DNA of 64,000 nt from Liolophura sinensis (lineage: Eukaryota; Mollusca; Polyplacophora; Chitonida; Chitonidae), in the NCBI RefSeq assembly GCF_032854445.1, contig NC_088296.1, positions 8,530,706-8,594,705 on the forward strand, written 5' to 3'. Position numbers and translations under genes: made by a program. Of this stretch, positions 1 through 64,000 are shown in pieces. Position 1 is the first letter of the stretch, and every line of letters begins with the position of its first letter. The notes beneath the pieces were generated by a model. The model was not told the DNA's origin. It made no database searches and was given only the letters and a program-made list of their open reading frames with translations.

Positions 1-143
1 CCCTATGGGTGCAGTGAATTTTTCCCCAAGCATTATGTGAACACTCGGATATATCAGTCTCCAATCCTGAGCAAACAACCTTGTCCAGCCAAATCTGTCC
101 CGTGCCAGCTCCAAACCAAGCATTTGTAACAGCATATCCAAAA
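1..143 (-). CDS. SRCR-domain exon, C-terminal half (partial gene)
   Basis: On the minus strand an acceptor (TTACAG) precedes an open frame that reads [20 protein letters not shown] and goes on with [19 protein letters not shown] and HCTHR. This is the second half of a scavenger receptor cysteine-rich domain: the G-x-G-x-IWLD-x-V-x-C-x-G block, the E-C-S-H-x-x-WG block and a following Cys-x-His are all in place. SRCR domains are extracellular disulfide-bonded ligand-binding modules of secreted or membrane proteins, often in immune or scavenger receptors. The exon starts in phase 2 and matches the phase-2 end of the exon at 622-775, so the two join in frame. The frame is still open at the left edge, so the rest of the protein lies outside the window. 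Confidence 0.8.
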
Positions 144-621
144 CTGTAACAAAACAGCGTAATGAAGATGGAACAGGGGAGCTAAGAGCAAAAACAACAT
201 AAAAACCCATATAATAGAGTAAGACGGAATTGAAAGGAAGGTAACATAGTTTAAGGTGGGAGATTGATGAAACAAAAAACACTATGTAACGACAAATGGC
301 TTACTCGTTTATGACTTTTAAACTTAAGTTTTCAATGCCTTTTTATGGATCAATGTACCTATTATTTTCACATTGTATCTTGTATTTCCTCCGTTTATAC
401 AAATATACAACGAGATATATTTTCACTTAGTGAAGTACAAACTTACAAAATTTTCTTCTGGAGAATGCTACATGTAAAACAGACGACCCTATTTCGACAA
501 CGCTGAGCATTTCTCCAATATGACGACCTTTATCCCACTTTTAAATACAGAAACAAATAGAAACATTGACTGATATGCCACCAGGTTACTGTAAAAATTC
601 ACTGCTGATGAAATAAAATAC

Positions 622-775
622 CTGTAGCCTAGAGCACGGCAAGCAACCCCGGCGTTGAGATCAGTGAACTGATCTCCACATACTGTCCCCCATTTGCCAC
701 TGTGGAAGACTTCCAAACGTCCTGTCCACAGCTGAACAGTTCTGGTACCACTAGCGAGTCTCAGTGGAGTAGATA
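622..775 (-). CDS. SRCR-domain exon, N-terminal half
   Basis: The acceptor TTTTAG and the donor CTACAG/GTATTT bracket 154 bases on the minus strand. The frame reads TPLRLASG, then [19 protein letters not shown] and GVACRALGY, the classic start of an SRCR domain (R-L-x-x-G, G-R-L-E-V-x-x-x-G-x-WGTVC-x-D, C-R-x-LGY). It enters in phase 1 and leaves in phase 2. Its end joins the exon at 1-143 without breaking the frame, giving one nearly complete SRCR domain split at the usual LGY position. The preceding exon must leave one base, which is what the signal-peptide exon at 13076-13157 does. Confidence 0.85.
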
Positions 776-1597
776 CTAAAATAAAAGAAATTTTCTCCGG
801 TTTTTGCACAAAGGAAAAGAATATTTGTCATAAAGTAATCACAAGCACGACAAAGACTAAAGTGAAAATGAAAATAAAACACCAAATTAACTAGAAAAAA
901 TTACCCAAAAATATACAGTCACAGTCACAAATTTAATTTGTGGGATTTCTCTGCATTGTTTTCTAACAAAATGTTTATCAGTTCTGATGAAAACACTGCA
1001 TTTTGATAAATTCATGACCTGTGGCATCTAATAATTCTCCATTAACATAGCTTTTTCGACCCAATTATGTTAAACCTACGCTAATAGAAAATATAAAGGT
1101 TGCTTTATTTTTGTACTTTTCGTGACTTTCCATATCGTAGACTTTTATATTATAGACACTACTGATTGTGTGAAGCACAGTGAAGTTAAATCAATTTTTA
1201 CCACACATGCATTCCTGTGAACGTTTTTAATGCAGTTCATTCTTGTACGTAACGTGGCTAACCAGACGTGATATGTTCAGTTTATGGCGGAGACAAGTAA
1301 CAGCACTTTAGACGGTCTGCACATGAGTGATACATTTGGACATAATTGTATGTATACTGGTATATTTGGAGGCTGATTCGAACGTACTGAAGACATTTTG
1401 GTTTCGACAGGCTTTATATTGTAAGCTGTGATATGTACTAGTACAAAAACAGTCTCTCGTAGAATTTTCATTCTTTTTTTGTAACGAGTGACTAAATATA
1501 AAAGATGGTGTAAGATTGTAGGACCTAAGTGTTTTTGAACATTTTAGCACCAAACACAGTATGTGAACACACCTAAAGACTCCTAGTCGTTACATTG
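776..1597. other. Intron sequence, nothing recognised
   Basis: AT-rich sequence upstream of the SRCR exon on its coding strand. No exon, SINE or tandem repeat was seen; the short frames have no domain signature. Confidence 0.5.
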
Positions 1598-1965
1598 TTA
1601 AGCGGGACAATAGGGGTTAAGTAGGACGTAAACATCAGGACGTAGGACAATACGGATTAAGTAGTACGTAAACACTAGGACGTAGGAAAATAGGGGTTAG
1701 GTAGGACGTAAACATTAGGACGTAGGACAATAAGGATTAAGTAGGACGTAAACACTAGGACGTAGGAAAATAAGGGTTAGGTAGGACGTAAACAATAGGG
1801 GTTAGGTAGGACGTTAACACTAGGACGTAGGACAATAGGGGTTAGGTAGGACATAAACACTAGGAGCTAGGACAATAGGGTTAGGTAGGACGTAAACATT
1901 ATGACGTAAGATAATAGGGGCTAGGTAGGACGTAAACATTAGGACGTAGGACAAAATTAATGGAG
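1598..1965. repeat. Minisatellite, ~40-bp unit
   Basis: About nine tandem copies of a 40-bp unit built on AGGACGTAGGACAATAGGGG and GTTAGGTAGGACGTAAACAC, with some shortened units of 28-37 bp on the right. Copies differ by a few bases, so the array is not freshly homogenised. It lies in the large intron of the SRCR gene. Confidence 0.85.
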
Positions 1966-3785
1966 TAGCATCATCACTCAAAAAACACAGAACCCCGTCA
2001 TTTTTACACATTTGATTTCTTCAGTAAAGGGGGAATGTAAACATAAGCAGTTATGTGATGAGTTAGAATAAAACCTCAACTGCAAACGGTGGTATGAAAA
2101 ACGTTGAAAGTCAGCTGCCATAACATGCACAGCAGCTAAAACAATTGCTTTTATGATACTGAGAGCTAAACACGGGCCGATTCCACAGGGCCATTTCTGA
2201 CTGATAACAATGATTATTTTGGGGTTTTGGTAGGATTTTGGACATATTTGTCTTAGGATAGTGCAGATGATAGAAATAGGACACTATAAAAATATCTACA
2301 TAATCCTGGCTGGTAATTAATTGTGTAATTAATGTGGCTACATCTGGCCACAAAGTAGAGGCTCCTGATGGAAATGAAATCAGTTCATTATTTCTTCTGT
2401 GTTCTGTTGTCTTCGGACTTTTTCAACAATTTATATGCACATCAATTCATGTAAGTAGACACGAAAAGCGGTTAAAATATGATATGTGTATGTAAAGTTT
2501 AACTTTTAAATTGTGCCCATGCATGGATTAAAAATAATTACGTCCACATTTTTGAACTGTTAAATAAATAAATATTTGTCAAGGTGTTTTCTGTCTTGAA
2601 GTTCTAATATGCTCGTAAACAGCGGGTTGGTACCTGTGTCAAGTATGACGCGCATGCATACCATTTCGTGAATCTTTGTAAGCTCCCAAAGACGAACGGA
2701 AGAGGCTATAAATGGCAGAGCGCCAGGGTAAGCCATGGAGGTAGAAGTAGGCACTACTCGGCCTGGGTACGTATGACTGACCCACCGACTGCATGCTGGT
2801 CTTTTGAGTCATGAAAGGTCTCCATGCAGTCTTGTCCTGCTTTGATGTACATTGTGCGTTACCGGCAATTAGATACAATCACCACAGAAAATGAACCTTC
2901 TCCAAAAAACAAATAAAAAATGACCTATGTATATCATTTTCCCTGTACGTACAAAGTGGTCATTAAGATTTGAAATTGCTTATAAAATGATGTATGAGGA
3001 CATGTTTCAATGACAGCTGCGCGAGGCTTGGTTAGGTTGTTACAGTGATCTGAAAGAGACCGTGCTGTAAGACGATTTGTCGTTATCTGAAATACTTTCC
3101 GATCAATTGAGAAAAACACAATTTCGTGTGAACGTAGATAACATATCAAGTTATTGACTTCTTAAGTAAAGTGGAGGTTGGAGGCATATTTTAGGGGGAA
3201 ATTCAGTGTTATAAAATGCAAAAAGGCCTATTTCGTGAACATTAGAAAAACTGAGAAAATCAGACTCTGGGTTACATGTTGATACTAGAGGGAACGCAAT
3301 TGTTGTATGCTTGGGTGGGGTGGTTTTTTCATGTAGATTTTCAGGCCTGTTGCGGCTGCATTGGTGGGTCGGGTGACTTTATTAAATATTTACATAATAG
3401 GCAGAATTCAAAATATTTGCCACGGTCCGCACTTACTCCACTTCCACAATTACCCGGGCCGATCTCCCTTACACCCAATAAAAACATTAAGGATAACTTA
3501 ACATCTACATATACGTATTTATAAACTGACGGCCAAAGGAAACTTTACGACTCCGTGAGTTAAATTTAACCGGTCTTTTATGCAAATTAATAAAAAAAAT
3601 TATTGTTGGAAAACATTGTACGAAGCATATCTCTATGTGCGACAAGCGTCATATACGTCCACACAAATTTGTTTTGTGACAAGTTGAAAAATCATGTGAC
3701 CCATGGATGGCCGCAACTGCACATATAATAAGCGTATAAAAACGTTACACACATTGTGCTGCAGTTGCCTACTGCACTGGACTAA
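1966..3785. other. Non-coding intron sequence
   Basis: No exon with splice borders and no recognisable repeat found on either strand. Confidence 0.4.
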
Positions 3786-3799
3786 AATCCACCAAAGCA

Positions 3800-4555
3800 A
3801 TGCCTCGGCTGATTCCAGATCAATGCGCGAGGGCCCTGGATGGTATCCATGGGAGCCACCCATTCTCACATTGCAATGACCTTCGGCTGCTCTCGTGTAA
3901 CTGTGTCAAACGTATAGCAAAGTTACAGACAGATAGGGCAGACATCGGGCAGGCCAAGAACAGACAGGCCTAGGGTAACTACGCCCAGAGAAGACGGGTA
4001 CCTGCGCACCTTACACCTGATGGACCTTTTCCTGACAGTGACGTCATCGTCCTGTTTTCACGGATGAAAATCATTTCTGCCTGTTTCAAGTCGATGGCAG
4101 ACAGCGAGTTTACCGTCGAATAGGCAAACGAAAGGCTGCATAATGCTTCCAGGAGGTGGTGCTTTTTGGTGGCAGCAGAGTGATAGTGTGGGATGGGATT
4201 TGTGGAGAGGAACGGACACCATTGGTCATAATCTACGGGAACCTAACAGCTGAATGTTATATGGGTGAAATTCTACGTCCTGCTGTCCTGCCATTCCTTC
4301 AATAGCAGACACGTGGTGTCCTGTAGCTCGAGTTGTGCAGAACTTCCTGTCCCCCACAAAATACCTTTGGGATAGCATGGGTCGTCGAGTAAGAGAACGC
4401 CCACACCTTGCAGACAACCGACAAGAACTGGTGTTAACCCACCAAGATAAATGGCAACGAACCCCATCTCATTAGACAACTGACTTTTTCTATGCGCCGG
4501 GGAGTTTTTGGATGCATTGAAGCAAGGGGTGGCCAAACGCGATACTGGTTGGTTT
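3800..4555 (+). pseudogene. Degenerate Tc1/mariner-like transposase
   Basis: Several frames together read as a Tc1-type transposase. An N-terminal start MPRLIPDQCARAL is followed by RPRVTTPREDGYLRTLHL near 3960-4030. Then come RQRVYRRIGKRKA-like sequence near 4100 and a block ending VLPFLQ near 4240-4305. A C-terminal RRGVFGCIEARGGQTRYW, near 4495-4555, resembles the usual GGHTRY end. Frameshifts and stops break it, and part of the catalytic middle is missing, so it cannot encode an active cut-and-paste enzyme. I could not identify terminal inverted repeats. It sits inside the SRCR intron, antisense to that gene. Confidence 0.75.
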
Positions 4556-5687
4556 TGATATTGACTCATTTTAAAAATAATCAACTTTTTGTATATTCTG
4601 CCCATTGTTAACCAAGAAGGAATGGCTATTATTCTTCTCCTACTCTCTTTGTTCAATTGTAAAATGAGTTGACGGCTACTTTGTCCGTTCTTATTCCAGA
4701 CTTTCAGTATCCTAAGTCATCGGTTTTTTCAATATATTAAACTTCAGTCATCCTGTTTTTTGCTTTTGCAAAATAAATTGATTTGAACTCTTTGTAAAGT
4801 TTCTTTTGGCCGTTAGTTTATATAGACTCCAACAGTTTATCCCCTCTACGGAAACGTAATTTCCCATGGATTTATATACAATAGAAAATCTTTTGCTTTC
4901 ATCTCCGTCTTCAGAAATGGCCCTAAGACCTCCTAATATAAACACAAATGAAAACCGCGAAGCATTATCTCAGTTCTTTTTTCTGCGATTCTTACAACTT
5001 TACATTGGGAGTGATGTTATTAGGGCACACCTAACTTCCATCTGCGATCTATGTCCATTTATCTTAGTGTTGAATACAAAACTTTGTAAGGGATCACAAT
5101 GATTACAATAACGACCAGTACCTCGAGTTTGTTTCAAACCGATCAAGATAAACCGGTAGGAATGAAACAAATACTACCAAACAGTGTAGGTTATAAGATT
5201 TAGGCTCTACCGAATCTTACACAAAAAGCTGATAAATCCATTAAACTCGGTAATTCTAGATCAACATTTGCAATAATATAGACCCCTTATTTCCTTTTCG
5301 ATTGTGCTTTAAATTATACATGTACGTGTATTTTCTGCTTTCTTTGTGTGATTGCAAGATTAAGAGGGCAGTCAGTCATTTCTTTATCTTATTGGTCTGC
5401 TTATTCGCCATAATACAAAGGCTTCAATGTTCAAAATATTTATTTGTGTCAGTTTTAACCGAAAACCACTAACAGAAGCACATAAGCTTACAGGCGTTAT
5501 CGGTAAATATCCGCGAGCATGTCGTAAGTCTTTATCGCAACACGTGCCCTGGCTGTTTGCCTTCGACAGCCTTGCCGGAACGATTGCGTCTAGGCCTGAC
5601 CAAGCCAAACAGCTCTAATCTTCTGTCCCGCAGAGTAGGTAACGTTCATTGAACATGTTGAAGCCTCGTAGTAGTGCCTCTTACTAC

Positions 5688-5690
<3 letters not shown>
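4556..5690. other. Non-coding intron sequence
   Basis: No supported gene. Short frames on both strands have neither splice context nor domain signatures. Confidence 0.4.

Positions 5691-5760
<70 letters not shown>
5691..5760. repeat. (TA)n microsatellite
   Basis: About 35 uninterrupted TA units. Confidence 0.95.
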
Positions 5761-5764
<4 letters not shown>

Positions 5765-5813
5765 CTCTCTCCCACGGATGACTTTAACAACTTTTACATT
5801 GTGAACAGCATAG

Positions 5814-5823
5814 TACAAGGACT

Positions 5824-5883
<60 letters not shown>

Positions 5884-5893
5884 AGTCCTTGTA
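5814..5893. repeat. 80-bp palindrome with (TA)n centre
   Basis: The arms TACAAGGACTCCC and GGGAGTCCTTGTA flank a (TA)n core, making a perfect inverted repeat of about 80 bp. A further (TA)n tract follows to about 5912. The structure could extrude as a cruciform or be a replication-slippage product. Confidence 0.9.
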
Positions 5894-6539
5894 TATATAT
5901 ATATATATATATAAGATTCTTGTACAAGCAAAGACACACGGAAGTGTGTGAGTTGCTCTGTTCAGCACAGTGCTGCTTTTGGTGGCTGTACAGCCGTAAA
6001 GGAGGCACACAAAGCCGAGTACATCAAGACTACAGAGAAAGTTTCGTACACAGATACCCCAAGGCTTGTTGGGGAACAAACAAATTAAAATGTCAATTTC
6101 TCCCATGACCCAAACTTTGATGAGTCTGTATATTGAAAACCTTGGTTCCCTGCTAGACTGACTAATCGACCATCTTCCACCAGCATAAGCCGCTCTGTGA
6201 GGCCACGGACAAATCAGTGGCTACTCAAACAGATCGTGATGCTAAAATGTACAAACTGATGTGTACTCTGCTGTAACAATGGTAGATATAACTGTCTTTC
6301 TTACTGAAGTTTTGTTCCAATGTGTTATAGTCTCTAAGACTTCAGAAGTCAGTATGTTTGAATGTATTGCTAAATGCTGTGATCATCAACTGGGCAAAGC
6401 AAAAATTAAATCACAAGAGTTGTCTGCTCTTCTTAAGCAAATAAGGAACAAATGTTCATAATGACTAAAGTAAATCTATATTTTCCTCTTTACGCTTTTG
6501 TTACATATTTTATTACTAATGGGTTTTGATGTTCTGTAT

Positions 6540-9115
6540 CAGAACATTAACTTCCTGTTTGCCTATTTAAACAGTATGTGTCTGGTTTCATCCTCCAGTC
6601 TGACATTGTATGTCTTCAGGAAACATTTCTGAAACCTAATGATAGTTTTACTCTTCCAGTGTATGCTGTAGTGAGAGTACATAGAGAGGAGTGGATAGTG
6701 GGAGGAAGCCCAAGGTGGGTTGGCTGGGTTGTACAAGGCAAGTCTTTCTGTTACTGAGATAAAACTACCAGCATTTAAATCCAGTGAATGTCAGGATAGA
6801 ACCTGGTCAGTGCTGAACAATGCGTGCGATAGAACTTATCCTAATGATGTTAAGGTCTTGTCAAGTCCTCGTCATATATGTAATTTGTGGAGACTTTAAT
6901 ATCATATCATAGGCTGTGGGGTAGTACCTATATCAATACAAATGTTAACACCTTACACAATTTTATCTGTGACAGCGGCTTTTGGGGTTGAATTATGGGC
7001 CTGGTACTCGCCTAGATGTAAGATCTGGTAAATTGTCAGCAATTGACTTATCACTATGCACTGCAGATCTAAGCACTCGGGCTACATGGTCCATTGCTCT
7101 CGCTGTGGCCGTGATCACTACCGTGTCTGTATTTCCTCTGGACTTCTTTTGGTATCAATCATACTGTTAACTTCCCCCCCCCCCACTCTCCCCAAATAAA
7201 ACAAAACAAAACAAAAAATAAATAAATAAATAAAGAAAAAAAAAACCAATCAGGCTACCGGTAAGCTATTTTAAGATATTTTGTTTTCTCTGACAAAACA
7301 ACAGAGGCAATGAACACAGCTGCTTATGAAAGCATTCCCAGAATCCCGCGTAAAACCTTCATCAAAACCCCTGTAACATGATGGAGTGATGCGTGCACAC
7401 ACGTCACTAGGAAAACAAAGATAGCTAAGCACAGAGCACAGCGAACTAGATTATCTGAGGACATTTTGTGTTGCAAGAGGGCTAACGCTGTAGCACAAAG
7501 TATCGTGAAGAAAACACATAAGTATTATTTGCATAGTTTTTGTTCAAATATGAACTGTAGCCCACCTATGAAGCAAGTCTGGGCTTGAGTCTGGCCTTCT
7601 CAGTTCAAAGTGCAAGTCCAGTCATGTGCCTACTATTATATCACGTGGGTGTCAGTATGCTAGTAATGAGGAGAAATGTAATGTTTTGGCTGATAACTTT
7701 GCTTTTGTATCAAGCCCAGAAAACTACCACCCGGAACGTTTAGCCCATAAGGAAGACGTGAAATCAAAGCAGAAATTCGATTAGATCATGTTTGATGGCC
7801 TTTGTGACGACTTTACATTAACTGAATTGAAACAGGCTCTGCACTGTACTAATGACTCATCCTAAAGAGCTGATGGCATTTCACCGATTTCACATCTCCC
7901 TGACCATTGTTTGAATGTGATATTGCTGTTGTATAATACAGCGTGGACTAAGATGCAGTTACCGTACCGTTGGAGGACAGCCATACTTGTTGCTAAGCCT
8001 GGGGAACCTACGTCATTCCCTTGATCATACAGACCTATAGCTTTGACTTTGGCGTTATGCACGACAATGGATAAAATGATTAAGCTAACCTAGGCTACTT
8101 TGGTTTATATATTTTTGTAATATTTTATCCCTTATTCAGAGTGGATTCCTGAGTTGATCATGTTGTTACTTTATAGGGCTCTCCGTAATAAAGAATCTGT
8201 ATTGGGAGTGTTTCTTGATACAGAGAAGGCACATGCTATGGTGTGGATGGATGCGATATTAATCAAGATGAAAGTAGTGGAAATACAGGTAATATGCTGA
8301 GCTGGGTGAAAAACTTTCTACCTGGTCATCTCATCCAAATCAAAATTGGTATATGTGACTGTAGAAAATGGACGGAGAAGACTGAGGGTTTTACGGTATA
8401 CCCTGAAGATGTACCCAGTGTATAATAATTCTGCTTCTTGTGTGTTACAACCTTCTGTGTATGATTGTTTGTATGACAGTGGCATAACTTGTTGCATGTA
8501 ACTATACGCTCTCAGCATGTTTGTAAAAATACTTACGTAAATAAATTTATTGTGTAGAGGAGAGTCCCCCCTCCCCTCTCCACCTCCCGTCCCCCCCCCT
8601 TTTTTTCCTTCCTGTCACCTGATTTCCCGTTTCCTTTCGCTTGTCTTCGATGGTGTTAAAGGGAATGATCTCTATTTGCTATGAAAGCATCTTGCCTGGA
8701 GCAAATTCATCAAAAATGGGCGAATTTTCTGCAACTGTTTACTGATGGTTTCAGGGGAGTGGAAGGGCTGGGGCTGCTTTATTTGTACCTGAGCCAGATA
8801 CTCAAGACACTATGAGCTGCCAAATTACTCGTCGGTGTCGAACTGACAGCTGTTTTGTTCCCCTATCAGTTTCTAGCAGGGTTTACACCTATAGAACTGT
8901 TAATTTCACGGATTCGTTTAGCTCACTGTAGGCACTACTAGTGTTTAGCTGGCAAAAAACCCTGATCATTATTCTTGAATATTTTTTTCTGTGTAACCAA
9001 TAGTCAAGGAATTTCTGTTTGCTTTGAGTGGATTCCCAGTCGTGCTAGTATTAAAGATAATGGGCTTGCAGGTTTCTTAGCTAAAAAAAGCTGCTAGAGA
9101 TGCAGGTACTGCAGT
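6540..9115 (+). pseudogene. Degenerate non-LTR retrotransposon (endonuclease, RT, RNase H)
   Basis: The domain order of a non-LTR pol can be read across frameshifts. An endonuclease part has SDIVCLQETFLKPNDSF near 6600, CGDFN near 6885 and TRLDVRSGKLSAIDLSL near 7007-7055. A reverse-transcriptase part has YRPIAL near 8030, VFLDTEKAHAMVW near 8210 and GNMLSWVKNFLPGHLIQIKI near 8293. A C-terminal RNase H-like part has LFTDG near 8738, AELTA-like sequence near 8845 and FEWIPS near 9030. Numerous stops and a C/A-rich insertion at about 7168-7250 show it is dead. It lies antisense within the SRCR intron. Confidence 0.8.
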
Positions 9116-9171
9116 GGACATAAACCCCATCTGCTGCTGATATGATATGTAACTTTAAACATTATCTTACA

Positions 9172-9215
9172 AAGCACGTGCGCTAACCAACTTAGCTACG
9201 GAGGCCCCGTTGCAT
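9172..9215 (-). mobile_element. SINE head fragment (family 1)
   Basis: The sequence GCGCTAACC...TAGCTACGGAGGCCCC is the reverse complement of the tRNA-like head seen intact at 40310-40348. Confidence 0.6.
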
Positions 9216-9559
9216 TGTTTGTGAGGCATATCATTCCGCTGAATGGAGATCCCAATAACTTCACATAACCAAGGGGTTATGTGTGGCTATTTGCCAGGCA
9301 TCACAAAGTCGTCATGCTCAGGTACAAGTATTCCTCTTCATACTGTAGTATTTTGTTTAGTATTTAAGAAATAATGTTCGCGTCAGGGTAGTCTAACGGT
9401 TGTTTTACATCAAATCGATGTGGAAGAGTTTATATTTTAGGTCGATGGCTATTGCAATTTAAATTTGTAATCACGCAATCTTTACAAAGTTGTATATACA
9501 ATAAGCCAGCCACAATATATTGGCGGCAGTCAGACAATAGCGTGTGCGAAGAGAAAACA

Positions 9560-10857
9560 TGAGTAAACGGACTGAACGTTATGAGAAAAAAATACAGTTT
9601 AACAAGGATAAACATACAACAAGGATTGGGAGTTGAAAAGGACGATCTACAGCCAGTCCAGTCTCTAGAAGATGTGAAGTTGATGTGAACTGTGTTGTTA
9701 TTTATTGTTGCATTGTTGAACATCATTGAACCTGTTTTCAAATTCCGAAGTCCTTCACGACCTCGCCGTCCAAGATGAAGTGTAATTTCAAACCAAACTT
9801 CCCTAACTAGGGATTTAGGATTTGTGTTGGATAAAGTGGCTGAGGAATATATTTTCTGCAGATCTCCATCGGGTATGGGCTCACGATGAGTTGTCACACC
9901 TTTGCCATCGCCGCGTTGCCCCTTAATCAACCGGGAAAGAACATGGTTTGATCGATCATTCATCAAATTTATTGCTTTTCCAAAAGGAGGTGAATTCAAG
10001 TAACGATTTCTGCAGGCTCGAGTCTCAACGAGAGCTGATTTTGAATATGATTCTCCGTTCTGTTTCCGGGCCCCTGCGTAAAACCGACGAAGGCAACTGT
10101 CCTACTCAACAGCTGTCAGCAATTGAAATTCTGTTCACAGATGGGATTCTCTGAGCCAATCTGAAAACAATTCAGATACTTTAGTTGTGATACTTTAGGA
10201 GTAAAGGTATCTTTTCAGGTAGGGCAATTTTTTTCTATTATAAATAGTATTAAAGTTGCTGTGTCATTTTGTCATGATTTTTATTTAGACTCTATTTTTG
10301 TTAACTTTATGCAAATTTTATTTAGAGAATTTTCAAATATAGTTTGACACCACTAATGTACCCTTTATAATTTAGTTAATAATTATTTTACTTTATATAG
10401 GCCCTATTCAATGCTCGGAAATAAATTGAGGTTGTATTTGTTTTTATTATTTTATTTTTATTGAGAACTAGGACAAATCTAAGCGATAGAAGTTCAAACA
10501 AACCTTGGGATAAGTTGACTCCCCATTTGGTTTGTTTGTCGGTTGTCCCCTCAATTCGTTTCATGGCAAGATCTTGTAGCTCTTTTTCTGTTCTTATTTT
10601 AAACCTTGTGGATACTACCGATGATTCGACTTCTAGACAAGCCGCCAGTGCGTTGTCGTCGCTATCTCTCATCAAATCCTCCATGTCACTGACGGCTGTC
10701 AATTCATACTTGAACGCTGTTTTCGTGAAACCATTAATATCTCTTATTGTGTAGCATTCAAACGTCCCAATGGGTTTAAAAACATCTATAACTTGATACT
10801 TTTCACCTTTGAAATAAACGTTCGCTCCGACAGAAAAAAATCGCCATTTTGTCGTCT
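9560..10857 (-). pseudogene. KIAA1958/Crypton-like recombinase-derived gene, broken
   Basis: Minus strand, two blocks. The upstream block (about 10857-10510) reads VYFKGEKYQVIDVFKPIG, CYTIRDINGF, then RFKIRTEKELQDLA and KQTKWGV, and ends at a possible donor, CAAG/GTTTGT. The downstream block (about 10127-9740) begins after an acceptor-like GAACAG. It reads FQLLTAVE, a stop codon, DSCLRRFYAGARKQNG, RNRYLNSPPFGKAINLM and VWFEITLHLGRRGREGLRNL. By memory of the family, this is the conserved region of invertebrate proteins named KIAA1958-like or ZMYM2-like, which descend from Crypton tyrosine recombinases (DUF3504). The phases of the two blocks match, but the in-frame stop and loss of similarity after residue LKTGS indicate a pseudogene or truncated copy. 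No start codon was identified. Confidence 0.6.
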
Positions 10858-11270
10858 GCTTTATTCAATGTAAACAACAACCTCTATCCACCCATAGAAC
10901 TACAACAGACCCGTCCAGAAGTCAAACGCTTCTGTCTCGTGATGGGGGGTATCTAACGACTGAGATAATGTGCACTTGGCACAGAGCCAAGCAGTGCGTT
11001 GTATGCAATAAAAAGGAATCAAAGGGTAATAGAATTACATGCAGGTGGACCATACTGGTAACCAGTTCCATTATATAAGTGTTTCGTCAGTGACTACACG
11101 TATATACTTACATAATGCGAGTATATGCAGCCAGTCAGCATGTAATTGTAATAAACGGACCTATATGAATGTTGGCACGTGCACAGCACAGTCCTAGGGG
11201 AGCAGCAGTGTTGAATTAGACACTTGACCCAGTTAGCTATCAGGCACTGAATAGTATGGAAGTTGGTTGA
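10858..11270. other. Non-coding intron sequence
   Basis: Nothing recognised between the recombinase-like block and the hairpin. Confidence 0.4.
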
Positions 11271-11386
11271 GGCCATGCTGTCTCTCCCAGTTTTGCCCCA
11301 AACCAGTGACAGCGATATTTGAACGACACTGCAAGTTTTAGTCGCTGTTACCGGTTTGGGGCAAAACCGGAAGAGACAGCATGGCC
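11271..11386. repeat. Imperfect hairpin, 45-bp arms
   Basis: The arms 11271-11315 and 11342-11386 are reverse complements at 41 of 45 positions, separated by 26 bases. Weak pairing continues outward on both sides. It has the size of a microRNA precursor or a very small MITE; neither is proven. Confidence 0.85.
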
Positions 11387-11609
11387 GCATCCCGCTTCCA
11401 CAGACTACTGACTTGGACACATAAAGGAACACCTTGCGTAGACCTTACTCGCGCACACACAGTTTTGTTTATAAAGGCAAGGTTTTGGGTGTCCTAAAAC
11501 ACGATTAAACAAACTGACCTATACATGTCACATGACCACCTTGGAAGGAGTTCCTGACTAGGCAGATCTTTGTGCAAAGACATTTTATCTCGTAATTTTG
11601 GTTTGTTCA

Positions 11610-12835
11610 GTATACTAAAACGAAGTGTTTATGAATGTAAGGCTTCCAGGTGAACATAAGTGTATTTGTATATTTGTCTGGGATAATTCAAAGTTAACAG
11701 GCAGACTGTTCCACTGAACAGCAGCAGAGTATAACAAGCTTTTCTTAAGTTGTTCTGTGTGGGGGAAAGGCATTTTTACTTGATTGCTTGTACATGATCT
11801 TAGCTCATGATGGGGCTCTTCCCTGATTCGGAACAACTTCTTCATAAAGTCAGAAAAGTGGGCTTTTAAGGATTCGTAAACAGTGAGATTTTTCGGTACA
11901 GGATAATTTCATGTATAGTCTTTAACGTTAACATTTCAAAAGTTTCAGCTGATGACTTATTGTTACGTTTGCTTAGGATAAGTTTTGCAACAGTTTTTTT
12001 GAAGTTTATATTCTCGATCATGTAGGCCTTTTTAAGAGCTGCCCCAAATAGGGATAGCGCATATTAAATGGGGAAGGATATAACTGTTATAAAAAAATAG
12101 CCTTGTTTTAAAGGGAAGAAACGGCTTCTGCCTCATCAGTATTGACAATAGCTTAGACACAGTACTGCGCACTGAGTCAACGTGACTCTGCCTTGAAAGT
12201 GTACGGTCTATATGCAGGTCAATAAGCTTCAGATTTTGTGCATTCTTATTTGTCTGGCCATTGACCGTGACATTGAGGGAATACTGACGACAATTTTTTT
12301 TTCATTTCTGGGTAGTTCCAATAAGGATGGACTTTGTTTTGGACACATTAAGAAGAATTTTATTTCCAAAGCACCACTGATTAATAAGTTCCATATTAGA
12401 GTTTAACTCTGATTGAATTTCGGATAAGGATTTGGAAGCGTTGTACATTGTGGGGCCATCAGCATAAAACTCAGTGCCACAGCCGGAAACATTTAAACGA
12501 CAGTCGTTTAAGTATATTATGAATAGTAAAGTGCCAAGAATAGAATCAAAAGCCTTTTTAATGTCGATCATGACGGAACCTACGATTTTGTCGTCGTCTA
12601 TTGCTTTACGTCAATGTTTGGACATTTTGGTAAGAACAGTGAAAGCCAGATTGGTTGTCGTTTAAGAGATTGTTGTTAGAGATGAACTCATAGAGATGAC
12701 TATGTGCGTGGCGTTCTAAAACTTTTTTGGCAAACTGACTGACAATCGTACTTCTGCGACAAAAGAAACCATTATTTCTACATCCTGATTTGCTTAGTCG
12801 GTGCCTTACTGACACTTTGAGCGTTTGAAATCTTA
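11610..12835 (-). pseudogene. Internally deleted non-LTR retrotransposon RT
   Basis: On the minus strand an RT N-terminal block (VLERHAHSHLYEFISNNNLL, NQSGF near 12690-12640) is followed by MIDIKKAFD joined directly to SILGTLLFIIYLND near 12570-12500. FYADGPTMY and INQWCFGNKILLNVSKTKS come next, and much further on SLLYSAAVQWNSLP near 11750-11700. This is the usual C-terminal end of CR1/RTE-like elements. The junction between KAFD and GxxLGPLLF-type motifs shows that the middle of the RT was deleted. The YADD catalytic box is altered to YADG. Confidence 0.75.
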
Positions 12836-13075
12836 ATGGCTACTTAAAAGGCACTGCTGCCTGATTCTGCTTATTATATACGGTAATTAAAAAGCCACAC
12901 TTCCTCACGGCAGGTAGAATAAATTACTATCCGTATTAGTGTTGCATTTTTTCTTTACTTCGTGTATACTACATTGTCAGACTGATGTCTTCTTGCTAAC
13001 AAACTAGTCATGCCGGTTAAATGTTGCTAACAGTATAAGAGATAGACAGGCAGGCGTTGAAAAAGAAAAACTCAC

Positions 13076-13182
13076 CTTTGACTGGTGCAGTAAGCAACGT
13101 TACCATCACCGCTACAACGCCCGTCCAACGAACAAGATTTGCACACACAACAGTCATTCTCCAGTGTGTCACCAGCCTAAGT
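13076..13182 (-). CDS. Signal-peptide exon of the SRCR gene (start codon at 13157)
   Basis: A good acceptor (TTTACTCACAG) is followed by about 25 bases of 5' leader and an ATG at 13157-13155. The frame gives 27 residues beginning MTVVCANLVRW, with the hydrophobic run GVVAVMVTLLTA, then a donor AAAG/GTGAGT that leaves one base (phase 1). The peptide has the shape of a secretion signal. The phase fits the entry of the SRCR exon at 622-775, whose first residues follow directly, as expected for an SRCR protein. The link spans a 12.3-kb intron filled with transposon remains, so the exon is well supported but its assignment to this gene is inference. Confidence 0.6.
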
Positions 13183-13205
13183 CTGTGAGTAAACATAGTT
13201 ATATT

Positions 13206-13315
13206 TATTGATTTATTTTCTTGGTGTTTTACGCCATACTCAAGTATGTTTCACTTATGATACGGCAGAAATCATTATGGTGGGAGATCTTCCCGTGTGC
13301 GGTCGGAGAAGTTAT
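13206..13315 (-). mobile_element. SINE fragment (family 1, tail)
   Basis: It contains the reverse complement of the family tail: TTGGTGTTTTACGCC, CTCAAGTATGTTTCACTTAT and TTATGGTGGGAG. Confidence 0.75.
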
Positions 13316-13520
13316 ATTTATACTTATTTTTACGTGCAATTATCTATCCAAAATATAAAATCGAGCTATTTCTATTCTTTGACTGTGCCTTAGCATAGAC
13401 CCACAACCACATGTTATATCTGTAACCAATATATGATGATAGAAATAGAAATAACTATAGAAATAATAATAATAGGTGATTACTGTTACATTCCGCAAAA
13501 CCCACATGCGGCTCTGGATT

Positions 13521-13670
13521 CTATATTTATTTATCTGTTTATCTGATAGGTGTTTTAAGCCCTGCTAAAGAATATTTCACTTATACAACGGGAGCCAGCG
13601 CCAAGGACAATAGGGTGTGGTTCGGAGGAAGCGCATGATGTTTTGCAGTTTGCTGACAGACCTTCCCACG
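13521..13670 (-). mobile_element. SINE fragment (family 1)
   Basis: A degenerate copy: GGTGTTTTAAGCCCTGCTAA, AATATTTCACTTATACAACG and GCTGACAGACCTTCCCACGT. Confidence 0.65.
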
Positions 13671-13974
13671 TACTTGATTTCTATGAGTGTATGTGCCAAA
13701 TGGACAAGATGTCATGTTTCGATGATCGCAGAATAAATTGTGCTAATGTGTCCAACGGTTACGCTTTTGTATAATATTTTTCTGTAATTCTAGCAAAAAC
13801 ACTTTTCTGGTGTGAGGGCTGTTCATAACATACTATTGCTTTTGAATTACATCACTGTGAGGCTATACAATCTCACACTAAAAGGAGACGAGGCAGCCAT
13901 CGGGATATTAGCCCATGGTTGATACACGAAACAGCTCTAAAATGTAATATGAAAATTGTGCAATATATAACATA

Positions 13975-14130
13975 TGGGCGTACATGTGGTTGTAATGAAA
14001 TACACGGGGTTGTAATGAAGTACATGTGGTTGTAATGAAGTAGATGTGGTTGTAATGAAGTAATGAAGTACATGTGGTTGTAGTGAACTACCTGTGGTAG
14101 TAATGCAGTACTGTGGTTGTTATCAAGTAG
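13975..14130. repeat. ~20-bp minisatellite
   Basis: About seven tandem copies of GTACATGTGGTTGTAATGAA with small length changes. Confidence 0.85.
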
Positions 14131-14420
14131 CAGTTTTAGCAGCTGTATATATGTTACGACCAAATGAACATGCCCGAGTGTTCGTTTTGGTAAATTTGAT
14201 CCTGTTCCGGACCCTTTGAAAGATTAGACATGCAGAGTGGTGTGCCCCAGGAACATAATTTGCACAAGGCAGGCATCTTAGTGATTATAAACTGTGTGCT
14301 AAAGAGCTTTTTGTACTTTGGCATGATGTCCTTCAGGGTCAAAAATAAATTGGTCTTGTTGTTTGGAAAACATCAGTTGTGCCGTGATACGTAAGGGGAT
14401 ACGCCTACATCAAGGAGAGT

Positions 14421-14480
14421 AAATCCAGAGCAGCGATGACAATGTGATAGCTGGCAAATGGCAACACTGCACCGGTGAAA
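14421..14480. repeat. Isolated monomer related to the 60-kb satellite
   Basis: CCAGAGCAGCGATGACAATG, followed by a GATAGCTGGCAAATGG-like stretch, matches units of the tandem array at 60118-60800, including its last, diverged units. Confidence 0.65.
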
Positions 14481-16039
14481 TATGGTATTTTGTCAGTTTA
14501 CCTCAATTGGGGCTTTATTCGGCGCTTAGAGCATTTATTCATGTAAATACTTAAACAGTATCAAATTGCAAGCCGTCTATAGCACCATGGCTTTAACATA
14601 GCTAAGGACGGGTGAAGGAATGCAGTGATGTTAACTGAGGCCTAATAGATGCCATTGGTCTAGAATTATTCAAAATGCCAACTTGACGTTTCTTGGTAAT
14701 AGTGCGGCGATGATCACTTGTTCACGATTTGTTTTTCGTGAATCCATTGTTTATGTTCCCGGATTGTCATTTCTGTGTATATTAATGTTTTTCTTTTTCT
14801 GAGCTGCACAATCTCCACAAAATAAAAAAAAAAAAACTTTTAAAACTGTGTTATACAAGTAGTGAATAACTCCATGCGACGTACAGTCAGCGTTAACACG
14901 TATAATCTGGGTTCAACAGGTCGGCATGAAGGACGGGATACACTGTATATACTTAACTAGCACAAACAAACAATACTTAGTGACTTTCTGTCAGAGTAAT
15001 ACGGCGATGGCCCAGTTTCCGATTTGCGGTTTAATCATAACTGACAGTTATTACTGGCATATCGATCGTGCTCTATCCTGTACACGCCGATTCGGCAATG
15101 GACCAAAGTTTCGCAATGCCGCGTCTTAACATTTAACAGATTAGTTTTCTGGGGTAAGCAACACAATCGTTGAAAGGGCGTATAATATGCTTCTCAATGG
15201 TAATCAAAATGAAAAAAAAATTTCAAAATAATGGCACGCAAAATGAAAAATTAATGACCTCAATAATTAACGTTTTTACTACAGTTATCAGGGTACATGT
15301 ATATAGACTTTGGATATGCATAGAGATGTAACAAGAAACAGATCGGCGTCAACCATAGACTGGATATAGCTAAAGCGTTGACTCATGCGTGTCATAGTTA
15401 TGTTACATTCGGACACTAGGTGTACAACTCAGGAAGGAATAACAGAGCCATGGAATTTTGTAAGTGTTGAAAGAAAAGTTTTCTTAGGAATGTATTTTGC
15501 CATATGAAGATATTTGACGTGATCGTCAACATTTTGAAGAAAATTGCCCTTTAATTGTAATTGTTTAGACATCATAGTTGCCATATGTAGGTCTTCCGGG
15601 GCATGTAAAGTAAAGTAAGACACCCTCAATTTTAACAGGATACTCCATAGCAAGATTCATTTCCCGTGCTCGGTCCGGTTTCCTGCAACCATAATATTAA
15701 CTACCGTCGTGTAAGGGAAATATTATCTAACACAACGTACAACATCAATCAAATAAATCAAAAATACAGCTAGATTACATGGGTTTATGTCTGAAACGTC
15801 ATATTTAATTTTATACGGGCAGACTACACGCCCCAATTTTAATCTCTAACAGCAGGATTCGGTCTCTTAAAAAACATTGCTGCATATGCGCTGTGATATA
15901 TGCATTGGCGGCTTTTATTCTCTATGTGGTAGATTTTGGTAGGAGTCTTACAATATCCATTAAGCAAATGACCTACGTATACAATGAAATGAAAATATGA
16001 AATCATTGCATTAGTCTAAATGTTTTAATGATAACTTAC
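14481..16039. other. No gene seen
   Basis: AT-rich sequence; no exons or repeats recognised. Confidence 0.4.
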
Positions 16040-16140
16040 CTTGTGCGTTAATGAGGGTTGCACGCAGGGAGTACGCCCAACTCCGCGCCAGGGACTTCTC
16101 AGGACCTCGTCCGGACAAACAAAAAAGCTGACACACAAAT
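16040..16140 (-). other. Possible 5' untranslated first exon of the SRCR gene
   Basis: A strong donor (CACAAG/GTAAGT, exon end at 16040) lies on the minus strand, 2.9 kb upstream of the signal-peptide exon, whose own acceptor shows that an upstream leader exon should exist. A short frame, MYLCVSFFVCPDEV, runs into the donor but does not look like any domain. The upstream border is not defined by the sequence. Confidence 0.25.
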
Positions 16141-16163
16141 ACATAGCCCGCGTTACTAGGAAG

Positions 16164-16189
16164 GTGTGTGTGTGTGGTGGTGGTGGTGT

Positions 16190-16220
<31 letters not shown>

Positions 16221-16243
16221 GGCATGGGGGGGGGGGGGGGGTA
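16164..16243. repeat. GT-rich and poly-G low-complexity tract
   Basis: TGTGTG/TGG runs pass into two poly-G blocks. The short G- and P-rich frames on both strands here are artefacts of this tract. Confidence 0.9.
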
Positions 16244-17214
16244 GAGTATCCACGTAGCTTTGTCTCTAAGAAATCCTCTCTAGAAATCATAGACCTACAT
16301 CCTTACGTATTTATTGACAAAGTCATGTTTTTAAAGCACTCAATTTTTTAAACATTGGAGGTCTCGTACAAAACAGCACCCAGTGCATTACACTTGTAGT
16401 CGAGAACGCTGAGTAATATCACCCCATGGTTCACTTATGCATGACGAACCGCACAATATATACAAGGTAGATGGTTATTGCAGGGCGGAAAATATTTGTA
16501 ATACATTATAATTATGTAATATTCTAGCGCATGTGTCTGGTAAGCATATATCTAGCATGGTTTGATCGGCGGATTATACGATGGTTCTCAGTATTATCGC
16601 TGTCGACTGAATTCGTAGGCTTGGAACAGCCTAGAAGATTTGATCACGCGATCTTGACGCACGGTCAAATCTCTACACCAAAATGTAGTATTACTTTAAT
16701 AATGACCTACGTCATGAGGGTCCTACACCAAACAGCAGTGTAGACATTTACACCGACGTTCCCTGTTGATACAAAAACACTGACTTATAATACACGTACA
16801 GTATAATTGCTCAAATGTTTCGTCTCACGATGGTATACCTGTCTGTGACCCTTACATTTTTTTCTTAACAAACAGAACGTTACTTATATGCTCAGCGTGG
16901 CGAAGTAATTCTTCCACTCTCATGCACATTTAGTAGCCTTTCCCCACTCAGGTAAAAAAATACCAGAAATTCTGAAGAATAAACAACTGCCTGGCTGCCC
17001 CTTGCAGTTTTCGCACGTAGACCCTTGATTAGGGTAGACGTGAGCATACGTGTAGCTTGTTAAATTTGACAAGACATGTATATATATGAACTCGAACATT
17101 TACCCATGTTTACCATGCTTCGAACCTAAACCGAAGTTAAGTTTTAAGTGTGGCTCAATCTTTTACTGCATTAGTAATCTAACTCTAAACATGTGGTACC
17201 TATTGTTCTAACCT

Positions 17215-17950
17215 ACTTTTCTCAACTACTTTTTGATGTAGGGTCGGAATGGTGTAGGTCATTCAGTAACGCTAATATTCGAAGCAGAGATCTTCACTAC
17301 ATTTGGTGTAGAGCAGGACAGGCAAAGGCCATTGAGTAGCACTACTTTTCGGTGTTGAGATCTACACTACATTTCGGTTTAGAGCCGAAAAGATGTAGGC
17401 CATTAAGGCGCACTAAACGGAGTAGAGATCTATACTACATTTCGGTTTAGAGCCGGAATGGCGTATTCCATTAGGTAACACTACTTTTCGGTGTAGACGT
17501 CGGCGCTACCTTTTGGTGTAGGACCCGAATGGTGTAGGCCACTTAGTAACACGGCTTTCTGGTGTAGAAATCTACATTACACTTTGGTGCAGAGCCGGAA
17601 TAGCGGAGGCCATTAGGTAACACTACGCTTTGGTGCAGAATTCTACAATCATTTTTGGTGTAGAGCCGAAATGGTGTAGGTCATTAAGTAACACTACTTT
17701 CCGGTGTAGATGTGTACACTCTTTATTGGTGTAGGACCCGCATGGCGTAGGCCATTATTAATATAACATTACTTTTCTGTGTATATGTCCGCACTCCTTA
17801 TTTGGTGTAGGGCCCGAATTGTGTAGGGCATTAAGTAACACCACATTTTGGTGTAGAAGTTTGCACTACTTTTTGGTGTAGGACCCGAATGCCGTAGATC
17901 ATCATTAAAGTAACACTATTTTTCGATGTAGATGTCTTGAAGTCGAAACA
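17215..17950. repeat. Degenerate satellite, ~80-bp unit
   Basis: About nine units share GGTGTAGAGCCGGAATGG, GTGTAGGCCATTAAGTAAC and ACTACTTTTCGGTGTAGA. They diverge clearly from each other. No genes are seen from 16250 to 17214. Confidence 0.8.
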
Positions 17951-18094
17951 TCAAGGTCAGAATCGGTATAAATTTAACAACTCTATTTCTCCTCGACATG
18001 AGTCTATATTTCAAACTGAACGTCGACTTGCGCGCAAATCATCCAAAAATGAAATGAAACTATTGTTTACAAAATTACCAGATTCACTATACCG

Positions 18095-18290
18095 ACTTAT
18101 TTATTTATTAGACTAGTGTTATATGCCGTATTCAAGAATATTTCACTTATACGATGGTGACAAGCACTATAATGAAAAAAATACCCCAGAAGGGAAATGC
18201 ATCGCCATCCGCAGGATCTATGTGTCAGTTTAAGCTCACTGACCCCATTGGTGAAAGGCTCCTGTTTCATTATGTCGCATTTGCAGGTTA
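18095..18290 (-). mobile_element. SINE, degenerate full-length (family 1)
   Basis: From left: TATTTATTTATTAG, GCCGTATTCAAGAATATTTC, GCCATCCGCAGGATC and CCATTGGTGAAAGGCTCCTG. These are the reverse complement of tail, body and head-proximal parts. Confidence 0.7.
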
Positions 18291-18644
18291 ATCACCTCGG
18301 CCAGGGAGCCCCCCCCCCCCCTCCCTCCCACCTTCCTCCTTTACAAATCATCATATAAATTCGAATACACAGGGTTCTGTGTTGTCTCATAATGTCGGCA
18401 TTGTCAGCTAGGGTACATGTATTGAGGAGAAAATATGCTGAGTTCGCAAATTTTATTAGGTACATGCATAGGATGAATATTGTCCATAAAACATAGAACA
18501 AACATTTCGCTCTTCCATGCGCATATTCCTGAGAAACAGGCTGTTTTTGGAGCGTTACATGGAAATATTAGCCTCGTGCATTTAATTCACACTAATAGTC
18601 AGCAATAATACTCTTGACAAAATCTTCACATACACATTAAAACA

Positions 18645-18800
18645 AACAAGGAAGGTCTGGCCGCAACCTGCGAAAGGTCGTGGGTTTCCCCCGGACTCTG
18701 TCCGGATCCCTCTCACCATAATTCTAGCTGCCTTCGTATACGTGTAATATTCTCAAGCGCGGCGTAAAACACCAATCAAATAAATCAATAAATAAAACAA
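18645..18800 (+). mobile_element. SINE, 5'-truncated (family 1)
   Basis: It reads GAAGGTCTGGCCGCAACCTG, GGTCGTGGGTTTCCCCCGG and GGCGTAAAACACCAATCAAA, ending in AAATAAA units. Confidence 0.8.
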
Positions 18801-19299
18801 GAAAGATAACTTCTCCCTGACCAACACCACTGGAAGAACCAAAATAAAACAATGATAGTACACCACAGTACTGTACACGGTAATGTTGCTGATCATATCC
18901 GTTATCATTTATAATAAACGAAGGTATATTCCACAACCATTAACCAGAGGAATGTGATGTGCCTTCTTGTAAAAGATGATCTATTTGAAGGCAAAGAGAC
19001 ATATATTACTGGAGAGCTGTTTCTTAAACCCACACTGAATGTAAGCTCACAAAGTTGTGTAACAGACATTTAGCTTTTCTCACTTCACAACTCGGCAGAT
19101 AACCAAGTACAAGCATAGCATTGGTCAGCATCGAGAGCAACACAGCGGGTTTAAACTCGGTACATGTATACCTAAAATGCTCCCAAGACAGTCAGTTTGG
19201 TCCAGCAGATGTACCTGCCTTACTTCCTCTAACACTCTTAACAATGTTATTTGGTGTGACATATTCAAAGTTTAAGCATATTTTCTCCACCAGTACAGA

Positions 19300-19425
19300 A
19301 AAGGCGGGCATCCATTGCCGAGCTGGTTAGCGTGCTAGCGCGGCGCAATGAAGCATCATTGTGGTCGCTTGAATATTCTTGAGTATGGCGAAAAATTCCA
19401 ATACAAAATCAAAAGAAGACTACTA
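19300..19425 (+). mobile_element. SINE with internal deletion (family 1)
   Basis: Head CTGGTTAGCGTGCTAGCGCG is followed by GGTCGCTTGAATATTCTTGA, so the body between the head and the tail is missing. Confidence 0.65.
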
Positions 19426-20249
19426 GTATTCGTAAGATTTTTTTTGGCGGTGATCAAAATTCAACAACGAAAAACAATAGTATTTCCCCATGTAAATTAC
19501 ATATTTGAGACCAGTATAACCCCCAGTATAACGCTATATGCTGTGTTCAGTGTATGACGTTACATATGGCAGAACAGTTTACTAGTTTAAAGGTGATTAC
19601 TAAAAATGCCTTGACAGACACTATTCAATGTATAGATATGCTCGTTGTAAGTTAACTTATGATTTGAACAGCCGCAAACAACAATGCCCAGGGATTAACG
19701 AATGTGCTCATAAAATGAACAGCATTATCATTACTAATCAATCAGCCTCATTGCATCCGATTTGTAGCACGTGCATTATTACGACAAAGTTGTAAGAAAT
19801 TGTAAGTACTTTAAAATGTCATTCAAATACCGTAAGTGGCCATACACTACAAAATCATACAAAACTGTAAAATTTGACACAGTATAACGGCAGAACTTTG
19901 AGTACAAAAGTGGGCTGGAATAAGATACTTAAACTATCATACTCTGTACCAAGGTATTCAGAATCAAAAATTAGATTTTTAAATTGTGAAGGTAACACTA
20001 AAAGTTTCTTATCAAAAAGTTTATCATGATTAATACTGGTATTTCACTCCCCGAGAAAACCCAGATGTTGGAAGTGTTATGGTTCTTACATGTGGGATGG
20101 ACATCACGCAGATTGTCAGTGAAAAGCTGTAGATTGTCAGCATAGACCACTGGTTGTAATGGACTGATAACTCCTGCTACTTTCAGTACCTGTAATTTCA
20201 CCACTATGCAATCTCTTGTCATCATGTGTATGAAGTTTTATTTTGGGCC

Positions 20250-20555
20250 CAAGCGGGCCTCCTTACCGAAGGGGTCAGCAATTCAGCGCGGCTAAATGAT
20301 CCTGGAGCCTCTCACCAATGCGGTCGCTGTACTGTCTTCCTCTCTGGCCGAACATGGGAATGGCCAGCCGCCGTATTGTCTTCCTCTCTGGCCGAACATG
20401 GGAATGGCCAGCCGCCGTACTGTCTTCCTCTCTGGCCGAACATGGGAATGACAACCTGCAGATTATTAGTCGGTTCCCACTGGCCCTGTCGTCGTGAGAG
20501 AAATATCCTTAAGTACGGCGTAAAACACCAATCAAGTAATTAAATAAATAAGTCA
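20250..20555 (+). mobile_element. SINE with a triplicated 44-bp segment (family 1)
   Basis: Head-proximal GAGCCTCTCACCAATGCGGT and tail TACGGCGTAAAACACCAATC are present. Between them a 44-bp piece beginning TGTCTTCCTCTCTGGCCG occurs three times from 20331 to about 20455. Confidence 0.85.
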
Positions 20556-22057
20556 AAGTCCAAGGCATTTATAGACCTAGCAGTGAGATACATGTATTGC
20601 TACCTGCGCCTGTGCATAACCAGAAAGGTGTTCATGTGGGAATCCAGTGTGCCCTGATCCCACGGAAGGTTCATGCAGCCGTGGAAAATCCTTAATCAAC
20701 TCACCAGCTTTACACAGCACAACAACTAACCCTTCAAAATAACCCTCAGAATACCAAGAATATGAGAACGTATCAAGAGTGTACACTTCTTAACTCCTTC
20801 TCGTTAAATCTTACTATGATGTAAAAACAACGGTCTGGATATGGGCTGAAATATGCAGAGCTTTTTTTTTCTCACTTCCCGCATAACCAACCAAACTAAG
20901 ACACAAGACAAGCCTTTTATATCTCTCTAGGACATCTCTGGTATTTTCTCAATATATTCAGGGTCAAATCAGCCATTCAGTATTTATTGTTTGTGTCAGT
21001 TGCATGTATTTAGCGGTTCAGTGGCATAAACTGTGACACTCTCAAAGGTATGTTGTGGATGACCTTTATGGACATATGTAATTGATTGCACGTGATTATG
21101 TATGTACATGTATGTACTGGTATATGAGAAATAGAAAACGATCGGCTCGTTTAGATCGTGTCAGTGTCTCAGCCGTCAATTAAATCAATCTTAATTGACA
21201 ATCATCTTATGTACGGTATGCTGCGTATATCCCCAACGAACCATTCGTCGTTGTGCTATGTTCAGTCCAAACAAAAGACTTCTTCTTAAAATAAGAGCCT
21301 TAACAAAAGGGAGTTCTACGCATGGGTGATTACAGACATTAACCCTTTCACTTCTCCATCACTACGTTTCTAGGCTAATTCATTACAGTACTGTGGCTAT
21401 CCCAGGGATAAGCTCATGGACGGATTGTCACGGAGTAAGAGCTATAGCAAAATCGAGCTGGTCCCACACCCCTGGCTTGAAGGTAGATAACTCTTATATC
21501 ACCCTTGTACATACAGGCTGATGCATAGGCTATAATAAAACCCTAGATTTGCATTATCCTGTTTAGAAATGAGCTGTGATATGTCATCAGAAATTTTGCC
21601 GTATGTATGTGCTCCGGGATAGCTAACCTATAAATTGTGAACTTGTATTACCATGTCTCCTGTCGCTTAAATCCGGATGCAAGGGACATTATTAATTAAG
21701 TTTAATTCCAAACTAACAGACTCAATATGAACGGTTGCAATTTGTCGTTGATTTCAAACTTATGAGTTCGTGTGAGCTAGATGACATATATTGATTGCCT
21801 GTATGTATAAAGCAGATATAGTTCATGTAATGTGACTTCCCGTCAACTTTGAAATTTCCCGTGAAATTTCTTTGAGCAGATCTGATATCTTGCAGATCTC
21901 ACTGTGAAGTGTAATTTCACTTTGCATGGATTTCACGCTGTGCCTGGTGAAAATCATGAAAGTAGTCAAGGCACCTTGGTAAAAAAAAATCGTCAGTATG
22001 AGAGCTACATCAATATATGCTGAAAAAGCTATAAAAGTTTAACTGTTATGTGTATAG
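20556..22057. other. No gene seen
   Basis: No splice-bounded exons or repeats recognised over about 1.5 kb. Confidence 0.4.
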
Positions 22058-23150
22058 AGGTGGAGACGTGGACTGTCCGGGAAGAGGGCTGCAGAGATGA
22101 AATGTCCAGGAATAGTAGTAGAGAGGTTGTCTGTCCAGGATTAGGGGTTGAGAGACGGACTGTCCAGGGAAGAGCTGGGGAGGTGGACTGTCAAGGAACA
22201 GGAGTAGAGAGGTTGTCTGTCCAGGGAATAGGGTCTAAGAGGTGGACTGTCCAAGGAAGTTGTGGGGAGGTGGACTGTCATGAAATAGGAGTAGAGAGGT
22301 TGTCTGTCCAGGGAATAAGGTTGGAGAGGTAGACTGTCCAGGGAAGCGGTGGGGAGGTGGATTGTCCAGGGAAGTGTGGGGAGGTGGACTGTCCAGGGAA
22401 GCGGTGGGGAGGTGGACTGTCCAGGGAAGTGGTGGAGAGAAGGAATGTCCAGGAATAGGGATGGGGAGGTGGACCGTCAAGGAAATAGGGTTGGAGAGAC
22501 GGACTGTCCAGGGAAAGGGTGGGTAGGTGGACTGTCCAGGGAATAGGGGTGGAGAGGTGGACTGTCCAGGAAAAGGGGTGGAGAGGCGGTCTGTCCAGGG
22601 AAGGGGTGGGGAGGTGGATTGTCAAGGAATATGAGTAGAGTGGTTTTCTGTCCAGGGAATAGGGTTTGAGAGGTGGACTGTCCAGGGAGGCGGTGGGGAA
22701 GTGGACTGTCCAGGGAAGGGGTGAGGAGGTGGATTGTCCAGGGAAGGGGTGGGGAGATGGACTGTCCAGGGAGGTGGACTGTCCAGGGAAGGTGTGGGGA
22801 GATGGACTGTCCAGGGAACGGGTGGGGAGGTGGACTGTCCAGGGAAGCGGTAGAGAGACGGAATGTCCAGGAATAGGCGTGGTGAGGTGGACCGTCCAGG
22901 GAATAGGGGTGGAGAGACGGACTGTCCAGGGAAGCGGTGGGGAGGTGGACTGTCCAGGGAAGCGGTGGAGAGATGGAATGTCCAGGAATAGGCGTGGTGA
23001 GGTGGACCGTACAGGGAATAGGGGTGGAGAGACGGACTGTCCAGGGAAAGGGTGGGGAGGTGGACTGTCCAGAGAATAGAGGTGGAGATGTGGACTGTTC
23101 AGGAAAAGGGGTGGAGAGGATGACTGTCCAGGGAAGGGGTGGGGAGGTGG
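22058..23150. repeat. G-rich minisatellite, ~28-30-bp unit
   Basis: Nearly 40 tandem copies of a unit such as GGAGGTGGACTGTCCAGGG plus GAAGCGGTGG or GAATAGGGGTGG. The plus strand is strongly purine-rich. Long frames on both strands here follow the repeat and are not genes. Confidence 0.9.
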
Positions 23151-23154
23151 ACGT

Positions 23155-23800
23155 TCCTATAACCAGCCGTCAACCAAACTGAACATTCCGATTCAGTAAT
23201 GGCTAGGCCAATCCCAACTGAGACAAGATTCGAGATACACGTTTGCATACCAGCTGTCAACCAAAGTAAGCATTCTGACTCAATAATGGCAAGGCCAATC
23301 CTAACGGAGACAAGATTTGAGACAGACGTTTATATACCACCCGTCAATCAAAGTGAATATTCTGACTCAATAATGGCTAGACCAATCCTAACTGAGACAA
23401 GATTCGAGACAGACGTTCATAAGTCAGCCGTCAACCAAACTAAACATTCTAGCTCAAAAATGGCTAAGACATTATTACCTGAGACAAGATTCAAGACAAA
23501 CGTCCGTACACCAGCTTAAACAAACTGAACATTCCGTCCCAATAATGGCTAGGCCAATCCTAACGGAGACAACATTCAAGACAAACGTTCGTACACCAGC
23601 TGTCAACCATAGTGAACATTCTCACTCAATAATGGCTAGGGAAATCTTAACTGAGACAAGTTTCAAGACAGACGTTCGTACACCAGCTGGCAACCATGCT
23701 AAACATTCTGACTCAATAATGGCTAGGTCAAGCCTAACTGAGATTCGAGGCAGACGTTTGTACACCTGCTGTCAACCAACTTAACATTCCGGCTGAATAA
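23155..23800. repeat. 87-bp minisatellite abutting the 28-bp array
   Basis: About seven units of 87 bp include CAATAATGGCTAGGCCAATC, CTAACTGAGACAAGATTC and CCAGCTGTCAACCAAA. Because 87 is divisible by three, a frame reads MARPILTETRF...AVNQSEHSDSI in each unit. There is no signal, domain or splice context to support a protein. Confidence 0.85.
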
Positions 23801-23820
23801 TGGCAGGGACAAATGCACTC

Positions 23821-23872
23821 GTGCATTAGTCGGCTGCTATGTCACCCGATTTCCGTTGTGCATATAAAACGG
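23821..23872. repeat. 52-bp segment duplicated in R1 intron 1
   Basis: TCGGCTGCTATGTCACC and TTCCGTTGTGCAT recur at 25422-25472 with about 90% identity by eye. This copy lies about 250 bp upstream of the R1 start codon; the other is 1.2 kb into intron 1. Confidence 0.8.
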
Positions 23873-24072
23873 AATAAACAAGATCTTTGACAAGTTCCGT
23901 GTAAACACAGAAGTACCACAAACTTTCTAGACCAGTTGACAATGTACGAAAACAGGATGTAAGTTACCTAACCGTTGAAACGAGGAAGTACGACAAATCT
24001 CAGTTCACAGAGCTTGTTTTCCCCCATACTAACACAGGCATATGCCCGCCATAGCTTCATTCAGACGGACAG

Positions 24073-24078
24073 TATATA
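24073..24078 (+). promoter_or_regulatory. Candidate TATA box of R1
   Basis: TATATA lies 42 bases before the R1 ATG. If used, it would leave a very short leader of roughly 10-20 bases. No other core promoter element was identified, and an upstream leader exon is not excluded. Confidence 0.3.
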
Positions 24079-24119
24079 CAGATGTTGGCTAAATTAGATG
24101 AAACGAATAAAGGTCAAAC

Positions 24120-24198
24120 ATGAATCGGTCTACTCGCTGTTGTTGCTGGATACAGATGCTGACGTTTGTAATGATTTCTATGGCCACATTGTCCAAGG
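24120..24198 (+). CDS. R1 exon 1: signal peptide
   Basis: ATG opens MNRSTRCCCWIQMLTFVMIS followed by MATLSK, a basic N-terminus and hydrophobic core typical of a secretion signal. The donor AAGG/GTAAGT leaves phase 1, matching the next exon. Confidence 0.75.
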
Positions 24199-27100
24199 GT
24201 AAGTATTCTTACATAGTTCTCATTCAGTCCAATCTAATTTTTTTTGTATATTACCATCTAGCAGTCAAACAGCCAAGATATTAAGAGGCGTAGCAAAATG
24301 TTCATAACACTGATTAACTATTGTGTGATGGAAATCAAAGATTTTTGCATTTATTATTTCCGTTTTCTAATTCCTGGCCTATTGTATGGGAGTTATTTTA
24401 GTGCTCAGTATTGCTCTAGATTCGTTTTCATGAGTTCTGTGCGGCGCATGTGTGAAAAAAGATACCAGAGGAAATAATTGTGTTAAAGCCGTAGTTTAAT
24501 ATCTGTGGCTTTCGTTTGACCTAGCGTTGAATTCATGAGGTGGTGTTCCATGTAATGACAACACATAATTTAGAATAATTCTAAACGAGCTATCTCTAAA
24601 AATTGCAAATCACATTCCTGCATTTTATGTTCACCTGCTTTACTTAAGTCACACTGCTAAGAACATACTGGTATATTTCCCTGGTCTCTGCCCAGTTTCC
24701 TCCCAATATAATGCTGGTCACTGTCGTATAAATGAAACATTCTTGAGCACGGCGTAAAACATCAAAACGAATAAATGAATCAAAGCATAAATAAATAGTA
24801 CATATAAGTAATCCGTAATACCTGTAATCCGACAGCTTCGCTTTGATTGACTTTGAAGATATTTGAAAGTGTTTTATTAAAAGAGCATTAATGGCGATAT
24901 TCGTATCCTACTCGCAGTCTTAGTCTCACTCGTCTATTCCAAGTCGACAATGGCAATGTAGAACAATGCAACCTACAGAATGTAATTAAACAGCACAGAC
25001 GGTATAAAAGCTGACCAATGGTCACACATAGCCGGTGAATCACGGCCTCTCGTCACTTTTTCTCAGTTAATGTTTGATACTTACTGCTGATAGACTAATA
25101 GCTCTATCGTGAATTAGGATACATCCCTTGTCACATCCACAAATATTTTCTTTCCAACGCAATGCCAAATAAAACATGATATCACGCTGTTGAGAGTCGC
25201 CGAAATGTCGAGAGATATTGAGTGAAGTCCATATTATTCAGCTTAAGAGTTCAGCCCACCTGTTTTTTGTACTTAACTAGAGCCAAGACATTAACGTTAT
25301 CTCCGAATAGATTAAAATAATACAATACAAATTAAAATAATAAAAATAATTAATTTCCGGTTATGCAGAAACTGAAAGTTAGATCCGTTGTGTGCGAGCG
25401 CAATTTTTCTCAGATGCATTCATGCACTATTCGGCTGCTATGTCACCTGACTTCCGTTGTGCATACAAAACGTAGTAAGTTCATGACAAAAGCTTACGAA
25501 CACGGTTGCTGTTCATGCATGACCTATTATAGACGTTATTTCATTGGGGTTGTAGTGTCTGATGTCTTCCTGCATTATATTTCGGTGCAGCAGCACTTCG
25601 GCTGCATAGGCTCGCACTGCCACAAGACATAATATATGTACACACATCTAATGACACCTCGTCGTCGTATGACTGACACAGTATGGCGATAACCTCAAGC
25701 ATACAAACATACATACATACTAGGACTAGGTAAAACGCAACGATATCCATTGCAATGCATAGACGTCATTTATATAGAATTACTCATAACGATGCCATGT
25801 CACCACAACTATTATTCACATAATATGTATACGAACGAATCAGACAGTGGGGGTGATTAAAGGCTAGCGGCAGAATCGTGGTGTGTATAGGGAAACAATG
25901 TAAAAGTATATACACTGGAGTATATAACCAAGAAATGCACTTTCCAAAAATAAACGCCAAAGAAATAATTATGCAAATTGTAAATGAATGTTTGTCAACA
26001 TGTGAGAAGAAGCTGTCAGTTTCAGGTTTCAGTGATGGGAGCAATATATTCTAAGTAAATGTATCCAAAAACATCACGAATTTTTCTGGCAATAAACAGC
26101 AGTCATGAAACACTCACGGATTGTGTCAATATCACATGCAACATCTTACTCAGCTTTAAGTAGCTAGGTAAGCTCCATGCAGATATATATGCGTTCAAAG
26201 TACGGGTTAATGAAAACACATCAATCCGGTATGGGCTCAGGGTTAAAACGATAACACGAATTTAAGCTAAAATACACTTTTAAATGCGCCTGCATTATGA
26301 TAGCTACCCTTATAATTGATAAATTAATTCACTACCTGCACTATTTTGATTTATCTTTATCTCATGACAGGTTAGCTATAGGTGCATATAGATGAACATG
26401 TTCAATTACTGAAGATACCACCGATACTCTGTCATCCCGTGCTTGATTTTCTTTGTGTTTTATAATCATTTTTTTTACGTCTGTTCGCTCCTTCACTTTA
26501 TATTTTTCAAATTCTGTGCCGACTGCTATGCACGCTGTAAGGATGCCAGTCTGTTGGCTAGTCTGTAGTTTTCAAATTCTGTGCCGACTGTTCTGTAAGC
26601 TGTGAGGGTGCGTGTCTGTGGGCTAGTCTATATTTTTCAAATGGTCTAGCCTTATTTCACTTCTTTTCCCCTTTGACATAGTCATGTTTTTGTTTCAATT
26701 CCCCTGCCCGTTGTGTGTGGGGGGGAGGGGGGGCATTACCATTGCAGCTTCTCCGGCTACTAAATGTGGGACGAGACTTTGCGGGTATGGGACATCATGT
26801 CGCCTGTGTGAATATTGCATTTCCTGGGAATACAACTGCTTTTGTCAGAGGGATGACGGCGAGGAACAACGAACGCTTGGATCCGACCACACTCTGTATT
26901 ACTGCTTGCGTAAGTTACAAACTATAATTTATTTATTTATTTGTTTATTTATTTATTATAATAATAATAATAATAACATTATTATTATTATAATATATTA
27001 TTATATATACTAATTATAATTATTATTATTATTTCCACTTTGACGATGGCAATCATGATTAAAGGGTTAATAAAACCGAAATCTTTGGAAACCTTACGTC

Positions 27101-30100
27101 CGCTGTCAGTCAGTTATCGTCAATTTTGCTTCCCTTTAATATGTAGCCTAGCATGTACTAACACGTATCTACAGTCATTTTCTTTCGGGAATTAGAGTTG
27201 ATTGATCTGCATTCTTCCTACGGCCCAAACAGGCAATAACGGAATTAATTATCCTGGTGGTCTAAAGTGATTAAAATTTGGTTTCATTTGTTCAGCTTTG
27301 ACCACGGAGGTTATTTGTACCAATCTTATTTTTACTGTTATAGCTCCGACTTAAAGTCAAGAGGTATGCCAGATGCATTGTGGATTTCGCAGGTTTTACT
27401 CTGAACACTCCGCTTCCCTTCCCCAGTAAATCTACTCGCCGTTTTACAAGTAAAACAGTCTGAAGCTAGACGTTAAACACCAATCAAACACACAACCACA
27501 TAAATAGCATGCAGTTAGGCGTGTTGTGACGTTGGCAGGGATATCCGTTAAAGCTGCTCTGTGGAGGATCTATAACTTTATACTGCGTTACGATACAGTT
27601 CACGTTGACGTTCCGGAACGTGTCGACTGTTAAAGGAACATATGTATGAAGCAAATGTTACAAAAAAGAAAAAGAAACACAAAAACGACCAAGCATGAGA
27701 ATGACCATTCTTTACTTCCTTGTGTATGAGTGACCATAAAACAGTCACGTTCTTTTTAAAAATGTTTTCACGAAACACCTAGACATTAGTATGTATGAGA
27801 AATGCTTTGTACGCTTTCACTTGTCACACAAATAGACTGCTAAGTACGGAGGTATCGTAATAAAGGTATTATAAACTGATATGAAACACATGTAAATACC
27901 TCAGTAATTGGTATTGTGGGAGTACGCCATTTTTATCTATTGTGTAGATGATGTCGTTCTTGTTCCTAGTCGTGGTGTACATTTTTGAAGCTTCAAAATG
28001 CCTTAAAATTACTCTACGAAGTTTATTTCTTTCATATTATATTCTGAATGTTTTATCTTACAGAGAAATGCGGATATCTAGACACTGTATGCGCTGTCAA
28101 CACCACGTGTTCATCGCAAACGATTTCATCTTTTTTTTACACTGGCAGATGTTTCTGTTCTCCTGGATTCAAGCGATCATTGTCCTCAGGACAATGTTTA
28201 GGTAAATACTTTTGTTTCAATATAATCATAACAAAGTGGCAACTAAGACAATCCCTAGCAAGATGGTTAAATCAATTTTAGGTAAAAAATGCGCAGTGAT
28301 GTTAAGCTCATTTTATTAGACGACACCTTTAAAAAAGAACAAAAAAAGTTGTGTTGTCGTCCCATTTAATAGGCTTTCACATGAAAACAATACAAAAGAA
28401 CCAGCCTAGATGTTAACCACAAAGCTAACACGAGGCCTCGTTTGTGGAGGCGGTTCGCGTGCCAACGAATCACAATGACCCAGAAGCCTCTCACCAATGA
28501 GGTCGCTGAATATATGGAAAGGTCTGTTAACAACCTGCGGATTGTCGTGGATTCCCCCCGTGCTCTGCCCTGTTTCCTCCTACTATAATGCTGGCCTTTG
28601 TAGTATAAGTTAAATATTCTTGAGTACGACGTGAAAACACTAATTAAGATGAAACAATTAAATGCAACTATCAGCGCTGCCTGCATTCCGCAACCCACTT
28701 ACACAGGCAGCCCTTCTGTTTAAAGTTGAGCGAAGATTTGGTGCTTCAAATGAAATCTTTCCGCGTTGACATAAAATAGCACCGAGATACCATTCACATA
28801 AAAGTAAATTGAAGAATATATCTTCAAAGCCCCGGCCGTGAGATTGATATCAGGTTAAGCAAATTTGTTCATGAAAAAAATTGTTAATCCGTTGAGAAAT
28901 GGTCATAAACACCAAAGACATCAAATGGATCTCTTTCTTCAACATGGTTTGATCTCTGTTTGTACTAAATTGGTGACCAACGCTTTACTTTCAGCTGATA
29001 CGTATACAACTACTTCAGGTCAACACACATCAATGAAAACAGCTTCAACCACCGGCGATCCATTCAAACGTGAGTACAGCTGGTTTGGTGTGGCAAACGT
29101 TAGTCAACATAGCTGTATATGTGTTGGTCATTTCCATACAGATCATCTCGTATACGGTGTGTAATTCACACGGACAACCGCTCTGACCCGCCCAATTGCT
29201 CAGTTTGGTAGAGCGTCCGCTTCGGGGGCTGTAGATTCACAGTCAATCCTGGGTCGGGCCGCATCCAAGTGTAGGGTCTGAAAAGAGGAAGTTGTAGCTT
29301 CCTAGCTTGGCGTTCAGCATGAAGGGCATAGTGCAACGACTGGTTGACCCGTATCGGTATAATGGCTCGGGTGGCGCGGCTTACTTGCCTTCGGTAAATG
29401 GTCTCACTGAAGCAGCACTTAATAAAAGAGCTGTTAAAATTCGTCCGGCAACAAACACATTACACACACTCTAAGGGACCTTTCGTCGTCATATGACTGT
29501 AACACTGTAAAGTCCCACCATAAGTACTCACCCACAAACCCTATAACTCTACATGCACCTTGCTTGTCGGATATGGAGCCATGTCTTTTGGTTGTATTTC
29601 ACATGTTTTCGTCTTAGACGCAATGACAAGCCTCTTGATTGTGTCTAATGTAAAACATACAGGCAAGTCTTGTGATTATATCTCACATTCGTGCTCCTTA
29701 GACATAACGGAAAATTCTTATGCTTGGGATGCCTTGTTACTGTATCTCGCTTTTTTCCTTGATAGACATGCTGACAATCCCTGCTATTGTATCTGGCTGT
29801 TTTCCTTGGTAGACATGCTGCCATTCCTTGTTATTGTATCTCGCTTTTTTCCTTGATAGACATGCTGTCATTCTTTGTTATTGTATCTCGCTTTTTCCCT
29901 TGATAGACATGCTGCCATTCCTTGTTATTGTATCTCGCTTTTTTCCTTGATAGAAATGTTGACATTCCCTGTTATTGAATCACGCTTTTTTCCTTAATAG
30001 ACATGCTGACATTCCCTGTTATTGCATCTAGCTTTTTTCCTTGATTGACATGCTGGCATGCCTTGTGTTTTTGCATCCCATACTCATGCTTGTTAGACAT

Positions 30101-33100
30101 TCCGACATGTCTTAAGATTGTATCTAACCACTGCGAGGTGAAAATTATGTAATATGTAATTATGTATTAGGTACATTTTAGTCTTTGACATGTGCTGTTG
30201 CAAAACAAAACACATCTGATGTTGCAAAACTAAACACATCGGGTGTTGCAAAACTAAACACATCTGCTGTTGTACAACTAAGCGCTTCTGCTGTTGCAAA
30301 AACAAACACATGCTTAGTTTATGCCTTGTCAGGTAAATTTGTATGACAAACACGCTTTTGATAGCAACGAGACATCGATAGATATAACGCTACTCTTTTA
30401 ATCAAATGGGGTTTTCTTTCCGACTAACAACAGAAACGTTTACAACTACTTCAAGCCAACCTACATCACTGAAAACAACTTTAACTGGCGACGAGCCATT
30501 TAAACGTGAGCACATCTGCTTGTGTTCGCCACACGTTAGTCAAGGTCGCTGTATATTTCAGTTATTTCCATGAATAAACTCTTTGCTGTAGTTATTCTCT
30601 TTAATGGACTCCTTGAGCTCCAAAGCATTACATGTGACATCCATCACCCCGACAAGCCCAGTGATTCTACGCACATGGTTCACTGGTACATCTACAGAGT
30701 GATAATTTGTGTACATTTTAACATAAAATATTACATTATTTATATACTGCTGGTACGCAAATTAGGTGGATGTGCGCTGTTGCCAGAACATGGTGTAGTA
30801 TTCGTAAGCACTTTCTTTTTGAGAGCACCATGTTCGCCAGACATAATGTATATTACATTTATGACAGGCACAGTGATTGTAACTCATATTTATGTTTGAT
30901 ACACACACTGGCCAACATAGTATATCACCGCCACGCTTCTTATCACACGTATCTTTAAGGCGACGAATAATGTTGTGTTTAAGACAACATGTGGGTACAG
31001 TGTGGCTTACAAGATGAAATCCAATCTCTGACATCTGATTTGTATAACGAAGCACAGGGTGTCTGCTATATCCTCAGTACATTTAGTTTATGCCTTCTCA
31101 GGCAAATTTGTAAGGAAGAAAAATGTCTCTGATGGAAAAGTTCAAACACACATTTCAAACGTGACGTGACGCGTAATAAAAAATAAATCCTCATTCGGCC
31201 AATTTCTTCCCCACTTTTACTTGCAATGGCCAACCTTATACTTTCAGCAGAGACGTATACAAGTATTTCAAGCCAACATACATCAATGGAAATAGTTTCA
31301 TCAACAGACAAGCCCTTGAAACGTGAGTTCGCCTAATTTTGCTTGACAAATTTTAGTCAACACAGCTGTAGGTAACAAACACTCCCTCTTGGACAATCTC
31401 GTGTACAGTGTGTAATGGGCTTACCTATTGTTTTCAAACTCTGGATGTGTACTTAAATAAACCCCTCGAGTTCTGAAACAGAGAACTTGACATTAATTAC
31501 ACGGGCTCATTGAAGCTACATGTTTCTGGCACTGTGCTTGCCAGATATACCGGCATGCCATGTCACATCTATGTCTGCTATTCATTTCTTTCTGACGTTC
31601 TCGTTTAGATCAACTGATCAACGTTCTATTTTCAGCTGAAACGTATGCATCTACTTTAAGTCAACCTGCATCCACTTTAAGTCAACCTGCATCCACTTTA
31701 AGTCAAACTGCAAACACTTTGAGTCAATCTGCAGCCACTGCAAGTCAACCTACATCACTGAAAACATTTTCAACTACCGAAAAGCCATCTAAGCGTGAGT
31801 ACATCCCGTTTTTCCGGACATACGTTAAGCAAGGTAGCCACCGCTTGTAGTATGTAATATGCAAATGATCGCTAAGTATATCCGCGGCTACACATCTTTC
31901 CTCCAAATGTGTTAAAAACACACCAGTCAGTGCCATCATAGTGCAGATTTTGTGAACTACAAAACTATACAGAAACAGTGACTTCAGTGAGATCGTATTA
32001 CAAAGGATACAACAATTCCTTTGCTCTCATCAATTTATTTTTCTGCCTACAGCCGATGGAAAGCTGTGCAAGGAAAGTCCACGACATTCTAGCGGGGTTG
32101 TTCGATGGTCAAGCAGGGTATGTTGCTTGTCTTTGCACATACAGCATAAGCGTTTGACTGTACAGCTCGCTCAGCCTCACCATTTGACTGCGGGTAGTTT
32201 GGTGTTGAAATTGTGTGAATACTGTACTCAACACAAAAGAATGTAAATACTTTTGATGAAAATTGGGGACCATTATCTGTCCTTAGAGTTTGGGAAATTC
32301 CGTGACGGCACATCTGTGACTTAACAGCGTTCACAGTGGCAGGTGTACTGAGATCGGTCAGTTTGTCAAACCTAATAAATTCGGAAAAAAATCTACTGTA
32401 ACACGTAGTTGTTGTCTTCCCAGTGGAAAATGTCAGACGTAACTTCACACCAGGGGAAATCTAGAGCTGTTGTCGGACCGAGTGTTTCCTTTAGCTGTTT
32501 GTTTTGGACATTCTTACACTCAGGACTGTCACTAACATTCTTTTTTACCTGTTGCGCCTTTCCAGGCCAATTAAGTACTTCTTTGACACGTAGGTGACAT
32601 TTAGTGGTACCCATGTTACGCTCGTGTTTTGGGAGGATCATATTAGCCCTCGTATTGGAAGGTACCACGGTTTAAGGCCATTAAACAGGATGCCGTCGAT
32701 GACTGAAAACTCGTTGCTAATGTTCTAATACTGTCGAATAGAGTGTGGGGTTTCTGGTTCGGTGTCTGGCCAACGTTTAAAGATCAAAAAATGCAGTTCA
32801 TTTACAGTTCATTTCTGAGACTGAGTGTATCTAGATGGTGTCGCAGCTATGTAGTGGAACATATTGATCAACACTGGTGGAATGTCTAGCTCAGTATCTG
32901 GGAGATTTCTACAGCTTAACGCATCGCCAACGGCAATGTCCTCCCCGTGCTTGTACCAGACTGTTAAATCGCACGGTTGCAGACGCAACATCATTGTCTG
33001 AAGTCTCATCGGAGCAGACTGGAGTGGTCTGGAGAAGATCGACTGTGGTCACTATCAACTATCACTGGCTTTCCAAATAGGCAATAACGGAACTTCTTGC

Positions 33101-36100
33101 ATGAGTGGACAATAGCTAGAGTCTCTTTTTCTATCGGTGTATATTTCCTCTCTGTGGATGTCAGTGCACCAAATGTGTATGCGGTGGGGTGGCCATCTTC
33201 AAGCAGGACTCCACCTACTGCATAACTACTGATATTACACTGTATGATGACGTCTTTTTTTTTGTGTCATAATTGGCCGAAACTGGTGCACTGCTACACA
33301 AATTCCTCAGTTTTTCAAGGCTGGTTTGTCGTTCACCACAACTCGTCCGACCTGGATGTCAACTATCAGTGCTCTTGCACTCGAGATGCCTTCAGGCATG
33401 TTATCCATAATAAGTTGGAAAAGTTATGAAACCGATTTAATACCAAACGGCAGTCGTAGCCACCTATATCTGCCTATGGGGTATTCATTGTTGTCAACAA
33501 AAGTTGCCAACTTGATATGTGAGAAGCCAGAATTGGTATCTGATAAAGAGAAAATATTTGCGTTGGAAATGACGAAACTATCTCTTCTACGATTCGAATT
33601 GCATAGTGTTTACATCGTGTCGCCTTGTTCAGGTCCTTCGGATAGATGCAAATCCGGAATTGGTCATTTTTGACAACAAGGTACCATCGAGCGTACCCAG
33701 TCTGTGGGTTCTACAACCTGACTCATATGTCCTGAACTCTCCACCTCTTTCAGCTTTTCAATTTTTCAATTTTCTAACCAGTCAGTGCTTTAGGCTGACG
33801 CCTGAGACCATGCACTCGTTGGGAGGGAGTATTTCTTCTGCCCAGTCTGTGGTAATACTATATGGTAGGAGTGATTGATCAGCACCTGTATCTATCTGCG
33901 TGGTCAGTGTTTATGAGCCTACATGTATTTCTTCTGACCAGTTTGTGGTAATACTGTATGCATGAGTGATTGAGCAGCACCTGTATCTATCTGCATGGTC
34001 AGTGTTTGTGAGCCTACATGTATTTCTTCTGATCAGTTTGTGGTAATACTGTATGCATGAGTGATTGAGCAGCACCTGTATCTATCTGCATGGTCCGCGT
34101 TTGTGAGCCTACATGTATTTCTTCTGACCAGTTTGTGGTAATATTGTATGCACGAGTGACTGAGCAGCAACTGTATCTATCTGCATGGTCAGTGTTTGCG
34201 AGTCTGCGTGTATTTCTTCTGACCAGTTTGTGGTAATACTCTATGCATGAGTGATTGAGCAGCACCTGTATCTATCTGCATGGTCAGTGTTTGTGAGCCT
34301 ACATGTATTTCTTCCGACCAGTTTGTGGTAATACTGTATGGTATGGGTGACTGAACAGCACCTGTATCTATCTGCATGGTCAGCGTTTGTGAGCCTACGT
34401 GTATTTCTTCCGTCCAGTTTGTGGTAATACCGTATGGTCTGAGTGACTGAACAGCACCTGTATCTATCTGCATGGTCAGTGTTTGTGAGTCTACGTGTAT
34501 TTCTTCTGACCAGTCTGTGGTAATACTGTATGGCATGGGTGACTGAACAGCACCTGTATCTATCTGCATGGTCAGTGTTTGTGAGCCTACGTGTATTTCT
34601 TCTGACCAGTCTGTGGTAATACTGTATGGTATGGGTGACTGAACAGCACCTGTATCTATCTGCATGGTCAGTGTTTGTGAATCTACGTGTATTTCTTCTG
34701 ACCAGTCTGTGGCAATACTGTATGGTATGGGTGACTGAACAGCACCTGTATCTATCTGCATGGTCGGTGTTTGTGAGCCTCCGTGTATTTCTTCTGTAAA
34801 GTTGAACGGTTTCATAGCTCAGGAGTATGATGACAGCAAGGTTAAATGTCAAGTCATCACCTTTTTTCAGACATCCCTCACGCATTGTAGTATTACATGT
34901 GCCAGTAATGGTGGCGTCACGTGACATACGCCAAATCATTATAGCCACAGTCTTTCACAAGCAATCTCAGATCAGTGACGAAGTTGTCTCACTTTTCTCC
35001 GGGTTGTTGGCGACGTTTTACAAAGTCTACGGCTTCTCGGATTTCATTACGTTTTGCATGGTACTGCCTACTCACCGTATTTATTACACACTCCATCCAG
35101 AGTGTGATTCTCGCCGCTGCATGAGTCCATGTGAAAGCGTGACACACTTCTCTGTCTTTCTCTTCAATAAATGTGAGCCCCCATTGCTGCATGAAGCGTT
35201 TCAACTCCTTATCTAATATCGTCGGCCTGCCCGTTCATACTGGGCTTGCTACAGGGTGACTCTGCCATGGCTAAACAACACTATTTCGGGTCAATGGAGA
35301 TTTTAGCGTGCAGTTTCTGGAAACACAACGTGTGATTTTCAGAGTAAGACAGTCTTTCACAAACAGATCTACGGCAAGGTCAGTGTTGTGGCATTTTCCC
35401 AACTGCGGCGAGTCAACATAGTGTTGTTGTTGTAAGCTTATATCACTACACCGATAGACGGTATACGTCGTTTTCGTTTGGTGAGCGATTATTGACTATG
35501 GCAGGATAGGCGGGAATGGTTTGCAGAACAATATCAAGCACAATTTCTGACACCATGTAACGTGAAAACTGGTACTATCAAAGACAAACACGACAACATC
35601 TGTTGACGGGCACTACCGTAAAGCACTGTCACCAATGAATCGTAATAATATCATTTTTAGACCCATTGACGATTGGTCTGGCGGCAGGATTGGGTGGAGT
35701 GATACTTCTGGCCTTAGTCGTCATTTCTGCTGTTGTTGTTGTAAGGCAAGTACACTTCAGAACCTTCCCGAATCTTATTATATGCAGATTTGTCTCTGGA
35801 AATACAATTTGTAGTGATGTAAGAAATGATAACTTGCCTCCGCGTATTTGTATTGAAATGTAAAGAAAACATAAGAGTGACATGAAATTCAGAAGAATAA
35901 GTGTGAAACGTTGGCTGTTAGTGCGGTCTTTAATATATTTGTCGAATTTTACTTTTTTGCTATAATGATTTAAATGAGTCTGTCCCACATTTTAATAAAT
36001 ACATTTGTCTGTCAGAATAAATTTATCTATCTGTCAGAACTAACACTATCCGGGGCATTCCTTAACCCTTAAACGTGATAAATTTAAAACAGCATCGATG

Positions 36101-37445
36101 CAAATGTGATGGTTGGCAAATAGTCTTACAAACATGTAACCGATGAAATCCAGCCTCTCCTTAGAGTTATACTCTAACGGCTGATATTATAGCCAAAAAA
36201 CAGTAGCAACTTGAAAACTATAGAACTATGGCCAAATTATTATTATAGATATAATTGCAGTGATATTAAATATAATTTATTTTGCGTCACTGGTCTATTA
36301 TTATCATTACTCAAAATATTGTGTCGTCATCACATGTGAGAAACATTGCCAGAAAACCGTAACATATGAGAGAGGGTTTGGTGCTAAGAATAAAAAGCCA
36401 TGCTTCTCAACGTTTCCTCCAACAATAATACGTATCTCCACCCTGTAAATCATCTAAATCCCTGTGTACTACTTTTATCGCAAATGGAATGAAATAAATA
36501 AATACATAAATTAATAAATAAATAAATAAATATAGAAGATATAACAGATTGCCTAAGCCATCCCAGTACATGGTTTATTATCGGGGTAGTTTTTGATTTA
36601 CGGACTGTAAAGAAGGTGACTTACAACTCATGTGCTGAGACAATATACAAAGGCATTTCGGTATAAAATAATACATACTCATTTCTTCCCACAGGAGAAG
36701 AAAACTCCATAAGTCCGGTGGTAACGGTGACTCCACGGAATTACAATCTCCAGAAAGAAGTGCCTGTCTCTCTGGCAGTGGCAATGGTGACCTTTATGTG
36801 AACGTCAGTGGCATTTCTGCACAACACCATCGGCATGAAGAAGACAATTCAACCGGTCTAGTGTCAACGGGACTACCGGATCCACTGCTTCGGCCCTGCA
36901 TAACCGCTCATACACAGAAAATCCATGACGCCTACGAGGAAGTTGACTTACCTCCCCTTACTGGACCTAGCATTGATGTAAATGGCCAGTATAATTTGGC
37001 GGGAAAGTTTGAACACCCTAAAACCTCGGAGGAATTTAAAGACTGCAAGTTGTATTCGAACCACAAGATAGCAGAAAACAAAGGGAAACAATCCGCTGGT
37101 GAGAAAATCAGCACAGATCAAACTGCGCAGAATGAAGCCGTGTACAATGTTCTGTCGAAGCCTAATATGAACCCTTGTCCTGCTGCACACGATTATCAAG
37201 ACGATTACAATACGCTGTACGCGGTAAACTGGAAACCCACCAATGAAAGCAAATCCGTTATTCAGCACGGGATGACCGGAAATGGAAATCATGATGATAA
37301 CGGTTATGTCTATGGCACGTACAGCACAATCCAGAGCGATACAAAGCAAGAAGGAAGCATCGGTGTGATTACAGAGCTTCGATGTATTGCAAAACAACAG
37401 CAAAGTGGTTGTGAATATGACACCCTAAAACTTGGGACATTTTAA
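24120..37445 (+). CDS. R1: EGF-like single-pass receptor with tyrosine-rich tail (9 exons)
   Basis: Exons 24120-24198, 26748-26909, 28064-28201, 28995-29069, 30434-30505, 31248-31322, 31636-31794, 35661-35745 and 36695-37445 join in one frame of 532 codons. The predicted 531-residue protein has a signal peptide (1-26), two Cys-rich EGF-like modules (27-80, 81-126), a Thr/Ser-rich stalk from four related exons (127-253), a transmembrane helix (about 258-281), a basic stop-transfer RRRKLHK, and a cytoplasmic tail to 531. It should be a type I plasma-membrane receptor. The tail holds Y316 (YVNV), Y362 (YEEV), Y381, Y402 (YSNH), Y432 (YNVL), Y453 (YNTL), Y457, Y491 (YSTI) and Y523 (YDTL), candidate SH2 sites. 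The ligand is unknown. The general plan recalls CED-1/Draper/MEGF10 receptors, but the EGF modules differ and I see no canonical ITAM spacing, so homology is not claimed. Neighbours R2 and R3 are paralogues. Confidence 0.8.
24690..24795 (+). mobile_element. SINE tail fragment (family 1)
   Basis: CTGGTCTCTGCCCAGTTTCC, CTGTCGTATAAATGAAACAT and ACGGCGTAAAACATC, inside R1 intron 1. Confidence 0.75.
25422..25472. repeat. Second copy of the 52-bp upstream segment
   Basis: Matches 23821-23872; see that entry. Confidence 0.8.
25565..25705 (+). mobile_element. SINE fragment (family 2, body and tail)
   Basis: CAGCAGCACTTCGG and ACACCTCGTCGTCGTATGAC match the distal part of the family-2 SINEs at 29185 and 38335. 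Confidence 0.5.
26748..26909 (+). CDS. R1 exon 2: EGF-like module 1
   Basis: Acceptor CATTGCAG and donor TTGC/GTAAGT bracket 54 codons, phase 1-1. The frame reads ASPATKCGTRLCGYGTSC, then CEYC, NCFCQR and YYCL, with eight cysteines. CGTRLCGYGTSC matches CGPFICGYAASC in the R3 exon at 63170-63304, which supports real coding. Confidence 0.8.
26929..27030. repeat. (ATTT)n / (AAT)n low-complexity tract
   Basis: TTTATTTATTTG units pass into ATAATAATAAT runs just after R1 exon 2. Confidence 0.9.
28064..28201 (+). CDS. R1 exon 3: EGF-like module 2
   Basis: Acceptor ATCTTACAG, donor TTAG/GTAAAT, 46 codons, phase 1-1. It reads CGYLDTVCAVNTTCSSQ and GRCFCSPGFKRSLSSGQCL, with six cysteines in EGF spacing (C-x6-C-x5-C-x-C-x-C). 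It aligns with the R3 exon at 62529-62651 (CGVSDPTCPANTTC, CECSRGFVRSPFGHCL). Confidence 0.85.
28431..28655 (+). mobile_element. SINE, nearly full-length (family 1)
   Basis: Head GGAGGCGGTTCGCGTGCC, body AAGCCTCTCACCAATGAGGT and AACAACCTGCGGATTGTCGT, tail ATATTCTTGAGTACGACG. It lies in the R1 intron after EGF module 2. Confidence 0.85.
28995..29069 (+). CDS. R1 exon 4: stalk exon A
   Basis: Acceptor TTTCAG, donor AAAC/GTGAGT, 25 codons, phase 1-1. It reads ADTYTTTSGQHTSMKTASTT then GDPFK. Rich in Thr and Ser, likely an O-glycosylated stalk. Exons B, C and D are copies of it. Confidence 0.8.
29185..29520 (+). mobile_element. SINE, nearly full-length (family 2)
   Basis: tRNA-like head TTGCTCAGTTTGGTAGAGCG (A box) and GATTCACAGTCAATCCTGGG (B box), body GCAACGACTGGTTGACCCGT and tail TCGTCGTCATATGACTGT. 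The opposite-strand copy at 38335-38690 shares these blocks. Confidence 0.8.
29565..30130. repeat. 47-bp minisatellite
   Basis: About twelve units; the best conserved read TTATTGTATCTCGCTTTTTT then CCTTGATAGACATGCTGCCA. They become degenerate at both ends. The array lies between R1 stalk exons A and B. Confidence 0.85.
30195..30305. repeat. 27-bp minisatellite
   Basis: About four copies of TGTTGCAAAACTAAACACAT followed by CTGCTG-like sequence. Confidence 0.85.
30434..30505 (+). CDS. R1 exon 5: stalk exon B
   Basis: Acceptor AACAACAG, donor AAAC/GTGAGC, 24 codons, phase 1-1. It reads QTFTTTSSQPTSLKTTLTGD then EPFK, clearly paralogous to exon A. Confidence 0.8.
31248..31322 (+). CDS. R1 exon 6: stalk exon C
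   Basis: Acceptor CTTTCAG, donor AAAC/GTGAGT, 25 codons, phase 1-1. It reads PETYTSISSQHTSMEIVSST then DKPLK, paralogous to exon A. Confidence 0.8.
31636..31794 (+). CDS. R1 exon 7: stalk exon D with internal repeats
   Basis: Acceptor TTTTCAG, donor AAGC/GTGAGT, 53 codons, phase 1-1. It begins PETYA and ends SQPTSLKTFSTTEKPSK like its sister exons. In the middle a 7-codon unit, STLSQPA, is tandemly repeated about five times with drift (STLSQTA, NTLSQSA, ATASQPT). Internal slippage has lengthened this exon to twice its sisters. Confidence 0.8.
32089..35216 (-). mobile_element. Degenerate Ty3/Gypsy-like LTR element (gag?-PR-RT-RH-IN)
   Basis: Read on the minus strand, pol domains appear in Gypsy order. 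A protease region with DTGA motifs (about 34800-33820) is followed by a reverse-transcriptase region: SMVPCC, PIPDLHLSEGPEQ and YRWLRLPFGIKSVS near 33700-33430. Next come an RNase H end (RLQTMMLRLQPCDLTVWYKH, DALSCRNLPDTE near 33009-32880) and an integrase zinc-binding-like part ending NWPGKAQQV near 32570. The integrase core fragment has RTDNGPQFSSKVF and NYPQSNGEAERAVQ near 32280-32150. Stops and frameshifts occur throughout, and no LTRs were recognised. A 35204-34989 frame may be a gag remnant. The element occupies the intron between R1 exons 7 and 8, antisense to R1. Confidence 0.8.
33817..34800 (-). repeat. Tandem repeat of the protease DTGA segment, 95-96-bp unit
   Basis: About ten tandem units; each contains CAGCACCTGTATCTATCTGC on the plus strand, encoding MQIDTGA on the minus strand. 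Right-hand units are 96 bp and stay in one open frame (IHVGSQTLTMQIDTGAVQSP...TTDWSEE). Several left-hand units are 95 bp and so shift frame. The array lies where a single Gypsy protease would be expected. Confidence 0.9.
35661..35745 (+). CDS. R1 exon 8: transmembrane segment
   Basis: Acceptor CATTTTTAG; 85 bases, phase 1-2. It reads HPLTIGLAAGLGGVILLALV then VISAVVVV, a single hydrophobic helix. The donor is AG/GCAAGT, a non-canonical GC donor with otherwise perfect consensus. The R2 and R3 counterparts use GT at the same codon. Splicing here yields Arg (AG+G), which begins the basic stop-transfer of exon 9. Confidence 0.8.
36105..36160. repeat. Possible isolated monomer of the 60-kb satellite family
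   Basis: GTGATGGTTGGCAAATAG and CATGTAACCGATGAAAT resemble the diverged end units at 60720-60800 and the 14421 monomer. Confidence 0.4.
36484..36535. repeat. (AAAT)n microsatellite
   Basis: ATAAATAAATACATAAATTA and following AAAT units. Confidence 0.9.
36695..37445 (+). CDS. R1 exon 9: cytoplasmic tail
   Basis: Acceptor TTCTTCCCACAG; 751 bases to the stop. It starts RRRKLHKSGG and encodes 250 residues without cysteine-rich or enzymatic domains. Short tyrosine motifs shared with R2 and R3 are LYVNV, GQYNLAG, KLYSNHKIAENK, VYNVLSKPN, DDYNTLYAVN, TYSTIQS and EYDTLKL. The rest is hydrophilic and probably unstructured. Confidence 0.9.
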
Positions 37446-37449
37446 ATCA

Positions 37450-38330
37450 ACTTAAACTACAGCCCAGACGAACATCTTGGCATATGTGTCTTTCTGGCTA
37501 GAAATTTTTGATGTTGGTGAAAATCTGCTTCTACCATCATGTGTTTGTTTCCCGACGATACTATATGATATTTGTTCAACTTAACGGTGCTCAGCCGAAC
37601 AGATATGTTGCTTTGAGTTTGTATCACCTATATTAGTTTATACTGGTGTGACTATGTCTATAATACGTTCTGTTTTCTTTTACCTTTGTAGAATGGCACA
37701 GCAGTCCTGTTGATATAATAAAGGAGAAAGAGTAGCACTTGAAAACTGAACCTGTAAATACCTGACCTACTCGTCTCTGAGAAAGTCTTGAAAATGTAAA
37801 TAAATATTAGCAATCTCATATTGTATTTTGATATTTAACCATGGATTGAAAGTAGATTTAAAATACCAGTATGTGAAATGATAGAATGACACCTATCTAA
37901 AAACATCCCAAGCAGCACCTGTACTATTGTATTACCAATTAACTGAAACGCTCGTGTGAAATTACACATTTTTTGGTCTGAAGTTAATGTAACTGTCAAA
38001 GTTCATTAATGTAACATGTGCATAAGAGATGTAAAAGAGTTGTGCAAAATTACAAAAAAAACACTCACATATTCATTGTAAATGTTTTCTTCCGGCTTGA
38101 GGTTATAAGGAGTAAGTGTTTGATATGGATCTGGGTTGGTTTTTCTTCTCTGATAGTGATACATTTGTACCACATATGTTTGCAGTAAAACATCAGTATT
38201 TGGATATTTTTAAATGCTTTATTCAGCTGAAAATGCCCCAATGTTATTTCCAGTCAGTTTGATGCTTTTTTCTTGTTTCCTGTTGCTGAGTTGAAAGATA
38301 ATGTGCTTCTGAACATAATTTTGACAGTTA
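37450..38330. other. 3' flank of R1, no further gene
   Basis: AT-rich, probably 3' untranslated region to about 37.8 kb, then intergenic. No exons seen. Confidence 0.5.
37717..37722 (+). terminator. Candidate poly(A) signal of R1
   Basis: AATAAA lies 272 bases after the R1 stop. A second AATAAA is at 37799-37804. Confidence 0.5.
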
Positions 38331-38334
38331 CAGT

Positions 38335-38690
38335 GAATGAGTGAGTGAGTGTTAGAAGTTTAACAATGTTTCAGTCATATGGCGACGAAGGAGTCCTTAG
38401 AGTGCATGTAATGTACCTCCTTGTTGCAGAGCGGATTTCCACCGCTCTTTTACCTAGTGCTGCTTCTCTGATACGACTTCCCGGAGGCAAGCAAGCCTCT
38501 CCGCCCAAGTGATTATACTGATACGGGTCAACCAGTCGTTTCACTATCCCCTTAACGCTAAACGCCAAGCGAGGAAGCTACAACTTCCTCTTCAGAGGTC
38601 TTAGATAAGACACGACACAACATTGATCCTGTATCTACCACCCCTGAAGCGGACGATTTATCAGCTGAACCATTGGGGCCCGCTAGACTT
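38335..38690 (-). mobile_element. SINE, full-length (family 2)
   Basis: Reading leftward: head GGGCCC...AATGGTTCAGCTGATAAATC-like tRNA region, GAAGCGGAC, body AACGACTGGTTGACCCGTAT, and tail TCGTCGCCATATGACTGA ending in CACTCACTCACTCA. The CACTCA end is characteristic of a SINE family I remember from mollusc genomes. Confidence 0.8.
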
Positions 38691-39027
38691 AGATACATGT
38701 ATGCATGAGACTGTTCAACAACTGAATTTGATACATGTATTTCCTTCTTGAAATGACAAAGTATTCGGTTATATTTGCCTATAAAAGTGCATAATGAAGT
38801 GTTGCTTAAATGTTCATGTAAACAATCGGACAAAGGATTAAGCAATATTTGGATATGTAAAAAAAAACAAATAATACTGTAGAGCAAGGAATATAAATGC
38901 TGACAAGCCCCTCTTCGAGAAGGTAAAACTGTTTTTTAATTGCATTTAGAAGCTGTATTGGGTAACATAAGGTGTATACGCAATTCGGTAAGTCATGTTT
39001 TGGAATGGACACTACTACCGTTATTGA

Positions 39028-39165
39028 GCATAAGGACAGCTGAATAATATCGTTATCAAATATAAGGACACCTGAATAATATCGTTAAAAAACGTAAGGA
39101 CACCTGAATAATATCATTATCAAGCATAAGGACACCTGAATAATATCGTTATCCAAAACCATGAT
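39028..39165. repeat. ~32-bp minisatellite
   Basis: Four copies of ATAAGGACACCTGAATAATA followed by TCGTTATCAAGC. Confidence 0.85.
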
Positions 39166-39169
39166 GCTT

Positions 39170-40080
39170 GGTTAATGCCGACATCATTTAGGCTGTGAAA
39201 TGTGATAACATTGTCATGAAAACTTACTCAGAAAGATGAATTACGATTGCCAACTATATTTAAAACAGCCATTTGCATGACAGCTTTGCTTCAGCACGAT
39301 TAACCATTTTTAATGCGGAATGAAAAATTAAGTCATATCAGCACATCAATTAGTAATAAAACACCTCTTAGTAATAAAACATATACCCTTAAAGTGGGTC
39401 ACATCAATAATCTTTTTGTAAGATAAGACTAAGTCCAATACAGTTTCCTTATCCTCATAATACGCCCACCGAAACATATAAAACTTTACTCTACTGACAC
39501 TCTTCATATGTAGAGACGTATACTGTTGCCTACATGCACCTGTGATGTCGCTGGCTTGGGTAACATCTCTTTCCATCCTTTACATACATGACACCAAAGA
39601 AGCATCAGAACAGACATTGAAACTTCAACCGTAACCATATTGGACGTTCTGGTTGAAGAATTACAAGATCATTTTCCAAACAACGTTTAACACAATAAAC
39701 CAAAAAGGTCTATAAAGTAAACCAATTTCGACGGAGAAACGTATAGAGAAGCAGTCAGTAGTTTCCAGTGCTTTGGGAAAAACGGAAGAAATGTCCTTGT
39801 CACTTGCATTGAATCAATACATGTATGTGCAACAAACATCGCTCAAAAAGTACACTTAAAGGCAAAAAAAAAAAGACATAAACTATTATTTTAAAATTGA
39901 AACTTTTTTTCAAATAGGCTATAAATAGGATAGTAAGTTTCCAAGCAAACTTTCCCTGATCAATAGAATTCCTAGAATTAAACACAAATGACTAGCTCAT
40001 GAACGAAACTTTAGGTTATTGACAAAACAGAAGATGTTGTACTTGTATATCAAATTATGCAAATGTATCTATATATGTAT
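39170..40080. other. Intergenic, no gene seen
   Basis: No signal-peptide or EGF exons for R2 could be found here on the plus strand. Confidence 0.4.
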
Positions 40081-40081
40081 A

Positions 40082-40348
40082 TATTTATTTATTTATTTGA
40101 TTGGTGTTTTACGCCGTACTCAAGAATATTTCCCTTATACGACGGCGGCCAGAATTATAGTGGGTGGAATCCGAGCACAGCCTTGGGGAAACCCACGACC
40201 ATCCGCAGGTTGCTGCCAGACCATCCCACCTTCCCGGAGAGGAAGCCAGCATGAGTTGGACTTGAACTCACAGCGACCGCATTGGTGAGAGGCTCCTGGG
40301 TCATTACACTGCGCTAGCGCGCTAACCGACTGAGCCACGGAGGCCCCT
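40082..40348 (-). mobile_element. SINE, best-preserved copy (family 1)
   Basis: The complete element on the minus strand has head GGGGCCTCCGTGGCTCAGTC, GGTTAGCGCGCTAGCGCAG, CAGGAGCCTCTCACCAATGC, GGTTGCTGCC complement and tail TTGAGTACGGCGTAAAACAC, ending in AAATAAATA units. The head carries tRNA-like A- and B-box sequence. This copy can serve as the reference for the other fragments in the window. I suspect the MetaSINE superfamily but have not compared it. Confidence 0.9.
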
Positions 40349-40380
40349 ATATATGTATATATAAATATACATAGTCACTT

Positions 40381-40580
40381 NNNNNNNNNNNNNNNNNNNN
40401 NNNNNNNNNNNNNNNNNNNNNNNNNNNNNNNNNNNNNNNNNNNNNNNNNNNNNNNNNNNNNNNNNNNNNNNNNNNNNNNNNNNNNNNNNNNNNNNNNNNN
40501 NNNNNNNNNNNNNNNNNNNNNNNNNNNNNNNNNNNNNNNNNNNNNNNNNNNNNNNNNNNNNNNNNNNNNNNNNNNNNNNN
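40381..40580. other. Assembly gap (200 N)
   Basis: Exactly 200 Ns, which may be a placeholder of unknown true size. It abuts a (TA)n tract at 40590-40692. The missing 5' exons of R2 could lie here. Confidence 0.95.
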
Positions 40581-40587
40581 TATTTTT

Positions 40588-40692
<105 letters not shown>

Positions 40693-40834
40693 ATGTATTG
40701 ATATTTTTGTGAAAACTTGTACACAATGGAATATAGTTTGAACATTACATTTGTGAGTGCAGGAATATAAGTGTGCTTCGTTCACATCATGAAAAGTTTC
40801 AACAGCAAAGGACCTACATGCAATTGTGCATGTT

Positions 40835-43800
40835 TGATCACACATTTTACCTATGTAGAGGGGACATAATCGTAAAGCACATATTGGATCACATTTTTAC
40901 CTTTGTAGACAAATAACAGTAACAAGTATATTTTATCACGCTTTTACCTCTGTACATACAAAGCCGTAACGATCAAATCCCGTCCAACGTTTACTTATGC
41001 AGAGACATTGCAGTAACGACATATTGAGTCACACTTTTAGCCCTCAGCGACATAGCAGTCACGAGCATATTGGTTCACACTTTTTACCTCTCAGTGACAT
41101 AGCAGTCACGAGCATATTGGTTCACACTTTTTACCTCTCAGTGACATAGCAGTCACGAGCATATTGGTTCACACTTTTTACCTCTCAGTGACATAGCAGT
41201 CACGAGCATATTGGTTCACACTTTTTACCTCTCAGTGACATAGCAGTGATGAGCATATTGAATCACACTTTTACCTCTCAGCGACATAGCAGTCACGAGC
41301 AAAATGGTCCACACTTTTTACCTTTTAGTGACATAGCAGTGATGAGCATATTGGATCACACCTTTACCTCTCAGTGACATAGCAGTAACGAGCACATTGA
41401 AACACACTTTTGCCTTTGCAGAGACATAGCAGTAAACAGCACATTGGGTCACGCTTTTTACTGTTCAGCGACACAGCAGTAATGAGCATATTGGATCACA
41501 CTTTTACCTCTCAGCAACATAGCAGTAACAAGCATATTAAATCACACTTTCACCCCTTAGCGACATAGCAGTAATGAGCATATTGGACCACACTTTTACC
41601 TCCCAGTGATATAGCAGTAACGGGCACATTGAAACAAACTTTTACCTCTGCAGACACATAGCAGTAAAGGACCATATTAGATAACACTTTTACTTCCAAG
41701 TGACATAGCAGTAACGGGCACATTAAAGGCACACTTTTACCTCTGCAGAGAAATAGCAGTAAAAGGCATATTGGATCACACTAATACCTTTTTACAAACA
41801 TAGCAGTAAAGAACGTAACGGAACAAACCTTTTACCTCTCAGCGACATAGCAGTGAAGAGCATAGTGGATCACACTTTTACCTCTCAGTGACCTAGCAGT
41901 AACGAGCACATTTAAACACACTTTTACCTATACAGAGAAATAGCAGTAAAGAGCATATTGGATCACACTATTAGCTCTCAGTGACATAGCAGTAACGACC
42001 TATTGGATCACACTTTTATCCCTCAGCGACATAGCAGAAACGAGCATGATGGTTCACACATTTACCTCTGCAGAGACATAGCAGTAAAAAGCATATTGGA
42101 TCACACCTTTTACCTCTCAGTGACATAGCAGTAACGAGCACATTGAAACACACTTTTACCTCTCCAGAGAATCAGAAGTAACTAGCATATTGGAACACAC
42201 TTTTTACCTCTTTACAGACATAGAGGTAAAGAGCATAATGGAACTCATTTTTTACTCTGCAGAGACATAGCAGTAACGATATAATGGATTACACTTTTAC
42301 CCCTCAGCGACATAGCAGTAAGGAAAATATTGGATCACACTTTTACCTCTCAGCGACATAGCCGTCACCAGCATAATAGATCACACTTTTACCTCTCACT
42401 GACATAGCAGTAATGAGCATATTGGATCACACTTTTACCTCTTAAGAACATAGCAGTAACGAGCACATTGAAACAAACCTTTTACCTCTCCTGAGACATA
42501 GCAGTAACAAGCATATTGGATCACACCTTTTACCTCTCAGTGAAGTAGCAGTAACGAGCACATTAAAACACACTTTTACCTCTGCAGAGACATAGCAGTA
42601 AAGAGCATATTGGTTCACAAGTTTACTTCTCAGTGACATAGCAGTAACGAGCACATAGAAACACACTTTTACCTCTGCAGAGACATAACAGTAAAGAGCA
42701 TAGTGGATCACACTTTTTTCCTCTCAGTGACATAGCAGTAAGGAGCACATTGAAACACACTTTTACCTATGCAGAGAAATACCAGTAAAGAGCATATTGG
42801 ATCACACTTTTACCTCTCATGGACATAGCAGTAACGTCATATTGGATCACACTTTTTTCTCTCAGCGACATAGCAGTAAGGAGCATAATGGATCACACTT
42901 TTACCTCTGCAGAGATATAGCAGTAAAAATCATATTGGATCACACTTTTACCTCTCAGTAAAATAGCAGTAAGGAGCACATTGAAACACACTTTTACATC
43001 TCCAGAGACATAGCAATGAGGAGCATATTGGATCACACTTTTACCTCTTTACAGACATAGAGGTAAAGAGCATATTGGAACACAATTTTACGTCCTCCAA
43101 AGGACATAGCAGTAACGTAATAATGGGTTACATTTTAACCCTCAGCGACATAACTGTAAAGAGCACAATGGATCACAGTTTTACCTCTCAGCGACATAGC
43201 ATTAATGAGAATATTGGATCACATATTTACATCTTAGTGAAACAGCCAGTAACGAGCACATTGGATCACACTTTTACTTCTGTAGGACACATAAGAGTAA
43301 CAAGTATATTTTATCACACTTTTACCTCCGTAGAGACATAGCAGTAAAGAGCATAGTGGATCACACTTTTACCTCACAGTGATATGGCAGTAACGAGCAC
43401 ATTGAGAAACACTTTTACCTATGCAGAGAAATAGGAGTAAAGAGCATATTGGATCACAATTTTACTTCCCAGTGACATAACAGTATCGAGCTTATTGGAT
43501 CACACTTTTACCTTTCAGCGACATAGAAGTAATGAACATACTGGATCACACGTTTACCTCTCATTGCCACAGCGGTAACAAGCACATTAAAACACATTTT
43601 TCCCTCTGCAGAGACATAGCAGTATAGAGCATATTGGATCACGCTGTTACCTCTCATTGACATAGCAGTAACGAGGACATTGAAACACACTTTTACCTCT
43701 GCAGAAACATGGAAGTAAAAACAATAGTGGATCACACTTTTACCTCTTAGTGACATAGCAGTAACGAGCACATTGAAACAGACTTTTACCTCTGCAGAGA

Positions 43801-44975
43801 CAAAGCAGTAACGACATGATGGATTGCACTTTTACCCCTCCGCGACATAGCAGTGACGAGCATAATCAATCCCACTTTTACCTCTCAGCGACATAGCAGT
43901 GATGAACATATTGGATCACACTTTTACCTCTCAGCGACATAGCAGTAACTAGCACATTAAAAGACACTTTTACTTCTGCAGAGACATAGCAGTAAAGAGC
44001 ATATTGGATCACACTTTTACCTCTGTAGACACATGACAGTAATGAGTACATTTTATCAGGCTTTTACCTCTGCCGAGACATAGCAGTATGGAGCATAGTG
44101 GATCACACTTTTACCTCTCAGTGACATAGCAGTAGCGAGCACATTAAAACACACTTTTACCTCTGCAGAGACATAGCAGTAAAGAGCATATTGGAGTTTA
44201 CCTCTCAATGACATAGCAGTAACGAGCACATTGAAACACACTTTTACCTCTGCTAAGACATAGCAGTAAAGAGCATGTTGGATCACAATTTTACCTCTGT
44301 ATGCACATAACAGTAACAAGTATATTTTATCACGCCTTTACCTCTGCAGAGACATAGCAGTAAAGAACATACTGGATCACACGTTTACCTCTCAATGACA
44401 TAGCAGTAACGAGCACATTGAAACACACTTTTACCTCTGCTAAGACATAGTAGTAAAGAGCATGTTGGATCACAATTTTACCTCTGTATGCACATAACAG
44501 TAACAAGAATATTTTATCACGCTTTTACCTCTGCAGAGACATAGCAGTAAAGAACATAGTTAATCACACATTTACCTCTCAGTGATATAGCACTATCGAG
44601 CACATTAAAACACACTTTTACCTCTGCAGACACATAGCAGTAAAGAGCAAATTGGATTACACTTTTACCTCTTAGTGACATAGCAGTGACGAGCACATTG
44701 AAACACACTTTTATCCCTTAGCGACATAGCAGTAATGAGCATATTCGATCACACTTTTACCTCTGTAGACACATAACAGCAACAGGTATATTTTATCACG
44801 CTTTTACCTCTGCACAGACATAGCAGTAAAGAGCACACTTTTACCATTAAGTGACATAGCAGTAACGAGCAGACAAAAAGCTGTAGACAAATAGCTGTAG
44901 ACAAATAGCAGTGGCGACATATTGAGTTACACTTTAACTCTTCAGCGACACAGCAGTAACGAGCCTTTTGGATCA
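40835..44975. repeat. 4.1-kb satellite, 46-47-bp unit in two alternating types
   Basis: Roughly 88 tandem units. Type A reads GAGCACATTGAAACACACTT then TTACCTCTGCAGAGACATAGCA; type B reads GAGCATATTGGATCACACTT then TTACCTCTCAGTGACATAGCA. In many stretches A and B alternate, giving a ~93-bp higher-order dimer. Four nearly identical B-like units at 41045-41235 look recently homogenised. Minus-strand frames such as CYVSAEVKVCFNVL follow the repeat and are not considered genes. Confidence 0.95.
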
Positions 44976-45116
44976 AACTGGAGTCCTCAGAGTAAGCTAC
45001 AATCCAATCTACAATCGCCTGGTACTTAACAAACGATTTTATTATAAGAAGTAAAGCAGTTAGCGGCAGTTAGATTTGATCTGATGAACTCATGTTTCAA
45101 TCGTGTTTCATTGTAG

Positions 45117-45203
45117 CCATTGATTCTACCACACGGACTACTCAGACTAAAGTACAGGATATAACCATCACTCAAGAGCCAGGTGGCGGAAACACTCCAA
45201 CAG
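45117..45203 (+). CDS. R2 stalk exon 1a
   Basis: Acceptor TTTCATTGTAG, donor ACAG/GTGTAT, 29 codons, phase 1-1. It contains IDSTTRTTQTKVQDITITQE then PGGGNTPT. A second copy is at 47964-48050. Confidence 0.75.
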
Positions 45204-48200
45204 GTGTATTTACTTTAACAAATTACAAAACACTGAACATTTTTTGCAAAGTTATTGTTTGCTAAATGTGATAATACCACAGCATTTTGAATCATAATAG
45301 ACCCATGGGCTATAATAAATTGTAGACAACATCGCTGTAGGCCTATTTGGTGTTTTTTTTTTCTTCTTTACCTGATTCTCCCATAGCCATGGTCCCATTG
45401 GGGTATGTAATTTATTACTACTTAAGCATTTAGATAAACAGATAGGATAGCACTATTATCATTTTTAGCATTTTAAAAACAACAGCAGCATCGACGTCTC
45501 TGCTCTGGTTTTATTCTCTACGCTAAAGTCCTTAATTAAATGTTTCGATTCAAATTTTCAACAAGCTGCATTTCGCCTTTCATACTGTCGTCGACATTTT
45601 ATTGTTACTCCATATACTGTTGTCTTTAGCACACAAATCTGGCACGCTGATTCCCGTGACTGAAGCACCGGAAGAAGTCTCTACCCGACCGTCACGAGAG
45701 CGTGACAGTTCAGCAGTAGGTGAGTGCATTTGGAAAGAAAACCGATTGATACTTTTCGTTTGAACAGAGGCACATTTAGACATGGTGACAAAATGTGACA
45801 TGGTTATTAACTCCGCACTGGAATTGTCGTGTTCTAATTGTTGACAGAGCTTTTAGCCTATGTTAATTTCCTTACCGTTATCCTTTAGGGCTTTTGTAAT
45901 GCATATATTATGCATGTTTTCGTAATGCATAGATTACTTCTACTTTGATGAATTATCTCCCCCTTACTGTGAGTATCAGTTCAGCTGTCCATAGCTCTCA
46001 GCCTTTTGGGCTACTGTGGTGGAATTCAAACAGTCACAATGGTCATCTGGGACTAATCCGCTTTTAACAACTTTTGTAAGGTTATTCACTTCTTAATCGT
46101 TGGAATTTGCCTGTGTGCATTGAGAAGCTGACAAAGTAAGCGATACTATTTCCATTGTCCCATATATTCTAATACAGAAATAAAGGACAGACCTTTATCG
46201 TCAAGGGAGGTAAATCCTTCAAATGGGAAGTAACTTATTTATTACGAAAACAAGGAATACACGTGATGTGATGGTTCGTCCGTTTGTTACGAACCATTTT
46301 CCAAGAGCATGTTGGATTACATTTTCCCTCTGAAGAGACATTGCAGTATCGGCCATGTTGGATCACACTTTTAACTCTGTAGAGACATAGCAGTAACGGG
46401 CATGTTAAATTACAATTTGACCTCTGTGGAGACAAAGCAGTAACGAGCATGTTGGATGCTTAAAAGGCGTGCTTATTAAAAAGACAAGTAATACTAAGAA
46501 AGTCTTATGGAGTGATTGTTGTTTGCCCGCGCTGAAAAACTGTGTCAAAAAGATTTGTGATATTACTTGAAAGAAACGATTGTTTATTGAGAACCCATGA
46601 AACTTCTGAATGTCTTGTTACTGACCAGTTTAACCCACTCATGTTTTAAGGTGCAAAACCAACTGGTATAACATAGTCAAAACTCCACTATAAAAACATC
46701 TTCATTTTCGAGTTCGAACACTTTTATCTTTGAATGTAGAAAAAGTCCAGCTGTGTCCTGTGGCATTTCTAGAATTTTGTAGTTCTGTCTTTATCACAAT
46801 CATTATAACATGGGCGTCTGGGAGAAGTGTCATAAAACGCAATTTGGAATGGAAGAATCATAGAGAAAAGTGACAATGTCGACGTTTTTAAACTTGAGAA
46901 GCTAATATGGGAAAAATGTGTCAATTGCGCCTCTGGAAAGAGTGAGAGAGGTCATCAGTAAATCAATTTCAGCAAACGTCGCCTAACATTTTGCATCATT
47001 TACATGACAACATAGGACTATTTTTACCTTTGAAGACAAAGAGAGTTTCAGTTCAAAGCTCCCTATTGGTTTTATGTTCAGCAGATGTGTAAGTGGCGTG
47101 GCGCCTCTGATACTAGAGCCAACACAATCAAGTGTGTTTGTTGTATCTAGTTACATGATCATATTTACCAAACAGCTTAAGAGTAAAGTCGTCAATGGCA
47201 ACTACTCTTAAAGCTGGACTCCAGAGCAAGAAACAACTGTGGTTGTTGGTACATCGGTTTGCGGCAAAGGATAAACGTACAGATTTTGAACTCAACCGTT
47301 TAAAAACATGTCAGCCCAGGTGGTTAGTATGGCAGCGCGACACAATGACCCGGGAGCCTGTCGCTAATATGGTCGCTGTGTGTTCAAGTACAGCTCATAA
47401 TGGTTTCAACTAGGCTGCAGTTGGGAAAATCTGCTAGCAATTTGTAGATGGCCGACTGTCTTTCCCGACCTTCGCACGTTTTCTTCCCGCCGTATTGCTG
47501 GCCGCTGTCGTATTAGTAAAATAGTCTTGAGTACGGCGTAAAAGCATCAATCAAATACACAAAAAGTAAATTAAAAACATTATAACTGTATCTGTGTTTT
47601 AATTAATGAATTAAATATCAAGTCAATTGGTAAACGTGAGCTATGGTTTCAAACAAAGACTAGTAATGCGTAGACTGGTGCTGGGTGGTTGCACGACAAA
47701 GACAGTTAATACCTACACCTCTATTACGTGTGACTTTCTGATACATATATTGTCGGCTGAGATTCAAATATTATCAACATTACATTTTCATGTGGCATTT
47801 TTTGTGAGCTTATTTTGACATCGCGCAAGAGACCTGAGTCCACAGAGTAAGCTACAATCCATCGCCTGGTACTTAACAAACAATTTTATTATAAAAGGTA
47901 AAGGAGCTACCTGCAGTAAGATTCGATCTGATGAACTCATGTTTCATTCGTGTTTCATTTTAGCCCATGACTCTACCACACGGATAACTCAGACTAAAGT
48001 ACAGGCTGTAACCATCACCCAGGAGACAGGTGACGAAAAAACTCCAACAGGTGTATTTACTTAAATGTATGATTACAGAACAGTGAACAATTTTTTTTCC
48101 TAAGTGTGATAATACCACAGCATTTTGAATTATAATAGACCCATGGCCTATAATAAATTGTAAACAACATCGCCGTAGGCCTATTTGTTTTTTCTCTTCT

Positions 48201-51200
48201 TGATTCTGCCTAAGCCATGGTCCCATGGGGGTATGTAATTTGCTACTACTTAAGCATTTAGATAAACAGCTAGGATAAAATCCTAACTGAGGTACTTTAT
48301 ACACGGCATATAAATTGACATGAGGCCAAATTTCACCGGTTACGTGTGATCATTTTAAAAACAACAACAGTATCGACGTCTCTGATCTGGTTTTATTCTC
48401 TACGCTATAGTCCTTAATTAAATTTTGCGACTCAAATTTTCAACAAGTTGGATTTCGCTATTCATGTCGTCGTAACTTTAATGTTACTCCCTATACTGTT
48501 GTCTTTAGCACACAAATCTGGCACGCCGATTCCCGTGACTGAAGCACCGGAAGAAGTCTCTACCCGACCGTCACGAGAGCGTAACAGTTCAGCACTAGGT
48601 GAGTGCATTTCAAAAGAAAAACCGATTGACAAGACGACTGAAACATACCTGGGATGCTCTTCGTTTCAACAGATGCACACTTAAAAAATATATTTCCACA
48701 CTCCTTAGACGTGCATGTAAATGTGACATGGTTATTAACTCTGCACTGGAATTGTCGTGTTCAAGGGAGCTAAATTATACAAATGGAAAGGAACTTATGT
48801 ATACTACAGATACTAATGACATGCCTCAAAGGAACCAGGAAGCTCTGCCGAAGTGCCTTGATGAGTATTTTAGTTGAACACATGTGGATCCAAACTCTTT
48901 CATTGATGAGTATTTCAGTTGAACACAAATGATTCCCAACTCTGTCATTGATGGGTATTGCTCTGGAGTGGATTCCAGGCGGTGCCTGGTGTGACATTTA
49001 GCATTGGCAAATGTGTAGCTAAATATTTGCAGTATAGTGATCCATGTCGTAATACGTGATTTTTGTATTATCTCCTTGTCACTCATTCAGTGTTTTTTTT
49101 ATTTTTTTTTTATAAGTTGTTTGCTTTTAGCTGGCTTTAAAAAAATCGTCCTTTTGGGTTTCTGATTATTAATGCTTCCACTCACTTTTCTGCTTGTAAC
49201 ATGCACTCTCCTTGTTTTGAGTGTTTTAACGTGGCGTTAAATACAAAAAGAAAATTCTTTATTTATCTAGCCATTTATCTGCCAGGTATTTAGAAGGACA
49301 GATTTGGTACTAAAATCTTATCGATTTTTTCTAAGATGTAAAAATGGATTTAGACTGCAGGTCTCCAACGGCTCCAACGGTTATTCCGAAAGTTACATGG
49401 CCAGGGCCCACTGTTTCAAAACTGTTTTAAGATTTAATACCAGATTTAACTTTCAGCTAAGTCTTTAATTTTGCACTTAGCCCGCAAAAATTGCGTAGCA
49501 GTATACTAAACATGGATGAAATCTGCTACTGTTATAATCTGTTTGGACAACTGCATTGGCTGCTTAATTTGCCCAAACTCATAAATACCAAATATGACCT
49601 AATATGTGAGTTAGGAAATACACTTCTGAACAACTGGGCCCAGATGTGGTGAGCTTAACAGCGATGGTTCTCAAAATAACTTAGCGAATTGGGTCCGCTA
49701 AGCTAACACCGCGTTCCCAGTTTATTAATCCATGACGTCACTTCCGAGCATTGAGAACATTTGCATAAAATGGAGGAGTGCTAAGAAATAAAATGTTTGC
49801 CTCAGAAATGAAATTATTTTTCATCATTTCTTTTGGAATATCTTTCTCCATTTTCCTTAACACCGCATGTTTCGTCCCAGATTTATAGTGAATTTGCATG
49901 TGCCCTATGCCAGTGGTAGACAAAGTAGTGAAACCTACACGTCATTTCTTTCAGTGAGTGATTCTCCTGCAACTATACCAGGAACAGACGCCCCGGATGT
50001 AACTTCGATTCAACCATCAGATGAGCATAACAACTCAAGAGAAAGTGAGAGTTGATAGCAATTATTTTTGTACATGTGGAGAATAGTGTTGTAACCGTTA
50101 GAGAAGATTGGGAATGACTAATTGGTTATCATTAGCGCTGTTCTCCAGAACAGTTCACTTGTATGAGGGCATACGGGTTTATGAGTGGAGGAAAACCTGC
50201 GTGCCCAGAGGAACTCAGAGCGCACAGGGGTACTCTGAGTGCCCCGAGGAAGCCTGAATGCCCAGAGGAACCCTGAGTGCCCAGAGGAAGCCACAGACAA
50301 TATCAGTTACATGTACTTGTAACTAGCAGACCTCCTGGCGTTTAGCCGCAGCCTGGGCTGCTAGAGCTTATGCGACGGCGGCCCAGGGAAAACCCACGAC
50401 CATCTGCAGGTTGCTGCAAGACCTTCTCACGTATGGCCAGCCTGACTATCATGTTGAAACAAGACCTGCCACTGCGTATGTCCATTTAGGGTTACCTCGT
50501 TTGTTCGTGTATTTATCGCTGAGATACACAATGTGCGGGCTCAACAGCAGCCTCGTGGAGCTAGGGTGACAATAAATGGTCGAACCAGTCAGAACTCGTG
50601 AGGTCAGTTGTCGCCTTTTCAAAGTCTTCTTTATGTTGTTGCGTTTGCTTGTCATCCGCGAGCATTACAATGTATCTTGGCATTTGTTGATAAGTCAACG
50701 AGGCCAACAAGATCTGACGTGGGCTGCAAGGCGGACTTTAAGACGTTTTTTCTCTTGAAAAATCTAACTTCACTTGTAGTAAATGTCGTTTTGCTGCAGA
50801 TAGTGATGGACTTGTAATCGGCCTGGCTGTAGGTATTGGCGGGGCCGTTCTTCTGGTATGCATTGTACTGACTGTTGTAGTTGTACGGTAAGTAATTGAA
50901 TGCATACCCAAACCTAAAGCACTCCTAAAAGGTTATGAATGTAAGATAATTACAAAAGAATATAGCATGGGGAGCAAACCAAGCCAAAAAAAAAAACAAA
51001 AAAAAAAAACAACACAGAAACGACTGTGTGATAGTTGGAAAATTGGCCTACGCAAAGCCGGGGACACACTAAGCGGACTTTTTCGCTCGTACATGCGTAT
51101 TTTGTGAATTTCTATATAACCGCTCAGTGTCCCATGCCGGGGAAGGCGTATTTCGTAGACGATCCTGTTTGTCCCGTCTGTATCAAGCATGTCAGATACT

Positions 51201-52298
51201 CGCAAAGAAATACCCCGGCGAATTTACTGTGTCCGCGTAGAGTGTCAGCTCCAGCTGTTTTCAGCGATCGAGATGGTCGAGCTGACAAATCAAACACCAC
51301 GGAACTGTGTTGAACTGTGACATTTTGTTAGTTGCTGATGTTTTAATATCGTCAGCATATTTCGAGGGCGATTAAGTTTCCTACCGGCGCAAAAAAAAAA
51401 AAAAAAAACCCGCCTAGTGTTTTCCTGGCTTAACCAGTGAAATCTGATTTCCTGTCAGTTTACTTCCGTCAGAGCTGTAATCCAACTCTTCCTCTTAAGG
51501 TCTAGGTAGAAGCAACTCAGGCAGAACTTAGCACCTTGATTTAGGCAGAAATAGATGAAAAAGTTTAACGAAAATGCAACCATGTTAACTAAAACTCATT
51601 GCACGTCATTTGCCCAGAATTGCTCCAAACGTTGCATTACAAATGTAGCGTTCGAAATGTTTTCTCACAGGTGTGGAAATTGCAGGTGTCACGATGGCAA
51701 CGCTGGGGTACCAACATCCCGGAAATGTTCAGGAGTAACTGACACAATCTATCCACCTTCGGCAGGTCTGCCAGATATAGTGAACGAACGTGCTCATTTC
51801 CGGCGTAGTATAAATGGGAACAGTCACGTGGTGTTCCACGCCGGAAACTTGGATTCAACCCTAACCAACGATACGCGTGGTGTTTATAGCTTGGCAGGTC
51901 AACTCGAAGACACCGGGAGTCTCGAAACAAACGGAGTGTATTCGACCCCCAACATGTGTGTCGCAGATACTGCAGCGAAGTCACCCGTTTTTTCCAACGG
52001 CTCGATGTACGACATGTTGAGTAAACAGAGCGTGGTTCCATCCGCCGCCTCTGCGCATCCCACAGTAAACAACACCTTGTATGACACGAATTGCAGACTG
52101 GTCAATGACAGAGAAAGAAATATTCAGCCCGGATCCACCGGAACCGGAAGAATTTTTTGGACCGATGACGTCCGGGAGAACACAACCTATGATTCAATTA
52201 GAACAACAGACAGAGCGCCAGAAGATTTTTCCTTTTTAGGGCAACGAAAGAATCGTGTTGATTATCCTTACGATAAGCTCCAACTGCCGAAGGTATAA
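45117..52298 (+). CDS. R2: R1-like receptor, 3' seven exons (5' end not found)
   Basis: Exons 45117-45203, 45630-45719, 47964-48050, 48509-48598, 49955-50044, 50800-50887 and 51671-52298 join in one frame of 386 codons including the stop. They encode a Thr/Pro-rich stalk, a single transmembrane helix (GLVIGLAVGIGGAVLLVCIV...) and a 208-residue tail. The tail shares motif order with R1: VYSLAGQ, MYDMLSK, NNTLYDTN, TYDSIRT, YPYDKLQLP. The first exon needs a phase-1 donor upstream, yet no signal-peptide or EGF exon is visible between 37.5 and 45.1 kb. Either these exons are in the 200-N gap or lost, or the exons are an alternative 3' module spliced from R1. Lying 3 kb from the convergent R3 end, it completes a three-member cluster. 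Confidence 0.7.
45630..45719 (+). CDS. R2 stalk exon 2a
   Basis: Acceptor TTGTCTTTAG, donor GTAG/GTGAGT, 30 codons, phase 1-1. It reads AHKSGTLIPVTEAPEEVSTR then PSRERDSSAV. A second copy is at 48509-48598. Confidence 0.75.
46300..46457. repeat. Short outlying array of the 47-bp satellite
   Basis: About three diverged units (GAGCATGTTGGATTACATTT, CTCTGTAGAGACATAGCAGT) lie between the two duplicated exon blocks of R2. Confidence 0.8.
47310..47565 (+). mobile_element. SINE, full-length but diverged (family 1)
   Basis: CAGGTGGTTAGTATGGCAGC, ATGACCCGGGAGCCTGTCGC and TCTTGAGTACGGCGTAAAAG, in an R2 intron. Confidence 0.8.
47964..48050 (+). CDS. R2 stalk exon 1b (duplicate of 1a)
   Basis: Acceptor TTTCATTTTAG, donor ACAG/GTGTAT, phase 1-1. 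It contains HDSTTRITQTKVQAVTITQE then TGDEKTPT. It differs from exon 1a at eight of the 28 complete codons by amino acid and at three codons silently. Confidence 0.75.
48320..48358. repeat. Possible isolated monomer of the 60-kb satellite family (minus)
   Basis: AATTTCACCGGTTACGTGTG is the complement of CACACGTAACC...GTAAAA in the end units near 60750. Confidence 0.35.
48509..48598 (+). CDS. R2 stalk exon 2b (duplicate of 2a)
   Basis: Acceptor GTCTTTAG, donor CTAG/GTGAGT, phase 1-1. It reads AHKSGTPIPVTEAPEEVSTR then PSRERNSSAL. Only three bases differ from exon 2a, and all three change the amino acid. Confidence 0.75.
49402..49643. mobile_element. MITE-like element with terminal inverted repeats
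   Basis: The left end CAGGGCCCACTGTTTCAAAA and the complement of the right end, CTGGGCCCAGTTGTTCAGAA, form imperfect inverted ends of about 23 bp around 242 bp of non-coding DNA. It lies in an R2 intron. Confidence 0.65.
49955..50044 (+). CDS. R2 stalk exon 3
   Basis: Acceptor TTTCTTTCAG, donor GAAA/GTGAGA, 30 codons, phase 1-1. It reads VSDSPATIPGTDAPDVTSIQ then PSDEHNNSRE. Its ending resembles exons 2a/2b (TRPSRERNSS), so it is a likely distant copy. Confidence 0.7.
50200..50290. repeat. ~22-bp minisatellite
   Basis: Four copies of a unit like CTGAGTGCCCAGAGGAAGCC. Confidence 0.8.
50368..50455 (-). mobile_element. SINE fragment (family 1)
   Basis: GCGACGGCGGCC, ACCCACGACCATCTGCAGGT and GCTGCAAGACCTTC. 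Confidence 0.75.
50800..50887 (+). CDS. R2 transmembrane exon
   Basis: Acceptor TTTTGCTGCAG, donor GTACG/GTAAGT, 88 bases, phase 1-2. It reads NSDGLVIGLAVGIGGAVLLV then CIVLTVVVV. It aligns with the R1 TM exon (TIGLAAGLGGVILL), including the glycines at the start of the helix. Confidence 0.85.
51055..51431. mobile_element. MITE-like element with terminal inverted repeats
   Basis: Left end AAGCCGGGGACACACTAAGC; the complement of the right end reads AAGCCAGGAAAACACTAGGC, about 25 bp of imperfect inverted ends around 377 bp. An A18 run sits inside the right end. It lies in the last intron of R2. Confidence 0.65.
51671..52298 (+). CDS. R2 cytoplasmic tail exon
   Basis: Acceptor TTTTCTCACAG; 628 bases to the stop, phase 2 entry. 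The frame runs open upstream of the acceptor too, but the phase-2 entry fits the TM exon donor. It begins RCGNCRCHDGN rather than with a run of basic residues, unlike R1 and R3. Tyrosine motifs are GVYSLAGQ, GVYSTPN, MYDMLSK, NTLYDTN, TYDSIRT and YPYDKLQL. Confidence 0.85.
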
Positions 52299-52299
52299 C

Positions 52300-53385
52300 T
52301 TCTCGGCAATACAAGATATCCCAACATGTGACTGGATAAGAAGGTTTGCAGCCTAGATTTCTTGAGTAGCTGATGTCTCTTCTTCCTTTTATTATGTTTT
52401 GTTTGTTTCATGTTGTAAAGTTACTTGCTACATGTATATTTTATCCACGCTGTTAAACTTTACTTAATGTCGACGAAGCCCTTGTTGTAAAGGGTATGCC
52501 TTTTGTAGTTATTTGAGCCTAACTCTATTGGACGGAGGTAATACATAAACTTACCGTAAATTGTATGTTATTTTATATCATATGCCAGTCGAGGCGAAGT
52601 GTTCTTGCTTCATCTCGCTTTTCAGATGGTTATTCTTTTGTTAGCTGTGACAATCTGTAATATTTTTTTGGCTACAAATTCCTCGTTTCTTTGTTAAATT
52701 TTCGGCTCATCTGGAACAATGTATGCTGTTTTGTTTATAACTGATTCCTAAGTACGCCTTTCGACGTTGGCTTTCCAGTGCATGAGCGTAGTGTTGAGTG
52801 TTGGGAGTAAATGTAGAGGAGTAAATGTCTTAGTGAAAAATGGAGAGGAAATGAGTTTGGGAGTGGGGGGGGGGGGGGGGGGGGTGCAGCGGTGATTGCT
52901 CATTGTTTCAATTACAATATGCCAGTCATGGTTATTTTAAGATTATCAAATTAATTAGGTCTTACTCAAATAGTGGTGTGTACTTTACTCTGCAACAAGA
53001 AGTGACTGAGCACATTTTAAACTTTTTAGAGCAAAAAATTTTGATTGTAGCTCTGTTTACATTTTAGACTTAAGTGTCAGGACGTTTGACACATATGGGC
53101 CCTGACACGCTGGTTGTCAGCAATAGATGGTAACACAGATATACATAGATGACGTCGTGTCGATGTCATTGGGTGACTTTGTATACTATACATGTCCACA
53201 CAGACGCAGTTAAAACAATATACTAAGAGAAAAGAAAATATTTCTTTGTTTTTATTTACCATTTCATTTCATTTCATTTCATTTTATGTATTATTTCGGA
53301 CAACCAAAAAAAATTTATTGTTAAACCCTCTTTACACGTATTGGAATTCGTCACTCTTTGGGCCCAAATCTTCATTTTAAGTTTG
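52300..53385. other. 3' flank of R2, poly-G tract at 52866
   Basis: AT-rich. A run of about 18 G lies at 52866-52884. No canonical AATAAA was found close to the R2 stop. Confidence 0.4.
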
Positions 53386-53387
53386 AA

Positions 53388-53665
53388 CGCGGCATAATAG
53401 TTCGCGCGTCTGCCTCGAAGTTGAAAGAGGGGGTTAGCACGCCAGGAGGGCCCAATGACCCAGGTGCCTCTCACCAGTTCGGTAGTGGTGAGTTCAAAGC
53501 TTATGTTTGCTTCCTCTCGGGCCGTAAGTGGGAAGAACTTTCCAGCAGCCTGCGAATAGTCGTGGGTTTCCCCGGAGCTTTGTCCGGTTTCCTCCTGTCA
53601 TAATGGTGACCGCTGTCGTATAAGTGAAATATTCTTGAGTATGGCGTAGTAAATAAATAAATCGA
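53388..53665 (+). mobile_element. SINE, full-length (family 1)
   Basis: CAATGACCCAGGTGCCTCTC, GGCCGTAAGTGGGAAGAAC, GTCGTGGGTTTCCCCGGAGC and TATTCTTGAGTATGGCGTAG. Confidence 0.85.
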
Positions 53666-54099
53666 AGTCAAGACACGCGGGATTAAAAACCCGGTCGGCT
53701 AATACCAAACAATGAAAAAAAAAACTGTACTTTGTGATGCTTGACGCTCAGCACTGAGGGGTTAGAGCAAGGAAACAGGGCCCACTTTGAAAGTACGATA
53801 ATGGCATATATATGACAATGGTATGGCAATGGTGACGTACAAAATATCGTACGACAAATGTACGATAAAAATGTGATGTCACACCAGATTGGATCGAAGA
53901 TGCCACCGTACATAAAAGTTAAATGCCATGTTAAGGCAAGTCAAAAAATCAAACAAACAAAAACGTAAAAAAACAAAAACAACGATATATCGAAACAATT
54001 TTTAGTACAGTTTTGCAAGGCTCTGACTTTGTCACAACTCTTATGTTGGCTTTGACGACACACTCGTGATTTTTTTACGCTAGCGGGCAATGTTAACAA

Positions 54100-54225
54100 T
54101 AAAAGAATCAATAAATTATTGTGGTTTTGCGCCAAATTGGCAGTATTTCCGCCATATCGTGGCGAGGAAACCGGAGTGCTCCAGGAAAACCACTGACCTT
54201 TGCCCAGCTACTGACAAACTTTCTC
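54100..54225 (-). mobile_element. SINE-like fragment, different subfamily
   Basis: TTTTGCGCCAAATTGGCAGT, GGCGAGGAAACCGGAG and ACTGACAAACTTTCTCACGA. The layout is like family 1 but the sequence differs. Confidence 0.5.
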
Positions 54226-55339
54226 ACGAATGATGTATATGTACGCTTGTTCGCCATATTTCTGGAAGAAAATTAATCTTCCGCAAGCACTAGACCGAGC
54301 ATCCTGTCATGTGAGCGTCGTTCACTGTTTATCGTCACCAACGTCACGGGAACAGTAAAACTGAGAAATGTACAAACTTCCTTTCTCATGCAGGTTTGAC
54401 CCTGCACCCACGTCCACCCACAAATCAGTACAGTATAAGAATGAAAGACTACAAAGAGGATCGAGGCTTTCATTTTGGTAAATCGCACGTGTATATTTAT
54501 GTATGTCAAAATATAGATTTGTCAAAAAGGGAGAGTTTACCGAAATGAGAGCTTTCACTCCCATTAATACATTAAACGTTGAATTACTACGTTACCAATT
54601 GTTCATGTGAAATCAGGGACAAAAGTATACACAAAATAGTATAACACTGTCATCAAAAGAGGCATTCCCATGTATGTATACTTCTGTTTAACGTTGCACG
54701 TAGTCGTTTTTCAGTCATGTGAGGACAAATCAGTGGGTGTGTGTACATACACCGTGTCTCCTTGTGGCTGGGCGAGTCCATGCCGTCACACTGCTGTCGC
54801 CAATGAAGTGCCATGCCAAACAGAATATCACACTCCACCTAGCCATATCATACTGCCTGAGAAATAACCAGTCCTGTTTCCTTGCTGTAACTTCTCACTG
54901 CCGAGCGTCAAGCGAGGTAACAAAAGGTATCATGTTCAAAGCATTTGGTATAACACGACACAGGTATGATCCAAGATGTCCCGAATTTTAGGTGGCCGAT
55001 CGATCTATTAGGCCAACAGAGCAGTCAAACATTCGTCTGCCTGGCCTCAACCAAAATTGGGGATAATTAACTGTATCAGTAATGGTCAGGACCATTTTTT
55101 CAAAACAACTGTCGGCATAATCTACCGAGGAACATAGGCATCGTATACACTCAGCATTTATGTGGAGAGAAGCAGTCAGCAGTTTTCAATAATGACGGAG
55201 AAACCTTACAAACAGACTGACAGACCGCAACAGTAACACAGCGTCACAAAAAAAAATGAATTTAGACTTTTTTCTTGGCTTACAATCGATTATCGTACTC
55301 ATTTTTGTACCCTACACACTACCCTAAACCATCCAAATT

Positions 55340-55889
55340 TTAGTTCACCTCATACAGAGTGTTATAATCGTCAGGTTGAACGAGTTCATTCGTTGACAGC
55401 TTCACATTTTGTGTGGACAAAGTTTTATAATCGTCAGGCTGAACCGAGTAATCAGTCGCAGCATTCACGTTTGGTCTACACAATATGTCGTACGTAGAAC
55501 TTCCACCCTGATTCTCACATGACTGAGCTAATGTTTTCCCTTTTTGCTTTTCCTTGTTTGCGGGTATGTGATGGTTTGAATACAGCTCCCTGTGGACATC
55601 TGGCTGAGGGAATCGTGGCAAGGCTTCCTCAGTCGTGTTAGTGTAGATAACACTAATATCCGCGTCTGAGTTCAAAAGCGCATGCGCCGTAACTTCGCCG
55701 TTCTCGTATGTGGTTCCAGTGGGTCGCACAACGTCTGATGAGAGGCGCTGACTTCCGGACTGTGTGATTGCTGAGTCATCCCCTTCGTCTTCCGGCAATG
55801 AAAGATTAACGGCATCAACTCTACCAGTGTCAGTTCGTAAATCCTTCCCGAATGTTGCTCCATCTGTTTTCCGCCGCCGTTTTCGCTTC
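55340..55889 (-). CDS. R3 cytoplasmic tail exon
   Basis: Acceptor TTCTTGAAATAG; 550 bases to TAA, phase 2 entry. It starts with the basic KRKRRRKTDG. Three near-repeats near the end, TDYSVQPDDYKTL, NELVQPDDYNTL and YEVN, suggest recent internal duplication of a QPDDYxTL motif. No enzymatic domain is seen. Confidence 0.9.
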
Positions 55890-58800
55890 CTATTTCAAGA
55901 AAAACAGACGGTAAAATTGTGTTTTGAAGTGAAATCGACAATTGCTTCTCTATTCATTGATCTCTCAGCAATTGTGCAAGTCAAAGCTCTTCGCTTCGAC
56001 CGGTCGCGGCCTCCATTAGAACTGTTGCTAGTTTGGATGCAGCCTTAAGTCAAGAGGTTTTCGAGGTACATGAAGAACGTTGTGGTTTATTGCTCGCACC
56101 CCAGTTTCCTCTATTCATAAAACTGTCCGCCGTTTCATGTTAACTATTCTTATTGTAGCCCGCTACAGTGCAAATCTCTAATTTCCCGTGGTATCTTTAA
56201 CACATATATTCTTCTCACACTGACGCCGCCCCGCTGACGGCGCAGTGGTACTTGGCGTTATTTAAAGTACCTAATGTGTTCCACTTTGAACTTCTGCAGA
56301 CATAATATTGCGCCCATACGAATGCATTTTGCACTCAGATTGGACAAACAGGTAGTCCGATAACCCCTTTTTTTCTACCTAATGTTCGTCATGATGATTT
56401 CAAATAAATGTTCCAACTTTAACAAAGATCTGAGTGTTAAAAATGTAGTGAAAATGTTTACATATATCACAGTGATAATGTAGTGCAATTGTATATAGCA
56501 TCTTTGAGGAAAAAGTAAAATATGGAGTTATTTTAAATGGTACGTGGTGTATTTCGGAGACCCGCATTTTCTCTTTCATTCACTTATTCAAGGTCCCTTT
56601 TCTTATTACAGTGTGTAACTCTGTTTCAATCCGGAAGTTTTGACACTTGAGGCTGTGACATCGTGGTGACGTTCCTTTGTGACCATCCCTTGACGTTAAG
56701 GGGCGTTTATTAACGGGCGGGTATATTTGATAGTTTATATTCAAAATTGAGTATTCACATTTAGTTTAGTGGAGCATTTGAGGTGGTGAATCCCTTGTGA
56801 TCCACTGTGAAAACTTTTCAATATTGTATACACTAGCTATGTTAAAATTTACTTATTAGTCATCGCATGGAGTTCAACGATGACAGCTCAGCAAAAAAGG
56901 ACGACGTTGTTTACATTCGTGTATCACGTGAACCGTCATCTCCAGAGTCATGTTCACGATCAAATAGGTTAATGCCAGAAATTCTATAAAATCTATGTAA
57001 AGGGGCACTTTAAATAAATTAGCATTCGGACAGGTATGACACAATCTAAAATTCCCAAAGTGCTCTTGAAAGAAACTTTGTAACTGGTTCAAACAAGTTA
57101 ACCATTTGTTCACTAGTGATTTATTTACTGAGTGAATAGTGCTTACCTTGCACAAAATATACCAACAAAAACAAGCACCACCAGAATGACACCCCCAGTC
57201 ATTCCCAAGGGCAAAGTTGTCGTCAGAGGTTCGGAAGCTGTCGCCAGGGGCACGGAAGCTGTCGAGGGCAAACATTGGAAGGATTAATATGCAGCAAGTT
57301 AGTTAGAATTAAATGTGATGCATGATTTTTAAACGGTTTGCTTTAATAACCTATTTCTGGGTCATTGCTGTGTTGCTTTTTGTTTTCTTAAGTTGATGGC
57401 TACTTAAAGGAGAACAGCAGCAAAATTTTCTTCAATTTTGGGGGTAGAATAGACTTCGTCTTTGTGTTTGTCGTGTAAGCCGATTCCGCTGAACTGTGTT
57501 TCGTGCCGAGTCAAATACCAAGAATGCACAGAATTCGAGGAATTTGACGAGGTGTTAAAGTTTGTTCTACCCCCTAAAATGAAGAAAATAAGTCACAATT
57601 CCATGCTAGTTTTTGCCGCCGTTCTCCTTTACTCCCTCAGCAGAGGTCATGCATTTTGGACCAATCAACGGCAAGCTTTGGCCATTGCAGGATACTTCAC
57701 AGCTGCGAATCTATGACGGCGTGTTTTACTCTTGCGTGATGTTGCAATGTAAAAGTTTACAATACTTATATTATGACGTCATTCAGCTGAGCTTAGAGTG
57801 GAACGTCATGAAACAAATGTTTCTCTTCAACGCCATGGCATCTGGGTGTGAAATATCAAAAATGTCAACAACAAAAAAGCGAGGTCTGTAAACTGTGCCA
57901 TGTAACACTTTTATCACTAAACGAAATGTCGACAGTTCTGCATTAATTAAAGCATGAAAATAAACCTAACAAGTACATTTAAACAAACTTAAATTCTTTT
58001 AGAAATAAACAGCGGAATTGTAATTTATCTGATATTGTTCCGGGAGGATGTGGGATCGACTACTAAAAATAATATAAGCATGATGTCATTTATCATATTG
58101 TTCAATCATGTGCCTGATAATCCAAACAGTAAATATTCAGGCACTTGACCTTCTACCCAGCCACGCTAATGTGTATAACGTTGTTAAACTAGGGTTATTT
58201 TGTCCTCAAGCCGGCCACTACATATCCGGGAGAAACTCCGTGTTAAAGGATAGAATACCAATGCTATGTTCCACCGTCGGACAGACAGAACGATCAGCTA
58301 TGAGATTGCTCTGATGTTACATGCAGGGTTTGCTAAATTTCGCTCGACCAAGGATGGCCCCCAATCAACATCAGTGCGCACTCCACTTAAAAAGATGATT
58401 CACTTGCCGTGGCAGTTTATCACGGCGTTTGAGACAAATGTATTCATCAAATACCTTTACAGGGACTATAATTCACAGACACTTATGTTCCGTACCTCTT
58501 CGTCTGTCGGTTTACGGCATAGGTCCGCCATTATACTTGTCGGTGCTCAGACCCACTATATTCAGAGCCTAAACATATCTGAAAAGAATCCGTAACTGCA
58601 ATCCCGGCTACTAATAAGCGAGACCTCAGTCCAAGCATGGGAAGGAATAACAACACTCTGCCAGAGTTAAAAAAAAAATAAAAAATAATAAATAAAAAAA
58701 ACATCTCACAACAACACGTTTCCATCCGAAATCGTAACGGTGATTTTTTTTTTGTGGCGAGTGTAGGGAAATTATCTCCCATTTATCATTTTGTAAATAA

Positions 58801-61800
58801 GGTGCACAAAAATATGAACTAGGACATTTCTTTCAGCCATATGCCTTGGAATGAATATATTTTTTTGGAAATTTCAAAGCCATGCGAGGTAACAAATTTG
58901 TATACATATCAAACTTATAATTTCGCCTCGGTAGTGTAAGGTGGTACGCGCGATACTGTTTCACGTAAGGTGTACAATTTAGCAATTTTTTTATTTTTTA
59001 TTTTAACATTGGATGATAATTGTCACAAGAAGCTCTACTACTCCAACGGTAATGCTATCCACCGTCGTATAAGTAAAATAAGGCGTAACACACTTAAACA
59101 AATAAGTATCTTTAAGGGCTTGCAATAAGGCTATATAGTGAATTTCTTGTCTTAGTTACCCTACGTATTATGTGTATTTCTGTTGACAGAATGGCCAGAA
59201 TGGTCATTTGATTGGTGTTTTTAGCCGGTGTTGTATAAGTGAAATTTTCCCGAGTACACCATAAATCAAGCCGCCGTTGTATAAGTGAAATTTTCCCGAG
59301 TACACCATAAATCAAGCCGCCGTTGTATAAGTGAAATTTTCCCGAGTACACCATAAATCACCACTGAAATAAACAAAACATGATCATTCTTAATAGAGAA
59401 AAAATACATCCACCGACTACACCGAGGGGCTTTTAACTACATTCTGAGACCAAGAGGTTATCTCAATATAAAGGTATAAAATACCTGAAAATAAAAGTAT
59501 AACAGTGAAAGCCGGCGAATGAGTACACATAATCTGTGAAATCCCACATGATGTCAATTAAGCTCGGTTAAGGTTTTATTTAGTCAATGTAAATTCTGAA
59601 ATGGTAGCATATATTCAAAACGTTGTGCGTAAAAGAGGGAAAGAAACTAGGAGAAATACACCATATAGGGCTCTGGGGTATCATCATTGTATGCAACAGC
59701 CTATGTGCAGGTTACTTGTATATGTATATGCAATTGCCGTATATTAAGTCACAGTAGCCACAATGTGGCTGAAATATTTCCACTGACGCGTTAAGGTAGA
59801 TCATTCATTATGCGGTTATTCTGATGTCAAGTCGTTTTGTTGTCAATCACTTTTAATATGTGCCCCTGTGCAGATTGGAATGTTAAGCTGTGTGGCCTAC
59901 ATTAAAGATGTATTTAATTTGGTAATATCGGTACTCTAATTACGGTATTTATCTTCAACGCATCCGAATTGGTCACAATCTGTTCTCGTATGCACATGTT
60001 CACAATGGCATGTTTAGGTACCCTGGGTGTTGATACACCCAGAATTGTTACCACATATGGCTGATCTTGCACTGCATTCGTCCATATCTGACCATTTAAA
60101 TATGCATGTGAAGACTACAATATCGATAGTAGAACCAGAGCAGTGACGACAATGTGATAGTCACACAGCATCGGTAGTAGAACCAGAGCAGTGACGACAA
60201 TGTGATAGACACACAGCATCGGTAGTAAAACCAGAGCAGTGACGACAATGTGATAGACACACAGCATAGAGAGCAAAATCAGAGCAGTGACGACAATGTG
60301 ATAGACACACAGCATAGAGGGTAAAACCAGAGCAGTGACGACAGTGTGATAGACATACAGCATAGAGAGTAAAATGAGAGCAGTGACGACAGTGTGATAG
60401 ACATACAGCATAGAGAGTAAAATGAGAGCAGTGACGAAAATGTGATAGACACACAGCATCGGTAGTAAAACCAGAGCAGTAACGACATTGTGATAGACAC
60501 ACAGCATAGAGAGTAAAATCAGAGCAGTGACGACAGTGTGATAGACATACAACATCGGTAGTAAATCCAGAGCAGTGACGACAATGTGATAGACACACAG
60601 CATCGGTAGTAAAACCAGAGCAGTGACGATAATGTGGTAGACACACAACATCGATAGTAAAACAAGAGCAGTGACGACAGTGTGATAGTTGCACGGCATA
60701 GAGAGTAAAACCAGAGCAGTGACGACAGTGTTATAGTTGGCAAATTGTCACACGTAACCAGTAAAACTAGGGCAGTGACGACAGTGTGACAGTTGGCCAG
60801 TGATTGTACACAATGGGTGAAAACTAAAGAAAATTTACGTCAGTCAGTATTTTATTCTTGATCATATTACAGTTCTGAATCCCAGAATTCAGGCTGTTAT
60901 ATTAAATAAAGTTTGTTACCTCCTATGGGTTTGCCTCATTACAAATGTGTTGTCTAATTCTGATTTTAGCCAAAAATGATGCTCTATAGTACACGCTTTC
61001 AGAACCCTTTGGCGTTATCTCATTGCACCTCTCTTAATTCAAACAGCCCTGATATAGAAGATAAACACTTTGCCGATGCCAATGTCATAAGTCGCGGCGT
61101 AAGAATTTGTACATTATAGCTACTTTTGATATTGTGTGAAGAGTTCATAAAACTTATATACTAAGATAAAATAGCATGATTGTTTTTTCCAGATCACTTG
61201 CTTGTACAAGTTATATGACGACACATTGTTTATCCATAAAAATTTGTTTGTCTACAAAACACTCAGTTATTTCTTGTGAATGCACCACTGAAGATATCCC
61301 TAATCACGAGCAGTTTTTACTTTACTTACATGGAACTTCTGGGTTAGAAAAAGGAAGTGAATAAAACGTTCCTGGACTGAGCTTTTTGTTGCTTTTTATT
61401 TGAAGCACACATCCCTTTTTGCCTCAGGTAGACTTTACCGTTACGATAGGGTTATCATCGCGTGGCTATTTCCACACAAACTGCATATACAGAAGCCACT
61501 GTCTTTGAGAACACTTTTATTACATGTATACATTGACCAGATAAACATGTATGGAAAATCGAAACATTTTTTTTTTAACTTTGCCTACTGCATTGCTCCA
61601 TTAGAAAATTTCATACAATGTCACAAAGTCTATCATGTTTCTCTTGGAACAAGAATCACGTGACAATGGCGTAATTACATCAATCGCGTTTATTAGTACC
61701 CTTTACAGACATTTAGCACACATCGTCCTTTTTTTTTCTCTTTTCTCACCGCGCTCAACCTATCAATCGACAGGATTCTCCCACAGTACCCATGGTAGAT

Positions 61801-63304
61801 AGTACCCTATGACAGTTTCATTTTCTGTAATGGCACTTGTTCATTTTGATACTTTGTTGCTCGACAACGACGGTATGTGCTAAATGTTTGCTAAACGTAA
61901 TGTTGCATACTCCTCGACAGACATGGGATAATCTATGCATAAAGCATAACAATACATCGTGTTTTACACATAGTTTTGCACTGTGACCTTGCGATGCCAT
62001 CATATGACTAGACCAGTATAAATAGACAAGGGGTATGACCCAGTAATATGTGATTAAAATTCATATATGGAAGCCGATAAGGGACTTTCTATAGCTCTCT
62101 TAGCAACATCGATGTCTCGCTACTTCGCAATCTCTACATCCTTGCTTCGCCACATTGCTGCTAGCTACGTCGCTCTCCCCCTAATTCTCGGTGGCGCTAC
62201 CTTGCCACTAGCTACGTCGCTGTTTGTCCATCACGCTGTCTCTCTTTGTCGCTGTCTCGCTACCTTCAGGCTAGGTACCTGTCTAACTCTACGTCTGGCC
62301 ACACCTCTGTCTTGCTTTCTGTCTCTCAATCCCGTTAACTCTCTGTTTTGTCACCTCGCCGTGTCTCTACCTCGCGGTCTATCTATCTGTCTGACCGGCT
62401 ACGTCGCTGTTTGGACACCGCGCTAATTCGCTACCTTTTTGCTAGCTACCTCTCTATCCCTCTCCCTGGCTGGAAAAAGACAATATCCATCAGTAAGGAA
62501 TGCTATATGCTTCCATAACCCAACTCACCAAGGCAATGACCGAATGGACTTCTGACGAATCCGCGAGAGCACTCGCAAGATGCAGATTCAGCAGAGGTTG
62601 TTACACACGTGGTATTAGCTGGACAAGTTGGGTCACTTACTCCACATAATTCTGCAAAGAAAAAGCTTGTAAAATTTTCACACGCACAACACACATGTAT
62701 ACACATATACAGGCTGATTCTTCCAGGCTATCAGATATGCGCTTGTTATCAAATATGGAAAACTAAATCAAAGTAGTAATAAAAAGGAAGAAATAATTAT
62801 GTAGATGACAATAGGTACAAATAATAAACCCATTCACAGTATACGCGGAACAGATAAAGGAATCTCATAAATTCTTTATACATGCGCGTTTGTCCTCGGT
62901 TTGATTAGAAAACTCAACCCAAATGAATATATACATTTTCGCTTTGACTTTGGTTACAATTCATGCAGTGTCGTCTGCTCTTTGGAATGGTCATAGCTTA
63001 CCAGTGAAACAAAAACTGGTTAAACTATAATCGTGCAATCTGTTAATTTCCAATAAAATCGAGTAACTGTTAACCAGCCAATCGGCAAGGCAAATCACAA
63101 AATGTATCAATCGAAAACATTATATTTATCCCCTATGAACAGTACAACGGAGAAAGAATTTTTACTCACTTTTACACCATACCAGAACGGCTGTTAGCCC
63201 TAGCTTTATATGGCGGGCGTGGCCATTTTCACAAACACAAACCCCTTCACAAGACGCCGCATATCCACAAATGAACGGACCACACGTGGTAGCTAAAGTC
63301 TCGT
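55340..63304 (-). CDS. R3: R1-like EGF receptor on the opposite strand (first exon missing)
   Basis: Exons 63304-63170, 62651-62529, 57258-57147 and 55889-55340 join in one frame of 306 codons including the stop. The product has two six-cysteine EGF-like modules, a short Thr/Pro stalk, one transmembrane helix, the strongly basic RKRKRRRK and a 182-residue tail. The tail aligns with R1 in TYENGEV-to-end order: LYSNHHIPANKEKQ (R1 LYSNHKIAENKGKQ), TYDILCRPN (R1 VYNVLSKPN) and DDYNTLYEVN (R1 DDYNTLYAVN). YENG, YTNT and YSNH fit a Y-x-N adaptor-SH2 pattern. The signal-peptide exon, which must end in phase 1, is not seen before the right edge. Extra stalk exons may exist in the 5.3-kb intron but none was found. 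It converges on R2. Confidence 0.8.
55890..57146. other. R3 last intron, nothing recognised
   Basis: No repeat or exon identified. Confidence 0.4.
57147..57258 (-). CDS. R3 stalk plus transmembrane exon
   Basis: Acceptor CCCTCGACAG, donor GCAAG/GTAAGC, 112 bases, phase 1-2. It reads ASVPLATASEPLTTTLPLGM then TGGVILVVLVFVGIFCA. A Thr/Pro stalk leads into one helix, so this exon does the job of a stalk exon and the TM exon of R1/R2. Confidence 0.85.
57260..59030. other. R3 intron, no exon seen
   Basis: Plus-strand frames near 57462-57891 and 58266-58595 lack splice or domain support. Poly-A/T-rich tract at 58665-58700. Confidence 0.4.
59035..59105 (+). mobile_element. SINE tail fragment (family 1)
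   Basis: CACCGTCGTATAAGTAAAAT and GGCGTAACACACTTAAACAA. Confidence 0.6.
59224..59362. repeat. 46-bp tandem triplication derived from a SINE tail
   Basis: Three nearly identical units CCGTTGTATAAGTGAAATTT then TCCCGAGTACACCATAAATC. The unit matches the terminal part of the family-1 SINE, so a SINE end has been amplified in tandem. Confidence 0.9.
60118..60800. repeat. 48-bp satellite
   Basis: About fourteen units of CCAGAGCAGTGACGACAATG then TGATAGACACACAGCATCGG. The period is 16 codons, so the minus strand is open in all three frames (for example HCRHCSGFTTDAVCLS), a repeat effect, not coding. It lies in the R3 intron. Confidence 0.95.
60801..62060. other. R3 intron, no exon seen
   Basis: No recognisable repeat or splice-bounded exon. 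Confidence 0.4.
62067..62470. repeat. Pyrimidine-rich degenerate repeat
   Basis: Irregular repetition of GCTAGCTACGTCGCT, CTGTCTCGCTACC and similar words. The 119-codon plus-strand frame here (62067-62426) has the biased composition of the repeat and no domain. Confidence 0.6.
62529..62651 (-). CDS. R3 EGF-like module 2
   Basis: Acceptor TTCTTTGCAG, donor CTTG/GTGAGT, 41 codons, phase 1-1. It reads LCGVSDPTCPANTTC, then ASCECSRGFVRSPFGHCL, with six cysteines in the same spacing class as R1 exon 3. Confidence 0.9.
63170..63304 (-). CDS. R3 EGF-like module 1
   Basis: Acceptor TTGATACAG, donor AAAA/GTGAGT, 45 codons, phase 1-1. It reads DETLATTCGPFICGYAASCE then GVCVCENGHARH and VWCK, with six cysteines. 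CGPFICGYAASC matches CGTRLCGYGTSC in R1 exon 2. This copy lacks two of the cysteines that R1 has. Confidence 0.85.
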
Positions 63305-63324
63305 CTGTATCAAATATACACACA

Positions 63325-63432
63325 TTTATTTATTCATTTAATTATTTATTTATTTGATTGGCGTTTTCCCCCAGTACAGAATATTTCACGTTTACGAACG
63401 CGGGCAGCATATGGAGGGAGGAAACCGGTAAA
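63325..63432 (-). mobile_element. SINE fragment (family 1, tail)
   Basis: TTATTTATTTGATTGGCGTT, AGAATATTTCACG and GGAGGGAGGAAACCGG, immediately upstream of R3 EGF module 1. Confidence 0.75.
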
Positions 63433-64000
63433 CATACACACATGGACTGATGTTAACTGCGATATCATGGGACACAAACTACCCGTAATTAGTTACGGGA
63501 AAAATATTGTAGAGATTCGCCTATATTCAGCTGTTGTAAAATCAATCATATTCGCTACCAAAATTGCGTTTAGCCAGTGTAATGTAACAACCCAAGCTCT
63601 TACACATTGCCATGTCGAACGTTGCCATGGCATGTCGGGTGACGTCATACTTATTCAAAGGCAAGTTGCATGCTGGAGAACGGGCGTGGAGAGTAATTTG
63701 TTTTACAATGGCTGCACCAACATGCGGTTAGAACAAACTCCACGCAGTAACACAGTCTACACTACTGTTTCTGCGAATAAACAACATGGCTTTAATTTCC
63801 TAATACCCATCTTTAAATCCACACCGCCATGAGACCATAAACTAAAGGAGGTAAAACGAATTGCATTTATTTATGTTATATTATACTAAAAACATATAAA
63901 CAAATTGAACTTCCCCAATGTCCAGCATGCCACTGGTTTTTGAATAACTATGAGGTCACCCAAGGCGATGGATTCTTGCTCATGGACTTTAACATTATGA
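63433..64000. other. Right edge, no gene assigned
   Basis: A plus-strand frame of 121 codons (63467-63832) has no signal, domain or splice support. No R3 signal-peptide exon was recognised on the minus strand. Confidence 0.4.

Follow-up and report, generated by a model that had tools for sequence, protein, structure and literature searches.

Three related loci lie in the 64,000-nucleotide stretch of DNA analysed here (the window), R1 and R2 on the forward strand and R3 on the reverse strand; the coordinates of their parts are positions in the window. R1 (24120–37445, +) is a nine-exon gene that runs from an ATG to a stop codon with matching phases and encodes 531 amino acids. Its six internal exons are in phase 1-1, the transmembrane (TM) exon is 1-2 and the tail is entered in phase 2. 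All eight acceptors are AG; seven donors are GT and one, that of the TM exon, is GC (AG|GCAAGT).

Exon 1 of R1 (24120–24198, phase 0-1) contains the ATG and the signal peptide. Exon 2 (26748–26909, 1-1) encodes a first EGF-like module with eight cysteines, EGF1, which aligns to EGF1 of L049 (43%), of neighbour B (41%) and of R3 (32%), and exon 3 (28064–28201, 1-1) encodes EGF2 with six cysteines. Four stalk exons follow, all 1-1: a, rich in Ser/Thr (28995–29069), b (30434–30505), c (31248–31322) and d (31636–31794), the last with internal 21-bp repeats. They share 77–85% DNA identity over aligned stretches. The TM segment (exon 35661–35745, 1-2) matches that of L048, a gene of the main cluster described below, at 64% over 25 amino acids. 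The tail exon (36695–37445) ends in the stop codon and carries 12 tyrosines, in motifs that include YVNV, YEEV, YNLA, YSNH, YNVL, YNTL, YAVN, YSTI and YDTL.

R2 (+) has three stalk exons in phase 1-1 (45630–45719, 48509–48598 and 49955–50044), the first two with 97% DNA identity, followed by a TM exon (50800–50887, 1-2) and a tail exon with a stop and eight tyrosines (51671–52298), open over 208 codons. Several searches found neither an EGF module nor a signal exon in R2. A gap of 200 N lies upstream (40381–40580), and this assembly gap may cut the gene.

R3 (−) begins with an EGF1 exon (63170–63304, 1-1), whose end was placed by hand from the sequence and which matches EGF1 of R4 at 42%, and an EGF2 exon (62529–62651, 1-1). 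A decayed EGF_CA exon with an in-frame TAA (59950–60095) resembles the second EGF_CA exon of R4 (60% over 42 amino acids, 76% DNA identity). The TM exon (57147–57258, 1-2) includes a short Ser/Thr stretch, and the tail exon (55340–55889), open over 182 codons, carries eight tyrosines and ends in DDYNTLYEVN and a stop. One strict scan, run without R1 as a control, found no signal exon in R3.

A preliminary description of this DNA had assigned all three loci the same exon order and phases, with two EGF modules and a duplicated mucin-like stalk, and had called one of them readable from ATG to stop. The readable gene is R1. The 1-2 phase of the TM exon and the tail entry recur in R1, R2 and R3, while the outer modules differ among the loci: the EGF pair attributed to R2 was not found, and R3 has the EGF pair but, on an unsystematic look, only the short Ser/Thr stretch of its TM exon in place of a duplicated stalk.

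Extent of the family and its outer modules

A search for the tail across the 609-Mb genome located 39 tail loci, 37 on contig C2 and two on C4; 20 of the 39 lie at 9.9–10.6 Mb of C2, forming the main cluster. R1, R2 and R3 are outliers of this family, which is larger than the window shows and has almost all its loci on C2, a chromosome-scale contig. A hemocyanin marks the animal as a mollusc. DNA identity reaches 99.9% for the tail loci L041 and L042, and stops or short tails are present in several loci. As judged by sequence similarity, R1, R2 and R3 all belong to one family. A main-cluster tail used as a whole-genome query retrieved R2 (E = 3.7e-7) and R3 (E = 4.6e-7). Comparisons in a small fragment database, to which the following E values apply, matched the TM exons of R1 and R2 (56% over 25 amino acids, 2e-6), EGF2 of R1 and R3 (43% over 44, 2.8e-6), the tails of R1 and R3 (41% over 71, 1.5e-8) and the tails of R1 and R2 (38% over 52, 1.2e-4). 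The three loci are thus paralogous, as first described, but with 39 tail loci they are not a cluster of three.

The best-read main-cluster gene is ordered EGF–EGF–three EGF_CA–TM–tail, and the exon phases of main-cluster gene L050/L039 are the same as those of R1. The stalk position is taken by EGF_CA exons in the main-cluster genes read and by decayed EGF_CA in R3 and neighbour A. Duplicated Ser/Thr-rich stalk exons are therefore a feature of R1 and R2, not one that defines the family.

Pfam returned EGF_CA over the cut-off for the EGF_CA pair of R4 (58.3 bits) and for three stretches of the main-cluster gene (80.3 bits), and EGF_Mua-3 for the joined EGF1 and EGF2 of R3 (30.6 bits, cut-off 27). 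By these curated cut-offs, R3, R4 and the main-cluster gene are predicted EGF-domain proteins; the EGF pairs of R1, R4 and B fall below every Pfam cut-off. Nothing exceeded a cut-off in R1 or in the tails of R2, R3 and L029, and neither a kinase nor a PTP domain family was matched there. A PDB sequence search and Foldseek with R1 gave no named family. The predicted structure of R1 EGF2 (pLDDT 76) found as its best, weak fold matches Pfs25, an EGF protein (E ≥ 0.61); that of EGF1 was unusable (pLDDT 48). These searches agree with the earlier statement that the combination of parts matches no nameable receptor family. In the parts of the open PMC literature covered, we found no description of this receptor family, which does not prove its absence.

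The window copies could mostly be decaying relics of the cluster at 9.9–10.6 Mb. R2 without recognisable EGF exons, the decayed EGF_CA exon of R3 and the broken exons or early stop of neighbours A and B would all fit such an origin. Yet the R1 reading frame stays open for 531 codons across eight introns that join, the tails of R2 and R3 are open as well, and R2 may owe its missing part to the assembly gap. We consider this origin rather unlikely.

Tyrosine motifs and selection in the tails

The motif survey covered 23 tails; L034 was left out owing to a stop in its frame. The tails share an ordered string of tyrosine motifs: YxxL/I occurs in 23/23, YxN in 19/23, YEE[VI] in 17/23 (among the window genes, in R1 only) and NPxY in 9/23. 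In 21 of the 23 tails, two YxxL motifs are spaced 16–18 residues apart; the R2 pair has Asn where its second tyrosine would be. The canonical ITAM arrangement, YxxL/I-x6–12-YxxL/I, was found in 0/23. The ITIM-like form [SIVL]xYxx[LIV] occurs in 19/23 and is absent from R1, L028, L044 and B. The unit YNVL...YNTLY is doubled as a whole in L039–L042.

Over 12 chosen distant pairs of tails, which overlap one another, tyrosine was kept in 142 of 208 cells (68%), compared with 1136 of 4234 (27%) for other residues. When motif counts were compared with shuffled sequences for nine of the 23 tails, R1 (P = 0.003) and R3 (P = 0.006) stood above the shuffles; three of the nine, R2 (0.34), L046 (0.07) and B (0.05), did not clearly do so. 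The tyrosine-rich tails with Y-x-N and Y-x-x-L/I motifs reported at first recur across the family; the R2 tail by itself would be unremarkable. A tree of the 23 tails joined R1 with L028 (91/68) and R3 with L044–L046 (83/70); neither grouping is used here because the tool flagged possible long-branch joins.

NG86 estimates of dN/dS for the tails were 0.21–0.87 in 18 chosen pairs, with point estimates below 1 in 18/18. Outer and inner parts were compared in one gene pair: dN/dS was 0.69 and 0.45 in the EGF exons and 0.45 in the tail, and the values for EGF1, EGF2 and the in-frame EGF_CA pairs were all below 1. In that pair dS was 0.71 and 0.87 in the EGF exons and 0.38 in the tail, so faster protein change in the outer part is not established.

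EGF_CA modules are frequent in adhesion proteins. These modules, and dN/dS below 1 throughout the comparisons, would suit tandem duplicates of an ordinary receptor for adhesion or development, with EGF modules outside, an adaptor-binding tail inside and no recognition of foreign matter. For single-role adhesion genes, however, it would be unusual to see 39 loci, some copied very recently, and evident module loss, and we give this explanation only about one chance in four.

A candidate signalling mechanism and known receptor systems

The products of the family appear to be cell-surface receptors that cross the membrane once, vary at their outer ends and keep likely signalling tyrosines in their tails, and the whole looks like a putative recognition receptor family. 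We think it probable, though by no means certain, that this is a lineage-expanded mollusc receptor family that signals by SH2 docking and is comparable in kind to the GRC and PTC2 clusters of Biomphalaria. The predicted outer part has two divergent EGF-like modules followed by EGF_CA modules (three in the best-read main-cluster gene) or, in R1 and R2, by the Ser/Thr-rich stalk exons; the predicted inner part is a tail without a known domain, bearing tyrosine motifs in fixed order. The EGF modules may bind a ligand, upon which the receptors would gather. A Src-type kinase would then phosphorylate the tail and remain bound at YEE[VI], YxN sites would recruit Grb2-type adaptors, and the YxxL-x17-YxxL pair would recruit a tandem-SH2 protein of Syk or SHP type. 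An immune use, such as the innate or phagocytic role first suggested for R1, R2 and R3, is inferred.

If the tandem-SH2 partner were a phosphatase bound by the wide YxxL pair, these would be inhibitory receptors of ITIM/SHP type that dampen signalling. Both the frequency of [SIVL]xYxx[LIV] and a pair spacing wider than the ITAM rule point in this direction, but four tails, including that of R1, lack the strict ITIM, and YEE[VI] and YxN suggest kinase and adaptor binding too. We rate inhibition as improbable; it conflicts only with an activating form of the receptor family, not with the SH2-docking family itself.

More tentatively still than the SH2-docking family, the loci could form a recognition arsenal on one chromosome, in which duplication and loss of exons diversify the outer EGF modules over one conserved phosphotyrosine barcode, and the stretched, ITAM-like YxxL-x17-YxxL pair would represent paired-tyrosine immune logic invented independently. 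This version is doubtful, the more so since the single gene pair examined shows raised dS as well in its outer exons. It is an open question how animals that lack antibodies diversify recognition; snails have clusters of single-pass receptor genes linked to parasite resistance, whose inner signalling code is not known. Here the tail code is readable and kept across strongly diverged copies, so candidate signalling partners are directly testable with synthetic phosphopeptides.

Draper, CED-1 and MEGF10 are engulfment receptors that bear EGF modules, cross the membrane once and have tails with YxxL motifs, and the R1–R3 family resembles them in all three respects. It differs in its two to five EGF modules, in the absence of an EMI domain from R1 and from the EGF1-to-TM part of a main-cluster gene, in having no YxxL pair with a spacing of 6–12 in any of the 23 tails, and in the limited occurrence of NPxY. 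Vertebrate ITAM and ITIM immune receptors carry paired YxxL motifs, with a spacing of 6–12 in the ITAM. The R1–R3 family shares paired YxxL motifs and likely Src-type and Grb2-type docking sites with them, but has a pair spacing of 16–18 and an EGF outer part, and a common origin is not suggested.

According to the available portions of the reports (PMC4361660, PMC7494358, PMC5310918), the GRC and PTC2 genes of Biomphalaria glabrata are clustered single-pass transmembrane genes; GRC proteins have a TM segment more than 50 residues from either end, and PTC2 genes have 166–530 codons. The outer part of Grctm6 is described there as variable and its TM and inner parts as less so; fibronectin III domains occur in four GRC genes, and no known domain in PTC2 genes. 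GRC and PTC2 are like the R1–R3 family, by description only, in being clustered single-pass genes of a mollusc. Unlike this family, they come without the word EGF in the texts of all three papers, and without the word "tyrosine" in two of them.

In the SudRes1 region of Biomphalaria sudanica, associated with parasite resistance, 10 of 23 genes encode multiple EGF domains, EGF domains are lost between haplotypes, and three of these EGF genes code for single-pass receptors that carry phosphatase and galactose-binding domains, as far as the report describes them (PMC12297450). Such clusters of EGF-bearing phosphatase receptors raise the question of whether the tails here are membrane-near parts of SudRes1-like receptor tyrosine phosphatases with missed phosphatase exons, a reading we reject as very improbable: the tail exons of R1, R2, R3 and the main cluster end in stops, and no PF00102 match was found on C2 among the best 150 of 397 candidates. 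Going by that partial account, SudRes1 is like the R1–R3 family as a mollusc region rich in EGF-bearing genes and in EGF loss; the three receptors are unlike it in their phosphatase and galactose-binding domains, and the remaining SudRes1 EGF genes might be comparable to it.

Paralogous putative receptor genes in and around the window

The window spans positions 8530706–8594705 of contig C2. R1, the first of three paralogous genes for putative EGF-type single-pass receptors, runs on the forward strand from an ATG at 24120 to a stop at 37445, with nine exons and 531 codons read from the DNA without an internal stop. Its signal exon has start–end phases 0-1, EGF1, EGF2 and four stalk exons are 1-1, the TM exon, which uses a GC donor, is 1-2, and the tail exon is entered in phase 2. 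The intron before the TM exon contains a 96-bp tandem repeat (33829–34796; ten copies, 92% matches). R2 (+) follows the same phases in its stalk exons (starting at 45630, 48509 and 49955), TM exon (50800) and tail exon (51671). EGF and signal exons were looked for in R2 and none were found; the R1–R2 interval upstream holds a 200-N assembly gap (40381–40580) and ~4 kb of a 47-bp satellite (40880–44835). R3, on the reverse strand, consists of EGF1, EGF2, an EGF_CA exon that has decayed and is interrupted by an in-frame TAA, a TM exon including a short Ser/Thr stretch, and a tail with the C-terminal end DDYNTLYEVN.

Local reading of 251 kb in and around the window revealed further relatives. R4 (-; ~81.4–71.8 kb in continued window numbering) comprises EGF1, EGF2, two intact EGF_CA exons, TM and a short tail holding a single tyrosine. 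One of its introns carries a tandem array with a period of ~99 bp (79335–80644 in the same numbering, -), within which 14 stretches match part of the R4 EGF2 exon at 84–95%, marking an exon fragment incorporated into a satellite. Left of the window lie A (+), with an EGF1 containing a stop, EGF2, an EGF_CA exon lacking an acceptor AG, and a tail containing SYEEVDLP, and B (+), with EGF1, EGF2 and a tail bearing AYEEIDLPP and YSLTGRF. The B tail ends where its relatives L054 (86% identical) and L055 (89%) continue. Decaying exons are visible in both R3 and A, and additional EGF, stalk and TM exons occur nearby (C, D, and a TM exon at -18 kb).

A conserved tyrosine motif string in the tail

Alignment of 23 tails revealed a common motif order: Y[EV]N[IV], NPTYPVLPDVLG, YEE[VI]DLPP, YSLAG, LYSNHKIxxNKAKQ, YNVLSKPxVKP, DNYNTLY, YDTTY and, at the tail end, EYDELKxxKV. 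The string is only partial in R2, R3, B and some other tails. Across 12 distant tail pairs, tyrosine was conserved in 142 of 208 cells, compared with 1136 of 4234 for other residues. YxxL/I is present in all 23 tails, YxN in 19 and YEE[VI] in 17, while YxxM and a canonical ITAM were each found in 0/23. The sites of the YNxL/YNTL pair lie 16–18 residues apart in 21/23 tails; Asn replaces the second Tyr in R2, and the YNVL...YNTLY unit is doubled in L039–L042. A subtype without this pair (tail loci L047, L052 and L059) is perhaps a different signalling class; its LYSNHKI-type unit is doubled in L047 and L052, with one copy read in L059.

pYEEI is a suitable site for Src-type SH2 domains, YxN for Grb2, and paired YxxL for tandem-SH2 proteins. 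Most simply, the tail is predicted to be a phosphotyrosine docking strip.

Outer modules and their divergence

Upstream exons were read in three genes outside, those ending at tail loci L039, L029 and L028. The L039 gene, in the main cluster, contains EGF1, EGF2 (with a GC donor), three EGF_CA exons, TM and tail, all fitting the 1-1/1-2/phase-2 rule; Pfam assigned EGF_CA 80.3 bits over three stretches, and no signal exon was found. The L029 gene shares this order, with an extra EGF1/EGF2 pair upstream and no AG adjoining its third EGF_CA module. The L028 gene, whose tail is the best non-self match to that of R1, combines EGF1 and EGF2 with S/T/P-rich stretches and TM. By these exon orders, the stalk of R1 and R2 occupies the position of the EGF_CA modules in other members.

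The L039 and L029 genes share 42% identity in EGF1, 53% in EGF2, 72% in the TM exon and 69% in the tail; the first two EGF_CA modules are 55% and 64% identical, and the best cross pairing reaches 75%. As dS is also higher in EGF1 (0.71) and EGF2 (0.87) than in the tail (0.38), this single pair does not demonstrate faster protein evolution of the outer part. Tail dN/dS ranged from 0.21 to 0.87 (18 pairs).

Genomic expansion and other features

Searching the 609-Mb assembly (632 contigs) with the R1 tail identified at least 28 places at E ≤0.01, at least 27 of them on C2. The L029 tail, from the main cluster, gave 48 rows that merged to at least 39 places, R1, R2 and R3 among them. At least 37 lie on C2, spanning 7.55–14.54 Mb, with at least 20 of these at 9.9–10.6 Mb; two are on C4. 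These counts are lower bounds, and the A and R4 tails, known from the local reading only, fall outside the 39. Some of the 39 contain stop codons, and among 16 tail loci compared some pairs reach 98–99.9% DNA identity. Such expansion, recent copying and module loss would be compatible with recognition receptors. The nearest known kind, as far as the available descriptions go, is the snail GRC and PTC2 gene clusters (PMC4361660, PMC7494358, PMC5310918). SudRes1, described as an EGF gene cluster linked by association to parasite resistance, resembles the family in its clustered EGF genes (PMC12297450).

The window also contains an SRCR (scavenger receptor cysteine-rich) gene (1–827, -) that continues past the left edge, with PF00530 at 492–827 (-; 43.3 bits, cut-off 26.1); a second SRCR-like piece at 2–181 was judged by eye. 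A reverse-transcriptase-like fragment at 12305–12610 (-) scored 15.2 bits, under the Pfam cut-off. Elsewhere, tyrosine-phosphatase-domain exons are numerous on C7, C15, C3 and C1, apparently a receptor phosphatase expansion; none was on C2 among the matches listed (best 150 of 397 candidates). Finally, the animal is marked as a mollusc by eight tandem matches on C8 (37880506–37891931; best E 3e-41) to PF14830, the beta-sandwich domain of molluscan-type hemocyanin.
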